DNA from: Azoarcus sp. DN11 | GTDB taxonomy: Bacteria > Pseudomonadota > Gammaproteobacteria > Burkholderiales > Rhodocyclaceae | Reading direction: 5' to 3' | DNA: 64,000 nucleotides | NCBI RefSeq assembly: GCF_003628555.1 | Contig: NZ_CP021731.1 | Location: 2,294,001 to 2,358,000 of the forward strand | Part shown: piece by piece, positions 1 through 64,000 of the stretch | Layout: each line of letters opens with the position of its first letter | How positions within the stretch are numbered: position 1 is the stretch's first letter | Notes under the pieces: model-generated | What the model was told of the DNA's origin: nothing | Seen by the model: the letters and a program-made list of their open reading frames with translations, nothing else | Databases searched by the model: none | Position numbers and translations under genes: made by a program

Positions 1-166
1 CGCGAACACGCTGGGCGAGCTCGGCATCCCGTTCAAGGCCGGCGAAGTGATCCTGTCGGGATCGCAGTCCCCGCTGGTGACCGTCGTCGATGGCGACGAA
101 CTCGTGTGTACCGTCGGCGGCCTGGGTAGCTGCCGCGTGAAATTTGCCGGAAGGAGCGCGGTATGA
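1..166 (+). CDS. dmpE: 2-oxopent-4-enoate hydratase, C-terminal fragment
   Basis: Reading from base 2 gives 54 codons that end in TGA at 164-166. The peptide carries the family's C-terminal signature (GIPFKAGEVILSGS, then GGLGSC.V.F), typical of MhpD/DmpE/XylJ hydratases, which add water to 2-oxopent-4-enoate to give 4-hydroxy-2-oxovalerate in the meta-cleavage pathway. The 5' part lies outside the window. The stop overlaps the next start as ATGA. That next gene is the homologous decarboxylase, which in known systems forms a complex with the hydratase. The decarboxylase itself shares this fold, so the name rests partly on context. Confidence 0.8.
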   Translation, partial: ANTLGELGIPFKAGEVILSGSQSPLVTVVDGDELVCTVGGLGSCRVKFAGRSAV

Positions 167-969
167 GCCGGAACAATGAACTGACGCTGTCGCGCGAGGA
201 CGTCGTGCGCCTGTGCGAGCGGGTCGAAGGCGCCCAGCGCGGCGCGTACGCGATCCCGAAGCTGACCGACGAATACCCGGCGATGACGATTGCTGACGGC
301 TACGCCGTGCAGAGCGAACTGCGCCGGCGCTACCTCGCGCAGGGCCATCGGCTGGTCGGCTGGAAGGCGGGCCTCACGTCGAAGGCGAAAATGCAGCAGA
401 TGGGTGTCGATGTCCCCTCGATCGGCTTCCTCACCGACCGCATGGCGCGGCCCGAGAGCAGCGCGATCGCGACGGCCGACCTCGTGCATCCGCGCGTCGA
501 GTGCGAAGTCGCCTTCGTGATGAAGAAGGACCTGCAGGGACCGGGCTGCACCCGCGAGGACGTGCTGGACGCGACCGACTACGTGCTGCCCGCGGTCGAG
601 ATCATCGATTCGCGCTACTCCGGCTTCAAGTTCGACCTCGCCAGCGTGATCGCCGACAACGGTTCGTCCGCGCGCTTCGTCGGCGGCGGCCGCGCCCGCT
701 ACGTCGAGGACCTCGACCTGCGCACGCTCGGCGTTGTGATGGAAAAGAACGGCGAGATCGTGACGATGGGCGCCTCGGCGGCCGTGCTCGGTCATCCGGC
801 CGAGGCGATCGCGATGCTGGTGAACATCCTCGCCGACATGGACGAAGGCTTGCCTGCCGGCAGCTTCGTCATGAGCGGCGGCATCACCGAAGCCATCTCC
901 GTGAAGCCGGGCGACAGCATCGTCGCGCGCTTCCAGGAACTCGGCAGCGTGTCGATGCGCTTCGTCTGA
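163..969 (+). CDS. dmpH: 4-oxalocrotonate (2-oxo-3-hexenedioate) decarboxylase
   Basis: A 268-residue protein of the DmpH/XylI family, which decarboxylates 2-oxo-3-hexenedioate to 2-oxopent-4-enoate in the catechol meta pathway; Mg-dependent and cytoplasmic. Recognisable blocks are [16 protein letters not shown] near residue 66, [15 protein letters not shown] near 145, the acidic ECEVAF region and a C-terminal MSGGIT segment. The length matches the family (about 264). The ATG overlaps the hydratase stop by ATGA, which fits co-translation of a decarboxylase-hydratase pair. It resembles the upstream hydratase because the two enzymes are paralogous. Confidence 0.92.
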
Positions 970-999
970 CCCCCGACCCCCATAAATACAGAGAAAACC

Positions 1000-1227
1000 A
1001 TGCCCATCATCGAAATGCATCTCGCGGAGGGACGCACGGCCGAGCAGAAGCGCAAGGTCGCGAACGCCGTCACCGAAGCCGTCATCCAGGCGCTCGGCGT
1101 GAAGTCCGAGGCCGTGCGCGTCCTGATCACCGAACACGGCAACGAGGAGTTCTACGTTGCCGGCGAAACCCTGGCGGAGCGTGCCGAACGGCAGCGCGTC
1201 GCCGCAATCGTGGAGCAAGGCCAATGA
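1000..1227 (+). CDS. dmpI: 4-oxalocrotonate tautomerase
   Basis: A 75-residue tautomerase that interconverts the enol and keto forms of 4-oxalocrotonate. After removal of the start Met the N-terminus is Pro-1, the catalytic base. Arg-11 (EGR), Arg-39 (AVR) and Phe-50 (EEF), the other active-site residues of the DmpI/XylH type, are all at the canonical positions. It is slightly longer at the C-terminus than the 62-residue classic enzyme. It lies 30 bp after dmpH, and its stop overlaps the dmpF start (ATGA at 1224-1227), indicating one transcript. Confidence 0.95.
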
Positions 1228-2138
1228 AGAAGATCAAGTGCGCCCTGATCGGGTCCGGCAACATCGGCACGGACCTGATCTACAAGATCAAGCGCAGCCC
1301 GGTGCTGGAACCGGTGTGGATGGTCGGCATCGACCCGGAGTCCGAAGGTCTCGCGCGGGCCCGTGAAATGGGGCTCAAGACCACCGCGGAAGGCGTCGAT
1401 GGCCTGCTGCCGCACGTCGAGGCGGACGGCATCCAGATCGCCTTCGACGCGACCAGCGCCTACGTGCATGCCGAGAACAGCCGCAAGCTCAACGAGCTCG
1501 GCGTGATGATGATCGACCTCACGCCGGCGGCGATCGGGCCGCTGTGCGTGCCGCCGGTGAACCTTCGCGAGCACGCCGACAAGCTCGCGATGAACGTGAA
1601 CATGATCTCGTGCGCCGGCCAGGCGACGATCCCGGTCGTGAATGCCGTGTCGCGCATCCAGAGCGTCGAATACGCCGAGATCGTCGCGAGTCTCGCGTCG
1701 AAGTCGGTCGGCCCCGGCACCCGCGCCAACCTCGACGAGTTCACCTACACGACCTCGAACGCAATCTGCAAGGTCGGCGGCGCCCGCCGCGGCAAGGCGC
1801 TGTGCATCATCAACCCGGCCGAGCCGTCGATGATCATGCGCAACACGATCTACTGCCTGACCGACGACGAGCCTGACCATGCGCGCATCACCGAGTCGAT
1901 CCTGCAGATGATCGGCGAAGTGCAGAAGTACGTGCCGGGCTACAAGCTCGTCAATGGCCCGATCTTCGACGGCAACAAGGTGTCCGTCTTCCTCGAAGTC
2001 GCCGGACTCGGCGACTACCTGCCCAAGTACGCCGGCAACCTCGACATCATGACCGCGGCCGCGACGCGCACCGCCGAGATGTTCGCCGAGGAGATCCTCG
2101 CCGGAAAGATCCAGTTGAAAGCCGCGGAGACCGTGTGA
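1224..2138 (+). CDS. dmpF: acetaldehyde dehydrogenase (acylating)
   Basis: A 304-residue enzyme converting acetaldehyde, NAD+ and CoA to acetyl-CoA. It begins with a Rossmann motif ([12 protein letters not shown]), contains the catalytic Cys in MISCAGQAT about residue 130, and ends in the usual [11 protein letters not shown] segment. It partners with the downstream aldolase, which channels acetaldehyde to it in DmpFG complexes. A much longer same-frame reading exists upstream, but the start at 1224 gives the family N-terminus and a four-base overlap with dmpI. Confidence 0.96.
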
Positions 2139-3196
2139 TGAGCCAGACTTCTTCCAGCCTCAAGGGCCGCAAGGTCATCCTGCATGACATGTGCCTGCGC
2201 GACGGCATGCACGCGAAGCGCGAGCAGATCAGCGTCGAGCAGATGGTGAAAGTCGCCACCGCGCTCGACGATGCCGGCATCCCCTATATTCAAGTCACGC
2301 ACGGCGCGGGCCTCGGCGGCAACTCGCTGCAGCACGGCTTCGCGATGGCGCCGAACGAGGAATACATCTCGGCCGTTGCATCGCGCATGAAGCAGGCCAA
2401 GGTGTCGGTGCTGCTGATTCCCGGCCTCGGCACGATGAAGGAACTGCAGGCCGCCTACGACGCGGGCGCGCGTAGCGTGCATGTGGCGACCCATTGCACC
2501 GAAGCGGATACCTCGCCGCAGCACATCGCTTACGCACGCAAGCTCGGCATGGACACCACCGGCTTCCTGATGATGTCGCACCTCAACGACGCGGCCGGCA
2601 TCGCGCAGCAGGGCAAGCTGATGGAGTCCTACGGCGCGCAGACGATCTACGTCACCGACTCCGCGGGCTACATGCTGCCCGAGGACGTCAAGGCGCGCTT
2701 CGCCGCGCTGCGCGAGGTGCTGAAGCCGGAGACGGAAATCGGCTTCCACGGCCACCACAACCTCGGGATGGGCATCGCCAATTCGATCGCCGCGATCGAG
2801 GCGGGCGCGAGTCGCATCGACGGATCGGTCGCGGGCCTGGGCGCGGGCGCGGGCAACACGCCGCTCGAAGTCTTCGCCGCGGTGTGCGAGCGCATGGGCA
2901 TCGAGACCGGCGTGGATCTCTTCAAGATCATGGACGTCGCCGAGGACGTCATCGTGCCGATGATGGACCACATCGTCCGCGTCGATCGCGAATCGCTGAC
3001 CCTCGGTTTCGCGGGCGTCTATTCGACCTTCCTTCTGCACTCGAAACGGGCGGCCGAGCGCTTCGGCGTGCCGGCGCGCGACATCCTGGTCGAGCTGGGC
3101 CGCAAGAAGATGATCGGCGGCCAGGAAGACATGATTCAGGACACCGCGATGACGATGGCGAAGGAACGCGGGCTGCTGCAGGACGTGGCAGCCTGA
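2138..3196 (+). CDS. dmpG: 4-hydroxy-2-oxovalerate aldolase
   Basis: A 352-residue DmpG-type class II aldolase splitting 4-hydroxy-2-oxovalerate to pyruvate and acetaldehyde, the final step of meta cleavage. LRDGMHA (Arg-21, Asp-22, His-25 by this start) is the active-site loop, and GFHGHHNLG carries the divalent-metal histidines. The ATG at 2138 shares one base with the dmpF stop (TGATG). A GTG three bases earlier is possible but not needed. Tight coupling with dmpF agrees with the known bifunctional complex. Confidence 0.96.
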
Positions 3197-3215
3197 GGCG
3201 GAAGGCGGACGCGTC

Positions 3216-3557
3216 GTGAAGTTCGCCATCACCATCGAAGACACGTCGGAGCGCTATGACTGCGCGCCCGACGAGTCGCTCCTCGCCGGCATGGTCCGCC
3301 TCGGCCGGCGGGGGATTCCCGCCGGCTGCTGCGGCGGGGGCTGCGGCGTGTGCAAGGTCGAGATCACCGCGGGTGCTTTCGAAGCGCGCGCGATGAGCCG
3401 CGATCACGTCAGCGCCGCGGAGCAGGCGGAAGGGCGCGTGCTCGCCTGCCGGGTTTATCCACGCAGCGATGTGACCTTGCGCGTGTTGGGCAAGATGCAG
3501 AAGACGGTGTGCGGCAAGAAGGTCGTCGAGCAGGCTGAACGCCGTGCCCCCTCCTGA
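3216..3557 (+). CDS. chloroplast-type [2Fe-2S] ferredoxin (XylT/DmpQ-like)
   Basis: A 113-residue plant-type ferredoxin with the Cys pattern CCGGGCGVC followed by a fourth Cys in LACRVYP. In meta-cleavage operons such ferredoxins (XylT, DmpQ, NahT) re-reduce the iron of inactivated catechol 2,3-dioxygenase. The GTG start at 3216 lies 19 bp after dmpG. Its place at the end of the operon is unusual, since xylT/dmpQ normally sit just before the dioxygenase gene. The dioxygenase should lie upstream of the window. Confidence 0.82.
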   Translation: MKFAITIEDTSERYDCAPDESLLAGMVRLGRRGIPAGCCGGGCGVCKVEITAGAFEARAMSRDHVSAAEQAEGRVLACRVYPRSDVTLRVLGKMQKTVCGKKVVEQAERRAPS

Positions 3558-3727
3558 GTCGTGGCGCCCAAACCAGGCGGAGAGCCGCTCAGGTTGAGCC
3601 TGCACCGAAGGCGTTCGTAACCAACCCCGCCGAGTGCCTGCCCGGGGGCGAAGGCGGACCACGCGATACTCATGGTCTGGCGCACGGATCCATTGACGTC
3701 CCGCGGCAGGAAATGTTTGGATAGGCC

Positions 3728-4855
3728 ATGGACCAGCCTGCACCTTCCATGGACGCTTCTCCTCCGTCCCCTGAACGCCCCGAAATCGAGTTCCGCGACA
3801 TCCCCTTTCAGGGAATCATCGAGCAGTCGCTGGCGGGCGTGTACCTGGTGTTCGACGAACGCTTCCAGTACGTGAACTCGACCTTCGCGGCAATGTTCGG
3901 CTATACGCGCGAAGAATTCGTCGGCACCTCGATCCGGGAGCTCGTTCTGCCGGACTTTGTCGGCGAGGCGATGGAGTACTACCGGCTCCGCGTGTACGAG
4001 GGCGTGCCGTCAATCCGCTATTTCACCCGATGCCGGCATCGGGACGGGCATGTCGTGCATATCGAGGTGCATGGTTCGCGGGTCGACTATCATGGCCAGC
4101 CGGCCCTGGCGGGCGTGGTGATCGACGTCAGCGAGCGCGTGCGGCGGGACATGGACCTGCATCGGTCGCGCCGACGGTTGCGGGAACTCGCGTCCTATAT
4201 CAACAGCTCGCGGGAAGAGCTGCGCGGGCAACTGGCGCGCGAGGTGCATGATGTACTGGGCGGCATGCTCAGTTCGATCAAGCTCGATGTCTTCCGCATC
4301 CAGCGCCGATCGACCGACCCCGCCTTGGCGGAGATCCATGAGATCGCTGACGAACTCCTGCCGCTGATCCAGGACACCATCGACACGGCGCGGCAGATTT
4401 CCGACGAGCTGCGGCCGCGGATGCTCGACACGCTCGGCCTGGTGGCGGCGATCCGGAGCGAGCTGCAGGCATTCGGGCGGCGCAACGAGGTCGTCGTCGG
4501 ATTCTCGGTGGTGGGAAGGGAACCCGAACTTTCGGCGGAAACCGCGACGCAGTGCTTCCGGGTGTTCCAGGAGGCATTGACGAATATCGGACGGCACGCG
4601 CAGGCGGAAACGGTGGAAGTGCAGGTGAACTGCAGGGATGGCCGCTTCGAGCTGCAGGTCCGCGACGACGGGAAGGGGATCGACCGGCCTTCGATGCGGG
4701 AGGGCTCGATCGGGATGTTGAGCATGGCCGAACGCGCGCGCAATGTCGGCGGTTCGCTGTATGTACATGCGCGCGCCGGGGGTGGAACAGTCGTGCTTCT
4801 GGCGGTACCGGGTCATATGGGGCGACGTGGCAATGATCGAACTGCTGATCGTTGA
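3728..4855 (+). CDS. PAS-domain sensor histidine kinase (HisKA_3 type)
   Basis: A 375-residue soluble kinase with no clear membrane segment. A PAS domain spans about residues 28-140 (GVYLVFDERFQYVN, MFGYTREEFVG, the following YFTRCRHRDG). A dimerisation/phospho-acceptor helix has REVHDVLGGMLSSIKLD with His-174 as the phosphorylated residue. The C-terminal HATPase has DDGKG and GMLSMAERA. This is the NarX/LuxR-partner class. Its 3' end overlaps the response-regulator gene by 23 bp. It lies between two aromatic operons, so a role in sensing an aromatic or redox signal is plausible but unproven. Confidence 0.9.
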   Translation: MDQPAPSMDASPPSPERPEIEFRDIPFQGIIEQSLAGVYLVFDERFQYVNSTFAAMFGYTREEFVGTSIRELVLPDFVGEAMEYYRLRVYEGVPSIRYFTRCRHRDGHVVHIEVHGSRVDYHGQPALAGVVIDVSERVRRDMDLHRSRRRLRELASYINSSREELRGQLAREVHDVLGGMLSSIKLDVFRIQRRSTDPALAEIHEIADELLPLIQDTIDTARQISDELRPRMLDTLGLVAAIRSELQAFGRRNEVVVGFSVVGREPELSAETATQCFRVFQEALTNIGRHAQAETVEVQVNCRDGRFELQVRDDGKGIDRPSMREGSIGMLSMAERARNVGGSLYVHARAGGGTVVLLAVPGHMGRRGNDRTADR

Positions 4856-5465
4856 TGATCATACGATCTTCCGCTCGGGCCTGAGGCGGATGCTCTCGGA
4901 CGAGGCGGACATCCACGTCGCGGACGAGGCGAGCGACGGGGCCGGCGCGCTTGCGAAGATACGCAGCGGCAAGTTCGATGTCGTGCTGATGGATATCAAC
5001 ATGGCGGGCCGCAGCGGCCTCGACACGCTCGAATCGATCCGCGCCGAGCGGCCCGAGCTGCCGGTCATCATGCTGTCGATGTATCCGGAGGAGCAGTACG
5101 CGGTGCTCGCGCTGCGGGCGCGTGCGAATGCCTACCTGTCGAAGGACGTCGAGCCGCAGGAGTTGTTGACCGCGATCCGGCACGTGGTCGGGGGAGGGCG
5201 CTACGTCTCGCCGCGCAGTGCCGCGAATCTGCTGATGCAGATGGATCGCGCGCGCGAAGGCGCGCCGCACGAGAAGCTCACCGCGCGCGAGATGCAGGTG
5301 ATGATGAAGATCGTGCGCGGCATGTCGCTCACCGACGTGGGCGTGCAGATGTGCCTGTCGGTGAAGACCGTGAGCACGTACCGCGTCCGCATCCTCGAGA
5401 AGCTCGGGCTCGCGAGCAACGCCGAGCTCGTGCAGTACGCGATGCGCAACGGCCTGCTGGACTGA
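4833..5465 (+). CDS. NarL/LuxR-family response regulator
   Basis: A 210-residue two-domain regulator. The receiver domain shows the acidic pair Asp-8/Asp-9, the phospho-acceptor Asp-54 (VVLMDINMAG) and the conserved Lys in YLSKD. The C-terminal LuxR helix-turn-helix (LTAREMQVMMKIV, then SVKTVSTYRVRILEKL) binds DNA. The ATG at 4833 puts the receiver strand immediately at the N-terminus, whereas longer in-frame starts would add an unrelated tail. It is translationally coupled to the kinase and is followed by 382 bp that lead into paaA. Confidence 0.92.
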   Translation: MIELLIVDDHTIFRSGLRRMLSDEADIHVADEASDGAGALAKIRSGKFDVVLMDINMAGRSGLDTLESIRAERPELPVIMLSMYPEEQYAVLALRARANAYLSKDVEPQELLTAIRHVVGGGRYVSPRSAANLLMQMDRAREGAPHEKLTAREMQVMMKIVRGMSLTDVGVQMCLSVKTVSTYRVRILEKLGLASNAELVQYAMRNGLLD

Positions 5466-5847
5466 CTGCGCCCCGGTACGCGCGCTCCGCGAATCGGACT
5501 GCGACCGACTCCAACGGGCGGCGTTCGCCGTTCCGAATCTCGGCCAGGAATGCGCCAAAACTGATCCAAAATACACGTTCGTGTGCGGATGAGTTTGTAT
5601 CACAAGCACTTGCGGATTGCCGTAACGTGCTTGCCACATAAGGCTTTTGGCGCCTACCGTCCTTCTGCTGCACGCAATCAGAAAATTCCTACAAGAGGTC
5701 GAGAACACGCCGACATTCCGACCCGGGCGGCTCCCCTAGGATTCGATCCAACGCGCGACTGTCATGAGTCATCAGCGACAGATCAAGCGCGAGGATACGT
5801 ATCACGTCTGACGACGGATGCACGAACCCGACGAGAGGAGGAACGGA
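5466..5847. promoter_or_regulatory. non-coding region before the paa operon with inverted repeats
   Basis: This 382-bp gap has no convincing gene. It holds two symmetric elements. One is a perfect 7-bp inverted repeat CAAGCAC/GTGCTTG at 5603-5609 and 5627-5633, separated by 17 bp. The other is a 10-bp palindrome GATACGTATC at 5794-5803, about 45 bp before paaA. A strong Shine-Dalgarno (GAGAGGAGGAAC, about 5834-5845) precedes the paaA ATG. Either element could be an operator for the response regulator or for a PaaR-type repressor encoded elsewhere. The assignment is inference. Confidence 0.45.
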
Positions 5848-6849
5848 ATGTACGCCCAGATGGTGGACACGGGGATGAAGCGGGTGCAGGGGCTCGACGA
5901 GATGTCGGCCGAGGAGCGCGCCTTCCAGGAGAAGATCGACGCGGGGATCAAGATCGAGGCCAAGGACTGGATGCCGGAAGGCTACCGCCGCACCTTGATC
6001 CGCCAGATCTCGCAGCACGCGCACTCGGAGATCGTCGGCCAGCTGCCCGAAGGCAACTGGGTCACGCGCGCGCCGAGCTTGAAGCGCAAGGCGATCCTGC
6101 TGGCGAAGATCCAGGACGAGGCGGGCCACGGCCTGTACCTCTACAGCGCCGCCGAGACGCTCGGCGTGACGCGCGACCAGGTCTATGCCGACCTGCTGTC
6201 GGGCAAGGTGAAGTACTCCAGCATCTTCAATTACCCGACCACCAACTGGGCCGACATCGGCACGGTCGGCTGGCTGGTCGACGGCGCGGCGATCATGAAC
6301 CAGATCCCGCTGTGCCGCTGCTCCTACGGCCCGTACTCGCGGGCGATGGTGCGCGTGTGCAAGGAGGAATCCTTCCACCAGCGCCAGGGCTACGACCTCG
6401 TGATGGCGATGGCGAAGGGCACGCCGGAACAGAAGGCGACGGCGCAGGACGCGCTGAACCGCTGGTGGTGGCCGGCGCTGATGATGTTCGGGCCATCGGA
6501 TGGCGAGTCCGTGCATAGCGCGCAGTCGATGCAGTGGAAGATCAAGATCCTGTCGAACGACGAGCTGCGCCAGAAGTTCGTCGACCAGACCGTGCCGCAG
6601 GCCGAATACCTGGGCCTGACGATCCCCGATCCCGACCTGAAGTGGAACGAGGACACCGGCCACTACGACTTCGGCGGGATCGACTGGGAGGAGTTCCGCC
6701 AGGTCGTCGCCGGCAACGGCCCCTGCAACCGCGACCGCCTGCGCACCCGCGTGAAGGCCTGGGAAGACGGGGCATGGTTCCGCGACGCGCTGCTCGCCCA
6801 CGCCGAGAAGAAATCCGAAAGACAAGTCGCGACCGCCAAGGCCGCCTGA
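5848..6849 (+). CDS. paaA: phenylacetyl-CoA 1,2-epoxidase, catalytic subunit PaaA
   Basis: A 333-residue diiron oxygenase subunit that epoxidises the ring of phenylacetyl-CoA. Di-iron ligands are visible: Glu-61, Glu-91 and His-94 in DEAGHG, Asp-145, and a later EESFH motif. They match the E. coli PaaA ligand spacing with a constant offset of 19. The ATG at 5848 has a strong ribosome site, whereas an earlier in-frame ATG (5818) adds ten non-conserved residues. It is first gene of the paaABCDE-paaN-paaK-thiolase run. Confidence 0.97.
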
Positions 6850-6874
6850 TAACGAGATCGAGAGGAGAAGAGAA

Positions 6875-7156
6875 ATGAAGGAATGGCCCCTTTGGGAAGT
6901 GTTCATCCGCAGCCAGCACGGCCTCGCCCACAAGCACGTCGGCAGCCTGCATGCGCCGGATGCCGAGATGGCGATCAACAACGCGCGCGACGTCTACACG
7001 CGCCGCAATGAAGGCCTGTCGATCTGGGTCGTGCCCGCCGGCGAAGTGACCGCGAGCAGCCCGGCCGACAAGGATGCGCTGTTCGAGCCCGCGAACAACA
7101 AGATCTACCGCCACCCGACCTTCTTCCCGGTGCCGGAAGAAGTGAAGCACATGTGA
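6875..7156 (+). CDS. paaB: phenylacetyl-CoA epoxidase subunit PaaB
   Basis: A 93-residue PaaB with the family start EWPLWEVFIRSQHGLAHKHVG, the DVYTRRNEG block and the TFFPVPEEVKHM ending. PaaB bridges the PaaAC core and helps dock the reductase. It lies 25 bp after paaA with an AGGAG-type ribosome site in GAGAGGAGAAGAGAAATG. Length is standard. Confidence 0.96.
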   Translation: MKEWPLWEVFIRSQHGLAHKHVGSLHAPDAEMAINNARDVYTRRNEGLSIWVVPAGEVTASSPADKDALFEPANNKIYRHPTFFPVPEEVKHM

Positions 7157-7177
7157 CCGGCAGGAACGGAGACCGAC

Positions 7178-7933
7178 ATGCTGCTCGATGACAAATACAT
7201 CTACCTGCTGCGCCTCGGCGACAACGCGCTGGTGCTGTCGCAGCGCCTTTCCGAATGGTGCGGCAAGGGTCCCGCCTTCGAGGAGGACATGGCGCTGACC
7301 AACACCGCGCTCGACCTGATCGGTCAGGCGCGGATGTGGCTGTCCTACGCCGGCGAGGTCGAAGGGCGCGGCCGCGACGAGGACGCGCTGGCCTTCCGCC
7401 GCGACGCCCACGAGTTCACCAACCTGCTGCTGGTCGAGCAGCCGAACGGCGACTACGCGCAGACGCTGGTGCGCCAGTTCTTCTTCGACGCGTGGCATCA
7501 CCTGGTGCTCGATGCGCTGATGCGCTCGGCCGACGACCGCATCGCCGACATCGCGTCGAAGGCGATCAAGGAAGTGGCCTACCACCTGCGCCGCAGCAGT
7601 GACCTGGTCGTGCGCCTGGGCGATGGCAGCGCGGAGAGCCGCCGCCGCATGCAGGACGCGGTCGACGCGCTGTGGATGTTCACCGGCGAGATGTTCAAGG
7701 CCGACGAGACGGAGGAGCTGCTCGGCGCGCAGGGCCTGGCCTGCGATCCCTCGACGCTGAAGGACGCGTGGCTGGCGATGGTGCGCGAGGTGTTCGCGGA
7801 AGCGACGCTGACGGTGCCGGACGGCGAATGGATGCAGAAGGGCGGCAAGCAGGGCCGGCACGGCGAACACCTGGGCCTGCTGCTGGCCGAGATGCAGTTC
7901 CTGCAGCGCGCCTATCCGAACGCAACCTGGTGA
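7178..7933 (+). CDS. paaC: phenylacetyl-CoA epoxidase structural subunit PaaC
   Basis: A 251-residue PaaC, the ferritin-like partner that forms the heterodimer with PaaA and stabilises it without a functional di-iron site. Typical segments are the N-terminal YLLRLGDNALVLSQRLSEWCG, LIGQARMWLSYA and RQFFFDAWH. It follows paaB by 21 bp with GGAACGGAG as ribosome site. Length agrees with E. coli PaaC (248). Confidence 0.96.
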   Translation: MLLDDKYIYLLRLGDNALVLSQRLSEWCGKGPAFEEDMALTNTALDLIGQARMWLSYAGEVEGRGRDEDALAFRRDAHEFTNLLLVEQPNGDYAQTLVRQFFFDAWHHLVLDALMRSADDRIADIASKAIKEVAYHLRRSSDLVVRLGDGSAESRRRMQDAVDALWMFTGEMFKADETEELLGAQGLACDPSTLKDAWLAMVREVFAEATLTVPDGEWMQKGGKQGRHGEHLGLLLAEMQFLQRAYPNATW

Positions 7934-7955
7934 CAACGTGGTAAGTGAGGCAGCG

Positions 7956-8489
7956 ATGGGCAGCTTGCGCGAACGCAGCGAGAGGGTGTGGGGCTGGCTG
8001 GCCGATGTGCCCGATCCCGAAATCCCGGTCATTTCCATCGTCGATCTGGGGATCGTGAGGGAGGTGAACTGGCACGACGATCCGGCCGGGGCGGTGTGCG
8101 AAGTGGTGATCACACCGACCTATTCGGGATGCCCGGCGACGGAAGTGATCGGCCGCTCCATCGAGGAAGCGCTGCGCGAGCGGGGGGTGGAGCGGGTGCG
8201 GCTGGAAAGCCGCATCGCTCCGGCCTGGACCACGGACTGGCTGACGAGCGAGGGACGCCGGAAGTTGAGCGAATACGGAATCGCGCCTCCGGCATGCCGC
8301 GCCGACGGACGCCAGGTGATCGACATCAGCGGGTTGCGCCGGCGTTCGTCCGAGGACGCTCCCGCCGCATGTCCGCACTGCGGCTCCGCGCACACCGAGC
8401 CGATCAGCCGCCATGGTTCGACCCCGTGCAAGGCGCTTCATCGCTGCCTCGACTGCCGCGAGCCGTTCGACTACTTCAAGTGCCACTGA
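7956..8489 (+). CDS. paaD: phenylacetate-CoA oxygenase maturation protein PaaD
   Basis: A 177-residue protein of the PaaD/DUF59 (MIP18-like) family, needed for Fe-S or iron loading of the epoxidase system. VPDPEIPVISIVDLGIV is the DUF59 core, followed by TPTYSGCPATEVI. The C-terminal Cys cluster (CPHCG, then HRCLDC and FKCH) is characteristic of PaaD. The ATG at 7956 has GTGAGG a few bases upstream; a GTG at 7938 would add six residues and lacks a better site. Confidence 0.93.
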   Translation: MGSLRERSERVWGWLADVPDPEIPVISIVDLGIVREVNWHDDPAGAVCEVVITPTYSGCPATEVIGRSIEEALRERGVERVRLESRIAPAWTTDWLTSEGRRKLSEYGIAPPACRADGRQVIDISGLRRRSSEDAPAACPHCGSAHTEPISRHGSTPCKALHRCLDCREPFDYFKCH

Positions 8490-8517
8490 GAAAGGCACTC
8501 CGAGAGGAGCAAGAGAC

Positions 8518-9594
8518 ATGAGCAAGTTCCACGATATCCGGGTCGCCAGCGTGCGTCCCGAGACCCGCGACGCGATCGTCGTCACCTTCGACGTGCCGCC
8601 TTCGCTGGCGGATGCGTTCCACTACACCCCCGGCCAGCACCTGACGCTGCGCACCGAGATCGGCGGCGAGGACGTGCGCCGCTCGTACTCGATCTGTTCG
8701 GGGGCCGGCGAGCGTGAACTGCGCGTCGCGATCAAGCGCGTGCATGGCGGCCTGTTCTCGAACTGGGCGAACGACTTCCTGAAGCCGGGCGTGAGCGTGC
8801 AGGTGATGCCGCCTTCCGGCCACTTTGGCATGGCGCCCGACGCGAACGTCGCGCGCCGCTACGTCGGCTTCGCAGCCGGCAGCGGGATCACGCCGATCCT
8901 GTCGCTGGTGAAGACGCTGCTCGCCGGTGAGCCCGGCAGCCGCTTCACGCTGGTCTATGGCAACCGTTCGTCGTCGAGCGTGATGTTCCGCGAAGAACTC
9001 GCCGACCTGAAGGACCAGTACGGCGAGCGACTGAACCTGGTGCACGTGCTGTCCCGTGAGCAGCAGGACATCGACCTCTTCAACGGCCGCATCGACCGCG
9101 AGCGCTGCGACGCGTTGCTGGCGCAGTGGATCGACCCGAAGCGCATCGACATGGCCTTCATCTGCGGGCCGATGGACATGATGGAAGCGGTGTCGGCGTC
9201 GCTGCAGGCGCATGGCATCGAGAAGGCGGCGATCAAGATGGAGCTCTTCGCGACGAGCCTGCCGAAAGGTCCGCGCCCGGCGCACGACCACGCCGTGAAG
9301 GGCGCCGAGGAGTGCGAGGTCACCGTGATCCAGGACGGCCGCGTGCGTCAATTCACGATGCCGAAGAACCGCGAATCGGTGCTCGACGCCGGCCTCGCGC
9401 AGGGCATCGAGATGCCGTACTCGTGCAAGGGCGGCGTGTGCTCGACCTGCCGCTGCAAGGTCATCGACGGCGAGGTCGATCACGACACCAACTTCGCGTT
9501 GGAAGACTACGAGATCGCCCGCGGCTTCCGCCTGTCGTGCCAGAGCTATCCGGTCACGGACAAGCTGGTGCTGGATTTCGACCAGGAAACCTGA
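8518..9594 (+). CDS. paaE: phenylacetyl-CoA epoxidase reductase PaaE
   Basis: A 358-residue electron-transfer subunit. An N-terminal FAD/NAD(P)H ferredoxin-reductase module (RRSYSICSG flavin motif, GFAAGSGITPILSL, ICGPMDMM) is followed by a C-terminal plant-type [2Fe-2S] domain (CKGGVCSTC and a distal Cys in RLSCQSYP). It passes electrons from NADPH to PaaA. The ATG at 8518 follows GAGAGGAGC. An upstream in-frame start at 8413 lies within paaD and is rejected. Confidence 0.96.
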   Translation: MSKFHDIRVASVRPETRDAIVVTFDVPPSLADAFHYTPGQHLTLRTEIGGEDVRRSYSICSGAGERELRVAIKRVHGGLFSNWANDFLKPGVSVQVMPPSGHFGMAPDANVARRYVGFAAGSGITPILSLVKTLLAGEPGSRFTLVYGNRSSSSVMFREELADLKDQYGERLNLVHVLSREQQDIDLFNGRIDRERCDALLAQWIDPKRIDMAFICGPMDMMEAVSASLQAHGIEKAAIKMELFATSLPKGPRPAHDHAVKGAEECEVTVIQDGRVRQFTMPKNRESVLDAGLAQGIEMPYSCKGGVCSTCRCKVIDGEVDHDTNFALEDYEIARGFRLSCQSYPVTDKLVLDFDQET

Positions 9595-9672
9595 GCCATC
9601 GCCTGATGCATCACCGGCAGCGATCCGAAAGAGATCGCGCCGGCTCCCAAGCCCCCTAGAGAGAGAACCGAC

Positions 9673-11334
9673 ATGACCCACCCGATGTTTGCGCGCCATC
9701 AGGCGATGCTCGATACCGCCGTCCAGGCCGTTGCCGATCGCGGCTACTGGAGCCCGTTCTCCGAAATGCCCAGCCCGAAGGTGTATGGCGAGAACGCGAT
9801 GGCCGAAGGCCGCGCCGCCTTCGACGCGTACTGCGGCACCGACTTCCAGCTCGACCAGCCGGGCTGCACCGGCACCGCGGGCGCCGAGCGCTCGCCCTAC
9901 GGCGTGCCGATGAACATCCGCTATCCGCGTTGCAGCGGCGAGGCGCTGATCGAGGCCTCGCAGGCCGCACGCGAGTCGCTGCAGGCGCTCGGCCCCCAGG
10001 GTCGCGTCGGCGCGCTGCTCGAAGCCCTGGTCCGCCTGAACCAGCGTAGCTTCGAGATCGCCCACGCCGTGATGTTCACGACCGGCCAGGGCTGGATGAT
10101 GGCTTTCCAGGCCGGCGCGGCGCATGCGCAGGACCGCGCGCTCGAAGCCGTCGCCTATGCGTGGCGCGAGATGTCGGCGATTCCCGCCGAAGCGCACTGG
10201 GAAAAGCCGCAGGGCAAGAACCCGGCGCTGGTGATGAAGAAGCGCTACGAGATTGTTGGCCGCGGCACGGCGCTGGTGATCGGCTGCGGCACCTTCCCGA
10301 CCTGGAACACCTACCCGGGCCTGTTCGCGGCGCTCGCGACCGGCAACCCGGTGATCGTGAAGCCGCACCGCAACGCGATCCTGCCGGCGGCGATCACCGT
10401 GCGCGTGCTGCGCGAAGTGCTCGCCGAAGCGGGCGCGGACCCCAATGCCGTGCTGCTCGCGGTCGATGATTCGCGCGAACTGACGCGCTTCCTCGCGACG
10501 CACAAGGCCGTAAAGTCGATCGACTTCACCGGCAGCAACACTTTCGGCAACTGGCTGATCGAGAACTGCCGCCAGGCGCAGGTGTATGCCGAGCTCGCCG
10601 GCGTGAACAACGTCGTCATCGAATCGACCGACGACTACAAGGGCATGCTGCGCAACCTCGCCTTCACGCTGTCGCTGTACTCGGGCCAGATGTGCACGAC
10701 GACGCAGGCGATCCTCGTGCCGGCGAACGGCATCGATACGGACCAGGGCCACAAGAGCTTCGACGAGGTCGCCGCCGACCTGGGGCGTTCGATCGAGAAG
10801 CTGCTGGGCGATCCGGCCGTCGCCGCCGCCGTGCTGGGCTGCATCCAGTCGTCCGACACGCTGGGTCGGCTCGATGAAGCCTCGCGCTGGGGCGAAGTCG
10901 TGCTGGCGTCGAAGCCGGTCGCGCATCCCGATTTTGCCGAGGCGTGCGTGCGGACGCCGGTGCTGCTGAAGTGCGACGCCGCCGACGAAGCGGCCTACAT
11001 GGAAGAGCGCTTCGGCCCGATCGCCTTCGTCGTGCGCACCACCGATGCCGCCGCCGCGGTGGCGCTGTCCGAGCGCATCACGACCGAACACGGCGCGCTG
11101 ACCGTGGGCACCTATAGCAGCAAGCCGGAGTTCGTGCAGCAGGTGATCGCCGCGACGCAGCGCGCAGGCGTGGCGCTGTCGCTGAACCTGACCGGCGGCG
11201 TCTATGTGAACCAGTCTGCGGCGTTCTCGGATTACCACGGCACGGGTGCGAATCCGTCGGCGAATGCGAGCTATTCGAACAGCGCCTTTGTCGCGAACCG
11301 CTTCCGCGTGATCCAGCACCGGTTTGCGGTCTGA
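9673..11334 (+). CDS. paaN: PaaN-type aldehyde dehydrogenase of phenylacetate degradation
   Basis: A 553-residue member of the aldehyde dehydrogenase superfamily, PaaN branch, proposed to oxidise the semialdehyde formed when the oxepin-CoA ring opens. Glu-307 (YAELAG) and Cys-341 (SGQMCTTTQ) fit the ALDH base and nucleophile. It lacks the C-terminal MaoC-like hydratase domain of E. coli PaaZ, so the oxepin-CoA hydrolase must be a separate protein encoded elsewhere. It lies 78 bp after paaE with GAGAGAGAACC as ribosome site. Confidence 0.9.
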   Translation: MTHPMFARHQAMLDTAVQAVADRGYWSPFSEMPSPKVYGENAMAEGRAAFDAYCGTDFQLDQPGCTGTAGAERSPYGVPMNIRYPRCSGEALIEASQAARESLQALGPQGRVGALLEALVRLNQRSFEIAHAVMFTTGQGWMMAFQAGAAHAQDRALEAVAYAWREMSAIPAEAHWEKPQGKNPALVMKKRYEIVGRGTALVIGCGTFPTWNTYPGLFAALATGNPVIVKPHRNAILPAAITVRVLREVLAEAGADPNAVLLAVDDSRELTRFLATHKAVKSIDFTGSNTFGNWLIENCRQAQVYAELAGVNNVVIESTDDYKGMLRNLAFTLSLYSGQMCTTTQAILVPANGIDTDQGHKSFDEVAADLGRSIEKLLGDPAVAAAVLGCIQSSDTLGRLDEASRWGEVVLASKPVAHPDFAEACVRTPVLLKCDAADEAAYMEERFGPIAFVVRTTDAAAAVALSERITTEHGALTVGTYSSKPEFVQQVIAATQRAGVALSLNLTGGVYVNQSAAFSDYHGTGANPSANASYSNSAFVANRFRVIQHRFAV

Positions 11335-11341
11335 GCGCCGA

Positions 11342-11402
11342 GCTCTCCTTGATATTGAACCGGCACGCCCGTTCGCCTTGAGCTTGGCACAAGGAGAGCC
11401 GG
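11342..11402. repeat. dispersed palindromic element between paaN and paaK
   Basis: The gap holds a perfect 10-bp inverted repeat (GCTCTCCTTG at 11342-11351, CAAGGAGAGC at 11390-11399) around a core TTGAACCGGCACGCCCGTTCGCC...GAGCTTG. A clearly related block occurs at 46346-46392, sharing the order TTGAACCG, CCCGTTCGCC, GAGCTTG, AAGG and GCCGG. It looks like a REP-like dispersed element and may form an intercistronic mRNA hairpin that tunes paaK expression. Confidence 0.55.
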
Positions 11403-11506
11403 ACCCGAAAAGATCGAAAGAAATACCCCAGCACCAAGGACGGTGAAGCGGACCCGGACAGGAAGGTCCGCCGCCGTCCCAACCCCACAGAGAGAGGAGT
11501 ACCGGA

Positions 11507-12826
<1,320 letters not shown>

Positions 12827-12833
12827 GGAGGCG

Positions 12834-14045
12834 ATGAACGTGAACAACGCCTACATCTGCGACGCCATCCGCACCCCCTTCGGCCGCTATGGCGGCACGC
12901 TGTCCGCCGTGCGCGCCGACGACCTCGCGGCGCTGCCGATCCGTGCGCTGGTCGAACGCAACCCCGGTGTCGACTGGGCCGCCGTCGATGACGTGATCTA
13001 CGGCTGCGCCAACCAAGCCGGCGAGGACAACCGCAACGTTGCGCGCATGGCCGCGCTGCTCGCGGGCCTGCCGCAGGACGTGCCCGGCACGACGGTCAAC
13101 CGCCTGTGCGGTTCCAGTCTCGACACCGTCGGCATGGCCGCGCGGGCGATCAAGTCGGGCGAAGCCGACCTGCTGATCGCCGGCGGCGTCGAGAGCATGA
13201 GCCGCGCGCCTTTCGCGATGGGCAAGGCCGACACGGCCTTCTCGCGCAGCGCGAAGATCGAGGACACGACCATCGGCTGGCGCTTCGTGAATCCCGTGAT
13301 GAAGGCGAAGTACGGCATCGACTCGATGCCCGAGACCGCCGAGAACGTCGCGCAGGAATTCTGCATCAGCCGCGCCGACCAGGACGCGCTGGCGCTGCGC
13401 AGCCAGCAGCGCTGGGCGGCGGCCAACGAGGCGGGGCTCTTCGCGAGCGAGATCGTGCCGGTGGCGATCCCGCAGAAGAAGGGCGAGCCGAAGCTCTTCA
13501 CCACTGACGAGCATCCGCGCCCGGAGACGACGCTTGAGACGCTGGCGAAGCTGAAGGGCGTCGTGCGCCCGGACGGCACGGTCACGGCGGGCAACGCCTC
13601 GGGCGTGAATGACGGCGCGTGCGCGGTGCTGCTCGCCTCGGAAGCCGCCGTGGATCGCTACCGCCTCAAGCCGCGCGCCCGCGTGGTCGCGATGGCGGCT
13701 GCGGGACTCGCGCCACGCATCATGGGCTTCGGTCCGTCACCGGCGTCGAAGAAGGTGCTCGCGAAGGCCGGCCTGACGCTCGCCGACATGGACGTCATCG
13801 AGCTCAACGAAGCCTTCGCCGCGCAGGCGCTGGCGGTGACGCGCGATCTCGGCCTGCCCGACGACGCGGCGCACGTGAACCCGAACGGCGGCGCGATCGC
13901 GATGGGCCACCCGCTGGGTGCGTCCGGCGCGCGCCTCGTGACGACGGCGCTGAACCAGCTCGAACGCACGGGCGGCCGCTACGCGCTGTGCACGATGTGC
14001 ATCGGCGTGGGGCAGGGCATCGCGCTGATCATCGAGCGGGTGTGA
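12834..14045 (+). CDS. paaJ: 3-oxoadipyl-CoA / 3-oxo-5,6-dehydrosuberyl-CoA thiolase
   Basis: A 403-residue thiolase with acyl-enzyme Cys-92 (NRLCGSSLD), His-359 (AMGHPLG) and the second catalytic Cys-389 (CTMCIGVGQG). PaaJ/PcaF enzymes cleave 3-oxoadipyl-CoA, and PaaJ also cleaves the dehydrosuberyl intermediate; the paa context favours PaaJ. PaaJ and PcaF cannot be separated by eye. It begins 7 bp after paaK with GAGGAG as ribosome site and is last in the operon. The paaF, paaG, paaH and paaI genes are absent here. Confidence 0.9.
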   Translation: MNVNNAYICDAIRTPFGRYGGTLSAVRADDLAALPIRALVERNPGVDWAAVDDVIYGCANQAGEDNRNVARMAALLAGLPQDVPGTTVNRLCGSSLDTVGMAARAIKSGEADLLIAGGVESMSRAPFAMGKADTAFSRSAKIEDTTIGWRFVNPVMKAKYGIDSMPETAENVAQEFCISRADQDALALRSQQRWAAANEAGLFASEIVPVAIPQKKGEPKLFTTDEHPRPETTLETLAKLKGVVRPDGTVTAGNASGVNDGACAVLLASEAAVDRYRLKPRARVVAMAAAGLAPRIMGFGPSPASKKVLAKAGLTLADMDVIELNEAFAAQALAVTRDLGLPDDAAHVNPNGGAIAMGHPLGASGARLVTTALNQLERTGGRYALCTMCIGVGQGIALIIERV

Positions 14046-14114
14046 GGCAGTAAGCAGTTGTCCCGATTCGCCGTCGAGTCCGGGGGGACCCTCACACGAT
14101 GCAGCCTTGCGCGG

Positions 14115-15128
14115 CTACCCGCGTTGTTCGTGCAGCGGCTTCCCGGCCTCGATGCCGACCTGTGCGGGCAGCACCACACCGTTCTTTTTCGCCACCACTT
14201 CGGCCATGATGGACAACGCGATTTCGGCTGGCGTCTTGCTGCCGATATAGAGCCCCGCCGGACCGTGCAGGGACGCCAGCGCGGACTCCGAAAGGCCGAA
14301 ATGCGTCGCGAGCCGCTCGCGTCGCAAAGCCGTGTTGCGCCGCGAGCCGATCGCGCCGACATAGAAGGCGTCGGACTGCAGCGCATCGATCAGCGCGAGG
14401 TCGTCGAGTTTGGGATCGTGCGTCAGCGCCACGACGGCGGTGCGCGCGTCGGGCTTCAGTCGCAGGATCAGATCATCGGGCATTTCGCGGCTGATCTCGA
14501 CGCCCGGCAGGGACCACGCCGCGTGCCGCTCGACCCGCGGGTCGCAGACAATGACCTCGAATCCCACGCCGCGCGCGATTTCGCACAGGAAACGCGACAG
14601 GTCACCGGCGCCGATGACGATGATGCGGAACTGCGGCCCGAGGTAGGCCGTGAGACGCCGCTCGTCCAGATGCGGCACGCCGTCCCGCCGGCCTTCCCGC
14701 AATTCGACCTGCCCTGTGGCGAGGTCGAGGATGCGCTCAACACTGCGGCGCTGCTCGCAGGCCGTGAGCAGCTCGTCGAGCCGGGTATGCGGCAATACGG
14801 GTTCCAGCACCAGTTCTATCGTGCCGCCGCAGGGCAGGCCGAAGCGGTGCGCCTCGTCGGCGGAGATGCCGTAGCGCTGGATGGTCGGTGCCAGGGACTC
14901 GCAGATCGCCTCGATTCCGCCGTTGCGGATGCGTTCGATCAGGTCGTCCTCGATGCAGCCTCCCGACACCGACCCGACGGTCGCCCCGTCCGCGCCGATC
15001 GCCATCAACGAACCCGGCGGACGCGGCGAAGAACCCCAGGTGCGGGCGACCGTGACGAGCACGACCGGCAGGCCCTGGGCCACCCACGCGCACGCGGTGC
15101 GCAGAGCGAGGGTGTCGAGATCTTCCAT
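14115..15128 (-). CDS. xdhC: XdhC-family molybdenum cofactor insertion protein
   Basis: A 337-residue XdhC/CoxI-type chaperone that binds and inserts (often sulfurated) molybdenum cofactor into molybdenum hydroxylases. The N-terminal XdhC domain has RTWGSSPRPPGSLM and SVSGGCIEDDL. The C-terminal half is a Rossmann-like domain (RIIVIGAGDLSRFL, then FYVGAIGSRRN). It lies 40 bp downstream of the large subunit gene on the same strand, so it most likely matures that enzyme. Confidence 0.9.
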   Translation of the reverse strand: MEDLDTLALRTACAWVAQGLPVVLVTVARTWGSSPRPPGSLMAIGADGATVGSVSGGCIEDDLIERIRNGGIEAICESLAPTIQRYGISADEAHRFGLPCGGTIELVLEPVLPHTRLDELLTACEQRRSVERILDLATGQVELREGRRDGVPHLDERRLTAYLGPQFRIIVIGAGDLSRFLCEIARGVGFEVIVCDPRVERHAAWSLPGVEISREMPDDLILRLKPDARTAVVALTHDPKLDDLALIDALQSDAFYVGAIGSRRNTALRRERLATHFGLSESALASLHGPAGLYIGSKTPAEIALSIMAEVVAKKNGVVLPAQVGIEAGKPLHEQRG

Positions 15129-15168
15129 TGTCGTTTCCTTGAAGATGTCCCGTGCCCGCCGTGCAACA

Positions 15169-17409
15169 TCACGCGAGCTTGAAGGGGAGTTCGCGGATCG
15201 GCCTCCCTGTCAGCCGCGCGATGGCGTTGGCGAAGGCCGGCGCGAGTGGCGGCAGGCCCGGTTCCCCCATGCCCGTGGGCGGCTCGGCGCTGGGCACGAT
15301 GTGCACCTCGATCGCAGGCGTGTCGGTAATGCGCGCGACCGTGAAACCGTCGAAATTGCGCTGCTCCACTTCGCCATCCTTGAACGTGATCGCCGAGCCC
15401 GGAAGGCAGGTCGACAAGGCCATCATGGCGGCGCCTTGCACCTGCGCTTCCACCCCGCGCGGGTTCACTGCGAGATTGCAATGCACCCCGGCAACCACGC
15501 GATGGAGCGCCGGCCGGCCCTGTTGCACCGAAGCCTCCACGACGTAGGCGACCACCGAACTGAAGGATTCATGCACGGCCACCCCCCAGGCGCGGCCTTC
15601 GGACAGCCGCCGCTTGCCATAGCCGCTCTTGTCCGCCGCCAGCCGTAGCGCGGCGCGATGGCGGGGATGCTGGTCGCCGAAGAGGTCCATGCGATAGGCG
15701 ACCGGATCCTGCTGCGTGCTGCGGGCGATTTCGTCGATCAGTGTTTCCATCACGAAGGCGGTGTGGGTCGAGCCGACGCTGCGCCACCACAGCACGGGGA
15801 CGTTGAGTTTCGGGTGATGCACGATGAGGCGCATCGGCAGCGGATAAGGTTCGCGCATGCCTTCGACCGCGCTGTGGTCGACACCGTTCTTCACCATGCC
15901 GCCTTCGAAAGGCGTCCCTGCGGCGATCGACTGGCCGACCAGCACGTGATCCCACGCGAGCACCCGGCCGCGCTCGTCGAAGCCGATCCGGGCGCGATGC
16001 AGATGCATCGGGCGGTAATAGCCGCCGCGGATGTCGTCCTCCCGGCTCCAGATCATGCGAACCGGCGCGTCGATGCCGGCCGCGCGGACCGCCTTGGCCA
16101 CCTCGCAGGCCTCGACGACGTAGTCGCTCGTGGCGACCGCGCGACGGCCGAATCCGCCGCCGGCCATCTGCACGTTCACCTTCACCTGTTCCGGCTTCAG
16201 GCCCAGCACGCGGGCTGCCGCCAGTCCGTCGATTCCCGGGAACTGCGTGCCGACCCACAGCTCGGCGCCTTCCCTGCCGATCCGCACCGTGCAGTTGAGC
16301 GGCTCCATGGGCGCGTGGGCCAGGTAGGGAAAGACGAACTCGGCATCGATCCGGTGCGGTGCACTGTCGAGCGGCGCCATGTCGGCGTCGAAATGGCGCG
16401 GACCAGACTGGCCGGCCAGCTCGCGGTACTGCGCCAGCTGGCGCGCGCTGTCTACGCCCTCGACCCCGTTCGTATCCCACTCCACCTTCAGCGCCTCGCG
16501 GCCCTGCCTCGCAGGCCAGTAGCCGTCGGCCACCACCGCGACGCCTTCACCGCCCCGTTCGAGCGGGATACGCACCACGGTCTTGACGCCCTTCACCAAG
16601 TGCGCCGCCGCGTCGTCCACGGTGCGCGGTCTCGCGCCAAAGACCGGCGGGTGGGCGATGACGGCGGTGAGCTGGCCGGGCAGCCGCACATCGATCCCGA
16701 AGTCCTGGCGACCGCTGCTCTTGGCGCGTGCGTCCAGGCGCGGCGTCGGGTGTCCGATGAGCCGAAAATTCTTCAGGTCCTTGAGCGCGACGCGCCCGGG
16801 CACGGGCTGTGCCATCGCCGCCTCTGCCAGTTCGCCGTAGCTCAGCCGGCGCCCTCCCGGACCGAGAACCTGGCCCGACGCGGTACGCAACTTCGCGGCA
16901 TCGACCTTCCATCGCGCCGCCGCGGCGGACACCAGCATGGAACGCGCACGCGCGCCGAGCTCGCGATACTGGACGAAGCTGTTCTTGACCGAGTTGGAGC
17001 CCCCGGTCATGTGCATGCCGTAGGCCGGATCGACATAGGCCGGCGAGTTGTCACCGAAGCGCGTCCGTACCTTGCTCCAGTCCGCATCGAGTTCCTCGGC
17101 GAGGATCATCGGCAAGGCGGTCTGGACGCCCTGGCCGAATTCGAGGCGGTTGATCGCGACGGTCACGACACCTTCCGCATCGATGTGGAGGAAGGCGGAC
17201 GGCTGCTGTGTGGGCTTGAGGGCGTCCGTCTGCGCGGCAGTACCCTGCGCCGCGGCCACCAGCGGAAAGGCACCGAGCGCAAGCCCGCCGAGACCGGCGA
17301 GTTTCAGGAAACTGCGGCGGGACATCGCGGGGTCCGGCGCTGGAACGTCACGCTCCAGCAGGTCGCGCAAGGCGGGCGGCAATTGATCGGGGAAGAAGTC
17401 GGGCAGCAT
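15169..17409 (-). CDS. molybdenum hydroxylase large subunit (isoquinoline 1-oxidoreductase beta type)
   Basis: A 746-residue molybdopterin-binding subunit of the isoquinoline/aldehyde oxidoreductase group. It begins with a Tat-like motif (SRRSFLKLAGLGGLALG near residue 30) inside a longer N-terminal tail, which suggests export of the folded heterodimer. The family block AGGGFGRRA binds the cofactor. The start at 17409 is an ATG 11 bp after the small-subunit stop. The substrate is unknown: N-heteroaromatics or aldehydes are possible. Confidence 0.87.
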   Translation of the reverse strand: MLPDFFPDQLPPALRDLLERDVPAPDPAMSRRSFLKLAGLGGLALGAFPLVAAAQGTAAQTDALKPTQQPSAFLHIDAEGVVTVAINRLEFGQGVQTALPMILAEELDADWSKVRTRFGDNSPAYVDPAYGMHMTGGSNSVKNSFVQYRELGARARSMLVSAAAARWKVDAAKLRTASGQVLGPGGRRLSYGELAEAAMAQPVPGRVALKDLKNFRLIGHPTPRLDARAKSSGRQDFGIDVRLPGQLTAVIAHPPVFGARPRTVDDAAAHLVKGVKTVVRIPLERGGEGVAVVADGYWPARQGREALKVEWDTNGVEGVDSARQLAQYRELAGQSGPRHFDADMAPLDSAPHRIDAEFVFPYLAHAPMEPLNCTVRIGREGAELWVGTQFPGIDGLAAARVLGLKPEQVKVNVQMAGGGFGRRAVATSDYVVEACEVAKAVRAAGIDAPVRMIWSREDDIRGGYYRPMHLHRARIGFDERGRVLAWDHVLVGQSIAAGTPFEGGMVKNGVDHSAVEGMREPYPLPMRLIVHHPKLNVPVLWWRSVGSTHTAFVMETLIDEIARSTQQDPVAYRMDLFGDQHPRHRAALRLAADKSGYGKRRLSEGRAWGVAVHESFSSVVAYVVEASVQQGRPALHRVVAGVHCNLAVNPRGVEAQVQGAAMMALSTCLPGSAITFKDGEVEQRNFDGFTVARITDTPAIEVHIVPSAEPPTGMGEPGLPPLAPAFANAIARLTGRPIRELPFKLA

Positions 17410-17420
17410 GTCGGTCTCCG

Positions 17421-17894
17421 TCAGGCGAGCGCGCGGGCCGCGTCGGCGACGGCAGCACGGATGCGGGAGTAGGTGCCGCAACGGCAGAGGTTGCCCGCCA
17501 TCGCGGCGTCGATTTCTTCGGGCGTGGGCTGCTTGCCTTTGGGCAGCGATTTCAGGAACGCCGTCGCGCTCATGATCTGGCCGCTCTGGCAGTAACCGCA
17601 CTGGGCGACGTCGTGCCTGACCCAGGCGTCGCGGACCGCCGCACCGACTCGGTCACCGCCCTCGGTGGCCGCTTCGATGGTGGTGACCTTGCGGCCCTCG
17701 ACAGCGGAAATCGGCGTCACGCACGAGCGGATCGCCTCCCCGTCCAGATGAACGGTACAGGCGCCGCACAGCGCAGCCCCGCAGCCGAATTTCGTGCCGG
17801 TGAGGCCAAGGGTATCCCGCAGCGCCCATAGCAAAGGCGTGTCCGGGGGCAGGTCGAGCCTGTGCTCATGGCCGTTGATGTTCAGGATGATCAT
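17421..17894 (-). CDS. molybdenum hydroxylase small [2Fe-2S] subunit (isoquinoline 1-oxidoreductase alpha type)
   Basis: A 157-residue protein with two [2Fe-2S] domains: the plant-type cluster ([15 protein letters not shown] and a distal Cys) and the C-terminal all-helical cluster (CGYCQSG, then [12 protein letters not shown]). It transfers electrons from the Mo centre of the large subunit encoded next. First gene of the minus-strand trio. It lacks its own export signal, so it may be hitch-hiked by the Tat-tagged partner. Confidence 0.92.
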
Positions 17895-17979
17895 TGTTCT
17901 GGGGTGCTCGATGGGGTGGGGGAGGGCAGGGCGGAGGCATTCGCGGCCGCGCGTTCGGCGGCCTTCACGACAGGCCCGG

Positions 17980-19002
<1,023 letters not shown>

Positions 19003-19137
19003 TCAGTTGGCCCTTCGCACTGGCGAGAGACCTCACGGATGCGCGGCCGATTGAGCTGCCTCTCGATCCGTTATTTTCGTGGCATGAAGCTTAGGGGCTG
19101 GATTGTTCAGCGTATAGCGCGCAAAGGCTTGAACCAG

Positions 19138-19156
19138 TATCAATAAAAAATTGATA
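19138..19156. promoter_or_regulatory. LysR-type operator between aldo/keto reductase and LysR genes
   Basis: A perfect inverted repeat TATCAAT-AAAAA-ATTGATA lies in the 216-bp divergent intergenic region, 33 bp before the LysR start. Dyads with AT-rich centres of this size are typical recognition sites for LysR regulators, and divergent placement fits autoregulation plus control of the reductase gene. Confidence 0.6.
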
Positions 19157-19188
19157 ATCCCGGCGGAATCGGTGTCGGGAGCCTTGGG

Positions 19189-20154
19189 ATGCCTATCAAC
19201 GAGATGCGCGCGATCAGCACCTTCACGAAGGCGGTCGAGCTGGGAAGTTTGCGCAAGGCCGCGGCAGCGCTCGGGGTCAGTCCCCAGGCCGCGAGTCAGG
19301 CCGTGGCGCAGCTCGAGCAGCACCTTGGGGTGCGTCTGCTGCACCGCACGACCCGACACATCGCCCTGACCGACGAGGGGCAGCAGTTCCTGGAGTCGGC
19401 CCAACCGGCGATGGCGATGCTCGAACGCGCCCTGCAGCGCGTCACGGTTGCCAAGGACGAGATCGCGGGGCCCCTGCGCATCATCGCGCCGCGATCGAGT
19501 TTCGCCACGCTGCTATGGCCGGTGATCAACGCGTTCTGCGAGGAATATCCGGACGTGCAGCCGGACCTCCATCTCGACGACCAGATCGCGAACTGGGTGG
19601 AGGAGCGGGCGGACGTGGGATTCCGCATCGGTGCCCCGCCCGAAGAGGGGCTGATCGCCCGCAAGCTCTTTGTGGTGTCGCTCGTGATCTGTGCCGCCCC
19701 GAAGTATCTCGAGCGCCACGGGATACCGAAGACGCTGGACGAGCTATCGGATCACAGGTGCAGCATGTTCCGCCGTCCGGTGACGGGGCAAGTCTATCCG
19801 TGGTTTCTCAAGGTGGGCGACGAGCTGGTGCAGCGGGAGTTCCCGCCCGCCTTATCGACCAACGATACCGAGACCGAACTGCAGGCGGTGCTAGACGGCA
19901 GGGTCATCGGACAGCTCGCCGCATTCTCCGCGGTGCCGCACCTGCGCGCGGGCCGTCTGGTGCCCGTGCTCACGCAGCACATGACCGACCACATGAGCGT
20001 CCATCTCTTCTACGGCAGTCGACGAGCGCAGCCCGCGCGGGTGCGCAAGTTCATCGACTTCGCGGTGGAACGCCTCACCGACAGTCCCGATTACGTCCTC
20101 AACGAGCGCGAGATCCGCGAGATGACGGGGAGGACGAGGTTTCCGCCTTCGTAG
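19189..20154 (+). CDS. LysR-family transcriptional regulator
   Basis: A 321-residue LysR protein. The N-terminal winged helix-turn-helix (FTKAVELGSLRKAAAALGVSPQAASQAV) is followed by a substrate-binding domain starting at GPLRIIAPRSSF and reading RADVGFRIG. This fits the large CrgA/PA-type group often divergent from aldo/keto reductase genes. The likely target is the adjacent reductase gene. The inducer is unknown. Confidence 0.92.
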   Translation: MPINEMRAISTFTKAVELGSLRKAAAALGVSPQAASQAVAQLEQHLGVRLLHRTTRHIALTDEGQQFLESAQPAMAMLERALQRVTVAKDEIAGPLRIIAPRSSFATLLWPVINAFCEEYPDVQPDLHLDDQIANWVEERADVGFRIGAPPEEGLIARKLFVVSLVICAAPKYLERHGIPKTLDELSDHRCSMFRRPVTGQVYPWFLKVGDELVQREFPPALSTNDTETELQAVLDGRVIGQLAAFSAVPHLRAGRLVPVLTQHMTDHMSVHLFYGSRRAQPARVRKFIDFAVERLTDSPDYVLNEREIREMTGRTRFPPS

Positions 20155-20174
20155 TACGGCCCGCAGGTCGCCGC

Positions 20175-20198
20175 AGCGGATTCCCGCGCGGAACCGCT
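20175..20198. terminator. hairpin between convergent lysR and usp genes
   Basis: AGCGG-A-TTCC, loop CGCGC, GGAA-CCGCT makes a nine-pair stem with one bulge, 21 bp after the LysR stop and just before the convergent usp stop. There is no T-tract, so a bidirectional terminator is only possible. Confidence 0.35.
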
Positions 20199-20205
20199 CT
20201 GCGCG

Positions 20206-20598
20206 TCAGCCGGCCTTGACCGCGAGCACGGGGCAATCCATTTTCAGCAGCAGGTCTTGTGCCGTGCTGCCAAGTAAAAGCTTGCCCACGGGCGAACGCT
20301 TGCGCAGGCCGATGATCACGAGGGATGCGTGGAGTTTCTCGGCCAGGTCCTCGATTTCCTCGACGGCCGTATTGCCGCGCACGAACTGCTTGAACTCGGC
20401 CTCCACGCCGCAGGATGCGAGCCGCTTCTCGATGTCCTCGGCGTCCGCGCAGTCCGCGAGCGACGGATCGTCCGACGTGCCGCCGGGACCGGCGTTGACA
20501 ACGACGAGACGTTCCTGGAAACGCCCGGCGAGCTCGATACCCTTTTCCAGCGCGGCGCGCCCTTCGGGGTGAGGTGCATAAGCGACGATGATGGTCAT
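20206..20598 (-). CDS. universal stress protein (UspA family), first of two paralogues
   Basis: A 130-residue UspA-fold protein with IIVAYAPHPEGRAAL at the N-terminus and the nucleotide-binding tail GLRKRSPVGKLLLGSTAQDLL...CPVLAVK. It matches, without gaps and at roughly two thirds identity by eye, the protein at 31341-31733, and the pair brackets the mandelate cluster. The ATG at 20598 follows a GGAACCTCCATG-like site; longer in-frame starts add no conserved residues. Confidence 0.9.
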   Translation of the reverse strand: MTIIVAYAPHPEGRAALEKGIELAGRFQERLVVVNAGPGGTSDDPSLADCADAEDIEKRLASCGVEAEFKQFVRGNTAVEEIEDLAEKLHASLVIIGLRKRSPVGKLLLGSTAQDLLLKMDCPVLAVKAG

Positions 20599-20609
20599 GG
20601 AGGTTCCTC

Positions 20610-20621
20610 GTAACGCGTTAC
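20610..20621. promoter_or_regulatory. 12-bp palindrome upstream of usp
   Basis: GTAACGCGTTAC is a perfect 12-bp palindrome 11 bp before the usp start, overlapping where the leader or ribosome site lies. It could be an operator. The rest of the 225-bp gap up to 20823 shows no gene. Confidence 0.35.
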
Positions 20622-20823
20622 AGGACACGATCATCGTACACCGCGGAACCCGATATCGGATGCCTCCATGCCGAATCGAAAGCGATACCCGCGAATGATT
20701 CTTTCTCGATCTCCCCGTTTCGCGAAGAAATCTTTCCTGGGAGTTGCACCGTTCGGCGGAAGGGGGTGAGTCGCATGAATACTGAACGGGCGAGGCATGC
20801 CGCCGTGCCGCTCGTCTTCGTGC

Positions 20824-21723
20824 CTAGGGTTCGCGGAGGATCGCTTTGAGACGCTCCAGCAGCCACGCAACCGAAGGATTGGACTCGTGCCGGGGATGCC
20901 AGTACATCTTGACCTCGAAGTCTGCGAGGGGCATTGGCGCCGGCAGCGCGACGACTTCACTTTGCATTGCAAAGATGCCTGCGATGCGCGAGGGCAGCAT
21001 CACGACCAGGTCGCTCTGCGCGATGAGCTGCGGTAGTGCCGTGAAGTAGGGCGTGCGAATGAAGGTTCGGCGCGATATGCCCAGGTCGGTCAAAGCGTCC
21101 TCGGCGAGTTGATGACCGGAAAACGTCGACGAAACAACGACGTGCCGGCTCGCGCGAAACCCATCCAGCGTCATCGGGCCGATCCGTTCGGCGTGCCGCT
21201 TCCCCAGCAGACACATGTAGTGCTCACGAAATAGCGTGAAACTTCGCGTCTGACCGCCCAGTGACGTCAGGTTTCCCAGTGCAACGTCGATTTTCATCGC
21301 TGCAAGTTGATCGGCTATTTCGGAAGTTGACACCTGATGGACATCGAACACGACGTGAGGTGCGATGCCGCTGAATCCGCGCTCGATCGGCGGCAGGAAG
21401 TACATGCTTCCGACGTCCGACATCGCGAGATTGAAGATGCGATTGGCAGTGGCCGGGTCGAAACGATGCGTTTCCTCGATGGCTTTGCCGATGACGGCAA
21501 GTGCGTCACGAAATTTCGGGTAGAGCGCTTCGGCGCGCGGCGTCGGCTTGAGGTTGCGTTTGTCGCGCACGAAAAGCAGGTCCGCGAGCTCTGCGCGCAG
21601 CCTGGCGAGGCTGTAGCTCACCGAGGGCTGGGTGATGTCGAGTCGCTCGGCGGCGGCGGTCACGCTGCGGGTTTCATAGATCGCAACGAAGACCCGTGTC
21701 AGGTTCAGATCGAAGGATGTCAT
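20824..21723 (-). CDS. LysR-family regulator (NahR/NodD-like) of the mandelate cluster
   Basis: A 299-residue LysR protein of the group that opens with DLNLTRVFVAIYETRSVTAAAERL, as in NahR/NodD/LeuO-type regulators, many of which respond to aromatic acids. The effector domain includes FNLAMSDVGSMYFLPP. The ATG at 21723 is chosen over a TTG 30 bp earlier because it begins at the family N-terminus and leaves the dyad at 21725-21741 non-coding. Divergent from the oxidoreductase genes, it is the likely activator of the mandelate operon. Confidence 0.92.
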   Translation of the reverse strand: MTSFDLNLTRVFVAIYETRSVTAAAERLDITQPSVSYSLARLRAELADLLFVRDKRNLKPTPRAEALYPKFRDALAVIGKAIEETHRFDPATANRIFNLAMSDVGSMYFLPPIERGFSGIAPHVVFDVHQVSTSEIADQLAAMKIDVALGNLTSLGGQTRSFTLFREHYMCLLGKRHAERIGPMTLDGFRASRHVVVSSTFSGHQLAEDALTDLGISRRTFIRTPYFTALPQLIAQSDLVVMLPSRIAGIFAMQSEVVALPAPMPLADFEVKMYWHPRHESNPSVAWLLERLKAILREP

Positions 21724-21724
21724 T

Positions 21725-21741
21725 AATAGATGCCGTCTATT
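21725..21741. promoter_or_regulatory. LysR box upstream of the mandelate operon
   Basis: AATAGA-TGCCG-TCTATT is a perfect 6-bp dyad with a 5-bp centre, and it contains the LysR T-N11-A pattern. It begins two bases upstream of the lysR ATG and 115 bp before the divergent oxidoreductase gene, the usual place for an autoregulatory/activation site. Confidence 0.6.
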
Positions 21742-21855
21742 TGTAACATACAATAAATCGGTTGGATCAATGTGTATAGCTCGCTACGCTTCCCCCCACA
21801 ACAACGCGAACCGGCGACTTGACCGGCCAAGCGGATAAAACGGAGAGACAGAAGG

Positions 21856-24000
21856 ATGGAGCGTTCCTTTGGTGCCGAGGTCGGCAAACTGACCTTGGGG
21901 CAAGGCGAGATTTTCCACGGTGAGGGCATCCTCGCGGTTGCCAAGGCTCTGCTGCAGTCGGGGGTGAGTTACATCGGCGGCTACCAGGGGGCGCCGGTGT
22001 CGCACCTGATCGATGTGCTTGGCGACGCGCGCGAACTGCTGGACCGACTGGGCATCTATTTCGAGAGCAGTGCGTCCGAGGCAGGCGCGGCCGCGATGCT
22101 CGGGGCCTCCATCAACTATCCCCTGCGCGGCGCGGTCACCTGGAAGTCCACGGTCGGCACCAACGTGGCGTCGGACGCGCTGTCCAACCTGGCGTCCGCG
22201 GGTGTCAAGGGCGGCGCGCTCGTCATCCTGGGCGAAGACTATGGTGAAGGCTCCAGCATCATTCAGGAGCGCACCCATGCCTTCGCGATGAAGTCGCAGA
22301 TGTGGTTGCTGGATCCGCGACCCAATTTGAACTCCATCGTCGATACGGTGGAGAAGGGCTTCGAACTGTCCGAGGCGTCCAATACGCCGGTAATGCTGCA
22401 ATTGCGCATCCGCGCGTGTCATGTTCATGGCAGTTTCGTCTGCCGCGATAACCGGCAGCCCGCGCATTCGCGCAAGCATCTCCTTGAAACGGCGGAATTC
22501 GACTACGGCCGTATCTGCCTGCCGCCGTCCATCTATCAGCATGAGCGGGCAAAAATCGAAGCGCGCTGGCCGGCGGCGCTGGATTTCATCCGGTGCGAAG
22601 GGTTGAACGAGGTTTTCGACGGCGAGAGCAAGGACGTCGGCATTATCGTTCAAGGCGGACTCTACAACGGGCTGATGCGCGCGCTGCAACGGGTGGGCCT
22701 GGCGGATGCCTTCGGTCGCAGCGATCTCCCGATCTACGTGCTCAATGTCGTCTATCCGTTGGTGCCGGACGAGGTGCTGGACTTCTGCGCCGACAAGCGC
22801 GCGGTGATGCTGGTGGAAGAGGGGCAGCCGAAGTACCTCGAGGACGCGATTCAGGCCATCCTGCGCCGGGCCGGCGCGGGCACGGAACTGCACGGCGGGC
22901 GAATCTTCGCTCTTGCCGGCGAATACAGCGGGGAGGTGCTGCTGAAAGGCGTCGGCGCCTTTGTCGAGGCAATGGGCCTGGCACCGGCAGCCGCGACCGG
23001 CACGGATGTCGAGGCAGCACGGCTGCTCGGCCTCAGGGAGCAGGCGACTGCCGAACTCGGTGCCCCGGTACCGGCGCGCCCTCCCGGATTCTGCGTCGGC
23101 TGCCCGGAGCGGCCGGTGTTTTCGGCGCTAAAGCTGTTGCAGCAAAGGACGGGGGCCATCCACGTCAGTGCCGACATCGGCTGCCATACGTTCGGCACGC
23201 TGCCGCCCTTCAACATGGGCAACACGGTGCTCGGTTATGGCCTGGGGCTCGCGAGCTCGTCTGCGGTGGGGCCGATGCTGAACAAGCGCGTCGTCAGCAT
23301 CATGGGCGACGGCGGCTTCTGGCATAACGGTTTCACCTCGGGCGTCGTGAATGCGGTCTACAACGGCCACGATTCGGTGCTGGTCATCCTCAAGAACGGC
23401 TACACGTCGGCGACCGGCACCCAGATCATCCCGTCCTCCAGGCAGGTGGACGCGCGGCCGGAACTCGACATCGAGCGTGCGCTCGAGGGAGTCGGCGTGC
23501 GCTGGATCCGCAAGGTGCCCAGCTACGAGGTGTCGCACATGGTGCGCACACTCGGCGAAGCGATGAGTACGGCGGAGCCGGGGCTCAAGGTCATCATCGC
23601 CGACGGTGAATGTCAGCTCGAGCGGCAGCGTCGGATCAAACCCGAGGCGGCGCGCCGGCTCAAGGCGGGCGAGCGGATCGTGCGCACCCGCTTCGCGGTT
23701 GACGACAGGGTGTGCACCGGTGACCACGCCTGCGTGCGCTTGTCGGGATGCCCGTCGCTCACGATCAAGCCGAATCCCAATCCCCTGCGCGTTGACCCGG
23801 TTGCCACGGTAAACCAGGGGTGCGTCGGCTGCGGCCTGTGTGGCGAGGCCGCGCACGCCGACACTTTGTGCCCGTCCTTCTACAAGGTCGACATCGTCCA
23901 GAACCCGAGCCGCTGGGACCGTTTTCTCTACCGGATGCGGCAAGCGGTGATCTCCCTGCTCGCTGCCCGCGATTCTTTTCCTGCCGGAGCCCCCCAATGA
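21856..24000 (+). CDS. iorA: IorA-type 2-oxoacid:ferredoxin oxidoreductase, large subunit
   Basis: A 714-residue fused subunit like indolepyruvate:ferredoxin oxidoreductase IorA: an N-terminal pyrimidine-binding-like domain (GYQGAPVSHLID), a thiamine-diphosphate domain with GDGGFWHNG at 484-492, and a C-terminal ferredoxin domain. Cys-620, 626 and 632 and Cys-656, 659, 662 and 672 suggest two [4Fe-4S] clusters. The family oxidatively decarboxylates aryl 2-oxoacids to acyl-CoA. In this operon, beside mandelate racemase and dehydrogenase, phenylglyoxylate to benzoyl-CoA is the inferred reaction. Arylpyruvates are the alternative. Confidence 0.85.
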   Translation: MERSFGAEVGKLTLGQGEIFHGEGILAVAKALLQSGVSYIGGYQGAPVSHLIDVLGDARELLDRLGIYFESSASEAGAAAMLGASINYPLRGAVTWKSTVGTNVASDALSNLASAGVKGGALVILGEDYGEGSSIIQERTHAFAMKSQMWLLDPRPNLNSIVDTVEKGFELSEASNTPVMLQLRIRACHVHGSFVCRDNRQPAHSRKHLLETAEFDYGRICLPPSIYQHERAKIEARWPAALDFIRCEGLNEVFDGESKDVGIIVQGGLYNGLMRALQRVGLADAFGRSDLPIYVLNVVYPLVPDEVLDFCADKRAVMLVEEGQPKYLEDAIQAILRRAGAGTELHGGRIFALAGEYSGEVLLKGVGAFVEAMGLAPAAATGTDVEAARLLGLREQATAELGAPVPARPPGFCVGCPERPVFSALKLLQQRTGAIHVSADIGCHTFGTLPPFNMGNTVLGYGLGLASSSAVGPMLNKRVVSIMGDGGFWHNGFTSGVVNAVYNGHDSVLVILKNGYTSATGTQIIPSSRQVDARPELDIERALEGVGVRWIRKVPSYEVSHMVRTLGEAMSTAEPGLKVIIADGECQLERQRRIKPEAARRLKAGERIVRTRFAVDDRVCTGDHACVRLSGCPSLTIKPNPNPLRVDPVATVNQGCVGCGLCGEAAHADTLCPSFYKVDIVQNPSRWDRFLYRMRQAVISLLAARDSFPAGAPQ

Positions 24001-25514
24001 CACACAGACCGGTCTCCATCCTCATTGCCGCACTCGGTGGCGAAGGCGGCGGGGTGCTCGCCGACTGGATCATCGACGTGGCCACCGAACTCGATTTTCC
24101 GGTGCAGAGCACTTCGGTGCCGGGCGTGGCGCAGCGCACCGGGGCGACGAATTACTACCTTGAAGTGTTCCCGTTTGCGCGTGCGGAGCTTGGCGGTCAA
24201 GTGCCGGTGCTGTCCCTGACCCCGGGGCCTGGCGACGTCGACATTGTCGCCGCCTCGGAGCTCGTCGAGGCCGGGCGGGTGATGCAGAGCGGCTTCTCGG
24301 ATCCGGCACGGACGGTGCTGGTCTTCTCCACCCATCGCGAATTCGCGGTGTCAGAGAAGATCGGCATGGGCGACGGTCGCTACGATCCGAACCGGGTGTT
24401 CGATGCCGCGCGCCGGTTGGCGCGCGAGGTGATTGCCTTCGACATGCGTGAAATCGCCTGGCAGCAGGGCACCATCATCAACACGGTGCTGTTCGGGGCG
24501 ATGGTCGGTTCGGGTTGCCTGCCGTTTCCGCGCGAGGCGTGCGAGGCCGCAATCCGGCGTTCCGGCAAGGCGGTCGATGCCAGTTTGCGCGGTTTCGAAG
24601 CAGGATTCAGCCGCGCCCGCGCACGCATGACGGCGGCAGTGACGGACGACGGTTCGCTGCGTGTTGCAGCGGACCGCGCGCCGGTGGCCGATTTGCCGCC
24701 CGCCGTGCGCGCGGTCGCGGCGGAAGGCTATGCGCAGGTGCGCGACTACCAGGACGCGGCTTATGCGGAACGTTACCTCCAGCGGCTGCGATCGGTCTGT
24801 CTCAAGGCAGGCGATGCAGAAGAGATCGGTGCGGAAGCGGCCCGTCACCTCGCGTTATGGATGACCTACGAGGATGTCGTTCGCGTTGCCGAACTGAAGA
24901 CTCGTCGCTCGCGAATTACCCGGGTGCGTGCTGAAGTCGGCGCACGGCCGGGCGAGCCGGTGCGCGTCACCGAGTTTCTCAAACCGCGCCTGGAGGAAAT
25001 CTGCGCGGTGCTGCCAGCGGGGCTTGCGCAGCCGATCGCACGGATGTTAAAGGGCTCGCGCCTTGCCGAGGGCATGACCTTGCGGCTGCGGACCGACACC
25101 GTGTCCGGTTTCGCACTTCTGGCGCTACTGCGCTGCCTGAAGCCCTTGCGGCCGCGAAGCCTGCGCTTCGTCCAGGAACAGCGGGCGATCGAGGAGTGGC
25201 TGGCGGCGATAGAGCGGGCCGTGCCGCGCAGTCCCTCATTGGCGCTCGAGATTGCACGCTGTGGCCGCTTGATCAAAGGCTACGGCGATACGGCCGAGCG
25301 TGGTCAGCGCAGCCTGCGGCTGATTCTCGAACTGGTGGAACAGGGCAGCGACGATCTCGAAGGGTTGGCGGGGCGGGTGGGTGCGGCGCGGACTGCTGCA
25401 TTGGCCGATCCGGAAGGGCGCGCACTCGCCGGAGCCCTCGGATTGTCTCGGCCCGAGCCGAAGCCGCAACCGATTCGCATTTTTAGCAGGACATCGACCG
25501 CCGCTGGTAGTTGA
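23997..25514 (+). CDS. iorB: IorB-type 2-oxoacid:ferredoxin oxidoreductase subunit with C-terminal extension
   Basis: A 505-residue protein. Residues 1 to about 190 form the gamma-type IorB domain (AALGGEGGGVLADWI, SVPGVAQRTGATNYY). The remaining ~300 residues form an extension found in long bacterial IorB proteins, with TEFLKPRLEEICAVLP and LIKGYGDTAERG. It overlaps iorA by ATGA, implying fixed stoichiometry. Archaeal IorB has only the first domain, so the extension is a feature of this bacterial class. Its role is unknown. Confidence 0.85.
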   Translation: MTHRPVSILIAALGGEGGGVLADWIIDVATELDFPVQSTSVPGVAQRTGATNYYLEVFPFARAELGGQVPVLSLTPGPGDVDIVAASELVEAGRVMQSGFSDPARTVLVFSTHREFAVSEKIGMGDGRYDPNRVFDAARRLAREVIAFDMREIAWQQGTIINTVLFGAMVGSGCLPFPREACEAAIRRSGKAVDASLRGFEAGFSRARARMTAAVTDDGSLRVAADRAPVADLPPAVRAVAAEGYAQVRDYQDAAYAERYLQRLRSVCLKAGDAEEIGAEAARHLALWMTYEDVVRVAELKTRRSRITRVRAEVGARPGEPVRVTEFLKPRLEEICAVLPAGLAQPIARMLKGSRLAEGMTLRLRTDTVSGFALLALLRCLKPLRPRSLRFVQEQRAIEEWLAAIERAVPRSPSLALEIARCGRLIKGYGDTAERGQRSLRLILELVEQGSDDLEGLAGRVGAARTAALADPEGRALAGALGLSRPEPKPQPIRIFSRTSTAAGS

Positions 25515-25565
25515 AATTACAATTGTTTTGCGTACAACATAAAACACACTGAAGGAGACAAAATA

Positions 25566-26729
25566 ATGACCAAGGCAATCAAGGCACGCAGCATTCTTCG
25601 CCACCTCGTGATCGTTGCCGGTGCATGTACCTTGCTGCATGCCCCCGCCCAGGCCGAAGCACCGATCAAGATCGGTGCAGTCGTGTCGGCCACCGGTCCC
25701 GCGTCCTTTCTCGGTGACCCGGAGGGGAAAACCCTGCGGCTTTACGTCGACCGCATCAATGCCGCGGGCGGCGTGCTGGGACGCAAGCTGGAACTGGTGC
25801 TGTACGACGATGCGAGCGACGCGAACAAGGCGAATTCGTTCGCGCGGCGTCTCGTGATGCAGGACGAGGTGGACGCGATCATCGGCCCTTCGACCACCGG
25901 ATCGACGATGGCGATCGCGCCGCAGGTTGAAGGCGCGAAGATCCCGATGATCTCGCTCGCTGCCGCTTCGGTGATCGTCGAGCCGGTCCGGCCGTGGATT
26001 TTCAAGATGCCCCACTCGGACCGCATGGCGGCGCAGAAGATTCTCGGCGACATGAAGTCGCGCGGCGTCAAGCAGTTTGCGCTGCTGTCCGACACGGGAG
26101 GTTTCGGCAAGTCCGGGCGCACCGAGACGCTCAAGCTCGCGGAATCGATGGGACTCAAGGTCGTCGAGGATCAGCAGTACGGCGAGAAAGACACGGACAT
26201 GACGCCGCAGCTCACCAAGATCAAGTCATCCCCGGCCCAGGCGATCATGATCTTCGGCACCGGCCAGGCACCGGCGATCATTGCACGCAATTACCAGCAA
26301 CTGGCGATCAAGCAACCGCTTTACACGACGCACGGCCAGGCTTCCCAGGAATTCATCCGCATCGCCGGTGATGCCGCAGAGGGGATCCGCCTGGCGACGC
26401 CGGCCCTGCTGATCGCCAAGGCTCTTCCCGATGGCGACAAGCAGAAGGCGGTCAGCGTCAGTTACCAGAGCGCGTTCGAAAGCGAGTACAAGACCGACGT
26501 ATCGTCGTTCGGCGGTTATGCGCACGACGCGATCCTGATGCTGGTCGATGCCATGAAGCGCGCGGGGGGTACGAACAAGGAGAAAGTTCGGGCCGAAATC
26601 GAGAAGTCCAATGGTTTCGTCGGCGTCAGCGGGGTCTACACGATGTCCGCCACCGACCATATGGGCCTGGATGTGTCGGCGTTCCGCATGGTCGAGGTGC
26701 AGCGCGGCGCATTCAAGGAAGTGAAATAG
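25566..26729 (+). CDS. ABC transporter periplasmic binding protein (branched-chain amino acid type)
   Basis: A 387-residue LivJ/LivK-like receptor. A Sec signal peptide covers about residues 1-30 (ending APAQAEA), and the mature start PIKIGAVVSATGPASFLGDPEG is the family motif. Such receptors often bind aromatic acids rather than amino acids. Encoded before mandelate dehydrogenase and livHMGF, it is probably the mandelate (or phenylglyoxylate) receptor; this is context, not sequence proof. GAAGGAGAC precedes the ATG. Confidence 0.9.
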   Translation: MTKAIKARSILRHLVIVAGACTLLHAPAQAEAPIKIGAVVSATGPASFLGDPEGKTLRLYVDRINAAGGVLGRKLELVLYDDASDANKANSFARRLVMQDEVDAIIGPSTTGSTMAIAPQVEGAKIPMISLAAASVIVEPVRPWIFKMPHSDRMAAQKILGDMKSRGVKQFALLSDTGGFGKSGRTETLKLAESMGLKVVEDQQYGEKDTDMTPQLTKIKSSPAQAIMIFGTGQAPAIIARNYQQLAIKQPLYTTHGQASQEFIRIAGDAAEGIRLATPALLIAKALPDGDKQKAVSVSYQSAFESEYKTDVSSFGGYAHDAILMLVDAMKRAGGTNKEKVRAEIEKSNGFVGVSGVYTMSATDHMGLDVSAFRMVEVQRGAFKEVK

Positions 26730-26753
26730 TCGCGCGGCAACGTGCTCATCAAA

Positions 26754-26777
26754 GACGGGCGGCTCCGGGCGCCCGTC
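26754..26777 (+). terminator. intercistronic hairpin after the binding-protein gene
   Basis: GACGGGCG, an eight-base loop, CGCCCGTC form a perfect 8-bp GC stem 24 bp after the binding-protein stop, with no T-run. This looks like a partial terminator or 3'-end protector that lets the receptor be made in excess over the permease. Confidence 0.5.
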
Positions 26778-26796
26778 GAATCGAAGAGACTACGTC

Positions 26797-27966
26797 ATGC
26801 AACTCAATGTTGAGGACTTCCGCCGCCAAGCGCGGCGGAAGCTGCCGCGCTTCGTGTTCGATTATGTCGATGGCGGTGCCGAGGACGAAGATTGCCTGCG
26901 CCGCAACACCAGCGACCTGCGGCAACTGCACCTGGTCCCGGGCTGCCTGCGCGACACCAGTGAGATCGATCTGTCGATCGAGGTGTTCGGCCGGCGCTGG
27001 CGCGCACCGTTTGCGATTGCGCCGATAGGCTTCAACGGTTTGGTGCGGCCGCGCGGCGACGAGCTGCTGGCGCGCAGCGCCGCGGATGCCGGGGTGCCTT
27101 TCACTTTGTCCACCGCGTCGAACGGGCGAATCGAGGCAGTCCGGAATGCGGCTCGCGACGGCGAACAATGGATGCAGCTTTACGTCATGAGCGACCGCAG
27201 CATCGCCGAGCAAATCGTGCTGCGTGCGCGACGCGAGGCGTATACCGCGCTGGTGTTGACCGTGGATGTCCCCGTCAGCGGGTACCGCGAGCGCGACGTG
27301 CGCAACGGCTTCAAGCTGCCTTTCCGCCCGACGCTGCCGGTCCTGTTCGACCTGGCGCGCCACCCCGGCTGGCTGCTGGGTGTCGCGCGCCATGGCATGC
27401 CGCGGTTCGTCAATTTGAGCGAGACCGTGGAGGCGGGCACATCCGCCCAGTTGCAGGCGGCCCTGCTGGCGCGCGCGATGGACCGCGCGCTGGTCTGGGA
27501 CAGCCTGGCCTGGCTGCGCAAACTCTGGGACGGCCCCTTGCTCCTCAAGGGGGTGCTCGGCCCTGACGATGCGCGCGAGGCGACCCGCCGCGGCGTCGAC
27601 GGCATCATCGTCTCGAACCACGGCGGGCGCCAACTCGACGCAGCTCCGTCGACCATTTCGGTGTTGCCCGACATCGTGCGCGCCGTGGGCGGGCAATTGC
27701 CCGTATTCATCGACAGCGGATTCCGCCGCGGCAGCGACATCGCCAAGGCGCTCGCACTTGGAGCCAAGGCGGTATTGATCGGACGCCCGGCCATTTATGG
27801 CCTCGCTTGCGGCGGCTCCGCCGGCGCGTCGTCCGTCCTGAAACTGCTGGCCGAAGAGCTGGCGCGCAGCATGACGCTCCTCGGTGCCGCATCGCCCGCG
27901 GCACTTACCCCCGGTCACCTCCGGCCGTCGGCGCCGGGATCTCATTCGGGAGTCACCCATGTCTGA
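26797..27966 (+). CDS. mdlB: (S)-mandelate dehydrogenase, FMN-dependent
   Basis: A 389-residue member of the FMN alpha-hydroxyacid dehydrogenase family. It closely resembles Pseudomonas putida MdlB: FDYVDGGAEDEDC, the APIGFNGLV segment, LSTASN, QLYVMSD, GYRERDVRNGFK, and His-275 in SNHGGRQLD (the proton-abstracting base, His-274 in MdlB). The middle stretch ending RHGMPRFVN corresponds to the membrane-anchoring insertion of MdlB, so it is probably bound to the inner membrane and passes electrons to quinone. It oxidises (S)-mandelate to phenylglyoxylate. The 3' end overlaps livH by 8 bp. Confidence 0.9.
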   Translation: MQLNVEDFRRQARRKLPRFVFDYVDGGAEDEDCLRRNTSDLRQLHLVPGCLRDTSEIDLSIEVFGRRWRAPFAIAPIGFNGLVRPRGDELLARSAADAGVPFTLSTASNGRIEAVRNAARDGEQWMQLYVMSDRSIAEQIVLRARREAYTALVLTVDVPVSGYRERDVRNGFKLPFRPTLPVLFDLARHPGWLLGVARHGMPRFVNLSETVEAGTSAQLQAALLARAMDRALVWDSLAWLRKLWDGPLLLKGVLGPDDAREATRRGVDGIIVSNHGGRQLDAAPSTISVLPDIVRAVGGQLPVFIDSGFRRGSDIAKALALGAKAVLIGRPAIYGLACGGSAGASSVLKLLAEELARSMTLLGAASPAALTPGHLRPSAPGSHSGVTHV

Positions 27967-28831
27967 TTTGATGCAATTCATATTTTCGGGTCTGACGACC
28001 GGGGCGATCTACGCCCTGGTCGCACTGGGGTTTGCCCTGATCTACAACGCCAGCGGCGTCATCAATTTCGCGCAAGGGGACTTCCTGATGCTGAGCGGAA
28101 TGGTGTGCGCGGCGTTGCTCGGCGCAAACATGCCATTCGGTTTCGCGATCGTGATTTCCGTGGTCGTGACCGTCGTCGTAGGGCTCCTTCTCTATCGCTT
28201 TGCGATCAAGCCCGCCGGCGATACGAACGTGGTGACGCTGATCATCATCACCATCGGCGCGTCGATTTTCATCCAGGGCGTCGTGCAGGTCGTGCTCGGC
28301 AAGAACCAGCATACGTTGCCGGCATTCACCGGGGACAAGGCGTTCGAATTCATCGGCGCCTACATCCTTCCGCAGAGTCTGTGGGTGATGGGCGTTGCCC
28401 TGATGCTGGTGCTGGTATGCGGCGCGTTCTTCCGCTACACGCTGCTGGGCAAGGCGATGCTCGCGGTGGCGGCGAACAAGCTCGCCGCGCAGGCAGTGGG
28501 CATCCCGACCCAGTACATCCTGCTGCTGTCGTTCGGCATGTCAGCCTTCCTGGGGGCGGTGGCAGGTGTGACGGCGGCGCCGATCACGACCACCGTCTAT
28601 GACCTCGGCCTGATGCTGGGGATGAAAGGTTTCGTGGCGGCGACGCTGGGGGGCCTTGGCAGCGGTGCCGGCGCGGTCGTCGGCGGCCTGCTGGTCGGGC
28701 TGTTCGAGGCCCTGGTCGCCGGTTATGTGTCCTCCGCCTACAAGGATGCCGTGCCCTTCGGGCTGATCATTTTCATCCTGCTGGCGATGCCCCACGGTCT
28801 CTTCGGCGCCAAACAGACGGAGCGCGTATGA
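27959..28831 (+). CDS. livH: branched-chain-type ABC transporter permease LivH
   Basis: A 290-residue inner-membrane permease with about eight hydrophobic segments and the family start LTTGAIYALVALGFALIYNASGVINFAQGD. The ATG at 27959 overlaps the mdlB stop, and its own stop overlaps livM as ATGA, so the permease is made with the dehydrogenase. Substrate inferred from context: mandelate. Confidence 0.93.
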   Translation: MSDLMQFIFSGLTTGAIYALVALGFALIYNASGVINFAQGDFLMLSGMVCAALLGANMPFGFAIVISVVVTVVVGLLLYRFAIKPAGDTNVVTLIIITIGASIFIQGVVQVVLGKNQHTLPAFTGDKAFEFIGAYILPQSLWVMGVALMLVLVCGAFFRYTLLGKAMLAVAANKLAAQAVGIPTQYILLLSFGMSAFLGAVAGVTAAPITTTVYDLGLMLGMKGFVAATLGGLGSGAGAVVGGLLVGLFEALVAGYVSSAYKDAVPFGLIIFILLAMPHGLFGAKQTERV

Positions 28832-29766
28832 AAACGATTCTTCGCCCCCCGGTGCTGGTCACCATTGCCTTTCTCGCGCTGCTGCCGCTGATCCTGCCGA
28901 ACAACTTCATGATGGACGTGGCGGTTCGCATCGCGCTGGCCGCGATCGCGGTGGTCGGGCTCAATCTGCTCATCGGCTTTGCCGGTCAGGTCAGCATCGG
29001 CCACGCCGCCTTTGTCGCGATCGGCGCCTATGGCAGCGCCATCATCACGACGCGCTTCGAAGCATCGCCGGTCGTCGCCTTGCTGGGGGCCGCTGCGGGC
29101 GCAGCAGTTGTTGCGTGGCTGGTCGCGAAGCCGATCCTGCGGCTCAAGGGCCATTCGCTGACGATGGCGACGCTCGGCCTCGGGATCATCGTCAACATGG
29201 TGCTGATCAACGAGGTGAACTGGACGGGAGGCCCCGACGGCATGCCGGTGCCTCCCTTGAGTCTCGGCGGCTTCGAACTGGTCAAGATGGGGCACTGGTA
29301 TGCCGTCGCTGCCGTGCTGCTGGTGCTGGCGATCGTGCTGTCCCTGAACCTGCATGAATCGCCGGCAGGCCGTGCGTTGCGCGGGCTCAATGGCGCCGAG
29401 GTCGCGGCGCGCGTGATGGGGGTGGACGTCGGGGCGTTCAAGGCCCGCGCGTTCGTCGTGTCGGCCGTCTTTGCGACCGTCTCGGGCAGCCTCACCGCGC
29501 ACTATCTGGCGTTCGTCAGCCCCGCGATGTCCTCCTTCACCCACTCGGTGGAGCTTGCCACGATGGTCGTGCTCGGCGGCATGGCCTCCACCTTCGGGGC
29601 GGTGCTCGGGACGGCACTGCTGACCGTGCTGCCGCAAGTGCTAGGCGGTTTGGAAGGCTATGAAATGGTCTTGTTCGGGCTGATCCTGATGCTGACGATG
29701 ATGTTTCTGCCCCGCGGGCTGGTGCCCTCGTTCGCACGCCTGATTGAGCGCCGGAGGAGCAACTGA
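28828..29766 (+). CDS. livM: branched-chain-type ABC transporter permease LivM
   Basis: A 312-residue permease with the LivM signature GLNLLIGFAGQVSIGHAAFVAIGAY and a C-terminal GLILMLTMMFLPRGLVP. It pairs with LivH in the inner membrane. Four-base overlap with livH; the ATPase gene starts 2 bp after its stop. Confidence 0.94.
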   Translation: MKTILRPPVLVTIAFLALLPLILPNNFMMDVAVRIALAAIAVVGLNLLIGFAGQVSIGHAAFVAIGAYGSAIITTRFEASPVVALLGAAAGAAVVAWLVAKPILRLKGHSLTMATLGLGIIVNMVLINEVNWTGGPDGMPVPPLSLGGFELVKMGHWYAVAAVLLVLAIVLSLNLHESPAGRALRGLNGAEVAARVMGVDVGAFKARAFVVSAVFATVSGSLTAHYLAFVSPAMSSFTHSVELATMVVLGGMASTFGAVLGTALLTVLPQVLGGLEGYEMVLFGLILMLTMMFLPRGLVPSFARLIERRRSN

Positions 29767-29767
29767 C

Positions 29768-30514
29768 ATGCTCGAAGTACTGAATCTCTCGAAGACATTC
29801 GGCGGTGTCGCGGCGGTACGGGACGTCAGCTTCACGGTGCGCGGCGGGTCGGTGCACTCGGTGATCGGCCCCAACGGCGCCGGCAAGACGACTTTGTTCA
29901 ATCTGGTCAGCGGCGTCTATACGCCCAGTTCGGGCGAAATACGGTTCGAGGGGGAGAATGTCGCCGGACTGGGCCCCGATCTGCTGGCGCGGCGCGGCAT
30001 GTCGCGCACGTTCCAGAATCTCCAGATCTGCATGAACATGACCGCCTGCGAGAACGTCATGCTCGGCGCCCACCTGCTCTCCCGCAGCTCCCTGCTCGGC
30101 GGCATGCTCGGCTTCACGCGCCGGGCGGACCGTGCGCTGCGCGACGAAGCCCGTCACCTGATGGACTACGTCGGCGTGGGCGCCTACGTCGATGCCCATG
30201 CCACGCAACTGTCGTTTGGCGTGCTCAAGCGGCTCGAGATCGCCCGCGCGCTGGCCGGCAAACCGCGCCTGTTGTTGCTCGACGAGCCCGCGGCCGGCCT
30301 GAACGACACGGAAACCCACCAGGTGAGCGAGCTGATCCGCAGCATCGCGGCTTCCGGGATCACCGTCGTGCTCGTCGAACATGACATGAAGATGGTGATG
30401 AATATCTCGGACCACATCCTCGTGCTCGACTACGGAAAGAAGCTCGCGGAGGGGACCTCGGACGAAGTCCGCAGTGATCCCCGGGTCATCGCGGCCTATC
30501 TGGGCACCGAATGA
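29768..30514 (+). CDS. livG: branched-chain-type ABC transporter ATPase LivG
   Basis: A 248-residue ATPase. Walker A GPNGAGKTT is near residue 35 and Walker B is LLLLDEPAAGL. The signature motif is atypical (LSFGVLKRLEIARAL in place of LSGGQ), a variant common in LivG. The C-terminal LVEHDMKMVM switch region is present. The ATG at 29768 directly follows the livM stop; an upstream start inside livM is rejected. Confidence 0.93.
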   Translation: MLEVLNLSKTFGGVAAVRDVSFTVRGGSVHSVIGPNGAGKTTLFNLVSGVYTPSSGEIRFEGENVAGLGPDLLARRGMSRTFQNLQICMNMTACENVMLGAHLLSRSSLLGGMLGFTRRADRALRDEARHLMDYVGVGAYVDAHATQLSFGVLKRLEIARALAGKPRLLLLDEPAAGLNDTETHQVSELIRSIAASGITVVLVEHDMKMVMNISDHILVLDYGKKLAEGTSDEVRSDPRVIAAYLGTE

Positions 30515-30524
30515 AGGAGTGCGC

Positions 30525-31286
30525 ATGAACGCAAATACCCAGCAATTTGTCGACGCATCCGCCTCTGCGATGCAGACCGCCGCGCCGGCCTTGGAGGTGC
30601 GGGGCCTCGTCGCGGGCTACGGTCGCATCGAGGCACTCCACGGGATCGACCTCACGCTCGCCCCCGGAAAACTGGTGGCCCTGGTCGGGGCGAATGGCGC
30701 GGGCAAGACCACGCTGCTGCGCACCATCTCCGGCCTGATTCGCGCCCGGGCGGGTACGGTGGAGCTATTCGGGCGCGACATCACGCACAGCCGGCCCGAG
30801 CGGCACGTGTCGGCGGGCTTGTCGCAGGTGCTCGAAGGCAGGCAGGTGTTCGGACCGCTTTCCGTGCAGGACAACTTGCGTCTCGGCGCCTTCACGCAGC
30901 AGGAACATACCGATCGACTCATCGAAGAGATGTACGAGTTGTTCCCGGTGCTGGGTGAAAAGAGTCACCTGGCGGCCGGCACACTATCCGGTGGGCAACA
31001 GCAGATGTTGGCGATCGCGCGTGCGCTGATGAGCCGTCCGAAGGTGCTGCTGCTCGATGAACCTTCGATGGGCCTGGCGCCGCTGTTGGTGCGCGAGATA
31101 TTCGCCATCATCGTGAAGCTGAAGTCGCAGGGCATGCCGATCCTGCTCGTGGAGCAGAACGCGCACGCCGCACTGTCGATTGCCGACCATGGTTACGTGC
31201 TCGAACTGGGGCGCATTTCGCTGCAAGGCCCCGCGAAAGAGCTATTGCAGGACGAGCGGGTCATGGCGGCCTACCTCGGGCTGTGA
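30525..31286 (+). CDS. livF: branched-chain-type ABC transporter ATPase LivF
   Basis: A 253-residue second ATPase. An N-terminal extension of about 20 residues precedes ALEVRGLVAGYGRIEALHG. Walker A is GANGAGKTT, the signature LSGGQQQML, and Walker B LLLDEPSMGL. AAGGAGTGCGC precedes the ATG at 30525. It completes the importer. Confidence 0.93.
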   Translation: MNANTQQFVDASASAMQTAAPALEVRGLVAGYGRIEALHGIDLTLAPGKLVALVGANGAGKTTLLRTISGLIRARAGTVELFGRDITHSRPERHVSAGLSQVLEGRQVFGPLSVQDNLRLGAFTQQEHTDRLIEEMYELFPVLGEKSHLAAGTLSGGQQQMLAIARALMSRPKVLLLDEPSMGLAPLLVREIFAIIVKLKSQGMPILLVEQNAHAALSIADHGYVLELGRISLQGPAKELLQDERVMAAYLGL

Positions 31287-31340
31287 AGCTTGCAGGTTCT
31301 CCTTTTTGCGGGCGAATGACTTACCAACTGGAGAGTGTTC

Positions 31341-31733
31341 ATGGCAATAGTAGTCGCGTACGTCCCAAGGCCCGAGGGCAGGGCCGCACTGGATAAGGGA
31401 ATCGAGATCGCTTCTCGGCGCCAGGAGCGCCTGATCGTTGTGAATGCGAGTCCGGGTGGCACGCACAATGATCCCGCGTTGGCCGATACCGAGGATGCGG
31501 AGTCGATTGAAAGAATCATCGCGTCATGCGGCACCGAGGCGGAATTCAAGCAATTTGTTCGCGGGCGCAGTGTCGTGGATGAGATCACCGAACTCGTCGA
31601 CACCCTGCCTGCCTCGCTGCTCGTCATCGGGCTGAGAAGGCGCTCGCCAGTAGGCAAGCTCTTTCTCGGCAGCACTGCCCAGGATCTCCTGCTCAACGTG
31701 TCCTGCCCCGTTCTGGCCGTCAAGGCGGGTTAG
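31341..31733 (+). CDS. universal stress protein, second paralogue
   Basis: A 130-residue UspA protein of exactly the same length as the protein encoded at 20206-20598, sharing EAEFKQFVRG, RSPVGK and the GSTAQDLLL...CPVLAVKAG ending. It sits between livF and mdlA on the operon strand, so it is likely co-transcribed with the mandelate genes. The ATG at 31341 follows GGAGAG; a GTG two codons earlier is an alternative. Role unknown, perhaps tied to aromatic-acid or redox stress. Confidence 0.9.
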   Translation: MAIVVAYVPRPEGRAALDKGIEIASRRQERLIVVNASPGGTHNDPALADTEDAESIERIIASCGTEAEFKQFVRGRSVVDEITELVDTLPASLLVIGLRRRSPVGKLFLGSTAQDLLLNVSCPVLAVKAG

Positions 31734-31793
31734 AGATAGCGCAGCCTGGCCGCTCAAGCGGTTGTGCCGGATCAATGACCAGGAGACCCGAAG

Positions 31794-32891
31794 ATGGAAA
31801 CCGGTTCAATGCAGGGGATGGCCAGGGTAGAACGCGTGGTTGCCCGCGCGGTGAATGTGCCGTTGGAATATCCGGTACGGACGAGCGTGGGCATCGTTGC
31901 CACCTCGCCGCTGGTGCTGGTCGATCTCCACCTCGACAACGGCGTCGTCGGTCATTCCTACCTGTTCACTTACACGCCGCTTGCGCTCGAGAGCACGCGG
32001 GTATTGGTGCAGTCCTTGGGAGCGGAGCTCGTAGGCAGACCCCTGGCGCCGCTGGAGTTTGATACCTTTTTCGCCGCCCGCCTGCGCCTGCTCGGTCGCA
32101 GCGGCCTGGTGACGATGGCCTGCGCCGGACTGGACATGGCGGCTTGGGATGCACTCGCCAAGCTGCGCGACTTGCCGCTCGCGCAACTGCTCGGCGGATG
32201 CGTGAAGCCGATTCCCGCTTACGATAGCCACAGCATGGACGGCGAGGAAGTCGGGCTCTTGCGTGCCGGGCGTGCGATGGAGGCGGGATTTCGGGCGATC
32301 AAGATCAAGATCGGCTATCGCGAGCTCGCTGAAGATTGCCGCATCGTCGAGCTGATACGACGTCGCATCGGTGACGATGTGGAACTGATGGTGGACTACA
32401 ACCAGTCGCTCTCCGTCCCTGAAGCGATGCGCCGTATCCGCGCACTGGAGCCTTACCGGCTTGCATGGGTGGAAGAGCCGACGCGACAGGAAGACTACGC
32501 CGGCCACGCGCATATTCGCGCCGCGGCCGGCACGCCGGTGCAGATGGGGGAGAACTGGTGTGGGGTGGGCGAGATGCAGCGCGCGCTCGATGCGGATGCC
32601 TGCGACTTGGTCATGCCGGACGTGATGAAGATCGGCGGCGTGACCGGTTGGCTGAAGGCGGCGACACTGGCGGAATTGCGTGGTTTGCCGATGTCCAGCC
32701 ACATTTTCCAGGAGGTGAGTGCTCACCTCCTGGCGGTTTCCCCGACCGCGCACTGGCTGGAGCGGATGGGCCTTGCCGATCGTATCCTGCGCGAACCCTT
32801 GCGATTCGAGGACGGGGCGGCTGTCCCGTCGGATGCGCCGGGTAGCGGGGTGGCCTGGAATGAGTCGGAGGTGCAGCGTTATCTCGCGTAA
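31794..32891 (+). CDS. mdlA: mandelate racemase
   Basis: A 365-residue enolase-superfamily enzyme that interconverts (R)- and (S)-mandelate. Every catalytic residue of P. putida MdlA is present at a constant offset of six: Lys-170 and Lys-172 in KIKIG, metal ligands Asp-201, Glu-227 and Glu-253, Asn-203 in DYNQ, the Asp-276/His-303 dyad, and Glu-323 in HWLER. AYDSHS and the 20s-loop region VNVPLEYPVRT also match. This makes a true racemase far more likely than another acid-sugar dehydratase. It is the last gene of the cluster, convergent with a glycosyltransferase gene. Confidence 0.93.
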   Translation: METGSMQGMARVERVVARAVNVPLEYPVRTSVGIVATSPLVLVDLHLDNGVVGHSYLFTYTPLALESTRVLVQSLGAELVGRPLAPLEFDTFFAARLRLLGRSGLVTMACAGLDMAAWDALAKLRDLPLAQLLGGCVKPIPAYDSHSMDGEEVGLLRAGRAMEAGFRAIKIKIGYRELAEDCRIVELIRRRIGDDVELMVDYNQSLSVPEAMRRIRALEPYRLAWVEEPTRQEDYAGHAHIRAAAGTPVQMGENWCGVGEMQRALDADACDLVMPDVMKIGGVTGWLKAATLAELRGLPMSSHIFQEVSAHLLAVSPTAHWLERMGLADRILREPLRFEDGAAVPSDAPGSGVAWNESEVQRYLA

Positions 32892-33525
32892 GGTTGCGCG
32901 GGGTCGGCGCTGCCGTAGCGCGCCAATCCGGCGGCAACCAGCGCAGATCCGGCGGCTCGTCGATGTCATGCAGGGCAGGGCGGGACTGCACGCTCCATCC
33001 CAGGCGTCCCATGCGGCACAAGGTGTCGAAGGCAACGCTGTCCGTGCTCCACGGGATGTCGCGGAAGACGAGCGGATGGAAGGCGCGCAGGCCCAGCATG
33101 GCATACCCGCCATCAACCGTGGGTTGCATGAACGCGTCATGCGTTTCGAGCACGCGGGATGCTGACATCAGATCGCCCACCCCGATGGCCGGGCAGTCGG
33201 TGCCGATCAGCAGTATCCGTTCCCGCCGTGCGAGCGTGCGTGCGGCGACCCGGGCCATGCGGGCGCCGAGATCCCCCGCGCCCTGGCCGCTCCAGCTCAA
33301 TTGCCCCGCCAGTTGCAGGCTCGCCCAGACCGGATCCTGCGGATCGGGCGTGACGCACAACTCGACCGGTCCGAGTTCCGCAGCGAGTGCCGTATTCACG
33401 GTGTGATGGAGCATCTGCCGTGCGAGCCGCGCGGCGCCCTCCGGGCCGAGCGCCGGGATCAGGCGGGTCTTCGCAAATCCCGGGATCGGCGCCTTGGCGA
33501 TGATCACGATCCGCGTGGTGGTCAT
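32611..33525 (-). CDS. TIGR04282-type (arsenosugar-associated) glycosyltransferase with aberrant C-terminus
   Basis: Residues 1 to about 202 form a DUF2064/CofC-like nucleotidyl- or glycosyltransferase domain (IAKAPIPGFAKTRLIPALG, LLIGTDCPAIG, DGGYAMLGL). The family is normally about 200 residues, found with radical SAM ArsS genes. After Trp-201 the frame continues for about 100 Pro/Arg/Ser-rich residues, antisense to the end of mdlA. A different frame would stop at once (TAA on the minus strand at 32879-32881). A small indel or natural read-through is therefore suspected. The start overlaps the stop of the partner transferase (ATGA). Confidence 0.75.
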   Translation of the reverse strand: MTTTRIVIIAKAPIPGFAKTRLIPALGPEGAARLARQMLHHTVNTALAAELGPVELCVTPDPQDPVWASLQLAGQLSWSGQGAGDLGARMARVAARTLARRERILLIGTDCPAIGVGDLMSASRVLETHDAFMQPTVDGGYAMLGLRAFHPLVFRDIPWSTDSVAFDTLCRMGRLGWSVQSRPALHDIDEPPDLRWLPPDWRATAAPTPRNLTRDNAAPPTHSRPPRYPAHPTGQPPRPRIARVRAGYDRQGPSAPASARSGKPPGGEHSPPGKCGWTSANHAIPPVSPPSANRSRRRSSSRPA

Positions 33526-34193
33526 CGGTAGGCCTCGGCGAGCCGGCTCGCGGGGACGCCGCGCCAGTAGCTCCAGCGCAGGCGCCACATGAGAAAAATG
33601 GTGCGCCAGACGCCCCGCGATTCCCAGCGGCGTCCCGACGTCGTCACCTTGATGCGCAGGCAGGCGGGCCAGGAGCGGGTACGCAGGCGGCGCGACAGTT
33701 CGATGTCCTCCATCAGCGGCTGATCCGGGAAGCCGCCGACCGACTCGAAGGCTTCGCGCGTCATGAACATCGCCTGGTCACCGGTGGCGATACCGGTGAT
33801 GCGCGAGCGCCAGTTCATCATGCGGGCGACGACGCGCAGCATCCGGGGACGGCCCGCGATGTGCACATCGAAACGCCCCCACTCGTGCCCCGCGCGAAAA
33901 CTGGCGTCGATGGCTTGCAGGGCGCCGGTCGGGAGCGCCGTGTCCGCGTGCAGGAATATCAAGGTGTCGCCGTGCGATGCCTTTGCGCCGGCCTCCATCT
34001 GGCGCGCTCGACCCCGCCGGCCGCGTATCACCCGGAATCCCGCCGCTTCGGCAAGACTCGCGGTGGCGTCTTCGCTACCGCCATCGACGAAGAGCACCTC
34101 CACCCCTGCGCGCACGAGCGGTGCCAACCGACGGCTCAGATCGGGCAGGTTCGACGCTTCGTCGAGGACGGGGATGATGATCGAGGGATGCAT
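33522..34193 (-). CDS. TIGR04283-type (arsenosugar-associated) glycosyltransferase
   Basis: A 223-residue GT-A glycosyltransferase: SIIIPVLDEASNLPDL, the sugar-nucleotide site VLFVDGGSEDAT, a DXD-like FLHADT and the acceptor region MEDIELSRRL. Paired as usual with the TIGR04282 protein, with a four-base overlap. Families in this pair are associated with arsenosugar biosynthesis and ArsS. The ATG at 34193 follows CAGGAAGG. An ECF-type promoter motif lies 37 bp upstream, and the same motif precedes arsS at 57 kb. Confidence 0.85.
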   Translation of the reverse strand: MHPSIIIPVLDEASNLPDLSRRLAPLVRAGVEVLFVDGGSEDATASLAEAAGFRVIRGRRGRARQMEAGAKASHGDTLIFLHADTALPTGALQAIDASFRAGHEWGRFDVHIAGRPRMLRVVARMMNWRSRITGIATGDQAMFMTREAFESVGGFPDQPLMEDIELSRRLRTRSWPACLRIKVTTSGRRWESRGVWRTIFLMWRLRWSYWRGVPASRLAEAYR

Positions 34194-34229
34194 GCCTTCC
34201 TGTTCCACTATCGGGCCACACCTTACGTC

Positions 34230-34260
34230 ATTGGTCGGTGCGGTGCGCTGATTCCTTACA
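34230..34260 (-). promoter_or_regulatory. ECF-sigma promoter motif before the glycosyltransferase pair
   Basis: Minus-strand TGTAAGG (34254-34260), a 16-bp spacer and CGACCAAT (34230-34237). One of eight matches to the motif described at 45174. The spacer is one base longer than in most, as in the copy before the sigma operon. Confidence 0.6.
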
Positions 34261-34409
34261 GCGCGGTTCCCCCTGCGCAATATACCGTCGGTCATGTCAA
34301 CGAGACGCCCGGTGTCACTCGTGCCCGCCTCCGGCCCTAAAGTGGTGACGTGTCCACCAACGCCGCGACCCCGGGCGCCGGTTCGGACCTTTGCTAACCG
34401 GGAGTAACC

Positions 34410-34667
34410 ATGACAGAGATCACGATGTACAGCGCACAAGGGTGCGCGTATTGCCAGGCGGCCGAACGGCTTCTCCTCGGCAAGGGTGTCGCACGGTTGA
34501 ACAAGATCAGGGTGGATGCCGAGGAGGGACGCCTCGAAGAGATGATCGAGCGAAGCGGGCGCCGCACGGTTCCGCAGATCTTCATCGGGTCGCTGCATGT
34601 CGGCGGCTTCGACGATCTGGCACGTCTCGACCGGGCCGGGCAGCTCGAGCCGCTGCTGCGAGGCTGA
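34410..34667 (+). CDS. grxC: glutaredoxin (GrxC-like)
   Basis: An 85-residue glutaredoxin with the dithiol site CAYC at residues 12-15, the cis-Pro motif TVPQIFIG and a C-terminal VGGFDDLARLD for glutathione binding. It could reduce protein disulfides or serve as an electron donor to metal/metalloid reductases. It stands alone on the plus strand between two minus-strand operons. Confidence 0.92.
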   Translation: MTEITMYSAQGCAYCQAAERLLLGKGVARLNKIRVDAEEGRLEEMIERSGRRTVPQIFIGSLHVGGFDDLARLDRAGQLEPLLRG

Positions 34668-34705
34668 AGGCGAAAAGCGCGACGATTCGCCGCGCGCCGC
34701 CCGGT

Positions 34706-34834
34706 CTACTTGGGGCGATTCCGGTCGAAGAAGACATACTTGATGGCCGCAATCGCCACGAGCACCAGCACAAGGATCGCCAGCCAGCCCACCAGGCCCA
34801 TGCCGATCATCATGTTTCCCATGCCGTTCATCAT
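34706..34834 (-). CDS. small Met-rich single-pass membrane protein
   Basis: A 42-residue protein. A Met/Gly-rich start (MMNGMGNMMIGMG) is followed by one strong hydrophobic helix (GWLAILVLVLVAIAAIKYVFF) and a short basic tail. The ATG overlaps the stop of the upstream oxidoreductase gene (ATGA), and GGAGGACCAAGG provides a ribosome site, both supporting a real gene. Met-rich segments can bind soft metals such as Cu(I) or Ag(I). Function unknown. Confidence 0.65.
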   Translation of the reverse strand: MMNGMGNMMIGMGLVGWLAILVLVLVAIAAIKYVFFDRNRPK

Positions 34835-37056
34835 GTCCTTGGTCCTCCGTCGAGGTGACCTGCGCGGATAGGAGCTGCCGGAAGCGGCCGCTCCGGCGGC
34901 GCAACCGGCGGACGGCCACGCCGCCAGTCGTGGAAGCGCCCGACCCATGCTAGCAGGGCCTGCGGCGCGTGGGCACGTTTCCACTCGCCGGCCGCGTACT
35001 TGTTGGCCTCGGCGAGCGTCGGGTAGATGTGGATCGTGCCGAGGATCTTGTTGAGCCCCAGGCCGTGGCGCATCGCGACGACGTATTCGGCGATCAGGTC
35101 GCCGGCGTGCTCGCCGACGATCGTGACCCCGAGGATCCTGTCCTTGCCCGGCACGGTGAGCACCTTGACGAAACCGTGTGCTTCGCCGTCGGCGATCGCG
35201 CGATCGAGCTCTTCGAGAGCGAAGCGCGTGACCTCGAAGGGAATCTCGCGTTCGCGCGCCTCCTGCTCGTTGAGGCCGACGCGGGCGACCTCGGGATCGA
35301 CGAAGGTCGACCACGGCACCACGGAGTAGTCGGCGCGGAATTTCCTGAACGGCGCAAACAGGGCGTTCACCGACGCGTACCAGGCCTGGTGGGCGGCCGT
35401 ATGCGTGAATTGATACGGGCCGGCAACGTCGCCCGCGGCGTAAATGTTCGGGTAGCTGGTCTGCAGGAACTCGTTGACCGTGACGGTATCCCCGGTCGGG
35501 ATGCCGAGCGCCTCGAGCCCATAGCCCTTCAGGTTCGCGGTGCGGCCGACCGCGACGAGCAGCACGTCGAAGGGGATGCGGACTTCCTCGCCGTCGTGTT
35601 CGGCGATGAGCAGCTTCGCGCCGTCGTCGACGACGAAACGCGCGATCTTGTGCCGGGTGCGCAGGTCTATCCCTTCCGCGCAGAAGCGCTGCATGACGAG
35701 TTCGGACACCTCGGCGTCCTCGCGCGGCATCACGCGCTCGCCGCGCAGGACCATCGTCACGTTCGCGCCGAAGCGGGCGAAGGTCTGCGTCAGTTCGGCA
35801 CCGATCGGCCCGCCGCCGAGCACGAGGAGCCGCCGCGGCAGTTCGCGCAGGCTCCAGATCGTGTCCGAGGTGTAGTAGCCGACGTCCTCGATGCCGGGGA
35901 TCGACGGCACCGCGGGGCGCGCGCCGGTCGCGATGATGATGCTGCGCGTGGTGAGCCGCTGGTGCCCGCCGTCATTGCGCGCGATCTCGATTTCCCACGG
36001 CGAGACGATCTTCGCCCGGCCTTCGATGACGTCGACGCCGAGGCCGCGGTAGCGCTCGACCGAATCGTGCGGCTCGACGGTCCTGATGATCGCCTGCACG
36101 CGTTCCATCACGTCCGCGAAGTCGAAATCCGCTCGCGCGTCGCGAATGCCGAACTCCTTCGCGCGCCGGATGTGCGACAGCAGTTTCGCCGAGCGGATCA
36201 GCGCCTTGGATGGCACGCAGCCGGTATTGAGGCAGTCGCCTCCCATCTTGTGCTTTTCGACCAGGGTCACCTTGGCCTTCACCGCTGCGGCGATGTAACT
36301 GCTGACGAGCCCCGCCGCCCCCGCGCCGATGACGACGAGGTTGCGGTCGAAATGGCCGGGGCGCTGCCAACCGGCGTAGACCTTGCGCGCCCTGACCGCG
36401 TCGACGAGCTTTCTGGCGACCAGCGGGAATATGCCCAGCAGCGCAAAGGAAGCGAGCAGTCCCGGCGACACGATGCCGGCGAGCGAGTCGATCTGCGCGA
36501 GGCGGGTGCCGGCATTCACGTAGACGAAGGTGGCGGGGAGCATGCCGAGCTGACTGACCCAGTAGAAGGTCCGGGTGCGGATCGGCGTCAGACCCATCGC
36601 GAGGTTGATGACGAAGAAAGGGAACGCGGGCACGAGGCGCAGCGTGAAGAGATAGAAGCCGCCGTCCTTCTCCACTCCGGCGTTGATCGGCGCAAGCCGG
36701 CCGCCGAAACGCGACTGCACGAACTCGCGCAGCATGAAGCGCGACGCGAGGAAGGCGAGGGTGGCGCCGATCGTCGAGGCGAACGAGACGATCAGCGTGC
36801 CCTGCGCGAGGCCGAAGATGGCGCCGGCGACGAGCGTCATGACCGCGGCGCCGGGCAGTGACAGCCCGGTGACGGCCACGTAAAGGGCAAAGAAACCGAA
36901 GGCTGCGGCCACTGGCCGCGCGTCGCGCCAGGCGCCGATGGCGGTCTGCTGGCGCCTGAAGAAATCGAGGTCGAGGTAGCGGTCGAGATCGAAGAGGAAG
37001 AAGAGCGCGATCCCGAGGACCAGGATGGCGGCAAGGACGAGTCGGCCGGCTTTCAT
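34831..37056 (-). CDS. TVP38/VTT membrane domain fused to MerA-like FAD disulfide oxidoreductase
   Basis: A 741-residue fusion. Residues 1-220 form a VTT/TVP38 (DedA-like) membrane domain (SLPGAAVMTLVAGAIFG, FTLRLVPAFPFFVIN). Residues about 238-700 form a flavin disulfide oxidoreductase with GAGAAGL (244-250), redox pair Cys-275/Cys-280 (CLNTGC) and GGGPIGAEL. The C-terminal site reads HIYPT, with Tyr where lipoamide dehydrogenase has its catalytic His, as in mercuric reductase. There is no N-terminal HMA domain and no C-terminal Cys pair, so it is not a classical MerA. It may reduce a metal(loid) or a thiol at the membrane. Confidence 0.88.
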   Translation of the reverse strand: MKAGRLVLAAILVLGIALFFLFDLDRYLDLDFFRRQQTAIGAWRDARPVAAAFGFFALYVAVTGLSLPGAAVMTLVAGAIFGLAQGTLIVSFASTIGATLAFLASRFMLREFVQSRFGGRLAPINAGVEKDGGFYLFTLRLVPAFPFFVINLAMGLTPIRTRTFYWVSQLGMLPATFVYVNAGTRLAQIDSLAGIVSPGLLASFALLGIFPLVARKLVDAVRARKVYAGWQRPGHFDRNLVVIGAGAAGLVSSYIAAAVKAKVTLVEKHKMGGDCLNTGCVPSKALIRSAKLLSHIRRAKEFGIRDARADFDFADVMERVQAIIRTVEPHDSVERYRGLGVDVIEGRAKIVSPWEIEIARNDGGHQRLTTRSIIIATGARPAVPSIPGIEDVGYYTSDTIWSLRELPRRLLVLGGGPIGAELTQTFARFGANVTMVLRGERVMPREDAEVSELVMQRFCAEGIDLRTRHKIARFVVDDGAKLLIAEHDGEEVRIPFDVLLVAVGRTANLKGYGLEALGIPTGDTVTVNEFLQTSYPNIYAAGDVAGPYQFTHTAAHQAWYASVNALFAPFRKFRADYSVVPWSTFVDPEVARVGLNEQEAREREIPFEVTRFALEELDRAIADGEAHGFVKVLTVPGKDRILGVTIVGEHAGDLIAEYVVAMRHGLGLNKILGTIHIYPTLAEANKYAAGEWKRAHAPQALLAWVGRFHDWRRGRPPVAPPERPLPAAPIRAGHLDGGPRT

Positions 37057-37071
37057 TTGTGGATCTCCTTT

Positions 37072-38184
37072 TTACAGGCCGAAATGCGGGCGAAGCCTGG
37101 CGCCCAGCCATGTTCCGGGTAATGCCGCTGCGAACCACAGCCAGCCGTGAAGACTGGTCGAAGCCACCCCCGCGAGCAGTGCGCCGATTGTGCAGCCGAA
37201 CCCGATACGTGCGCCGTATCCCATCAGGAGGCCGCCCAGTACCGCCGCGGTCACTGCGCCCGGCCGTTTGTCGAAACGTGGCGCCCAGCGCCCGGCCGCG
37301 AGCGCCGCGCCGGCCGCCCCGAGCACGAGCCCGATGTCCATCAGCGAGGTGACGTCGTCGAGCACCCCGCGGGCGAGCGCGGCCGACTGGAACGGCGCCT
37401 GCCAGAAGGCCGATGACGCAGGATCCCAGCCGAGGCTCGCGGCCGCCTTCGCGCCCCACAGCGCGTAAGCCCAGGTGATCGTCCAGGGGTGGCCGGCGAG
37501 CAGCAGGGTCGCGAGATCGAGGAGGGCGATGGCGAGCAGCGCCGGCAAGAGGCTGCGCGTGCGCGCCGGCGTCGCGGGGGCCGCGAACCGTGGCCAGCCC
37601 GTTCGCCGCGGACGCCCGAGCCACCACCACAGCGCGGCGATCGCAAGGCTTTGCAGCAGTGCGGCCTGCGGCCAGCCGAGCCATTCGCCGAGCACGATCG
37701 GATCGGCCGTAGGCAGCGACGCCCACCAATCCATGTGCAGGCTCGCAGCGAAAGAGCCGGCGCAGAAGAACAAGGTCACGATCAGCATGCGTCCGTTGCC
37801 GCCGCCGAGGCTGAACAGGGTCCCCGAGCCGCAACCGCCGGCGAGTTGCATGCCGATGCCGAAGAGAAGCGCACCGACAGCGACCTGCACGGCGGCCGGC
37901 CCGAGCGGCTGCCCGAAGGCCTCGCCGGCGGCGAGCGCCGGTGCCAGCGCGAGCGTCGTCAGGCCGAGCAGTGCCAGCGGCGCCTGCAGCGCGCGCCGGT
38001 CGCGATCGACAATGAAACGCCGCAGCGTGCCGGTGAAACCGAACTCGCTCGACAGCAGCACCGCACCGAGCAGCAGACTCACCGCATAGAGCGCGAGGTG
38101 GCGCCCGCCCTGCGCAGCATAGGCCACGGCACCGACCGCCGCCGTGAGCAGGAGCCAGGCGAGCGTCGCGGCCGGGTGTCGCAT
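37072..38184 (-). CDS. YeeE/YedE (TsuA-like) thiosulfate or sulfur-compound transporter
   Basis: A 370-residue polytopic membrane protein with about ten hydrophobic segments. It carries the two family Cys motifs, AGGCGSGTLFSLGGGN and GFGCTIGALLAG, which in TsuA line the thiosulfate path. It lies between the DUF302 gene and the VTT/MerA-like gene in one operon. The ATG at 38184 gives no overlap; a TTG at 38235 would overlap the preceding gene by 32 bp. It could supply reduced sulfur for thiol chemistry. Confidence 0.85.
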   Translation of the reverse strand: MRHPAATLAWLLLTAAVGAVAYAAQGGRHLALYAVSLLLGAVLLSSEFGFTGTLRRFIVDRDRRALQAPLALLGLTTLALAPALAAGEAFGQPLGPAAVQVAVGALLFGIGMQLAGGCGSGTLFSLGGGNGRMLIVTLFFCAGSFAASLHMDWWASLPTADPIVLGEWLGWPQAALLQSLAIAALWWWLGRPRRTGWPRFAAPATPARTRSLLPALLAIALLDLATLLLAGHPWTITWAYALWGAKAAASLGWDPASSAFWQAPFQSAALARGVLDDVTSLMDIGLVLGAAGAALAAGRWAPRFDKRPGAVTAAVLGGLLMGYGARIGFGCTIGALLAGVASTSLHGWLWFAAALPGTWLGARLRPHFGL

Positions 38185-38203
38185 CTCGTGCGGCGAGGCG
38201 AGT

Positions 38204-38677
38204 TCACCGACTGGCGTCACGGCCGATGGCTTCAAAAATCGGGTCGAGCTCGCGCGCCAGTTCGTCGAGCTTGGGGCTGTCGTAGGGGCCGAACACGCTG
38301 CCCGGCGTCCGCCACGACAGCGTCGCCGTGCCGTCGGTGTTCTCGGTCACGTAGTAGCGCAGCGGTGCCTCGACGCCGGCCGGCACGCTCGCCTGGAGCA
38401 TGCGCACCGCGTAGTCGTTGCGGAACACCATCACCACCGCGTTGCCCGGGATCTTCACGCCACGCGCGGCGGCGCCGCGGCTCGCGCTCGCGACGGCGAC
38501 GACTGCGAGGCCATGCCGGTCGACCGCGCTCTCCAGTCGATCGAGCAGTTCCGGAAACGGATATGCGCTTGCAATCGTGCGCACGCCGTCGGGCGGGGCC
38601 GCGTGGGCGACGGCGGACAGGACTGTCAGGGTTGCGAGCATCGGCGCAATCGCGTGGCGCAGGCTGATCTTCTGCAT
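38204..38677 (-). CDS. exported DUF302 protein
   Basis: A 157-residue protein with a Sec signal peptide (about residues 1-26, ending VAHAAPP) and a DUF302 domain: HGLAVVAVASASRGAAARG, NAVVMVFRNDYAVRMLQASVPAG and a TATLSWRTPGSVF segment. DUF302 proteins are small alpha/beta proteins of unknown role, often near metal or sulfur genes. First gene of a four-gene minus-strand operon, with a long leader holding a hairpin and an ECF promoter motif. Confidence 0.82.
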   Translation of the reverse strand: MQKISLRHAIAPMLATLTVLSAVAHAAPPDGVRTIASAYPFPELLDRLESAVDRHGLAVVAVASASRGAAARGVKIPGNAVVMVFRNDYAVRMLQASVPAGVEAPLRYYVTENTDGTATLSWRTPGSVFGPYDSPKLDELARELDPIFEAIGRDASR

Positions 38678-38698
38678 GGGATCTCCCGAAAACGGAAA

Positions 38699-38732
38699 GG
38701 CGGAACCGCGCCCGGTGCGTCCCGGTTCCGCC
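38699..38732 (-). repeat. hairpin in the leader of the DUF302 operon
   Basis: GGCGGAACCG and CGGTTCCGCC form a perfect 10-bp inverted repeat with a 14-base loop, 22 bp upstream of the DUF302 start and downstream of the ECF motif. It would form a strong hairpin in the 5' leader and could set mRNA stability or translation. No T-tract follows. Confidence 0.5.
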
Positions 38733-38774
38733 CGTCGGGGGCAGGTTGTCGGGGCAGGGCAGGCGCGCATGAAG

Positions 38775-38804
38775 CTTAGTCGCGCGGCGCCCGCCGTCCT
38801 TACA
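38775..38804 (-). promoter_or_regulatory. ECF-sigma promoter motif before DUF302-yeeE-MerA-like operon
   Basis: Minus-strand TGTAAGG (38798-38804), exactly 15 bp, then CGACTAAG (38775-38782). It matches the eight-site motif and points at the DUF302 gene, leaving a leader of about 90 bases. Confidence 0.65.
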
Positions 38805-38811
38805 GAGCCGG

Positions 38812-39519
38812 TCAGCCCGTCGCGGCGGGCTTGGTAAGACCTAGACACTCGGGCAGGACGGAAAGATCTCGGATCTCGCCGTCCGGCGTCGCCGGGATGC
38901 GCTCCGGCTCCTGGCCGAAGCGGTTGCACCAGAGCACGCGGAAGCCGAACGCCTTCGCCGAAAACGCGTCCCAGCCGTTCGACGACAGGAAGCAGATTTC
39001 GTCCGGCGCGGTGTCGAGCCGCGTGGAGGCGAGGCGATACACCGACGGATGCGGTTTGAAGACGCGAACCTCCTCGACCGACAGCACGGCGTCGAAGAGC
39101 GTTTCGAGGCCGTTGTTACGCACCACCGCCCACAGCATCGGCAGCGATCCGTTCGAGAGGATCGCCAGTTTCATTCCCGCCGCTTTCAGCTCGCGCAGCG
39201 CCTGCGGCACTTCCGGGTAGCACTGCAGGCGCAGGTACAGGTCCATCAGCCGCTCGCGCAGGCCGGGCCGGTTCAGGCGCAGGGTGGCGAGCGCGAAATC
39301 GAGCGCGTCGCCGGTCACCTGCCAGAAGTCGGCGTAATGCTGGCCGAGCCCCCGCAACCAGGTGTACTGCAGTTGCTTGTGGCGCCAGAGTTCGGACAGG
39401 CGCTGCCAGTCGTCGCCGAGCTCGTCGCGCGCGCCTTGCGCCGCCGTGTTGAAGTCGAACAGGGTGCCGTAGGCGTCGAAGACGCACGCCTCGATACCGG
39501 TCAGTCGTGTGGGCTGCAT
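38812..39519 (-). CDS. (S)-2-haloacid dehalogenase, HAD type II
   Basis: A 235-residue HAD-superfamily protein of the L-2-haloacid dehalogenase class. The nucleophile Asp is in CVFDAYGTLFD, followed by LAILSNGS and a Lys in VRVFKPHPSVYRL. The class-specific SSNGWDAFSAK motif is intact. It converts (S)-2-haloacids to (R)-2-hydroxyacids. Last gene downstream of the AhpD-like pair under TetR control. A second, unrelated dehalogenase family is encoded at 53731-54630. Confidence 0.87.
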   Translation of the reverse strand: MQPTRLTGIEACVFDAYGTLFDFNTAAQGARDELGDDWQRLSELWRHKQLQYTWLRGLGQHYADFWQVTGDALDFALATLRLNRPGLRERLMDLYLRLQCYPEVPQALRELKAAGMKLAILSNGSLPMLWAVVRNNGLETLFDAVLSVEEVRVFKPHPSVYRLASTRLDTAPDEICFLSSNGWDAFSAKAFGFRVLWCNRFGQEPERIPATPDGEIRDLSVLPECLGLTKPAATG

Positions 39520-39577
39520 GTGTCACCTCCAGGAAACGTGCTCGTCGGTTCGGGTTCTGGTTATCGCGAACGGGAAG

Positions 39578-39967
39578 TCAGCGAGCGAAGTCGTTATCGA
39601 CCTGCAGCCCTTCGAGCATCTTGTTGAAACCGCTGAAAAGGTCCACCACGGCCATCAGCTCCACGAGTTCTCCGTCCGTGCTCCCCATCGCGCGCAGCGC
39701 CCCGGTGTGCGCCTGAACGCAGTAGTCGCAGCCGTTGGTCGCCGATACGGCGACGGCGATCATCTCCTTGGTCTTGCGGTCGAGCAGCCCGGGTCCCATG
39801 ATCGTCTTGACCCGCTGCCAGCTGGCCTGCAGATAGGCCGGGTTGTGCGCCATGACCTTGAAGAGATTGGGCACGAAGGGCATGCCGAAGGTCTTGCGGA
39901 TGTCCTCATAAACTTCCCGCACGACGCCGACGGCGTCGCTTTCACTGACGTAAGCCACGGTTGCCAT
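39578..39967 (-). CDS. carboxymuconolactone decarboxylase / AhpD-like protein
   Basis: A 129-residue AhpD-fold protein with the redox motif CDYCVQAH. The preceding block MGPGLLDRKTKEMIAVAVSATNG is typical of peroxidase-like members. Likely a thiol peroxidase or alkylhydroperoxidase; decarboxylase activity is not implied. It lies between the peroxidase-related enzyme and the haloacid dehalogenase genes. Confidence 0.85.
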   Translation of the reverse strand: MATVAYVSESDAVGVVREVYEDIRKTFGMPFVPNLFKVMAHNPAYLQASWQRVKTIMGPGLLDRKTKEMIAVAVSATNGCDYCVQAHTGALRAMGSTDGELVELMAVVDLFSGFNKMLEGLQVDNDFAR

Positions 39968-40060
39968 TTCTTTTTCCTTTGTGTCGATCTTCGGGGTGGA
40001 TCTCTGCCGGGCCGTCCACGATGGCGGCCCCGCCGGCGGATGTCTTGCGGGCCCCTTCGG

Positions 40061-40636
40061 TCAGCGCGGATCGACCCAGCGGCGTTCGGCGAATTTCTCG
40101 TCGAGTTCGGTGTGGAACAGGTGGTTCGAGTAGTTGCTGAGCGTCTTGACGGCAATTGCGAGGACGATCTCCAGGATCTGGCGCTCCGCGTAGCCGGCGG
40201 CCAGGAAGGCATCCACGTCCTTGCGCCGGGGCAGGCCGCGGCTTGCGACCATCGTGCGCGTGAATTCGGCGAGCGCCCGCAGTCGGGCGTCCGGAATCGG
40301 GCGGCCGTCGCGGATGGCGTTCGTCACTTCGACCGGCACGCCGGAGAATTTGTCGGCGATGAGGCTGTGCGCGCCCACGCAGTAGTCGCACCCGTTCTCG
40401 CGCGAGATGGCGAGGAAGACGACCTCCTGCTCCGCCGGCGTGAAGCCCGAATCCTTGCGGAAGGCGGCATAGCCGTCGAGATAGGTGTTGAGCACGCCCG
40501 GCGAATGCACCATGTTGGCGTACATGTTGGGGATGAAGCCCACCTGCTTGAGCGCCTTGTCCAGCACTGCTTTCGCATTGCCTTCGGCGGTTTCGGGTGA
40601 TTGGGGGGGTAGGGTCAGTCTGTATTCGGCCAGCAT
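40061..40636 (-). CDS. peroxidase-related AhpD-family enzyme
   Basis: A 191-residue protein with the CDYCVGAHS redox site after EQEVVFLAISRENG, and a C-terminal IVLAIAVKTLSNYSNH helix. It belongs to the uncharacterised peroxidase-related group, larger than AhpD-like single-domain proteins. First gene of the operon, with a perfect TGGACC/GGTCCA dyad 25 bp upstream, so it is the probable primary target of the neighbouring TetR regulator. Confidence 0.85.
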   Translation of the reverse strand: MLAEYRLTLPPQSPETAEGNAKAVLDKALKQVGFIPNMYANMVHSPGVLNTYLDGYAAFRKDSGFTPAEQEVVFLAISRENGCDYCVGAHSLIADKFSGVPVEVTNAIRDGRPIPDARLRALAEFTRTMVASRGLPRRKDVDAFLAAGYAERQILEIVLAIAVKTLSNYSNHLFHTELDEKFAERRWVDPR

Positions 40637-40660
40637 TACGCTCTCCTTCTTCTGGTTAAA

Positions 40661-40676
40661 TGGACCAAACGGTCCA
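40661..40676. promoter_or_regulatory. TetR operator, strong copy
   Basis: TGGACC-AAAC-GGTCCA is a perfect 6-4-6 dyad between the TetR stop and the peroxidase-related gene. A degenerate copy with the same layout is at 41292-41307 before tetR itself. Confidence 0.7.
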
Positions 40677-40693
40677 AAAATGGCGCAAAAAAA

Positions 40694-41281
40694 TCAGTGC
40701 AGGGCGCTCATCGCGACCTCGACGACTTTTTCGAGCTCGTCGGCGGGAAGCCCCGCCTTGACCATCGTGCGCAGCCCCGCCATCGTCGTCAGCAGGTAGC
40801 GCGCGAGCACCGCGGCATCGGCGTTGCGCGGGATCTCGCCATGCTCCTGCGCCATTTCGATGGCGGTCCGGAACATGGCGGCGAAGTCCCGTGCGGCATC
40901 CGATATGCATGCGGCGACGGCCGCGTCGCGTCCCGCGAACTCGGTCGCCGTGTTCATGATGAGGCAGCCGCGCCGCGGGCCCGGCTCGCGGGCTTCGCGC
41001 GCATTCGTAAGGAGCATCTCGCGCACGAACGCCAGCGGAGACGCCGCCGCATGCATCATTTCGCCCATGCGTTCGACATGGCGCCGGCGAAAACGCACGA
41101 GGCAGGCCTCGAACAGCTGCTGCTTGCTGCCGAACGCGTTGTAGAAGCTGCTTTTCGACAGCCCCATCGCCGCGAGCAGATCGGACAGGGACGTCGCCTC
41201 GAAGCCCCGCAGCCAGAACACGCTCATCGCGGCATCGATGGCGAGCTGGGGGTCGAATTCGAGCGGGCGGCCGGTTTGCAT
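40694..41281 (-). CDS. TetR-family repressor
   Basis: A 195-residue TetR regulator. The DNA-binding domain reads FWLRGFEATSLSDLLAAMGLSKSSFYNAFGSKQQLF (helix-turn-helix about residues 22-50). The C-terminal core has RRGCLIMNTATEF, typical of the TetR_C group with a conserved Cys that may sense electrophiles. The ATG at 41281 is chosen because longer starts would run through the dyad at 41292-41307. It probably represses itself and the downstream AhpD-like/dehalogenase operon. Confidence 0.92.
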   Translation of the reverse strand: MQTGRPLEFDPQLAIDAAMSVFWLRGFEATSLSDLLAAMGLSKSSFYNAFGSKQQLFEACLVRFRRRHVERMGEMMHAAASPLAFVREMLLTNAREAREPGPRRGCLIMNTATEFAGRDAAVAACISDAARDFAAMFRTAIEMAQEHGEIPRNADAAVLARYLLTTMAGLRTMVKAGLPADELEKVVEVAMSALH

Positions 41282-41291
41282 GAGTGTATTT

Positions 41292-41307
41292 TGTACCGTG
41301 CAGTCCA
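41292..41307. promoter_or_regulatory. TetR operator, degenerate copy at tetR promoter
   Basis: TGTACC-GTGC-AGTCCA has the same 6-4-6 layout as 40661-40676 with one mismatch in each arm. It lies in the 30-bp gap just upstream of the tetR ATG, as expected for weaker autoregulation. Confidence 0.55.
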
Positions 41308-41311
41308 TTTG

Positions 41312-42106
41312 TCAAGCTTCCGCGAACCCGTTCGTGATTTTTTCGCCGATCGGCGCGTCGTCCCAGCGCAGCGACTGGTAGTCGAGGTCTCGCGCCAGGG
41401 CCGGTTTGATGATCGCGAAATAGGGTGACACGTCGAAGTCGCGCGGCGCGAACAGGCTGTGATGGCGCACGCGCAGAAGCTCCTCGACACAACCCGGGCA
41501 GGCGGGGTCGTGGCTCGCGCGACGCGTCACGATCGGCAGGATCGGGTAGCGTACCGACTGGAATGCCTGTGCGATCAGGGTGGAGCAGATCGCGCGGGTC
41601 GGATCGCCGCTGCCCAGCGCGAGCATCCGCCGCCGGAAACGTTGCGGGACCGGCGGCGTCGGCAGCAGGTAGCGGGCGAGATCGAAGACGTTGCGCAAGT
41701 CGTACTGATGGCCGATGCGTTCGATCGCATAGGTGACGACCCGGCGACAGTCCTCTTCCGTCAAGCCGCTCGGGCGGCAGATGCGGGTGTGCAGCCCGGC
41801 GAACTCCTCGACGCCGACGCTGCGCACGCCTGCCACGATGTCGACCTCGACGAAGCAATGGCCGCGCGACGCGCGCCCGCTCAGCGCGTCGCCGACGTAC
41901 AGCGCCGCATGCGACCACGTCGACTGCGTCAGGTACTTGATCGCGGTGCTGACGCGCGAATGCCCTTCGACCAGCAACACGTCGCCTGGCCGAAGACAGA
42001 CGAGCAGTTCCTCGGCCGGCGTCGGCTGCGAGAGGGTGTGGACGTGGATGGGGCGAGTCAGCGTGCGCCCGAGCCAGCGGCCCATCCGGTCGAACAGGAA
42101 TCCCAT
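41312..42106 (-). CDS. YiiX/permuted NlpC-P60-like cysteine hydrolase
   Basis: A 264-residue protein resembling circularly permuted NlpC/P60 (YiiX/YebB-like) hydrolases: LRPGDVLLVEGHSRVSTAIKYLTQSTWSHAALYVG carries the His, and AICSTLIAQAFQ the candidate catalytic Cys. Such proteins may cleave amide or thioester bonds of lipids or peptides. No signal peptide is evident, though the N-terminus is amphipathic. It follows the anti-sigma gene by 24 bp, so it is probably part of the sigma operon. Confidence 0.75.
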   Translation of the reverse strand: MGFLFDRMGRWLGRTLTRPIHVHTLSQPTPAEELLVCLRPGDVLLVEGHSRVSTAIKYLTQSTWSHAALYVGDALSGRASRGHCFVEVDIVAGVRSVGVEEFAGLHTRICRPSGLTEEDCRRVVTYAIERIGHQYDLRNVFDLARYLLPTPPVPQRFRRRMLALGSGDPTRAICSTLIAQAFQSVRYPILPIVTRRASHDPACPGCVEELLRVRHHSLFAPRDFDVSPYFAIIKPALARDLDYQSLRWDDAPIGEKITNGFAEA

Positions 42107-42130
42107 CGCGCTTGCCTCGGGCAGGGCGGA

Positions 42131-42322
42131 TCAGGGCTCGCTGCCGGAATCGCCCTCGCGCAGGCGTCGTGTGGCCTTGCGCAGGAACTGGAGGTGCTTG
42201 CCGTAATTGGCGCAACCGCTGCATGCCATCGTATGCAGCCTCAGCGCGAGGCGCTCGCGCAGCGTCAATGCACGCTCCTGGCTGTCGGAAATGAGGCGGG
42301 TTACCTCCTTGCAATTCATCAT
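42131..42322 (-). CDS. small zinc-type anti-sigma factor
   Basis: A 63-residue soluble protein with His-30, Cys-34 and Cys-37, the HxxxCxxC motif of zinc-binding anti-sigma (ZAS/zf-HC2) proteins, and an additional Cys-4. It lacks a transmembrane segment. Its ATG overlaps the sigma factor stop (ATGA), the classical sigma/anti-sigma arrangement. The thiols may sense oxidants or soft metals and release the sigma factor. Confidence 0.8.
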   Translation of the reverse strand: MMNCKEVTRLISDSQERALTLRERLALRLHTMACSGCANYGKHLQFLRKATRRLREGDSGSEP

Positions 42323-42933
42323 GTGACGGCCTCCCCGTGGAACCAGCGGTTTTCGAGACATTCCCGCAATCCGAGACGGGCGCGGTGCAGGATCACCCAG
42401 CAGTTGCGATCGGTGATGCCGAGCCGGCGGCAGATTTCGCCGGTCTCCAGGTCGAGGAACTCCCGCATCATGTAGACGCGGGCGATGCGGTCCGGCAGAT
42501 GGTCGAGGCAGGCCTCGAATACCGCCCAGAATTGCCGCTGCGAGAGCAAGGCCTCCGGATCCGCCCACGTGACTGGACGGTCCTCGGGGTTCCAGAAGCC
42601 GCGTTTGTCGAAAAGCGCGTCAAAGTCCTGGAGCTCGCCATCGTCGTCGGTGGCCTGGATGAGGTCCGAGCCGCAGATCTCGCGCGACGAGGCACGGATG
42701 TGATCGACGATCTTGTTGCGCAGGATCGCGAACATCCAGGTCTTCAGCGCCGCCCGTCCGGCGAAGCCCTTCGCGCCGGTCATCGCGGCGATGAGTGCCT
42801 CCTGCACCATGTCTTCCGCCGCGCCGGCATCACGCAGCTGCAGTTGCGCGAAGCGCAGCATGTCGCGGCGGATCGTGATGATGGACGGATCGTCCCACAG
42901 GATTTCCGTCGTCCGGCCCTTGCCCTGGTTCAT
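42319..42933 (-). CDS. ECF-type RNA polymerase sigma factor
   Basis: A 204-residue sigma-70 family protein with region 2 (MLRFAQLQLRDAGAAEDMVQEAL, ALKTWMFAILRNKIVDHIR) and region 4 (FEACLDHLPDRIARVYMMREF, ETGEICRRLGITDRNCWVILHRAR). The ATG at 42933 follows GGGAGGA. Overlaps join it to the NrtS-like gene upstream and the anti-sigma gene downstream. A match to the recurring GTAAGG/CGAC motif lies before the operon, so it is the best candidate for reading all eight sites. Confidence 0.93.
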   Translation of the reverse strand: MNQGKGRTTEILWDDPSIITIRRDMLRFAQLQLRDAGAAEDMVQEALIAAMTGAKGFAGRAALKTWMFAILRNKIVDHIRASSREICGSDLIQATDDDGELQDFDALFDKRGFWNPEDRPVTWADPEALLSQRQFWAVFEACLDHLPDRIARVYMMREFLDLETGEICRRLGITDRNCWVILHRARLGLRECLENRWFHGEAVT

Positions 42934-43169
42934 CGCGTATTCCTCCCGCATTCCCGGGTTGCATTGAGTGCAGCACTGTAGCTGGACACGCAATACGGCA
43001 CCAGAAAATTCAGCAGGCCGCGGCCCCAATCGATCGCCCCTCCGTCAAGCAGGACGCCTCCCTGGTTGACCCCATTCAGCATCACGCCGACCACGAGCGA
43101 CACCTTGAGTGCCGCGCTGGCGATCTCGGGCCGGCAGGCCGCACATAGCACCGCGACCGGACGACTCAT
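42930..43169 (-). CDS. NrtS-like small membrane protein
   Basis: A 79-residue protein with two hydrophobic segments. The block KVSLVVGVMLNGVNQGG and the NFLVPYCVSSYSA segment resemble NrtS, a small nitrate/nitrite transporter subunit known from cyanobacteria and proteobacteria. It carries an N-terminal CAAC pair that could bind metal. Start and stop overlap the neighbouring HD-GYP and sigma genes by four bases each. Transport of nitrate is not implied by this context; family assignment is by eye. Confidence 0.6.
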   Translation of the reverse strand: MSRPVAVLCAACRPEIASAALKVSLVVGVMLNGVNQGGVLLDGGAIDWGRGLLNFLVPYCVSSYSAALNATRECGRNTR

Positions 43170-44107
43170 GCCGGACAGCCCTGCGGCAGGCTGTCGAGAA
43201 GATCCTGCAGCGGGGCGCGGCCGGCGGCGGACTGCACGACGCGCGCGACAAGCGCGACGTCGGCGGCCGGCTCCAGCGCGCGCGCATCACCCTTGCGCCC
43301 GGTCGCTGCGACGCCCAGCGTCCCTTCGGGCTTCGCCGTGACGCGATACCCGTTGCCGCAGGAGCGGCAATGCACGACGTCGCCGGGCGCGGTGGCGCGC
43401 GTGAGCACGAGTGTCGGCCCGCACACCGGACAGCTTTGCAGGGGAATGCCGTCGTCGCTGTGGCCGACGATGTGCGCGAGCACGCCGGTGTCGGCGAGTG
43501 CGAGAAAGTGGGCGCCCAGATCGGGGTCGAACTGCGTGCCCAGATGGGCGCCGACGATGTCGAGCGCGGTATCGATGGGCATGCCGGCACGGTGGGGGCG
43601 GGTGCTCGTCATCGCGTCGAAGGCATCGCAGATCGCCACCAGGCGGGCGTCGAGCGGGATCTCGCCGGCCGGCAGGCCGCGCGGGTAGCCGCGGCCGTCG
43701 GGGCGTTCGTGGTGCGACGCGACCGTCGGCAGCACTAGGCCGGCGAGAGGATGCGTGGCGAGCAGCCGTACGCCGATGTTGGGATGCGTGCGGATCGTGG
43801 CGAGCTCGTCGGCGTCGAGACTGGCCGGCTTTCTCAGGATCGCGTCGGGAATGCCGATCTTGCCCAGGTCGTGCAGGAAACCGCCGATCGTCACGCGCGC
43901 CACGTCTGCAGGGCCGAGGCCGGCCTTCTCCGCGAGCAGCTCGGCATAGCGCGAGACGCGCCACAGGTGCCCGCCGGTATAGGGGTCGCGCGCCTCGACG
44001 ATCCCCGCGATCACCAGCAGGCTGGCAAGCATGTCATGGGTGCGGCTGCGTGCGGGCCGGTGCGCGCGAGGGGTGATCCACCGACCGAGTGCGTTATGAA
44101 AGTTCAT
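43166..44107 (-). CDS. HD-GYP domain phosphohydrolase with C-terminal Cys-rich segment
   Basis: A 313-residue protein. The HD-GYP domain (about residues 25-190) has GGFLHDLGKIGIP, the HHERPDGRGYP motif and DAFDAMTS. HD-GYP enzymes degrade cyclic di-GMP. A C-terminal zinc-ribbon-like pair (CPVCG, about 22 residues later CRSCG) is an unusual addition. It is first gene of the sigma operon, with a promoter motif of the same ECF type only 17 bp upstream and GGGGAGGAGG as ribosome site. Confidence 0.88.
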   Translation of the reverse strand: MNFHNALGRWITPRAHRPARSRTHDMLASLLVIAGIVEARDPYTGGHLWRVSRYAELLAEKAGLGPADVARVTIGGFLHDLGKIGIPDAILRKPASLDADELATIRTHPNIGVRLLATHPLAGLVLPTVASHHERPDGRGYPRGLPAGEIPLDARLVAICDAFDAMTSTRPHRAGMPIDTALDIVGAHLGTQFDPDLGAHFLALADTGVLAHIVGHSDDGIPLQSCPVCGPTLVLTRATAPGDVVHCRSCGNGYRVTAKPEGTLGVAATGRKGDARALEPAADVALVARVVQSAAGRAPLQDLLDSLPQGCPA

Positions 44108-44123
44108 GGCGACCTCCTCCCCG

Positions 44124-44154
44124 ATTCGTCGCGCGGGGACGGGCCGGCCTTACG
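44124..44154 (-). promoter_or_regulatory. ECF promoter motif before the sigma-factor operon
   Basis: Minus-strand GTAAGG (44148-44153), a 16-bp spacer and CGACGAAT (44124-44131). It differs from the others in lacking the leading TT and the A after GTAAGG, so it may be a weaker, autoregulatory copy. Confidence 0.5.
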
Positions 44155-44170
44155 GCGGGGCGAAGAATTC

Positions 44171-44938
44171 TCACGTCGCCTCGCTCAGCGCCGCTACCAG
44201 CCGCTCGACCGATACCGGCAGGTAAGCGGTGATATCGAGCGCACGATCCTCGAAGACATCCTCATCCGGGCGCGCGCGCAGACGGGCCGCGATGACCGCG
44301 TCGCGATGCCGCAAGAGGCCTTCGATCCACGGCCGGTAGAGCCGCAGCATCGCACCCAGCCAGCGGTTCGCCGGCCACGACGGCCAGGCATGGTCGATCT
44401 CGAACCGCCCGAGCATGCGGATGACGTCCTCGGCCGGATACCAGGTCTCGCCCGTGACCCAACGGTTGGTCGCGAACAGGCCGATCGGCTCGCCCCAGGC
44501 ATCCATCGAGATTGCGACGAGATGGCTGATCGCCTCGTCGCCGGCGGGCCAGGGCTCGGTCGCTGCGTGAAACGCGAACGGCGCGACTCCCGCCGGCATG
44601 CCGCCCGCACGCAGGAATGTATGGAAGTGGCCATGCTCCGCGTCGCCGCGATGGGCGTGGTAGTAGTACTGCGCGTGCGTGTCGGCGTCGAACACGTCGT
44701 CCTGCGGGTAGTGCTCGATCTCAACGAATTCGCCCTGACCGCGCAGCACCTCGCCGACGACGTTGAGGCCGACCTTCGCCAGCACGCGCCGACAGCCGAG
44801 CGCCTCCCGGCCGGCATCGAGCAGTTCGCGCCGGGTCGGCAGGTCGAACTCGTGCAGGGCCGGCAGGTAGTACGACGGCAGCGGTGGCGCAGTCAGGCCG
44901 GCGAGCAGCGGCCCGGAAGCGGTGTCGACAGCGATCAT
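44171..44938 (-). CDS. DUF6969-type protein next to an NPCAA peptide gene
   Basis: A 255-residue soluble protein of unknown function, which I believe belongs to the DUF6969 family. It has a His-rich core: EIEHYPQDDVFD, AQYYYHAHRGDAEHGHFHTFL, SHLVAISMDAWG and TNRWVTGETWYP. These conserved His and acidic residues suggest a metal-dependent enzyme. The ATG overlaps the stop of a 55-residue Cys-motif protein (ATGA), so the two are made together. A maturation or metal-loading role for that peptide is speculation. Confidence 0.7.
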   Translation of the reverse strand: MIAVDTASGPLLAGLTAPPLPSYYLPALHEFDLPTRRELLDAGREALGCRRVLAKVGLNVVGEVLRGQGEFVEIEHYPQDDVFDADTHAQYYYHAHRGDAEHGHFHTFLRAGGMPAGVAPFAFHAATEPWPAGDEAISHLVAISMDAWGEPIGLFATNRWVTGETWYPAEDVIRMLGRFEIDHAWPSWPANRWLGAMLRLYRPWIEGLLRHRDAVIAARLRARPDEDVFEDRALDITAYLPVSVERLVAALSEAT

Positions 44939-45102
44939 TTTGCCGCGCAGGGGTTCGCGGCGCCCGGCGCCTGGCTTCCCGCGGCGCACGGATTGCCGGC
45001 TGCAAACGCCGCCAGCGGCTGGCCGAGGGCGGTGCTGATCAGGCCGGCGGAAACCCTCGCGGCGACACTGCGACGGGTACGACACGTATGGGTGTGGTTC
45101 AT
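44935..45102 (-). CDS. small exported NPCAA-motif protein
   Basis: A 55-residue protein. A basic N-terminus with MNHTHTC and RTRRS leads into a hydrophobic, signal-like stretch (VSAGLISTALGQPLAAFAA), then two Asn-Pro-Cys-Ala-Ala motifs, the last ending NPCAAK. The larger protein at 48060-48341 has eight copies of the same motif. Its stop overlaps the DUF6969-type start (ATGA), and an ECF promoter motif lies 72 bp upstream. Probably a periplasmic thiol/metal-binding peptide, or a precursor of one. Not previously named to my knowledge. Confidence 0.75.
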   Translation of the reverse strand: MNHTHTCRTRRSVAARVSAGLISTALGQPLAAFAAGNPCAAGSQAPGAANPCAAK

Positions 45103-45173
45103 GGAAACGTCCCTTCATCATCAGTGTTTTTTCTGGCGCGACCAACCGTCCGTCGACGCGGATGGTCACTCAT

Positions 45174-45204
45174 ATTGGTCGTTTCCGATAAGGAATCCTT
45201 ACAA
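45174..45204 (-). promoter_or_regulatory. ECF promoter motif before the NPCAA/DUF6969 pair
   Basis: Minus-strand TTGTAAGG (45197-45204), 15 bp, CGACCAAT (45174-45181). With 48414-48444 it is the best match to the consensus TTGTAAGGAWTCC-N-CGACCAA that recurs eight times between 34 and 57 kb. Confidence 0.7.
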
Positions 45205-45257
45205 CGGCGACAGGGTCAATTCTTGTGCGGGCCTGCACGCCGGGGCGGTCGGCCGGA

Positions 45258-45287
45258 TGTAAGGACAGGGCCTCCACCACGACCAAT
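45258..45287 (+). promoter_or_regulatory. ECF promoter motif toward merF
   Basis: Plus-strand TGTAAGG (45258-45264), 15 bp, CGACCAAT (45280-45287). It is divergent from the copy at 45174-45204, only 53 bp away, and lies upstream of the MerR-type merF promoter. Confidence 0.65.
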
Positions 45288-45322
45288 AAGGAGGATGGAA
45301 GGGGCGGCGGGTCTCGCATCGC

Positions 45323-45353
45323 TTGACCCCGTAGCCAACTACGGAAATACGCT
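45323..45353 (+). promoter_or_regulatory. MerR-type operator/promoter of merF
   Basis: -35 TTGACC (45323-45328), a 19-bp spacer and -10 TACGCT (45348-45353). Inside the spacer is the dyad CCGTAG-CCAA-CTACGG (45329-45344). The over-long spacer with a central dyad is the hallmark of MerR-activated promoters. The arms are identical to those before merT at 48962-48977. Confidence 0.85.
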
Positions 45354-45385
45354 GGGCCTTCGCGACGATAGAGGAGTTCGAAACC

Positions 45386-45652
45386 ATGAAGACGCGCACC
45401 TTGCTGCGAACAGGCATTGCCGGATCGGCGGTCGCTGCCCTGTGCTGCGCCACGCCGGTGCTCGTGATCGTGCTGGGGGCCGTGGGACTTTCCGCATGGA
45501 TCGGCTGGCTCGATTACGTGTTGATGCCGGCGTTGATGATCTTCGTCGGCATCGCCCTCTACGCCCTGCGGCGGCAGTGGATCGAAGGCGCCTGTTGCGA
45601 GCCCGAAACCGAACTCGGGCCGGACTGGAAAAAGCAGGCGTCAAATGAGTGA
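45386..45652 (+). CDS. merF: mercuric ion transporter MerF
   Basis: An 88-residue MerF: two transmembrane helices, the vicinal pair Cys-20/Cys-21 in ALCCATPVLV in the first helix and Cys-70/Cys-71 (GACCEP) on the cytoplasmic side, both needed for Hg(II) transfer. It lies about 3.6 kb from the main mer operon with its own MerR operator, plus an ECF motif farther upstream. GATAGAGGAG precedes the ATG. Confidence 0.93.
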   Translation: MKTRTLLRTGIAGSAVAALCCATPVLVIVLGAVGLSAWIGWLDYVLMPALMIFVGIALYALRRQWIEGACCEPETELGPDWKKQASNE

Positions 45653-45721
45653 ATATGCTGCGCCCGCGCCTGCTGATAATGCCAGGCATCCCATGATTCC
45701 CTTTCGACCAGCGGCCAGACC

Positions 45722-46351
45722 ATGAATCCCAGTTCCCGCATCCCGACCGACTCGCGGCACCGCTTTCCCTGGTACGCGCGCCTGGTGTTCGCCAACCAGC
45801 GCCGCCGCTACGGGCGCGAACTCGAGCCGGCGCGTCTGTGGGCGCGCACGCCGAGGGTCTTCGCCGCGCTGTCGCTGCTCTACGGGGCGCTCGATCGGCG
45901 CCGCTCGCCCATTGAGCCTGCGCTGCGCTCGCTCATCACGGTGCGGGTGTCGCAAATCAACTGGTGTGCGTTCTGCGTGGATATCAATTCGGCCACCTGC
46001 CTCAAACGCGGCGTGAGCGAAGTGCAGCTCGCCGAGCTCGCCGGGTTCGAGCAGTCGCCGCATTTCGACGCGCGCCAGAAGGCGGCGCTTGCCTATGCCG
46101 AGGCCATGACGCGCACCGATGCCGGCGTTGACGACGCGCTCATGGCGCGCCTGAGGTCCCATTTCGGTGATGACGGAATCATCGAACTGACGGCGCTCGT
46201 TGCCTTCCAGAACATGTCGAGCAAGTTCAACGCGGCGCTCGCCGTGGCGCCGCAAGGCTTTTGTCGAACCGGCGGCGCCCGCGCCGGCGCGGCCGACCCG
46301 AGACTGCACGCGGATTCGGCTGCCGCAGGCGGCCATCAGCACGGCGATTGA
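45722..46351 (+). CDS. AhpD/carboxymuconolactone decarboxylase-like protein
   Basis: A 209-residue protein with the core SLITVRVSQINWCAFCVDINSAT (CxxC) and ARQKAALAYAEAMTRT. It has an Arg-rich N-terminus and a C-terminal tail that reads into a dispersed repeat, which supplies the stop codon region. The family contains thiol peroxidases. Downstream of merF on the same strand, 69 bp away, so it may share its regulation. No good ribosome site was seen. Confidence 0.78.
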   Translation: MNPSSRIPTDSRHRFPWYARLVFANQRRRYGRELEPARLWARTPRVFAALSLLYGALDRRRSPIEPALRSLITVRVSQINWCAFCVDINSATCLKRGVSEVQLAELAGFEQSPHFDARQKAALAYAEAMTRTDAGVDDALMARLRSHFGDDGIIELTALVAFQNMSSKFNAALAVAPQGFCRTGGARAGAADPRLHADSAAAGGHQHGD

Positions 46352-46392
46352 ACCGATGGTCCCCGTTCGCCCCGAGCTTGCCGAAGGGCCGG
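46346..46392. repeat. second copy of the dispersed element seen at 11342-11402
   Basis: TTGAACCG, CCCGTTCGCC, GAGCTTG, GAAGGGCCGGG in the same order as in the paaN-paaK gap, with substitutions between. It begins inside the last codons of the AhpD-like gene. Such GTTCGCC-GAGCTTG-CGAAGG blocks are a common short dispersed repeat type in beta- and gammaproteobacteria. Confidence 0.55.
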
Positions 46393-46455
46393 GCGTGGAC
46401 GGGTTCGGCCCAAACGGTACTTGACCGCGCCATTGCATCGAACGAGGAAGCCGCT

Positions 46456-47409
46456 TTGAGTGCCTTGCCGCCGCAGCCCCTGCCGCACCGGATCCCGTTC
46501 GTTCGCCGGCACCCGCGCCTCTTCCGGCTATGGGTCGGTATTTTGATCGCAGGCTGGGCTGCCGCCTTCGCCTTTACCTTGCGCCTGATCAATGCGTTCG
46601 ATTTCGGGGCCGGCGGGTTGGCCGCGACGGTAGCGATGCGCTTTGCGGTCGAAACCGTGGCATTCACCGCGCTCGCATATGCCGCCCTCCGCAGCCTGCC
46701 GCTGGGCCTCAAGCCCGGCCTGCGCGCGACCGTCGCGCTGGGCCTATGGATCGCCCTTGTCGTGCTGGGCGATTGCCTGTCGCGCCTCGAATACGGCGCG
46801 CTCGATACGATGCTGGCCTCGCTGCGCGACGCGATGGGGCCAGGCGACATCGTACTGGCGATTCTCGCCTACATGCTGGCGCTGGCGCTGCCTTTCGTTC
46901 CCGGCGTCGAGATCGGCCTGATGATCATCATGCTGTTCGGCGCTGCAGGGGCCATCGCCGTCTACGCGGCCACGATCGCCGGGCTTGGCCTCGCCTTCGC
47001 CGCGGGCCGTCTGATCCCGGCGCGCAGCTTGATGCACCTGCTGGAGCGCGTGGGCGTCGCCATTCCCGACGAGCCGCTCGACGCGGCGATGCGCGGCCTG
47101 GTGGCCGGCGGAAGAACCGGCGGCGGGGCGTGGAGACGGGCGGTCGTGCGGCTCCTGGCCTATCGCTACCTGACGCTTGCGGTCGCCTTCAACCTGCCCG
47201 GAAATTCGGTGCTCGGCGGCGGCGGGGGCATCGCTCTGCTGTGCGGGGCGAGCCGCCAGTTCGCGTGGCACTGGTTCGTGCTCACGGTGGCGGTGGCAAC
47301 CGTGCCGGTGCCGCTGCTCGTCGTCGCCGGCGGACTCGACGTCCGTGACCTCGTCCACGCGCACGACTTCGTCGAGAGCGTGATCGGGCAACTCGTCGCC
47401 GGATGGTGA
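46456..47409 (+). CDS. multi-pass membrane protein, VTT/DedA-like
   Basis: A 317-residue protein with about six hydrophobic segments. LALALPFVPGVEIGLMIIMLFGAAG resembles the re-entrant loop of VTT/DedA/TVP38 proteins, and NLPGNSVLGGGGGIALLCGASR is a second Gly-rich signature. A TTG start at 46456 is preferred because GAGGAAG precedes it at good spacing; longer in-frame starts run into the repeat. Function unknown, perhaps lipid or metal(loid) transport. It relates in style to the VTT half of the fusion at 34831-37056. Confidence 0.65.
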   Translation: MSALPPQPLPHRIPFVRRHPRLFRLWVGILIAGWAAAFAFTLRLINAFDFGAGGLAATVAMRFAVETVAFTALAYAALRSLPLGLKPGLRATVALGLWIALVVLGDCLSRLEYGALDTMLASLRDAMGPGDIVLAILAYMLALALPFVPGVEIGLMIIMLFGAAGAIAVYAATIAGLGLAFAAGRLIPARSLMHLLERVGVAIPDEPLDAAMRGLVAGGRTGGGAWRRAVVRLLAYRYLTLAVAFNLPGNSVLGGGGGIALLCGASRQFAWHWFVLTVAVATVPVPLLVVAGGLDVRDLVHAHDFVESVIGQLVAGW

Positions 47410-47620
47410 TGGGGAACAGCACGGCCGGGGCAACGCTGCGCCCGGCTTCGACGATGACCCCGCGGATCGTGGCGCGCACCGGGCAGGCTGAGCTTCGATC
47501 AAGCGCAAATGAATATCAGCACGCTATGATGTAAGCGGGGCAACCGGTTCGAAACCACATGTGCATTGCGCCCATGCAGTCCCGGGTTGCCATCAAACTC
47601 AACGACGTGGGAGCTTCGCG

Positions 47621-47962
47621 ATGCGAACCCTGTTCATCCTCAACGACGCCCCCTATGGGAGCGAACGCAGCTACAACGCCCTGCGTCTTGCCCGTGCCCT
47701 GGCCAGGCGTGACGGCGAGTCGGTTCGCCTGTTCCTGATGGGGGACGCGGTGGCGTGCGCAAAGGCAGGCCAGAAGGTGCCCGACGGCTACTACAACGCC
47801 GGCGACATGGTGCGCATGGCCGGTGGCGAAGTCGGACTATGCGGGACCTGCCTCGATGCGCGGGGGATTCAGGCGAACGAACTCGTCGAAGGGACCCGCC
47901 GCAGCACCCTGAACGAACTGGCCGAGTGGACGGCGGAGGCCGACAAGGTGTTGGTCTTCTGA
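47621..47962 (+). CDS. DsrE-family protein
   Basis: A 113-residue DsrE/DsrF-like protein: TLFILNDAPYGSERSYNALRLARAL, FLMGDAVACAKAGQ, then GEVGLCGTCLDARG with two Cys that could carry persulfide sulfur. Such proteins relay sulfur or act as small thiol carriers. It stands alone, 211 bp after the membrane-protein gene, a gap with no other evident signal. The ATG at 47621 gives the family N-terminus. Confidence 0.87.
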   Translation: MRTLFILNDAPYGSERSYNALRLARALARRDGESVRLFLMGDAVACAKAGQKVPDGYYNAGDMVRMAGGEVGLCGTCLDARGIQANELVEGTRRSTLNELAEWTAEADKVLVF

Positions 47963-48059
47963 AAAGATGGCTTTCACCGTACGGCAGACACGGCTCGCGC
48001 CCCGGAGGCATGCCTCCCGCCTGCTTCGGGCCGCGGGAGGTCTCCTAGGCCACGCCCGC

Positions 48060-48341
48060 TTATTTCTTGGCCGCGCAAGGGTTGGCGGCGTTCGCCGCGC
48101 AGGGATTCTTGGCCGCGCACGGATTCGCGGCTTTTGCGGCGCACGGGTTGGCCACTTTGTCCTTCATCTTGGGGGCGCAGGGATTCTTGGCAGCGCAGGG
48201 ATTCTTGGCCGCGCAAGGGTTCATCATCTTCGCCGCGCACGGGTTGGCCGCGCTATCGGCGGCAGCCGCCGGCAGTGCCAGCGCGGCAGCGGCAAGGGCT
48301 GCCAGCCCGAACGACAGGGTCTTGCGGGATAGGGTTTTCAT
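48060..48341 (-). CDS. exported NPCAAK-repeat Cys-rich protein
   Basis: A 93-residue protein with a Sec signal peptide (residues 1 to about 28, ending LPAAAAD) and a mature part that is almost wholly repeats of Asn-Pro-Cys-Ala-Ala-Lys. There are eight Cys at 35, 43, 49, 55, 67, 75, 81 and 89, each preceded by Asn-Pro. There are no aromatic residues in the mature part. It is likely a periplasmic soft-metal or metalloid sponge, or a precursor of a modified peptide. It has an ECF promoter motif upstream and a shorter relative at 44935-45102. Function is inferred. Confidence 0.85.
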   Translation of the reverse strand: MKTLSRKTLSFGLAALAAAALALPAAAADSAANPCAAKMMNPCAAKNPCAAKNPCAPKMKDKVANPCAAKAANPCAAKNPCAANAANPCAAKK

Positions 48342-48413
48342 GGGGAATCCTTTGTGTCGAGTGAGTTGAAGTGAAGGCCTTGCCAGCGGGGCGCAGCGCA
48401 CGCGCCCTAGTGG

Positions 48414-48444
48414 TTTGGTCGGGCCACAAACGGATTCCTTACAA
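48414..48444 (-). promoter_or_regulatory. ECF promoter motif before the NPCAAK gene
   Basis: Minus-strand TTGTAAGG (48437-48444), 15 bp, CGACCAAA (48414-48421). The match to 45174-45204 covers TTGTAAGGA-TCC and CGACCAA. The leader to the ATG at 48341 is about 65 bases. Confidence 0.7.
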
Positions 48445-48528
48445 CGAATTGCGCGGTCGTCACGCGGACGCCTCACCGGCCCGCGCCTGCAGATGCGGTA
48501 TGCGGCATGCGGTGCTTGGGCGGCGGGT

Positions 48529-48951
48529 TCATGAGCGCTCGGCCTGGGCGCCGTGCAGGGCCGCGATCAGCGGGCAGGAAACCTTGCCCCGATGCGCCTT
48601 GCATTCACTCACCAGCGTCGACAGCGCCGCTTCCATGTGCAGCAGATCCGCCAGCCGTGCGCGCACGTCGGCGAGCCGCAGCGCGGCCAGTTCCGCTGCT
48701 TCGCTGCAATGGGTGCCGTCTTCGAGCTTCAGCAGCTGGCCGATCTCGTCCAGGCTGAACCCGAGCCGCTGCGCCGCTTTCACGAACCTGACCCGCCCCA
48801 CGTCGGCACGCGGGTAGCGGCGGATTCCGCCGTAGGGCCGATCCGGTTTGGGCAACAGGCCCTTGAGCTGGTAGAAGCGGATCGTCTCCACATTGACGCC
48901 GGCTGCCTTGGCGAAGGCACCGATGGTGAGGTTTTCCGGCTCATCGTTCAT
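48529..48951 (-). CDS. merR: mercury-responsive regulator MerR
   Basis: A 140-residue MerR. The N-terminal winged helix ([26 protein letters not shown]) binds the dyad. Cys-82, Cys-117 and Cys-126 are at exactly the canonical Hg(II)-binding positions of Tn501 MerR. Divergent from merT over the operator at 48956-48986. It presumably also acts at the identical arms before merF. Confidence 0.97.
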
Positions 48952-48955
48952 GTAC

Positions 48956-48986
48956 TTGACTCCGTAGTTGACTACGGAAGTAACTT
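48956..48986 (+). promoter_or_regulatory. MerR operator/promoter of merTPA
   Basis: -35 TTGACT (48956-48961), a 19-bp spacer, -10 TAACTT (48981-48986), with dyad CCGTAG-TTGA-CTACGG at 48962-48977. Classical mer promoter architecture. It begins 5 bp from the merR start, so MerR also represses itself. Confidence 0.9.
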
Positions 48987-49021
48987 TAGTGCACCAAGCG
49001 CAGACCCGGAAGGAGAATCCC

Positions 49022-49372
49022 GTGCACTATCTGAAAACCGGCCGCAGCGCCCTGGCCGCCGGCGGCTTCGCGGCCATCCTCGCCTCGACCTGCTGCCTCG
49101 GTCCGCTGGTGCTGGTCGCGCTGGGCTTCTCGGGGGCGTGGATCGGCAACCTCACGGTGCTGGAGCCGTACCGGCCGATATTCATCGGCGCGGCGTTGAT
49201 TGCGCTGTTTTTCGCCTGGCGCAGCATCTTTCGCCCCGCCCAGGCGTGCAAGCCGGGCGACATCTGCGCCGTGCCCCAGGTCAGAACCACTTACAGGCTC
49301 ATTTTCTGGATTGTGACCGTGTTGGTGGCGGTTGCGCTCGCCTTTCCCTATGTCCTTCCGCTGTTCTATTGA
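49022..49372 (+). CDS. merT: mercuric transport protein MerT
   Basis: A 116-residue inner-membrane protein with three hydrophobic helices, Cys-24/Cys-25 in the first helix and Cys-76/Cys-82 on the cytoplasmic loop, all at canonical MerT positions. The GTG at 49022 follows AAGGAGAATCC and gives the family length; an upstream in-frame start at 48968 lies in the promoter. It moves Hg(II) from MerP to MerA. Confidence 0.95.
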
Positions 49373-49384
49373 AAGGAGATCGTC

Positions 49385-51338
<1,954 letters not shown>

Positions 51339-51406
51339 CGCAAAACATGGCGATGCTGCTGTCGAGCAGTGCATGTCGCTGACCTGAACTCACGAGGAGA
51401 TCCATT

Positions 51407-51733
51407 GTGAAACGGATAGTGCAAATCACGGTTCTGGCTGTCGGCCTGATGCTGGGGACGGCGTCCGCCACGGCCGCGCCGCAGACCTACAAGCTGCGCG
51501 TTGACGGGCTGTCCTGCCCGTTCTGCGCCTATGGCATCGAGAAGAAGCTGGGCGCGGTCAGCGGCGTCGAGCACGTGGCGGTCGACATCGCCAGCGGCAC
51601 CGTTATGGTCACGACGGCGGACGGTGCGACGCTGGACGAGGCCGTGGCCAGAAAGGCGGTGAAGGAGGCCGGATTCAGCCTGCGCGGCCTCCAACCGGCC
51701 GCCGCCCCGCAGGAGGCGGGACAGGCGAAATGA
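51407..51733 (+). CDS. exported HMA-domain metal-binding protein
   Basis: A 108-residue protein with a signal peptide (to about residue 24, ATAAP) and an HMA-like fold with SCPFCAYGIEKKLG; the CPFC pair replaces the MerP CAAC. A second, MerP-like periplasmic binder within the mer operon. The GTG at 51407 follows ACGAGGAGATCC. Its end overlaps the next gene (ATGA). The metal may be Hg(II) or another soft ion. Confidence 0.85.
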   Translation: MKRIVQITVLAVGLMLGTASATAAPQTYKLRVDGLSCPFCAYGIEKKLGAVSGVEHVAVDIASGTVMVTTADGATLDEAVARKAVKEAGFSLRGLQPAAAPQEAGQAK

Positions 51734-52623
51734 AGGCTGCGCTCAGGAGCGGCCTGGCCGCCGTGGGGCTGTCGGCCACAACCGCTTGGGGTGCGCCGAT
51801 CACCTTCAACACGGCGCTGCCGGTGCACGAGGGCGGCTGGGTGCTGCGCGAGCAATTCGTCTTCATGAAGGCGAGCGACGATCCCACGCCTGCCCGGCGC
51901 GACATGGAGGCGACCGGGCTGGTGTCGGTGCTCGGCCATGGCCTGACCCGGGACTTCGCGCTGTTCGGCATGCTGCCCTGGTTCGACAAGCGCCTGGACA
52001 TGCGCATGGGCGGTCAGGACCTCACCCGGCGCAAATCCGGCGTCGGCGATCTGACCGTGCTGGGGCGCTACACCGCCTACCAGTACGATGCACCCGGTCG
52101 CACGCTGCGCATCGCGCCGTTCCTGGGCGTGAAGGCGCCGACCGGCGACGATGGCGCCCGCGACCGCCTGGGCCGCCTGCCTTCGCCGGTGCAACCCGGT
52201 TCCGGTTCGTGGGACGTGCTCGGCGGTGCGGTACTCACCTGGCAGACCCTCGATTTCGAGTTCGACAGCCAGGTGAGCTACAAGGCCAATCGCGAAGCCA
52301 ACCGCCTGGGGGCCGGCAACGTCGTCGCCCTCGACGCCTCGCTCCAGTACCGCCTGTGGCCGCGCAGCCTGGGGGCCGGCGTCCCGGCCTTCCTCTATGG
52401 CGTACTCGAAGCGAATCTCGTGCATGCGGCCCGGGATCGCGTGCACGGCGCCGACGATCCGAACTCGGGGGGGACGACCCTGTTCCTTACCCCCGGCCTG
52501 CAATACGTGACCCGGAAATGGATCGCCGAGGCCGGGGTCCAGCTTCCCGTCATCCAGCATCTCCATGGCGCGGCACTCGGGACCGATTACGTCCTCACCG
52601 CCGGCTTTCGCATCAATTTCTGA
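51730..52623 (+). CDS. putative outer-membrane beta-barrel protein in the mer operon
   Basis: A 297-residue protein with a signal peptide (ending about TAWGA) and alternating beta-strand-like segments: GWVLREQFVFMKAS, FLGVKAPTGDDGARD, GSWDVLGGAVLTWQTLDFEFDSQVSYK. It ends in Phe (FRINF), the outer-membrane insertion signal. It resembles the MetA-like/phenol-degradation transporter group. Coupled to the HMA gene by ATGA overlap, so it may let mercury compounds cross the outer membrane. This is inference. Confidence 0.75.
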   Translation: MKAALRSGLAAVGLSATTAWGAPITFNTALPVHEGGWVLREQFVFMKASDDPTPARRDMEATGLVSVLGHGLTRDFALFGMLPWFDKRLDMRMGGQDLTRRKSGVGDLTVLGRYTAYQYDAPGRTLRIAPFLGVKAPTGDDGARDRLGRLPSPVQPGSGSWDVLGGAVLTWQTLDFEFDSQVSYKANREANRLGAGNVVALDASLQYRLWPRSLGAGVPAFLYGVLEANLVHAARDRVHGADDPNSGGTTLFLTPGLQYVTRKWIAEAGVQLPVIQHLHGAALGTDYVLTAGFRINF

Positions 52624-52631
52624 GGCGCCGA

Positions 52632-53621
52632 ATGCAGCTTCGATCCATCGCAAAGTGGGGGCGGAACCTCACGCTCGTGCTGGCCGCGCTGATCGCTGCG
52701 GGCTGGCTCGCATTCGTGCCCCGCAGCAAGGAGCCGCCCTACACGTTCGTCGCCGCGTGGGGCGAAAAGGGCAGTGCGCCAGGCCAGTTCGATGATCCGA
52801 CCGGGATCGCAGTGGCCGGCGACGAGGTGTTCGTCTCCGACTCGCGCAACGGCCGCATCCAGGTCTTCGACTTCGACGGCCGCTTCAAGCGGCTATTCGG
52901 CACGTCCGGGAGCGGCCCCGGCCAGCTCGGCCGTCCCATGAACCTGAAGGTGCACGACGGGCGCCTTTACGTCGCCGAGTACTTCAACGATCGCATTCAG
53001 GTATTCGGCCTCGACGGCCGCTCGCAGCGAATCATCGGCAAGACGGGGAACGGACCGGGTGAATTCAATGCGCCTGGCGGCGCGGCGGTGGCGCCGAACG
53101 GCAACCTGCTGGTGGCCGACTTCTACAACCAGCGCGTCCAGCGGCTCGGCGCGGACGGCACTCCGGTGCGCCAGTGGGGCGAAACGGGCAAGATCGGTAT
53201 CTGGGGGGGCGAGTTCAACTATCCGACCGATGTCGCCGTTGGCCCCGACGGCACGCTCTTCGTTGCCGACGGCTACAACGACCGGATACAGGCCTTCGCC
53301 CCTGACGGCGCGTTGCTGCGCAAGTGGGGCGGCCCGTTCGCGATGAACATCTTCGGCCCGTTTAACGGCTGGTTCGCCACGGTGACCAACGTGACGGTGG
53401 ATGGGCAGGGCCATGTGTTCGCCGCCGACTTCTACAACCACCGCATCCAGAAATTCGCCGCGGACGGCACGTTCCTGACCGCCCTGGGCGCCAAGGGGAG
53501 CGGCCCGGGGCAGTTCGATCACGCCATCGCCGCTGCCGTGGCCGATGACGGCACCGTCTTCGCCGTCGATTTCGGCAATAACCGCATCCAGAAGTGGCGC
53601 CAGACGGGAGCGGGACGATGA
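52632..53621 (+). CDS. NHL-repeat beta-propeller protein, membrane-anchored
   Basis: A 329-residue protein. An N-terminal membrane anchor or uncleaved signal (LTLVLAALIAAGWLAFV) is followed by five to six NHL repeats with the pattern G..G.F..P.G.AV....VFV.D..N.RIQ.F; examples end NGRIQVFDFDG, NDRIQVFGLDG, NQRVQRLGADG, NDRIQAFAPDG and NHRIQKFAADG. Probably a periplasmic propeller. It starts 9 bp after the barrel gene and is last in the mer operon. Its role in metal handling is unknown. Confidence 0.85.
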   Translation: MQLRSIAKWGRNLTLVLAALIAAGWLAFVPRSKEPPYTFVAAWGEKGSAPGQFDDPTGIAVAGDEVFVSDSRNGRIQVFDFDGRFKRLFGTSGSGPGQLGRPMNLKVHDGRLYVAEYFNDRIQVFGLDGRSQRIIGKTGNGPGEFNAPGGAAVAPNGNLLVADFYNQRVQRLGADGTPVRQWGETGKIGIWGGEFNYPTDVAVGPDGTLFVADGYNDRIQAFAPDGALLRKWGGPFAMNIFGPFNGWFATVTNVTVDGQGHVFAADFYNHRIQKFAADGTFLTALGAKGSGPGQFDHAIAAAVADDGTVFAVDFGNNRIQKWRQTGAGR

Positions 53622-53730
53622 TGAGCGCCACCGACCGGACACGCAGTGCCCGGCAATTTGCCTAGGAAGCAGCATTTCCGGTTCCGACGGGGGTGGGTTC
53701 GGGGTGCGTGCTTCGGGGGATGGCGCCTGG

Positions 53731-54630
53731 TCAGTCCTCGCTCAGTTGCGCCCGGAAGAAGGCAACGTTCACGATCAGTCCCGGCAGCAACCACTGGAAC
53801 AGACGTACCATATTCAGAATCTCGTTGAACTGTGCGCCGGCGGCAGCGCGCAGTTGCTCGGGCACGAGCCTGCCAGGGTTCGGAAGGGCGAGCACCGTAT
53901 CGACGGCGGTGCGATGAACCTCTTCCGTGATTCGCTCGTACGCCTCACCGCCGACTTGTTCCCGCAGCCCCGCCCATGCGGCGGAAAAGTAGGTAGGCCA
54001 CCGAGCGAGGGCGCGGTAGTCCGTGTTGACGAAAGGCAGGCCGAGGCGCGACGTGATGTCACTGTAAAGTTCGCGCGTCGGCGCGTCGACGTGATGCTTT
54101 TCCATCAGGACCAGGGGGACAGTCGCGGCTGCGCCGTGCCTGTTCGCGCCCGGCTGAACCGACGTTTCCGCGCTGAGGGAATGACCTTCGAGAAGTAGCC
54201 GCGCCTGGGTCGCGATCAGCAGGTAAGGCATGTTGCCGTGCGAGAAGACCTCGATCAGTTCCCTGATCTGCTCGATCTCACGCGCCGCGTAGCCGAGTTC
54301 GGCGAGCTGCGGTTGTAGCGGCGTGACCGAAAGGCTGCTCGCAACATCCTCCGCCGCCTCGCGCAGGCGCCGACATGCGGCGACGAACTCGACCGATTCG
54401 TACAGCGGCCGCAGTCCCTCCCATAAGGTCCCGTAGAACGCCGGGTAGTGCGCCATCGCCATCGTAACCACGCCCATCCAGGGCACTTGAAGAACGCGTT
54501 TGGTCTCGTCGTAAACCGCCTTGCGTGTGCCGGTCGCCAAATACTCGGGTACCGGATGCAGGAGCGGGATGGGGTCCGGCTTCAGACGCATGAGAGCGTT
54601 CGAACCGGCCGTTTGAAGTTTCCCGGTCAT
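53731..54630 (-). CDS. DehI-family 2-haloacid dehalogenase
   Basis: A 299-residue protein with an internal duplication: AMAHYPAFYGTLWEGLRP in the first half and ALARWPTYFSAAWAGLREQVG in the second, the pseudo-dimer pattern of DehI. NTDYRALA (Asp-204) fits the water-activating Asp of the second half. DehI hydrolyses both D- and L-2-haloacids without a covalent intermediate. It is divergent in fold from the HAD enzyme encoded at 38812. An ECF motif lies 89 bp upstream. Confidence 0.75.
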   Translation of the reverse strand: MTGKLQTAGSNALMRLKPDPIPLLHPVPEYLATGTRKAVYDETKRVLQVPWMGVVTMAMAHYPAFYGTLWEGLRPLYESVEFVAACRRLREAAEDVASSLSVTPLQPQLAELGYAAREIEQIRELIEVFSHGNMPYLLIATQARLLLEGHSLSAETSVQPGANRHGAAATVPLVLMEKHHVDAPTRELYSDITSRLGLPFVNTDYRALARWPTYFSAAWAGLREQVGGEAYERITEEVHRTAVDTVLALPNPGRLVPEQLRAAAGAQFNEILNMVRLFQWLLPGLIVNVAFFRAQLSED

Positions 54631-54718
54631 CTCTTTTCAGTCCTACAGGTTGAGTACAGCACTCGCTTCGATCAGATGTACTGCGTAGCGGGCGGTAACG
54701 GTCGTTGCGTCGGAGATG

Positions 54719-54748
54719 ATTTGTCGCGACGGCGCCCGTTTCCTTACG
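54719..54748 (-). promoter_or_regulatory. ECF promoter motif before the DehI-type gene
   Basis: Minus-strand GTAAGG (54742-54747), 15 bp, CGACAAAT (54719-54726). The base before GTAAGG is C rather than T. It points at the gene starting at 54630. Confidence 0.6.
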
Positions 54749-54766
54749 ACGGGCCTCGCTCTGGGT

Positions 54767-55588
54767 TCAGCGTTCCCGCCTCGCCCAGGCCATCGGCGAT
54801 GCCCCGAGCCGCGTCGAAAAGGCGCGCGAGAGCGCCGTGGCGCTCCCGTAGCCGACTTCCTCGGCAACGATCTTGACCGGCCTGCCCTTGCGCAGGAGGG
54901 TCTGCGCGAGACCGATGCGCCAGTCGGTCAGGTAGTCGAGCGGGGTCTGCCCCACGGTTTCCCTGAAGTTCACGGCAAAACGGGCGCGGGACATGCCGGC
55001 ACGCGCGGCCAGTTCCTCCAGCGACCACTTGCGCGCCGGCTCCGCGTGCATCGCCTCGATCGCGCGGGCGAGCCGGGGTTCGGCCAAGCCCGCGAAAAGA
55101 CCGGTTGGCATCAGGCGGTGCTCGATCGTATGACGCAATACGTGCACCAGCACGACCTCGCACAGACGGTCGACGATGGCCTGCCGACCGGAGCGCTGCT
55201 CGAACGCTTCATCGAGCAGGAGGGCGAGCGTGCTCGCGAGCGCAGGCAGGTCGGCAAGGCGGATCACCAGCAAAGGGGGCAGGGCGCGCGCCAGGGGGTT
55301 GCCCAGGCCGCCGCCGAATTCGACCGACGCGCAGACGACGTCCGCCCCCGTATCGCGATGGGTGCGCAGGCGGTGGCCGGCGGGCCGGGGGTAGAACAGG
55401 AGGCTGGGCTCGTCGATGTCGATCAGGCGGCGATCGGCGCCCTCCACCTGGAGCGGCCCGCGGCGCACGACGTGCAGGTGCCCGGCTTCGTCGGTCGCCT
55501 CGAAGGTCGTCACGCCGCACAACGTGCCGGAATAGAAGACGCGCGCACTCAGCGCGAAGCGGTCGAGCAGGGATGACAGACGGTCCAT
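54767..55588 (-). CDS. AraC-family regulator
   Basis: A 273-residue regulator: an N-terminal cupin-like sensor (LHVVRRGPLQVEG, LLFYPRPAGHRL) and a C-terminal double helix-turn-helix (WSLEELAARAGMSRARFAVNFRETVGQTPLDYLTDWRIGLA, then ALSRAFSTRLGASPMAW). It belongs to the cupin_6/AraC_binding type that often controls a divergent oxidoreductase or AhpD-like gene. Here the divergent neighbour is the AhpD-like gene at 55704. The ATG at 55588 is chosen as the family N-terminus (MDRLSSLLDRF). Confidence 0.92.
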   Translation of the reverse strand: MDRLSSLLDRFALSARVFYSGTLCGVTTFEATDEAGHLHVVRRGPLQVEGADRRLIDIDEPSLLFYPRPAGHRLRTHRDTGADVVCASVEFGGGLGNPLARALPPLLVIRLADLPALASTLALLLDEAFEQRSGRQAIVDRLCEVVLVHVLRHTIEHRLMPTGLFAGLAEPRLARAIEAMHAEPARKWSLEELAARAGMSRARFAVNFRETVGQTPLDYLTDWRIGLAQTLLRKGRPVKIVAEEVGYGSATALSRAFSTRLGASPMAWARRER

Positions 55589-55703
55589 GAGATGTGAGAC
55601 GCAAAGTGGTTCAAACGATAAGGAACGAGTCCTGAAGTATCGTTCGATCACTCATTCTATGCACCGTGCACTTCCGCACGCAAATGCATGAATGGAGATG
55701 ATG

Positions 55704-56240
55704 ATGCCCACGATCCTTCCTTTGAATATTTCTGACGCCGACGAATCGACCGCGGCCACCCTCAACGCAGTCAAGGCCAAGCTGGGCGGTGTGCCGAACC
55801 TCATCGCGACGCTCGCCAATTCTCCGGCGGCGCTGCAAGGCTATCTGCAGTTCTCCGAGACGCTCGGTGCCGGACAACTCAGCGCGCGCCAGCGTGAAAT
55901 CGTTGCGCTGGCGACCGCCCAGGAAAACGTCTGCGGGTACTGCCTGAGCGCGCACAGCCTTCTCGGCAAGGCCATCGGGCTGAGCGAGGACGAGATCCGC
56001 CTGGCGCGCGCCGGCACGGCGAGCACGCCGCGGGAGGCTGCGATCGCGTCGTTTGCCCGTCAGCTCGTGCAGACGCGGGGGCGCGTCGGTTCCGGTGCCG
56101 TGGCGCATGCGCGCGAGGGGGGGCTGTCGGACGTGGTGATCCTCGAAATCATCGCCAACGTCGCACTGAGCGTGCTGACCAATTACACGAACCACGTGGC
56201 GGGGACGGTGATCGATTTCCCGGTCGTGGAAGTCGCCTGA
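55704..56240 (+). CDS. AhpD/carboxymuconolactone decarboxylase-like protein
   Basis: A 178-residue AhpD-fold protein with the CGYCLSAHS redox site after ARQREIVALATAQENV and a C-terminal EIIANVALSVLTNYTNHVAGT. Four ATGs occur in a short run; the last (55704) has GGAG at the best distance. Divergent from the AraC gene and likely its target. Followed 39 bp later by the isochorismatase-like gene. Confidence 0.87.
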   Translation: MPTILPLNISDADESTAATLNAVKAKLGGVPNLIATLANSPAALQGYLQFSETLGAGQLSARQREIVALATAQENVCGYCLSAHSLLGKAIGLSEDEIRLARAGTASTPREAAIASFARQLVQTRGRVGSGAVAHAREGGLSDVVILEIIANVALSVLTNYTNHVAGTVIDFPVVEVA

Positions 56241-56279
56241 ACGCACACGTGAAAACCAGCCAATCTGAGGGAGTTCGAC

Positions 56280-57107
56280 ATGAAGAACGATGAGCATGAA
56301 TCCGTTGCGGGCCGCCGCGACGTGCTGAAGGGGGTGGTGGGGGCCGCTGCGGTGGGCCTCGCCGCGGCGCTGTCGCCGACGGCGCACGCGCAGGCGAAGG
56401 CCGGATCGCCTTACGCCGACCCGGAGAAAAGCGCGTTGCCGCCGAGCAACATGGAATTGACGAGGGGGCGCACGGCCCTGCTGGTGGTCGATCCGCAGAA
56501 CGACTTCCTCAGCGAGAAGGGCGTCGCGTGGGGCGTGGTGGGCGAATCGGTGCGCGAGCAGGGGACGGTCGCGAACATCGAGCGTCTGTTCAAGGCCGCC
56601 AAGGCCGCCGACATCCCCGTCGTGATCTCGCCCCACTACTACTATCCGAGCGACAAGGGCTGGAAGTTCGAGGGCGCGCTCGAGAAGGTGATGCACAAGA
56701 TCAAGATGTTCGACCGCAAGGGGGCGCTGAATCTCACCGGTTTCGAGGGTTCGGGCGCGGACTGGCTGGAGCGGTTCAAGCCCTACATCAACGACGGCAA
56801 GACCATCGTCGCGTCGCCCCACAAGGTGTATGGGCCGCAGAACAACGACGTCGTGCTGCAACTGCGCAAGCAGCGGATCGACCAGGTGATCCTGGCCGGC
56901 ATGTCGGCCAACCTGTGCATCGAGAGCCATCTGCGGGAACTGCTGGAGACAGGGTTCGAGGTCGCGGTGGTGAAGGATGCGACCGCGGGTGCGAAGCTCC
57001 CCGACGGCGACGGTTACCTCGCGGCGCTGACCAACTTCCGCATGATCGCGAACGCGGTGTGGTCGGCCGACGAGGCGACGCGCCGTATGGCGGTCATCGC
57101 GGGCTGA
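56280..57107 (+). CDS. Tat-exported isochorismatase-like cysteine hydrolase
   Basis: A 275-residue cysteine hydrolase. An N-terminal twin-arginine signal (GRRDVLKGVVGAAAVGLAAAL) ends near AHAQA. The catalytic triad is readable: Asp in LLVVDPQNDF, Lys in SPHKVYG, and Cys in AGMSANLCIESH. It hydrolyses an amide or ester; the substrate is unknown. Periplasmic location is unusual for the family. It shares the strand with the AhpD-like gene and ends at a strong hairpin. Confidence 0.88.
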   Translation: MKNDEHESVAGRRDVLKGVVGAAAVGLAAALSPTAHAQAKAGSPYADPEKSALPPSNMELTRGRTALLVVDPQNDFLSEKGVAWGVVGESVREQGTVANIERLFKAAKAADIPVVISPHYYYPSDKGWKFEGALEKVMHKIKMFDRKGALNLTGFEGSGADWLERFKPYINDGKTIVASPHKVYGPQNNDVVLQLRKQRIDQVILAGMSANLCIESHLRELLETGFEVAVVKDATAGAKLPDGDGYLAALTNFRMIANAVWSADEATRRMAVIAG

Positions 57108-57115
57108 CGTGGCTG

Positions 57116-57148
57116 ACGACCGCGGGGCACCTTGGGCGCCGCGGTCGT
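57116..57148 (+). terminator. GC-rich hairpin after the cysteine hydrolase gene
   Basis: ACGACCGCGG and CCGCGGTCGT form a perfect 10-bp stem with a 13-base loop, starting 9 bp after the stop codon. It has no long T-run. It separates this operon from the arsS promoter. Confidence 0.55.
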
Positions 57149-57170
57149 TCCGCGAAGAAGTTCGGAGCAG

Positions 57171-57201
57171 TTGTAAGGATCGGCGCGCTGCGCCGACTAT
57201 T
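57171..57201 (+). promoter_or_regulatory. ECF promoter motif before arsS-arsM-pst
   Basis: Plus-strand TTGTAAGG (57171-57178), 15 bp, CGACTATT (57194-57201), 38 bp before the arsS ATG. It matches the consensus of the other sites and gives a leader of about 30 bases. Confidence 0.65.
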
Positions 57202-57239
57202 CCCCATCATCGACACCACGACCGCGACAGGAGCAACTG

Positions 57240-58238
57240 ATGCACGCAACGTTTCCGCTGCTCGCCGCAACCGATTTCCCCCGCATCCGGCGGGGGACGA
57301 TCGAGACGCTGCAGGTGAATCTCGGCTATCGCTGCAACCAGAGTTGCGTGCATTGCCACGTCAATGCCGGGCCGACCCGCACGGAGGAGATGTCGGTCGA
57401 CACCGCAAATGCGGTGCTCGATTTCATTGCCGCGAGCCCTTCGTTGACGACGCTCGACCTGACCGGCGGCGCGCCGGAGATGAATGCGAACTTCCAACGC
57501 CTGGTGAAGGCGGCGCGCGCCCGCGGCCTGCGGGTGATCGACCGCTGCAACCTGACGATCCTGGAAGAGCCCGGATACGAGGATCTGGCGCAATTTCTCG
57601 CCAAGCAGGGCGTGGAGATCGTCGCCTCGCTGCCGTGCTACCTGGAGGACAACGTCGACCGGCAGCGCGGCAAGGGCGTGTTCGGGGCGAGCATCCGCTC
57701 ACTGAAGAAGCTCAATGCGCTGGGTTACGGTGCCTCCGGCAGCAGCCTGCAGCTCAGCCTGGTGTACAACCCGCAGGGCCCGGTGCTGCCGCCCCCGCAG
57801 GCGGCGCTGGAGGGGGCGTATCGCGAGCATCTCGGCGAAACGTTCGGCATCGTCTTCAACCAGCTCTTCACGCTCGCGAACATGCCGATCAAGCGCTTCG
57901 GCAGCCTGCTCGTCTCGAAGGGGCAGTTCCACGACTACATGCGCACCCTGCGCGATGCGCACCGCTCGGAGAACCTCACCGCGGTGATGTGCCGCAGCCT
58001 CGTCAGCGTCGATTGGCAGGGCTATCTCTACGATTGCGACTTCAACCAGCAGCTCGACATGCCGATCGCCGGCGGCGGCCGTCCGCGCCTGCATGTGCGC
58101 GACGCGACTGCCGCGACGCTCGCCGGCGGCGTGATCCGCGTAGCCGACCACTGCTACGGCTGCACGGCGGGGCAGGGGTCGAGCTGTGGCGGCGCGCTGG
58201 GCGAGGACCATCCCGCAAATTCAAGCTGCGCGGCGTGA
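57240..58238 (+). CDS. arsS: arsenosugar biosynthesis radical SAM protein ArsS
   Basis: A 332-residue radical SAM enzyme. The [4Fe-4S]-SAM motif CNQSCVHC has Cys-32, Cys-36 and Cys-39. DLTGGAPEMN and the C-terminal Cys-rich domain (LYDCDFNQQL, CYGCTAGQGSSCGG) identify the radical SAM/Cys-rich ArsS family. ArsS transfers the deoxyadenosyl moiety of SAM to dimethylarsenite to start oxo-arsenosugars. CAGGAGC precedes the ATG. Next comes the arsenite methyltransferase gene, which supplies the substrate. Confidence 0.93.
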   Translation: MHATFPLLAATDFPRIRRGTIETLQVNLGYRCNQSCVHCHVNAGPTRTEEMSVDTANAVLDFIAASPSLTTLDLTGGAPEMNANFQRLVKAARARGLRVIDRCNLTILEEPGYEDLAQFLAKQGVEIVASLPCYLEDNVDRQRGKGVFGASIRSLKKLNALGYGASGSSLQLSLVYNPQGPVLPPPQAALEGAYREHLGETFGIVFNQLFTLANMPIKRFGSLLVSKGQFHDYMRTLRDAHRSENLTAVMCRSLVSVDWQGYLYDCDFNQQLDMPIAGGGRPRLHVRDATAATLAGGVIRVADHCYGCTAGQGSSCGGALGEDHPANSSCAA

Positions 58239-58287
58239 CGGGCGAGCTGCCGCGGATCCGACATTCAACCCCAAGGGAACACAAACC

Positions 58288-59334
58288 ATGCATGAGCTCG
58301 TGAAGGACTATTACGGCAGCCGGTTGCAGGGCAGCGAAGACTTGCGCACCACCGCCTGCTGCGATGCGAGCCAGATGCCCGCGTGGCTGAAGCCGCTGCT
58401 CGCCCGGGTTCATCCCGAGGTACTGTCGCGCTACTACGGCTGCGGGCTGGTGTGCCCGCCCTTGCTCGACGGCTGCCAGGTGCTGGATCTCGGCTGCGGC
58501 TCGGGGCGCGACGTGTACGTGCTGTCGCAACTGGTCGGCGAACGCGGGCAGGTCGTCGGTGTGGACATGACCGAGGAGCAGCTCGAAGTGGCGCTGCGGC
58601 ACCGCGACCATCACCGCGAAGCCTTCGGTCATGCCCGCGACAACGTGGGCTTCATGCTGGGCTATATCGAACATCTCGACGAACTCGGGCTGCCCGACGC
58701 GAGCTTCGACGCGGTCGTGTCGAACTGCGTCGTGAACCTCTCGCCGGACAAGGACGCGGTGTTGCGCAACGTCTTCCGCCTGCTGAAGCCGGGCGGCGAG
58801 TTCTACTTTTCCGACATCTATGCCGACCGCCGCGTGCCGGCGCAGGTGCGCAACGATCCCTTGCTGTATGGCGAATGTCTTGGCGGGGCGCTGTATTGGG
58901 GGGATTTCCTGGCGTTGGCGAAACGCCACGGTTTCGCCGATCCGCGCCTGGTCGAAGACCGCCCGATCGCGATCACCGACCCCGCCCTGGCCGAACGTGC
59001 CGCGGGGGTCCGATTCCACTCGGCGACCTATCGGCTCTTCAAGCTCGACGGCCTCGAGCCGCAGTGCGAGGACTACGGGCAGGCGGTGATCTACCGCGGC
59101 ACGGTGCCGACGATGGCGCAGCGCTTCCGCCTCGACAAGCACCACGAAATCGAAGCCGGGCGCGTCTTCCCGGTGTGCGGCAACACCTGGCGCATGCTGC
59201 ACGAGACGCGCTTCCGGCCGCACTTCGAGTTCATCGGCAATTCCGAGCGCCATTACGGCCTGTTCGCAGGTTGTGGCAATTCAATACCCTTCGACCGCGA
59301 TGCGCAGACGCGCGTCGCCGGCGGCTGCTGCTGA
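58288..59334 (+). CDS. arsM: arsenite methyltransferase ArsM, arsenosugar type
   Basis: A 348-residue SAM methyltransferase with LDLGCGSGRDVYVLSQL (residues 67-83), NCVVNLSPDK and YGECLGGALYWGDF, whose Cys residues are the conserved As(III)-binding positions, and a further Cys pair at 24-25. A C-terminal CGNTWRMLHETRF region and terminal Cys-Cys are typical of the long ArsM group paired with ArsS. It methylates arsenite stepwise to dimethylarsenite. It starts 49 bp after arsS. Confidence 0.9.
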   Translation: MHELVKDYYGSRLQGSEDLRTTACCDASQMPAWLKPLLARVHPEVLSRYYGCGLVCPPLLDGCQVLDLGCGSGRDVYVLSQLVGERGQVVGVDMTEEQLEVALRHRDHHREAFGHARDNVGFMLGYIEHLDELGLPDASFDAVVSNCVVNLSPDKDAVLRNVFRLLKPGGEFYFSDIYADRRVPAQVRNDPLLYGECLGGALYWGDFLALAKRHGFADPRLVEDRPIAITDPALAERAAGVRFHSATYRLFKLDGLEPQCEDYGQAVIYRGTVPTMAQRFRLDKHHEIEAGRVFPVCGNTWRMLHETRFRPHFEFIGNSERHYGLFAGCGNSIPFDRDAQTRVAGGCC

Positions 59335-59346
59335 GGAGTAGGTGCA

Positions 59347-60174
59347 ATGAAATTTCTGTCGAGGAAGCTGTTTTTCGTGGTGACGCTCGTCGCCGCCCTG
59401 TTCGGCGCGGGTTGTTCACGCGAGTCGGGCGAACATCTCGTCCTGACCGGCTCGAGCACCATCGCGCCGCTCGCGACGGTGCTCGCCGAACGCTTCGAGG
59501 CCGCCCATCCGGGCGTCAAGATCGACGTGCAGGCCGGTGGTTCGGCACGCGGGGTCGCCGACGTGCGCCAGGGCCTGTCGAACATCGGCATGGTGTCGCG
59601 CGCGCTGAAGGCGGACGAAGGCGATCTCGTCGCCGACACCATCGCGCACGACGGCATCGCAATGATCGTGCATCGCGATAACCCTGTGACGGCGCTCACG
59701 CGCGAGCAGATCATCGCGATCTATACCGGCACGCTGCGGGACTGGAAGGCGGTCGGCGGTGCGGACGCGCCGATCACGGTGGTGAACAAGGCCGAGGGGC
59801 GCTCGACGCTCGAGCTCTTCCTCTCCCACTTCAAGCTCGAAGCACCGGCCATTCGCGCGGACGTCGTGATCGGCGACAATCAGCAGGGGATCAAGACCGT
59901 GGCGGGCAACCCGCAGGCGATCGGCTATGTGTCGATCGGCACGGCCGAGTACGAGGCGAGCCACGGCACGCCGATCCGCCTGCTGCCGCTCGACGGCGTA
60001 GAGCCCTCGACCGCGACGGTCGCCGCCGGGCGCTTTCCGCTGTCGCGGCCGCTGAATCTGGTCCATCGCGGCGAGCTTTCCGGCATCGCGCGCGATTTCG
60101 TCGCGTTCGCACGCTCGCCCGAGGTGAACGACCTTGTCACCGGCCAGTATTTCGTTCCGCTGGCCGTCCGCTGA
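59347..60174 (+). CDS. pstS: phosphate-type ABC transporter binding lipoprotein PstS
   Basis: A 275-residue PstS-like protein with a lipobox (LFGAGC, Cys about residue 22) and the phosphate-binding start LTGSSTIAPLA, then GSARGVADVRQG and a QGIKTVAGNPQAIGYVS loop. It begins 12 bp after arsM, so it is expected on the arsS transcript. It may bring in phosphate in the presence of arsenate, or act as an arsenate/phosphate discriminator. The overlap with pstC by 41 bp is unusually long. Confidence 0.9.
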   Translation: MKFLSRKLFFVVTLVAALFGAGCSRESGEHLVLTGSSTIAPLATVLAERFEAAHPGVKIDVQAGGSARGVADVRQGLSNIGMVSRALKADEGDLVADTIAHDGIAMIVHRDNPVTALTREQIIAIYTGTLRDWKAVGGADAPITVVNKAEGRSTLELFLSHFKLEAPAIRADVVIGDNQQGIKTVAGNPQAIGYVSIGTAEYEASHGTPIRLLPLDGVEPSTATVAAGRFPLSRPLNLVHRGELSGIARDFVAFARSPEVNDLVTGQYFVPLAVR

Positions 60175-61030
60175 CCGCCTGCTGTATCGCGCGCTCGCGG
60201 TCTCCGCGGGCGCCGTGGCGGCCATCCTCGCGCTGATCCTCGTCTACCTGACGGCGGCGAGCGCAGGTCTGCTCTTTGCCGACGCGGGGCTGTGGCGGCT
60301 GGATTGGCATCCTTCGCTCGGCGCCTACGGCCTGCTCGCGATGCTCGTCGGTTCGGTGGCGGTGAGCGTGCTGGCCTTGCTTCTCGCCGTACCGCCTGGC
60401 CTGGTGCTCGCGATCTGGGGACGCTTCTTCGCGCCGCCGTGGCTGGGCGGGCTGTACCGCGGTGCGATGGGTCTGCTCGCGAGCATCCCGTCGGTGGTGT
60501 ATGGTTTCTGGGGGCTGGTGGTGCTGGTGCCATGGCTCAATCGCCGGGCGCCGCCGGGGGCGAGCCTGCTCGCCGGGGCCCTGGTGCTGGCGCTGATGAT
60601 CCTGCCCATCCTCGTGCTGCAGGCCGACCTCGCGCTCGACGAGGCGCGGCGCCGGCACCTTGCCGCGGCCATGGCGCTGGGCGCCTCGGTCAGCGGAACG
60701 GTGCGCCGCGTGCTACTGCCGGCGGCCGCGCCCGAACTGCTCCCGGCCGTCCTGCTGCAGCTCGGGCGGGCGCTGGGCGAGACGATGGCGGTGCTGATGG
60801 TGGCAGGCAACGTCGTGCAACTGCCCAGCGCCATCACCACGCCGATCCGTACGCTCACCGCCAACATCGCGCTCGAGATGGCCTACGCCAGCGGGACGCA
60901 TCAGACGGCGCTGTTCGCCAGCGGATGGCTGCTGCTCGTGCTCGTGACGCTGATCATGCTCGGCGCAAGGGCGATGGCCGGGCGCTTCGCAGCGGGGCTG
61001 GCGGGCGCGGGGAGGGACGATGGGCGTTGA
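60134..61030 (+). CDS. pstC: phosphate ABC transporter permease PstC
   Basis: A 298-residue permease with about six helices: GLLASIPSVVYGFWGLVVLVPWL is the PstC signature and LGRALGETMAVLMVAGN the EAA-type loop. The TTG at 60134 overlaps pstS by 41 bp; no later ATG gives a complete first helix. Confidence 0.9.
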   Translation: MSPASISFRWPSADRLLYRALAVSAGAVAAILALILVYLTAASAGLLFADAGLWRLDWHPSLGAYGLLAMLVGSVAVSVLALLLAVPPGLVLAIWGRFFAPPWLGGLYRGAMGLLASIPSVVYGFWGLVVLVPWLNRRAPPGASLLAGALVLALMILPILVLQADLALDEARRRHLAAAMALGASVSGTVRRVLLPAAAPELLPAVLLQLGRALGETMAVLMVAGNVVQLPSAITTPIRTLTANIALEMAYASGTHQTALFASGWLLLVLVTLIMLGARAMAGRFAAGLAGAGRDDGR

Positions 61031-61874
61031 AGCACTCGATCGCGCGGGACGCAGCGATCGCCTGCACGGCCGCTGGATGGGACTGCTCGCCATGCTGACC
61101 CTGATGGTGCCGCTGTTCCTGTTCGGCGAACTGCTGGTCGACGGGCTGCCGGCGCTGAACGCCGACTTCCTGCTGCGCGCGCCGACGGACGCCGGACTGG
61201 GCGGCGGCATAGGCCCGGTGCTCGTATCCACGCTGTGGGTGCTCGCGGTGTGTCTGGGCGTCGTGCTGCCGCTGGGGCTGGGCTGCGCGCTGTTCCTCGT
61301 CGAGCATGTGCGCGCGGGGAGCCGGCTCGAACGCGCCCTGCAGCTTACGCTCGACATCCTGGGCGGCGTGCCCTCGATCGTTTTCGGGCTGTTCGGCAAC
61401 CGCTTCTTCGCGGTCGAACTGGGGCTGGGTTTCTCCATCCTGTCCGGCGGGCTGACGCTCGCCTGCATGGTGCTGCCGCTTTTCATCCGCGCCGCCGAGC
61501 AGTCGCTGCGCCAGTGCCCCACCGGCTACCGCCGGGCTGCGGCCGCGCTGGCCTTGTCGCGCTGGGGCTTCGTGCGCCGCATCCTGCTGCCCACCGCGGC
61601 CCCGGGCATTGCGCTGGGCGTGGTGCTCGCGTCCGGCCGCGCGCTGGCCGAGACCGCGGTGCTGCTATTCACCGCCGGCTACGTGACGCGCTGGCCGGGG
61701 AGCTGGTTCGACTCGGGCCGCACATTGGCGGTACACATCTACGACCTCGCGATGAACGTATCGGGGGGCAGCACCAATGCCGCCGCGAGCGCGCTGGTCC
61801 TGCTGGTGTTGGCCATCGGCATCCAGACACTCGCCGTCGCACTCGGCCGGATCTCAAGGGGAGCTTCAGGATGA
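61020..61874 (+). CDS. pstA: phosphate ABC transporter permease PstA
   Basis: A 284-residue permease. Six helices, LDILGGVPSIVFGLFGNRFF and the coupling region GRALAETAVLLFTAGYV. It overlaps pstC by 11 bp and pstB by four. Confidence 0.92.
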   Translation: MGVEALDRAGRSDRLHGRWMGLLAMLTLMVPLFLFGELLVDGLPALNADFLLRAPTDAGLGGGIGPVLVSTLWVLAVCLGVVLPLGLGCALFLVEHVRAGSRLERALQLTLDILGGVPSIVFGLFGNRFFAVELGLGFSILSGGLTLACMVLPLFIRAAEQSLRQCPTGYRRAAAALALSRWGFVRRILLPTAAPGIALGVVLASGRALAETAVLLFTAGYVTRWPGSWFDSGRTLAVHIYDLAMNVSGGSTNAAASALVLLVLAIGIQTLAVALGRISRGASG

Positions 61875-62656
61875 TCGATGACCGCAAGACCGCGCCCGCA
61901 CTCGAACTCGATGACGTGTCGGTATCCTACGGCAACCGTCCGGCCGTCCGGCATGCGAGCCTCAGCGTCGCGCCGGGCGAGCTGATGGCGCTGGTGGGGC
62001 CCAGCGGCTGCGGCAAGAGCAGCCTCCTCGCCACCATCAACCGCATGACCGACATGGTTCCTGGATGCCGCGTCAGCGGCGACATCCGCATCGACGGCGC
62101 CACCGTGATGGGGCAGGGGATGTCCCTGCCACGCTTGCGGCGACGGGTCGGCATGGTGTTCCAGCAACCCAATCCCTTTCCCCTCTCGATCGCCGACAAC
62201 TTGCATTTCCCGTTGCGCGAGCACGGCATCGGCCGCCGCGACGTGCGCGAACGCATGGTCGAGCGCGCGCTGCGTGATGTCGGCCTGTGGGGCGAGGTGG
62301 CGGGGCGCCTCGACCAGTCGGCGCTCACGCTTTCGGGCGGCCAGCAGCAGCGGCTGTGCGTCGCGCGGGCGATCGTCCTGGCGCCCGAGGTGCTGCTGCT
62401 CGACGAGCCGTGCAGCGCCCTCGACCCGATCGCCACGGCCTCGGTCGAGCGCCTGATCCGCGACCTGAAGGGGCGCTACACGATGCTGATGGTCACGCAC
62501 AACCTCGCGCAGGCGCGACGGCTCGCCGACGCGGTCGCCGTGTGCTGGGTTGAGAACGGCTGCGGCTGCGTGATCGAGAGCGGGGCAACCGAGCATATCT
62601 TCATGACCCCCGGTCACCCGGTCACCCAAGCGTACTGCCAAGGGCTGGCGGGTTAG
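61871..62656 (+). CDS. pstB: phosphate ABC transporter ATPase PstB
   Basis: A 261-residue ATPase: Walker A GPSGCGKSS (43-51), QQPNPFPLSI Q-loop, signature LSGGQQQRL, Walker B LLLDEPCSALDP and H-loop VTHNLAQARR. Typical PstB. Last gene of the arsS-arsM-pstSCAB run; no phoU follows. Confidence 0.95.
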   Translation: MIDDRKTAPALELDDVSVSYGNRPAVRHASLSVAPGELMALVGPSGCGKSSLLATINRMTDMVPGCRVSGDIRIDGATVMGQGMSLPRLRRRVGMVFQQPNPFPLSIADNLHFPLREHGIGRRDVRERMVERALRDVGLWGEVAGRLDQSALTLSGGQQQRLCVARAIVLAPEVLLLDEPCSALDPIATASVERLIRDLKGRYTMLMVTHNLAQARRLADAVAVCWVENGCGCVIESGATEHIFMTPGHPVTQAYCQGLAG

Positions 62657-62713
62657 GCGACTCTCGTCCCGCCGGCACCGGAGGTTGAACAGGCGCCCGC
62701 GCGGCGCCGATCG

Positions 62714-63949
62714 CTATGGCCGTTTGGCGATCAATACCGCGCTGGTGCCGCCGAAAGCGAAGGAATTGGACATGGTGTAGTCGAGATCGGCCACCTGCCG
62801 GCCCTGGTTCGGAACGTAGTCGAGGTCGCACTCGGGGTCGGGGAGGGCGAGGTGCTGCGTGGGCGGGACGGCTTGATTGGCCAGCGCCTGCAGGCAGGCC
62901 ACGAATTCGACCGCGCCGGCAGCGCCCATCAGGTGGCCGTGCATCGATTTGGTGGAACTCACAGGCAGGCGGTAGGCGCGCTCGCCGAACACTTCCTTGA
63001 TCGCCTGGGTCTCGGTGCGGTCGTTGAGGAGGGTGCCGGTGCCGTGGGCATTGATGTAGCCGATGGCGTCGGCCGGCAGTTCGGCGTCGGCCAGGGCGGC
63101 GCGCATGGCGGACGCCTGCCCGGCGACCGAGGGCTGGGTGATGTGGGTACTGTCGCTGCCGCTGCTGTAGCCGACCAACTCGCCGAGGATGCGGGCGCCG
63201 CGGGCCTTGGCCGTCTCCCACTCCTCGAGGACGACGATGGCCGCCCCTTCGCCGAGCACCAGCCCGCTGCGGTCGGCCGAGAAGGGCTTGCACGAGGCTG
63301 ACGGGTCGCTTGCGTCCTCTTTGGCCAGGGTGCGCAAGGCTTCCCAGGCGCGGATGGTGCCCAGGGTCAGGAGCGCTTCCGAGCCGCCGGCCAGCATGGT
63401 ATCGGCGTAGCCGTGGCGGATCAGGCGGTAGGCCTCGCCGATGGCGACTGCCGACGACGAGCAGGCGGTCGAATAGGTGTAATTGGGACCGGCGAGCTGG
63501 TATTCGAGCGCGATATTCGAGGCGGCCGCGCCGTTCATCGCCATGAGGACGATGAAGGGATTCAGGCGCGATACATTGTCGCGGTAAAGGCGGGCATAGG
63601 CTTCATCAAGGGAGTTCGCGCCGCCCATGCCGGTGCCCAGGGTGACGCCGGTGCGGGCGAGGTCGAGGCGGGCCGGATCGAGTCCCGCTGCGGCGACGGC
63701 CTGGCGTGCCGCCACCAGCGCGAACTGGCTGACGCGGTCGAGGCTGTTGACCTGGCGCTTGTTGAAATGGGTCTGCGGATCGAATTCGGTCTGTGCCGCG
63801 ATCCGGCACTCCAACTGGTCGGCAAACTCCGCGCGCAGGCGACCGATGCCGGACTTGCCGGCCATCAGCGCGAGGAAGAAAGCGTCGGGAGTGTTGCCGA
63901 GGGGCGAAATGACCCCCTGTCCGGTGACGGCAACGCGGCGTTTCGTCAT
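62714..63949 (-). CDS. 3-oxoacyl-[acyl-carrier-protein] synthase II-like
   Basis: A 411-residue FabF-type ketosynthase with the Cys-His-His triad Cys-163 (STACSSS), His-302 (AHGTGT) and His-339 (GHLMGAAG). Lys in STKSMHG is also present. The ATG overlaps the stop of an upstream reading frame that looks like the end of an acyl carrier protein. Such pairs occur in secondary fatty-acid or aryl-polyene clusters, not only in primary fatty-acid synthesis. Convergent with pstB. Confidence 0.9.
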   Translation of the reverse strand: MTKRRVAVTGQGVISPLGNTPDAFFLALMAGKSGIGRLRAEFADQLECRIAAQTEFDPQTHFNKRQVNSLDRVSQFALVAARQAVAAAGLDPARLDLARTGVTLGTGMGGANSLDEAYARLYRDNVSRLNPFIVLMAMNGAAASNIALEYQLAGPNYTYSTACSSSAVAIGEAYRLIRHGYADTMLAGGSEALLTLGTIRAWEALRTLAKEDASDPSASCKPFSADRSGLVLGEGAAIVVLEEWETAKARGARILGELVGYSSGSDSTHITQPSVAGQASAMRAALADAELPADAIGYINAHGTGTLLNDRTETQAIKEVFGERAYRLPVSSTKSMHGHLMGAAGAVEFVACLQALANQAVPPTQHLALPDPECDLDYVPNQGRQVADLDYTMSNSFAFGGTSAVLIAKRP

Positions 63950-64000
63950 GCTTTCCCCTGGGCGCTGCGGTAGCGGTCGATCAGATTGACCAGGTCCTGA
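63946..64000 (-). CDS. possible acyl carrier protein, C-terminal fragment
   Basis: The last 17 codons before TGA (63946-63948) read QDLVNLIDRYRSAQGKA. This fits the last helix of an acyl carrier protein (DLV..I) and the expected neighbour of a ketosynthase gene. The stop overlaps the ketosynthase start (ATGA). The rest lies outside the window, so the identification is tentative. Confidence 0.4.
   Translation of the reverse strand, partial: QDLVNLIDRYRSAQGKA

Follow-up and report, generated by a model that had tools for sequence, protein, structure and literature searches.

A candidate promoter class of TIGR02943-family ECF sigma factors upstream of arsenosugar, mercury and cysteine-rich protein genes in Azoarcus sp. 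DN11

The sigma factor locus and its eight motif sites

The window analysed here is a stretch of 64,000 nucleotides (positions 2294001-2358000) of the 4.96-Mb, single-contig genome of Azoarcus sp. DN11. It encodes, on the minus strand, an ECF sigma factor of the NCBIfam family TIGR02943 (42319-42933; 248.6 bits against a curated cut-off of 162.2), the stop of which is overlapped by a small anti-sigma gene (42131-42322, minus strand, predicted start) whose product matches zf-HC2 and an anti-sigma family model and carries the HxxxCxxC signature as HTMACSGC. Among eight first-look candidates in the genome, this sigma factor was the single match at E ≤ 1e-20. Eight copies of a two-box motif, identical in sequence, coordinates and strand to those of the preliminary description, are present in the window; GTAAGG and CGAC are separated by 15 bases in six of them and by 16 in two. 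Sites were scored with a position weight matrix trained on 81 sites from other genomes only, 28 from the named loci described below and 53 from stretches of genomes of the order, most of the latter having been fetched as matches to a fuller pattern.

The genes behind the sites are diverse. On the minus strand, the N16 site at 34230-34260 (score 31.0; no mismatch in the genome scan) precedes a TIGR04283 arsenosugar glycosyltransferase gene (NCBIfam match; ATG at 34193), and the N15 site at 38775-38804 (26.6) heads a DUF302 gene (ATG at 38677) followed by YeeE/YedE-like and DedA/MerA-like genes, the DedA part being named by reading. Further minus-strand N15 sites at 48414-48444 (32.3) and 54719-54748 (22.7) stand upstream of the genes for an NPCAAK-repeat protein (48060-48341) and a DehI-domain protein (53731-54630; Pfam), respectively, and a plus-strand N15 site at 57171-57201 (25.2) precedes the radical SAM gene arsS (57240-58238; 453 bits against TIGR04167), which is followed by an ArsM-like gene (58186-59334) scoring under the ArsM model cut-offs. 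Two strong N15 sites lie back to back between 45174 and 45287 with 53 bases between them: the one at 45174-45204 (minus; 31.8) is directed toward a DUF6969 gene (ATG at 44938) and that at 45258-45287 (plus; 27.1) toward merF (45386-45652) and then a CMD gene. A comparable pair in a relative (L102; L and G numbers are our labels for loci and genomes) faces an NPCAAK cytochrome gene and a thioredoxin-like gene. The eighth site, a weak N16 candidate at 44124-44154 (minus; 9.2, two mismatches in the genome scan), lies before an HD-GYP-like gene (43166-44107) that precedes the sigma gene. From the end of the -10 box to the likely start codon there are 17-99 nt at seven sites, in agreement with the 17 to about 100 bp given earlier, and 236 nt in the case of the DUF6969 gene, which falls outside that range. 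The region is also crowded with five CMD/AhpD-like or DehI-domain proteins (39578-40636, 45722-46351, 53731-54630, 55692-56240). The matrix scan of the window gave no site scoring 9 or more ahead of the mer genes at 48529-51338, where merR is followed by merT, merP and merA (named by reading).

In the matrix scan of the window, the eight sites took the eight highest ranks. Seven of them score 22.7-32.3 and thereby exceed the best place in any of 20 Markov-simulated windows (21.1), only two of which contain any place scoring 17.7 or more; the score of 44124-44154 is surpassed in 14 of the 20. This last result bears on the earlier proposal that the sigma factor reads its own promoter: the only candidate for such a promoter is 44124-44154, which lies 1.2 kb upstream of the sigma gene, and because it scores at noise level, autoregulation through it is unproven and the proposal is left unsupported.

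Restriction of the motif in the genome and its link to the sigma family

The whole genome was scanned with the pattern TGTAAGGA-N14/15-CGACNAA, mismatches being counted and the reversed pattern serving as a control. With at most one mismatch there are ten matches (seven with the shorter and three with the longer spacer), seven of which fall within the window and three at 454.7-463.9 kb, with none elsewhere. If up to two mismatches are allowed, the totals of 15 and 22 approach those of the reversed control (12 and 11), and the weak matches are therefore mostly noise. The looser pattern TGTAAGG-N14..18-CGAC occurs 12 times in the genome against 9 for its control; the nine matches with a spacing of 15 or 16 all belong to the same two clusters, and the other three, with a spacing of 14 or 18, lie elsewhere. 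Genome-wide, only the strong matches are informative: those with no more than one mismatch are confined to two clusters, and the two-mismatch and looser totals are hardly above control. A spacing-14 match to the right of the window (L032) was dropped, nothing in that locus scoring 11 or more. Among the genes of the second cluster (sites at 454737, 454901 and 463824; L031 7322-17853, genome 453-464 kb) are a divergent pair, a DUF3179 gene and an NPCAAK-flanked cytochrome c gene; the encoded proteins include ones of 460 and 670 aa.

Relatives of the sigma factor are encoded in at least 303 confirmed loci, the best 80 of which constitute our named sample. In these 80 loci, both strands of the sequence outside the sigma gene were searched for GTAAGG-Nk-CGAC with k = 5 to 30, which gave 19 matches at k = 15 and 7 at k = 16, compared with 0-4 at other spacings; five scrambled boxes produced no spacing peak in the same sequences. 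CGTC, tried there as an alternative -10 box, gave one match each at N15 and N16 and no peak. The base before GTAAGG, which the search left free, is T in 27 of 28 relative sites, and A occupies the second position after CGAC in 20 and the third in 23 of the 28. By the matrix, 91 places in the named loci score 18 or more (one Markov replicate gave 2), including 24 that a filter assigns to sigma helix codons and at least five more inside sigma genes (L097, L102, L123, L127, L129). Such matrix counts around sigma loci are partly circular because most training sites from outside the named sample came from the fuller pattern; the spacing spectrum is free of that circularity.

The association extends to whole genomes. 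The sigma factor is present in 130 of 300 genomes of the order (E ≤ 1e-20). Outside the sigma gene, 45 motif matches were found in 29 of the 129 sigma-bearing genomes other than that of DN11, against 7 matches in 6 of the 170 genomes without the sigma factor (p = 7e-7), and the reversed control gave 10 and 9 matches, respectively. Matches in genomes lacking the sigma factor at this threshold (G069, G153, G164, G167, G168 and G172) may reflect a missed sigma factor, chance or another reader; in G069 a further site (26.4) precedes arsS.

The attribution of the sites to the product of 42319-42933, as originally put forward, is borne out in that its gene lies amid the sites and it is the genome's sole confident member of a family of which these appear to be the promoter class. 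The link holds because the protein belongs to TIGR02943, the motif shows a peak at k = 15/16 around its relatives and the published consensus for neisserial sigmaE is laid out alike. At least seven of the eight sites are almost certainly start signals read by the neighbouring sigma factor.

Predicted target genes in related genomes

A shared regulon is supported for part of the list because arsS (L065, L068, L076, L079, L168, L169), ArsM-like (L074, L089), TIGR04283 (L107), DUF6969 (L102), DedA/MerA-like (L099, L100, L106, L118, L183, L184, L189) and NPCAAK genes (cytochromes in L102 and L166) carry a site in other lineages. DUF3179 genes do so as well (L103, L107). Among the relatives' loci read, no site was noticed before MerF, DUF302 or DehI genes. 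Eighteen proteins were scanned with NCBIfam or Pfam (two of them twice, and two from DN11's own second cluster), the remaining names being given by reading; family matches were obtained for all scanned proteins except an EGKCG-type one in L069. In L069 (Azonexus hydrophilus), three sites precede genes that read as DsbD-like, EGKCG-type and thioredoxin-like.

Additional site-bearing genes in the relatives encode MsrP (eight loci), MsrB, MsrA and MsrAB, as well as DUF1223, DoxX, thioredoxin-like proteins and bufferins (DUF2282). The sigma gene itself has a site in L107 and L113, and a weaker one in L082 and L118. A site before the ovothiol synthase gene ovoA (L151 4341-4365) and another, with a weaker -10 box, 246 nt upstream of the ergothioneine synthase gene egtB (L169 17427-17452) suggest that thiol protectants belong to the regulon. 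In some cases (e.g., L117, L118, L174), the gene behind the site has no obvious connection. The description of the set as a metal/metalloid stress regulon fits the arsenic and mercury genes behind the sites, yet it is too narrow for the relatives, in which metals are no more prominent in the predicted regulon than thiols and oxidised methionine (Msr, thioredoxins, OvoA, perhaps EgtB) and peptides that buffer copper. Beside the ten DN11 sites with at most one mismatch, no msr genes were noticed by reading. In three loci of the Halomonas group (L113, L130 and L134, near 3600-4400), a site stands before a gene of the APH-type phosphotransferase family (Pfam for L113).

ArsS is found in 93 of the 300 order genomes and together with the sigma factor in 48, a co-occurrence that is not significant (p = 0.059) and was set aside as proof. 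The arsS start is within 2.6 kb of the sigma gene in 6 of the 47 genomes with both, DN11 excluded. Among 30 arsS loci checked, from 96 places listed, 12 have a site on the same strand scoring at least 14 in the 260 nt upstream. They comprise 10 of the 19 loci with the sigma factor and 2 of the 11 without it (p = 0.12). Control stretches contain a site in 3 of 60 cases, all three antisense to an arsS upstream region. Because two loci without the sigma factor carry a site, some arsS sites may be read by a different protein, or by a sigma factor missed by the cut-off.

Nine of the 300 genomes contain the exact DNA pattern for NPCAAKNPCA, and all nine have the sigma factor; by simple arithmetic, the chance that the eight genomes other than DN11 would all hold it is about 0.001. 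Grouping of the matches listed within 1 kb of each other, a list that leaves out two from G132, gave 13 NPCAAK places, 10 of which have a same-strand upstream site scoring 22 or more. One place in G132 and the single one in G048 have no upstream site of 14 or more, and the place in G092 has just one site (18.2), within the adjoining sigma gene. The NPCAAK-repeat protein of the window (48060-48341) has a signal-like start and 222 relatives, those named among the 120 matches listed being called 'hypothetical protein'. We considered it as a bufferin: it has no Pfam bufferin match, its only hit being Cornifin below the cut-off (25 against 34.8 bits), and the assignment was rejected because the MNIO enzyme (PF05114) is absent from this genome.

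Proposed mechanism, alternatives and a motif within the sigma gene

We propose, with a probability of roughly 0.88, that the sites serve as promoters for the TIGR02943-family sigma factor at 42319-42933, which would switch on a scattered regulon after release from its anti-sigma factor. The overlapping small anti-sigma factor, with its His-x3-Cys-x2-Cys zinc motif, would hold the sigma factor until its thiols are oxidised or captured by soft metals (Hg, As, Cu), a trigger deduced from this motif and from published relatives; sigmaE expression in meningococci showed no response to oxidants in one study (PMC2893595). The freed sigma factor, with RNA polymerase, would then read TGTAAGGA-N14/15-CGACNAA, starting transcription at the predicted positions and raising expression of an arsenic and mercury part (ArsS, the ArsM-like protein and the TIGR04283 transferase; MerF; the DUF302/YeeE/DedA-MerA operon) and of the remainder, namely the cysteine-rich NPCAAK-repeat proteins, DUF6969 and the DehI/CMD proteins, along with the second cluster with DUF3179 and the NPCAAK cytochrome. 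Arsenic-handling, mercury-handling and cysteine-rich protective genes thus appear, from their shared upstream element, to be turned on together.

Chance or base composition would account for the little that separates two-mismatch and loose-core counts from their controls, but neither this nor recent duplication of one segment is a credible source of the eight sites: exact and one-mismatch matches occur only in two clusters, few simulated windows reach even 17.7 anywhere, and the genome scans, the spacing peak at 15/16 and the matrix recovery all contradict an accidental origin, while spacers and flanks differ, by eye, among the sites. Scarcely more probable is a role of the sites as operators to which a repressor or activator binds. 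A conserved upstream motif whose promoter status is a candidate one, read from sequence, would suit an operator too, whereas an asymmetric two-box element with a spacing of 15 or 16 that faces gene starts, and that matches a consensus with a mapped gonococcal start site (PMC2893595), argues for a promoter.

The sites could instead be read by a different ECF sigma factor, such as a group-16 SigF-like protein recognising TGTAACC-N16-CGAA; this we regard as unlikely, though less so than the foregoing. ECF group 16 sigma factors are paired with an anti-sigma factor of another family. They likewise have a GTAA-type -35, a CG-type -10 and regulons for oxidants or heavy metals (PMC3420878, PMC3511200), the Bradyrhizobium EcfF promoter being GTAAC(g/a)-N14-15-(c/t)CG(t/a) (PMC3420878), and only one of the eight first-look sigma candidates of DN11 passed. 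However, the -35 ends differ, GTAACC in group 16 against GTAAGG in the window, and from genome to genome the motif goes with TIGR02943-type genes.

The TIGR02943 assignment connects the sites to systems already studied, as far as the accessible text of the cited papers goes. In Neisseria meningitidis, sigmaE (NMB2144) and its ZAS anti-sigma factor MseR (NMB2145) share with the window a two-box promoter layout and a small HxxxCxxC anti-sigma gene directly downstream of the sigma gene; the anti-sigma factor and the autoregulated operon have been published (PMC2893595). The neisserial consensus is GTMAGBWTT, a spacer of 12-13 and CGTCTAAH (PMC2893595), so that 15 or 16 bases after GTAAGG equal 12-13 after the nine-base neisserial -35. 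Its core GTMAGBW is present in seven of the eight window sites (in that at 44124 the seventh base is C), whereas the TT tail is found in one of eight (45174), and the -10 box reads CGAC, in the form CGACNAA, in all eight. The neisserial regulon is very small, covering its own operon and msrA/msrB, and autoregulated (PMC2893595), with a few more, probably indirect targets (PMC3240639). DN11, in contrast, has some ten sites, the genes behind which include those for arsenosugars, mercury and NPCAAK proteins, and shows no clear sign of autoregulation. The neisserial targets include an operon that combines DoxX with hypothetical genes (PMC2893595, PMC7907618) and that we take for a bufferin-type operon; a bufferin/MNIO operon is absent from the DN11 targets, PF05114 not occurring in this genome. 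More generally, bufferin clusters resemble the present system in placing cysteine-rich, secreted metal-buffering peptides under a sigma factor, and DUF2282 bufferin genes of relatives carry the window-type site, but MNIO, which together with a DUF2282 or EGKCG-type precursor marks a bufferin, is absent from DN11.

In the RpoE2-HrsE system of Haemophilus influenzae, RpoE2 responds to HOCl and has msrAB as well as a DoxX operon under its control, and the accessible part of the report mentions no arsenic or mercury genes among its targets (PMC7907618). The CGTC form of the -10 box was observed in Pasteurellaceae loci; in Haemophilus haemolyticus a relative of the window's sigma factor (39% identity) lies next to what reads as an MsrAB gene, upstream of which stands TGTAAGAAAT...CGTCTAA. 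The promoter class is therefore already known, since this locus joins a neisserial sigmaE-type site with the Haemophilus RpoE2. Neither the CGAC form nor the arsenosugar, mercury and NPCAAK targets were found in the literature, the search covering mostly papers outside subscription. It returned nothing on arsenosugar with an ECF sigma factor or on NPCAAK, nothing on TIGR02943 beyond a phage paper and, for TGTAAGG with sigma factor, no title on the family among the matches listed. The promoter matrix is applicable to any TIGR02943-bearing genome, where it predicts targets including many hypothetical proteins. Tying bacterial arsenosugar genes to a sigma factor for redox and soft-metal stress makes the reason why bacteria carry them testable, and a class of function is offered for the NPCAAK-repeat proteins.

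A separate lead concerns a putative internal promoter in the sigma genes of relatives. The sample comprised 108 non-identical sigma genes, taken from loci that a protein search had retrieved and excluding those fetched by the motif. The helix of the -35-reading region 4.2, CK[E/D]-x-x-[I/V/L]-[S/T]-x-[S/T]-N, has CK[E/D] encoded in 34 of them, and in 21 the helix codons contain, in frame, TGTAAGGA-N14-CG[A/T]CNAA, just before the anti-sigma gene (e.g., L008, L011, L016, L020, L077 and L080). Transcription is predicted to start 64-85 nt ahead of the sigma stop, with the anti-sigma start, chosen by rule, 69-103 nt further on. The Cys168 codon is TGT in 29 of the 34 CK[ED] genes, compared with 14 of 68 codons for the likewise invariant Cys142 and Cys192 in these genes (p = 3e-10) and 9 of 23 for CK[ED] elsewhere in the loci (p = 5e-4). 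Of the codons preceding [S/T]N, 22 of 23 have G as their last base, the background being 321 of 904 (p = 1e-9). Synonymous sites in the helix codons look selected, although other columns of the sigma gene have codon preferences as strong or stronger and a codon test on independent tree pairs had only 6 supported pairs. Since the internal promoter would stand before the anti-sigma gene, free sigma factor would make its own brake. The window's sigma factor (CRRLGITDRN) is without the internal motif. On a tentative reading, to which we give somewhat less than even odds, the helix codons of about one fifth of the relatives serve as the sigma factor's own promoter, so that free sigma induces its brake, and the window's sigma factor, without this device, runs arsenosugar genes and NPCAAK proteins, which would form a new, MNIO-independent class of soft-metal buffers under sigma control. 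The helix codons would then offer a striking example of a single DNA stretch that both encodes a protein and is that protein's target.

Two further sites involve sigma genes in other ways: in an Acidobacteria MAG, a very strong site (33.7; L138 8086-8114) precedes a different sigma-like gene, and in Thalassolituus a site (30.5; L129 10241-10270) lies inside the sigma gene, outside the helix codons.
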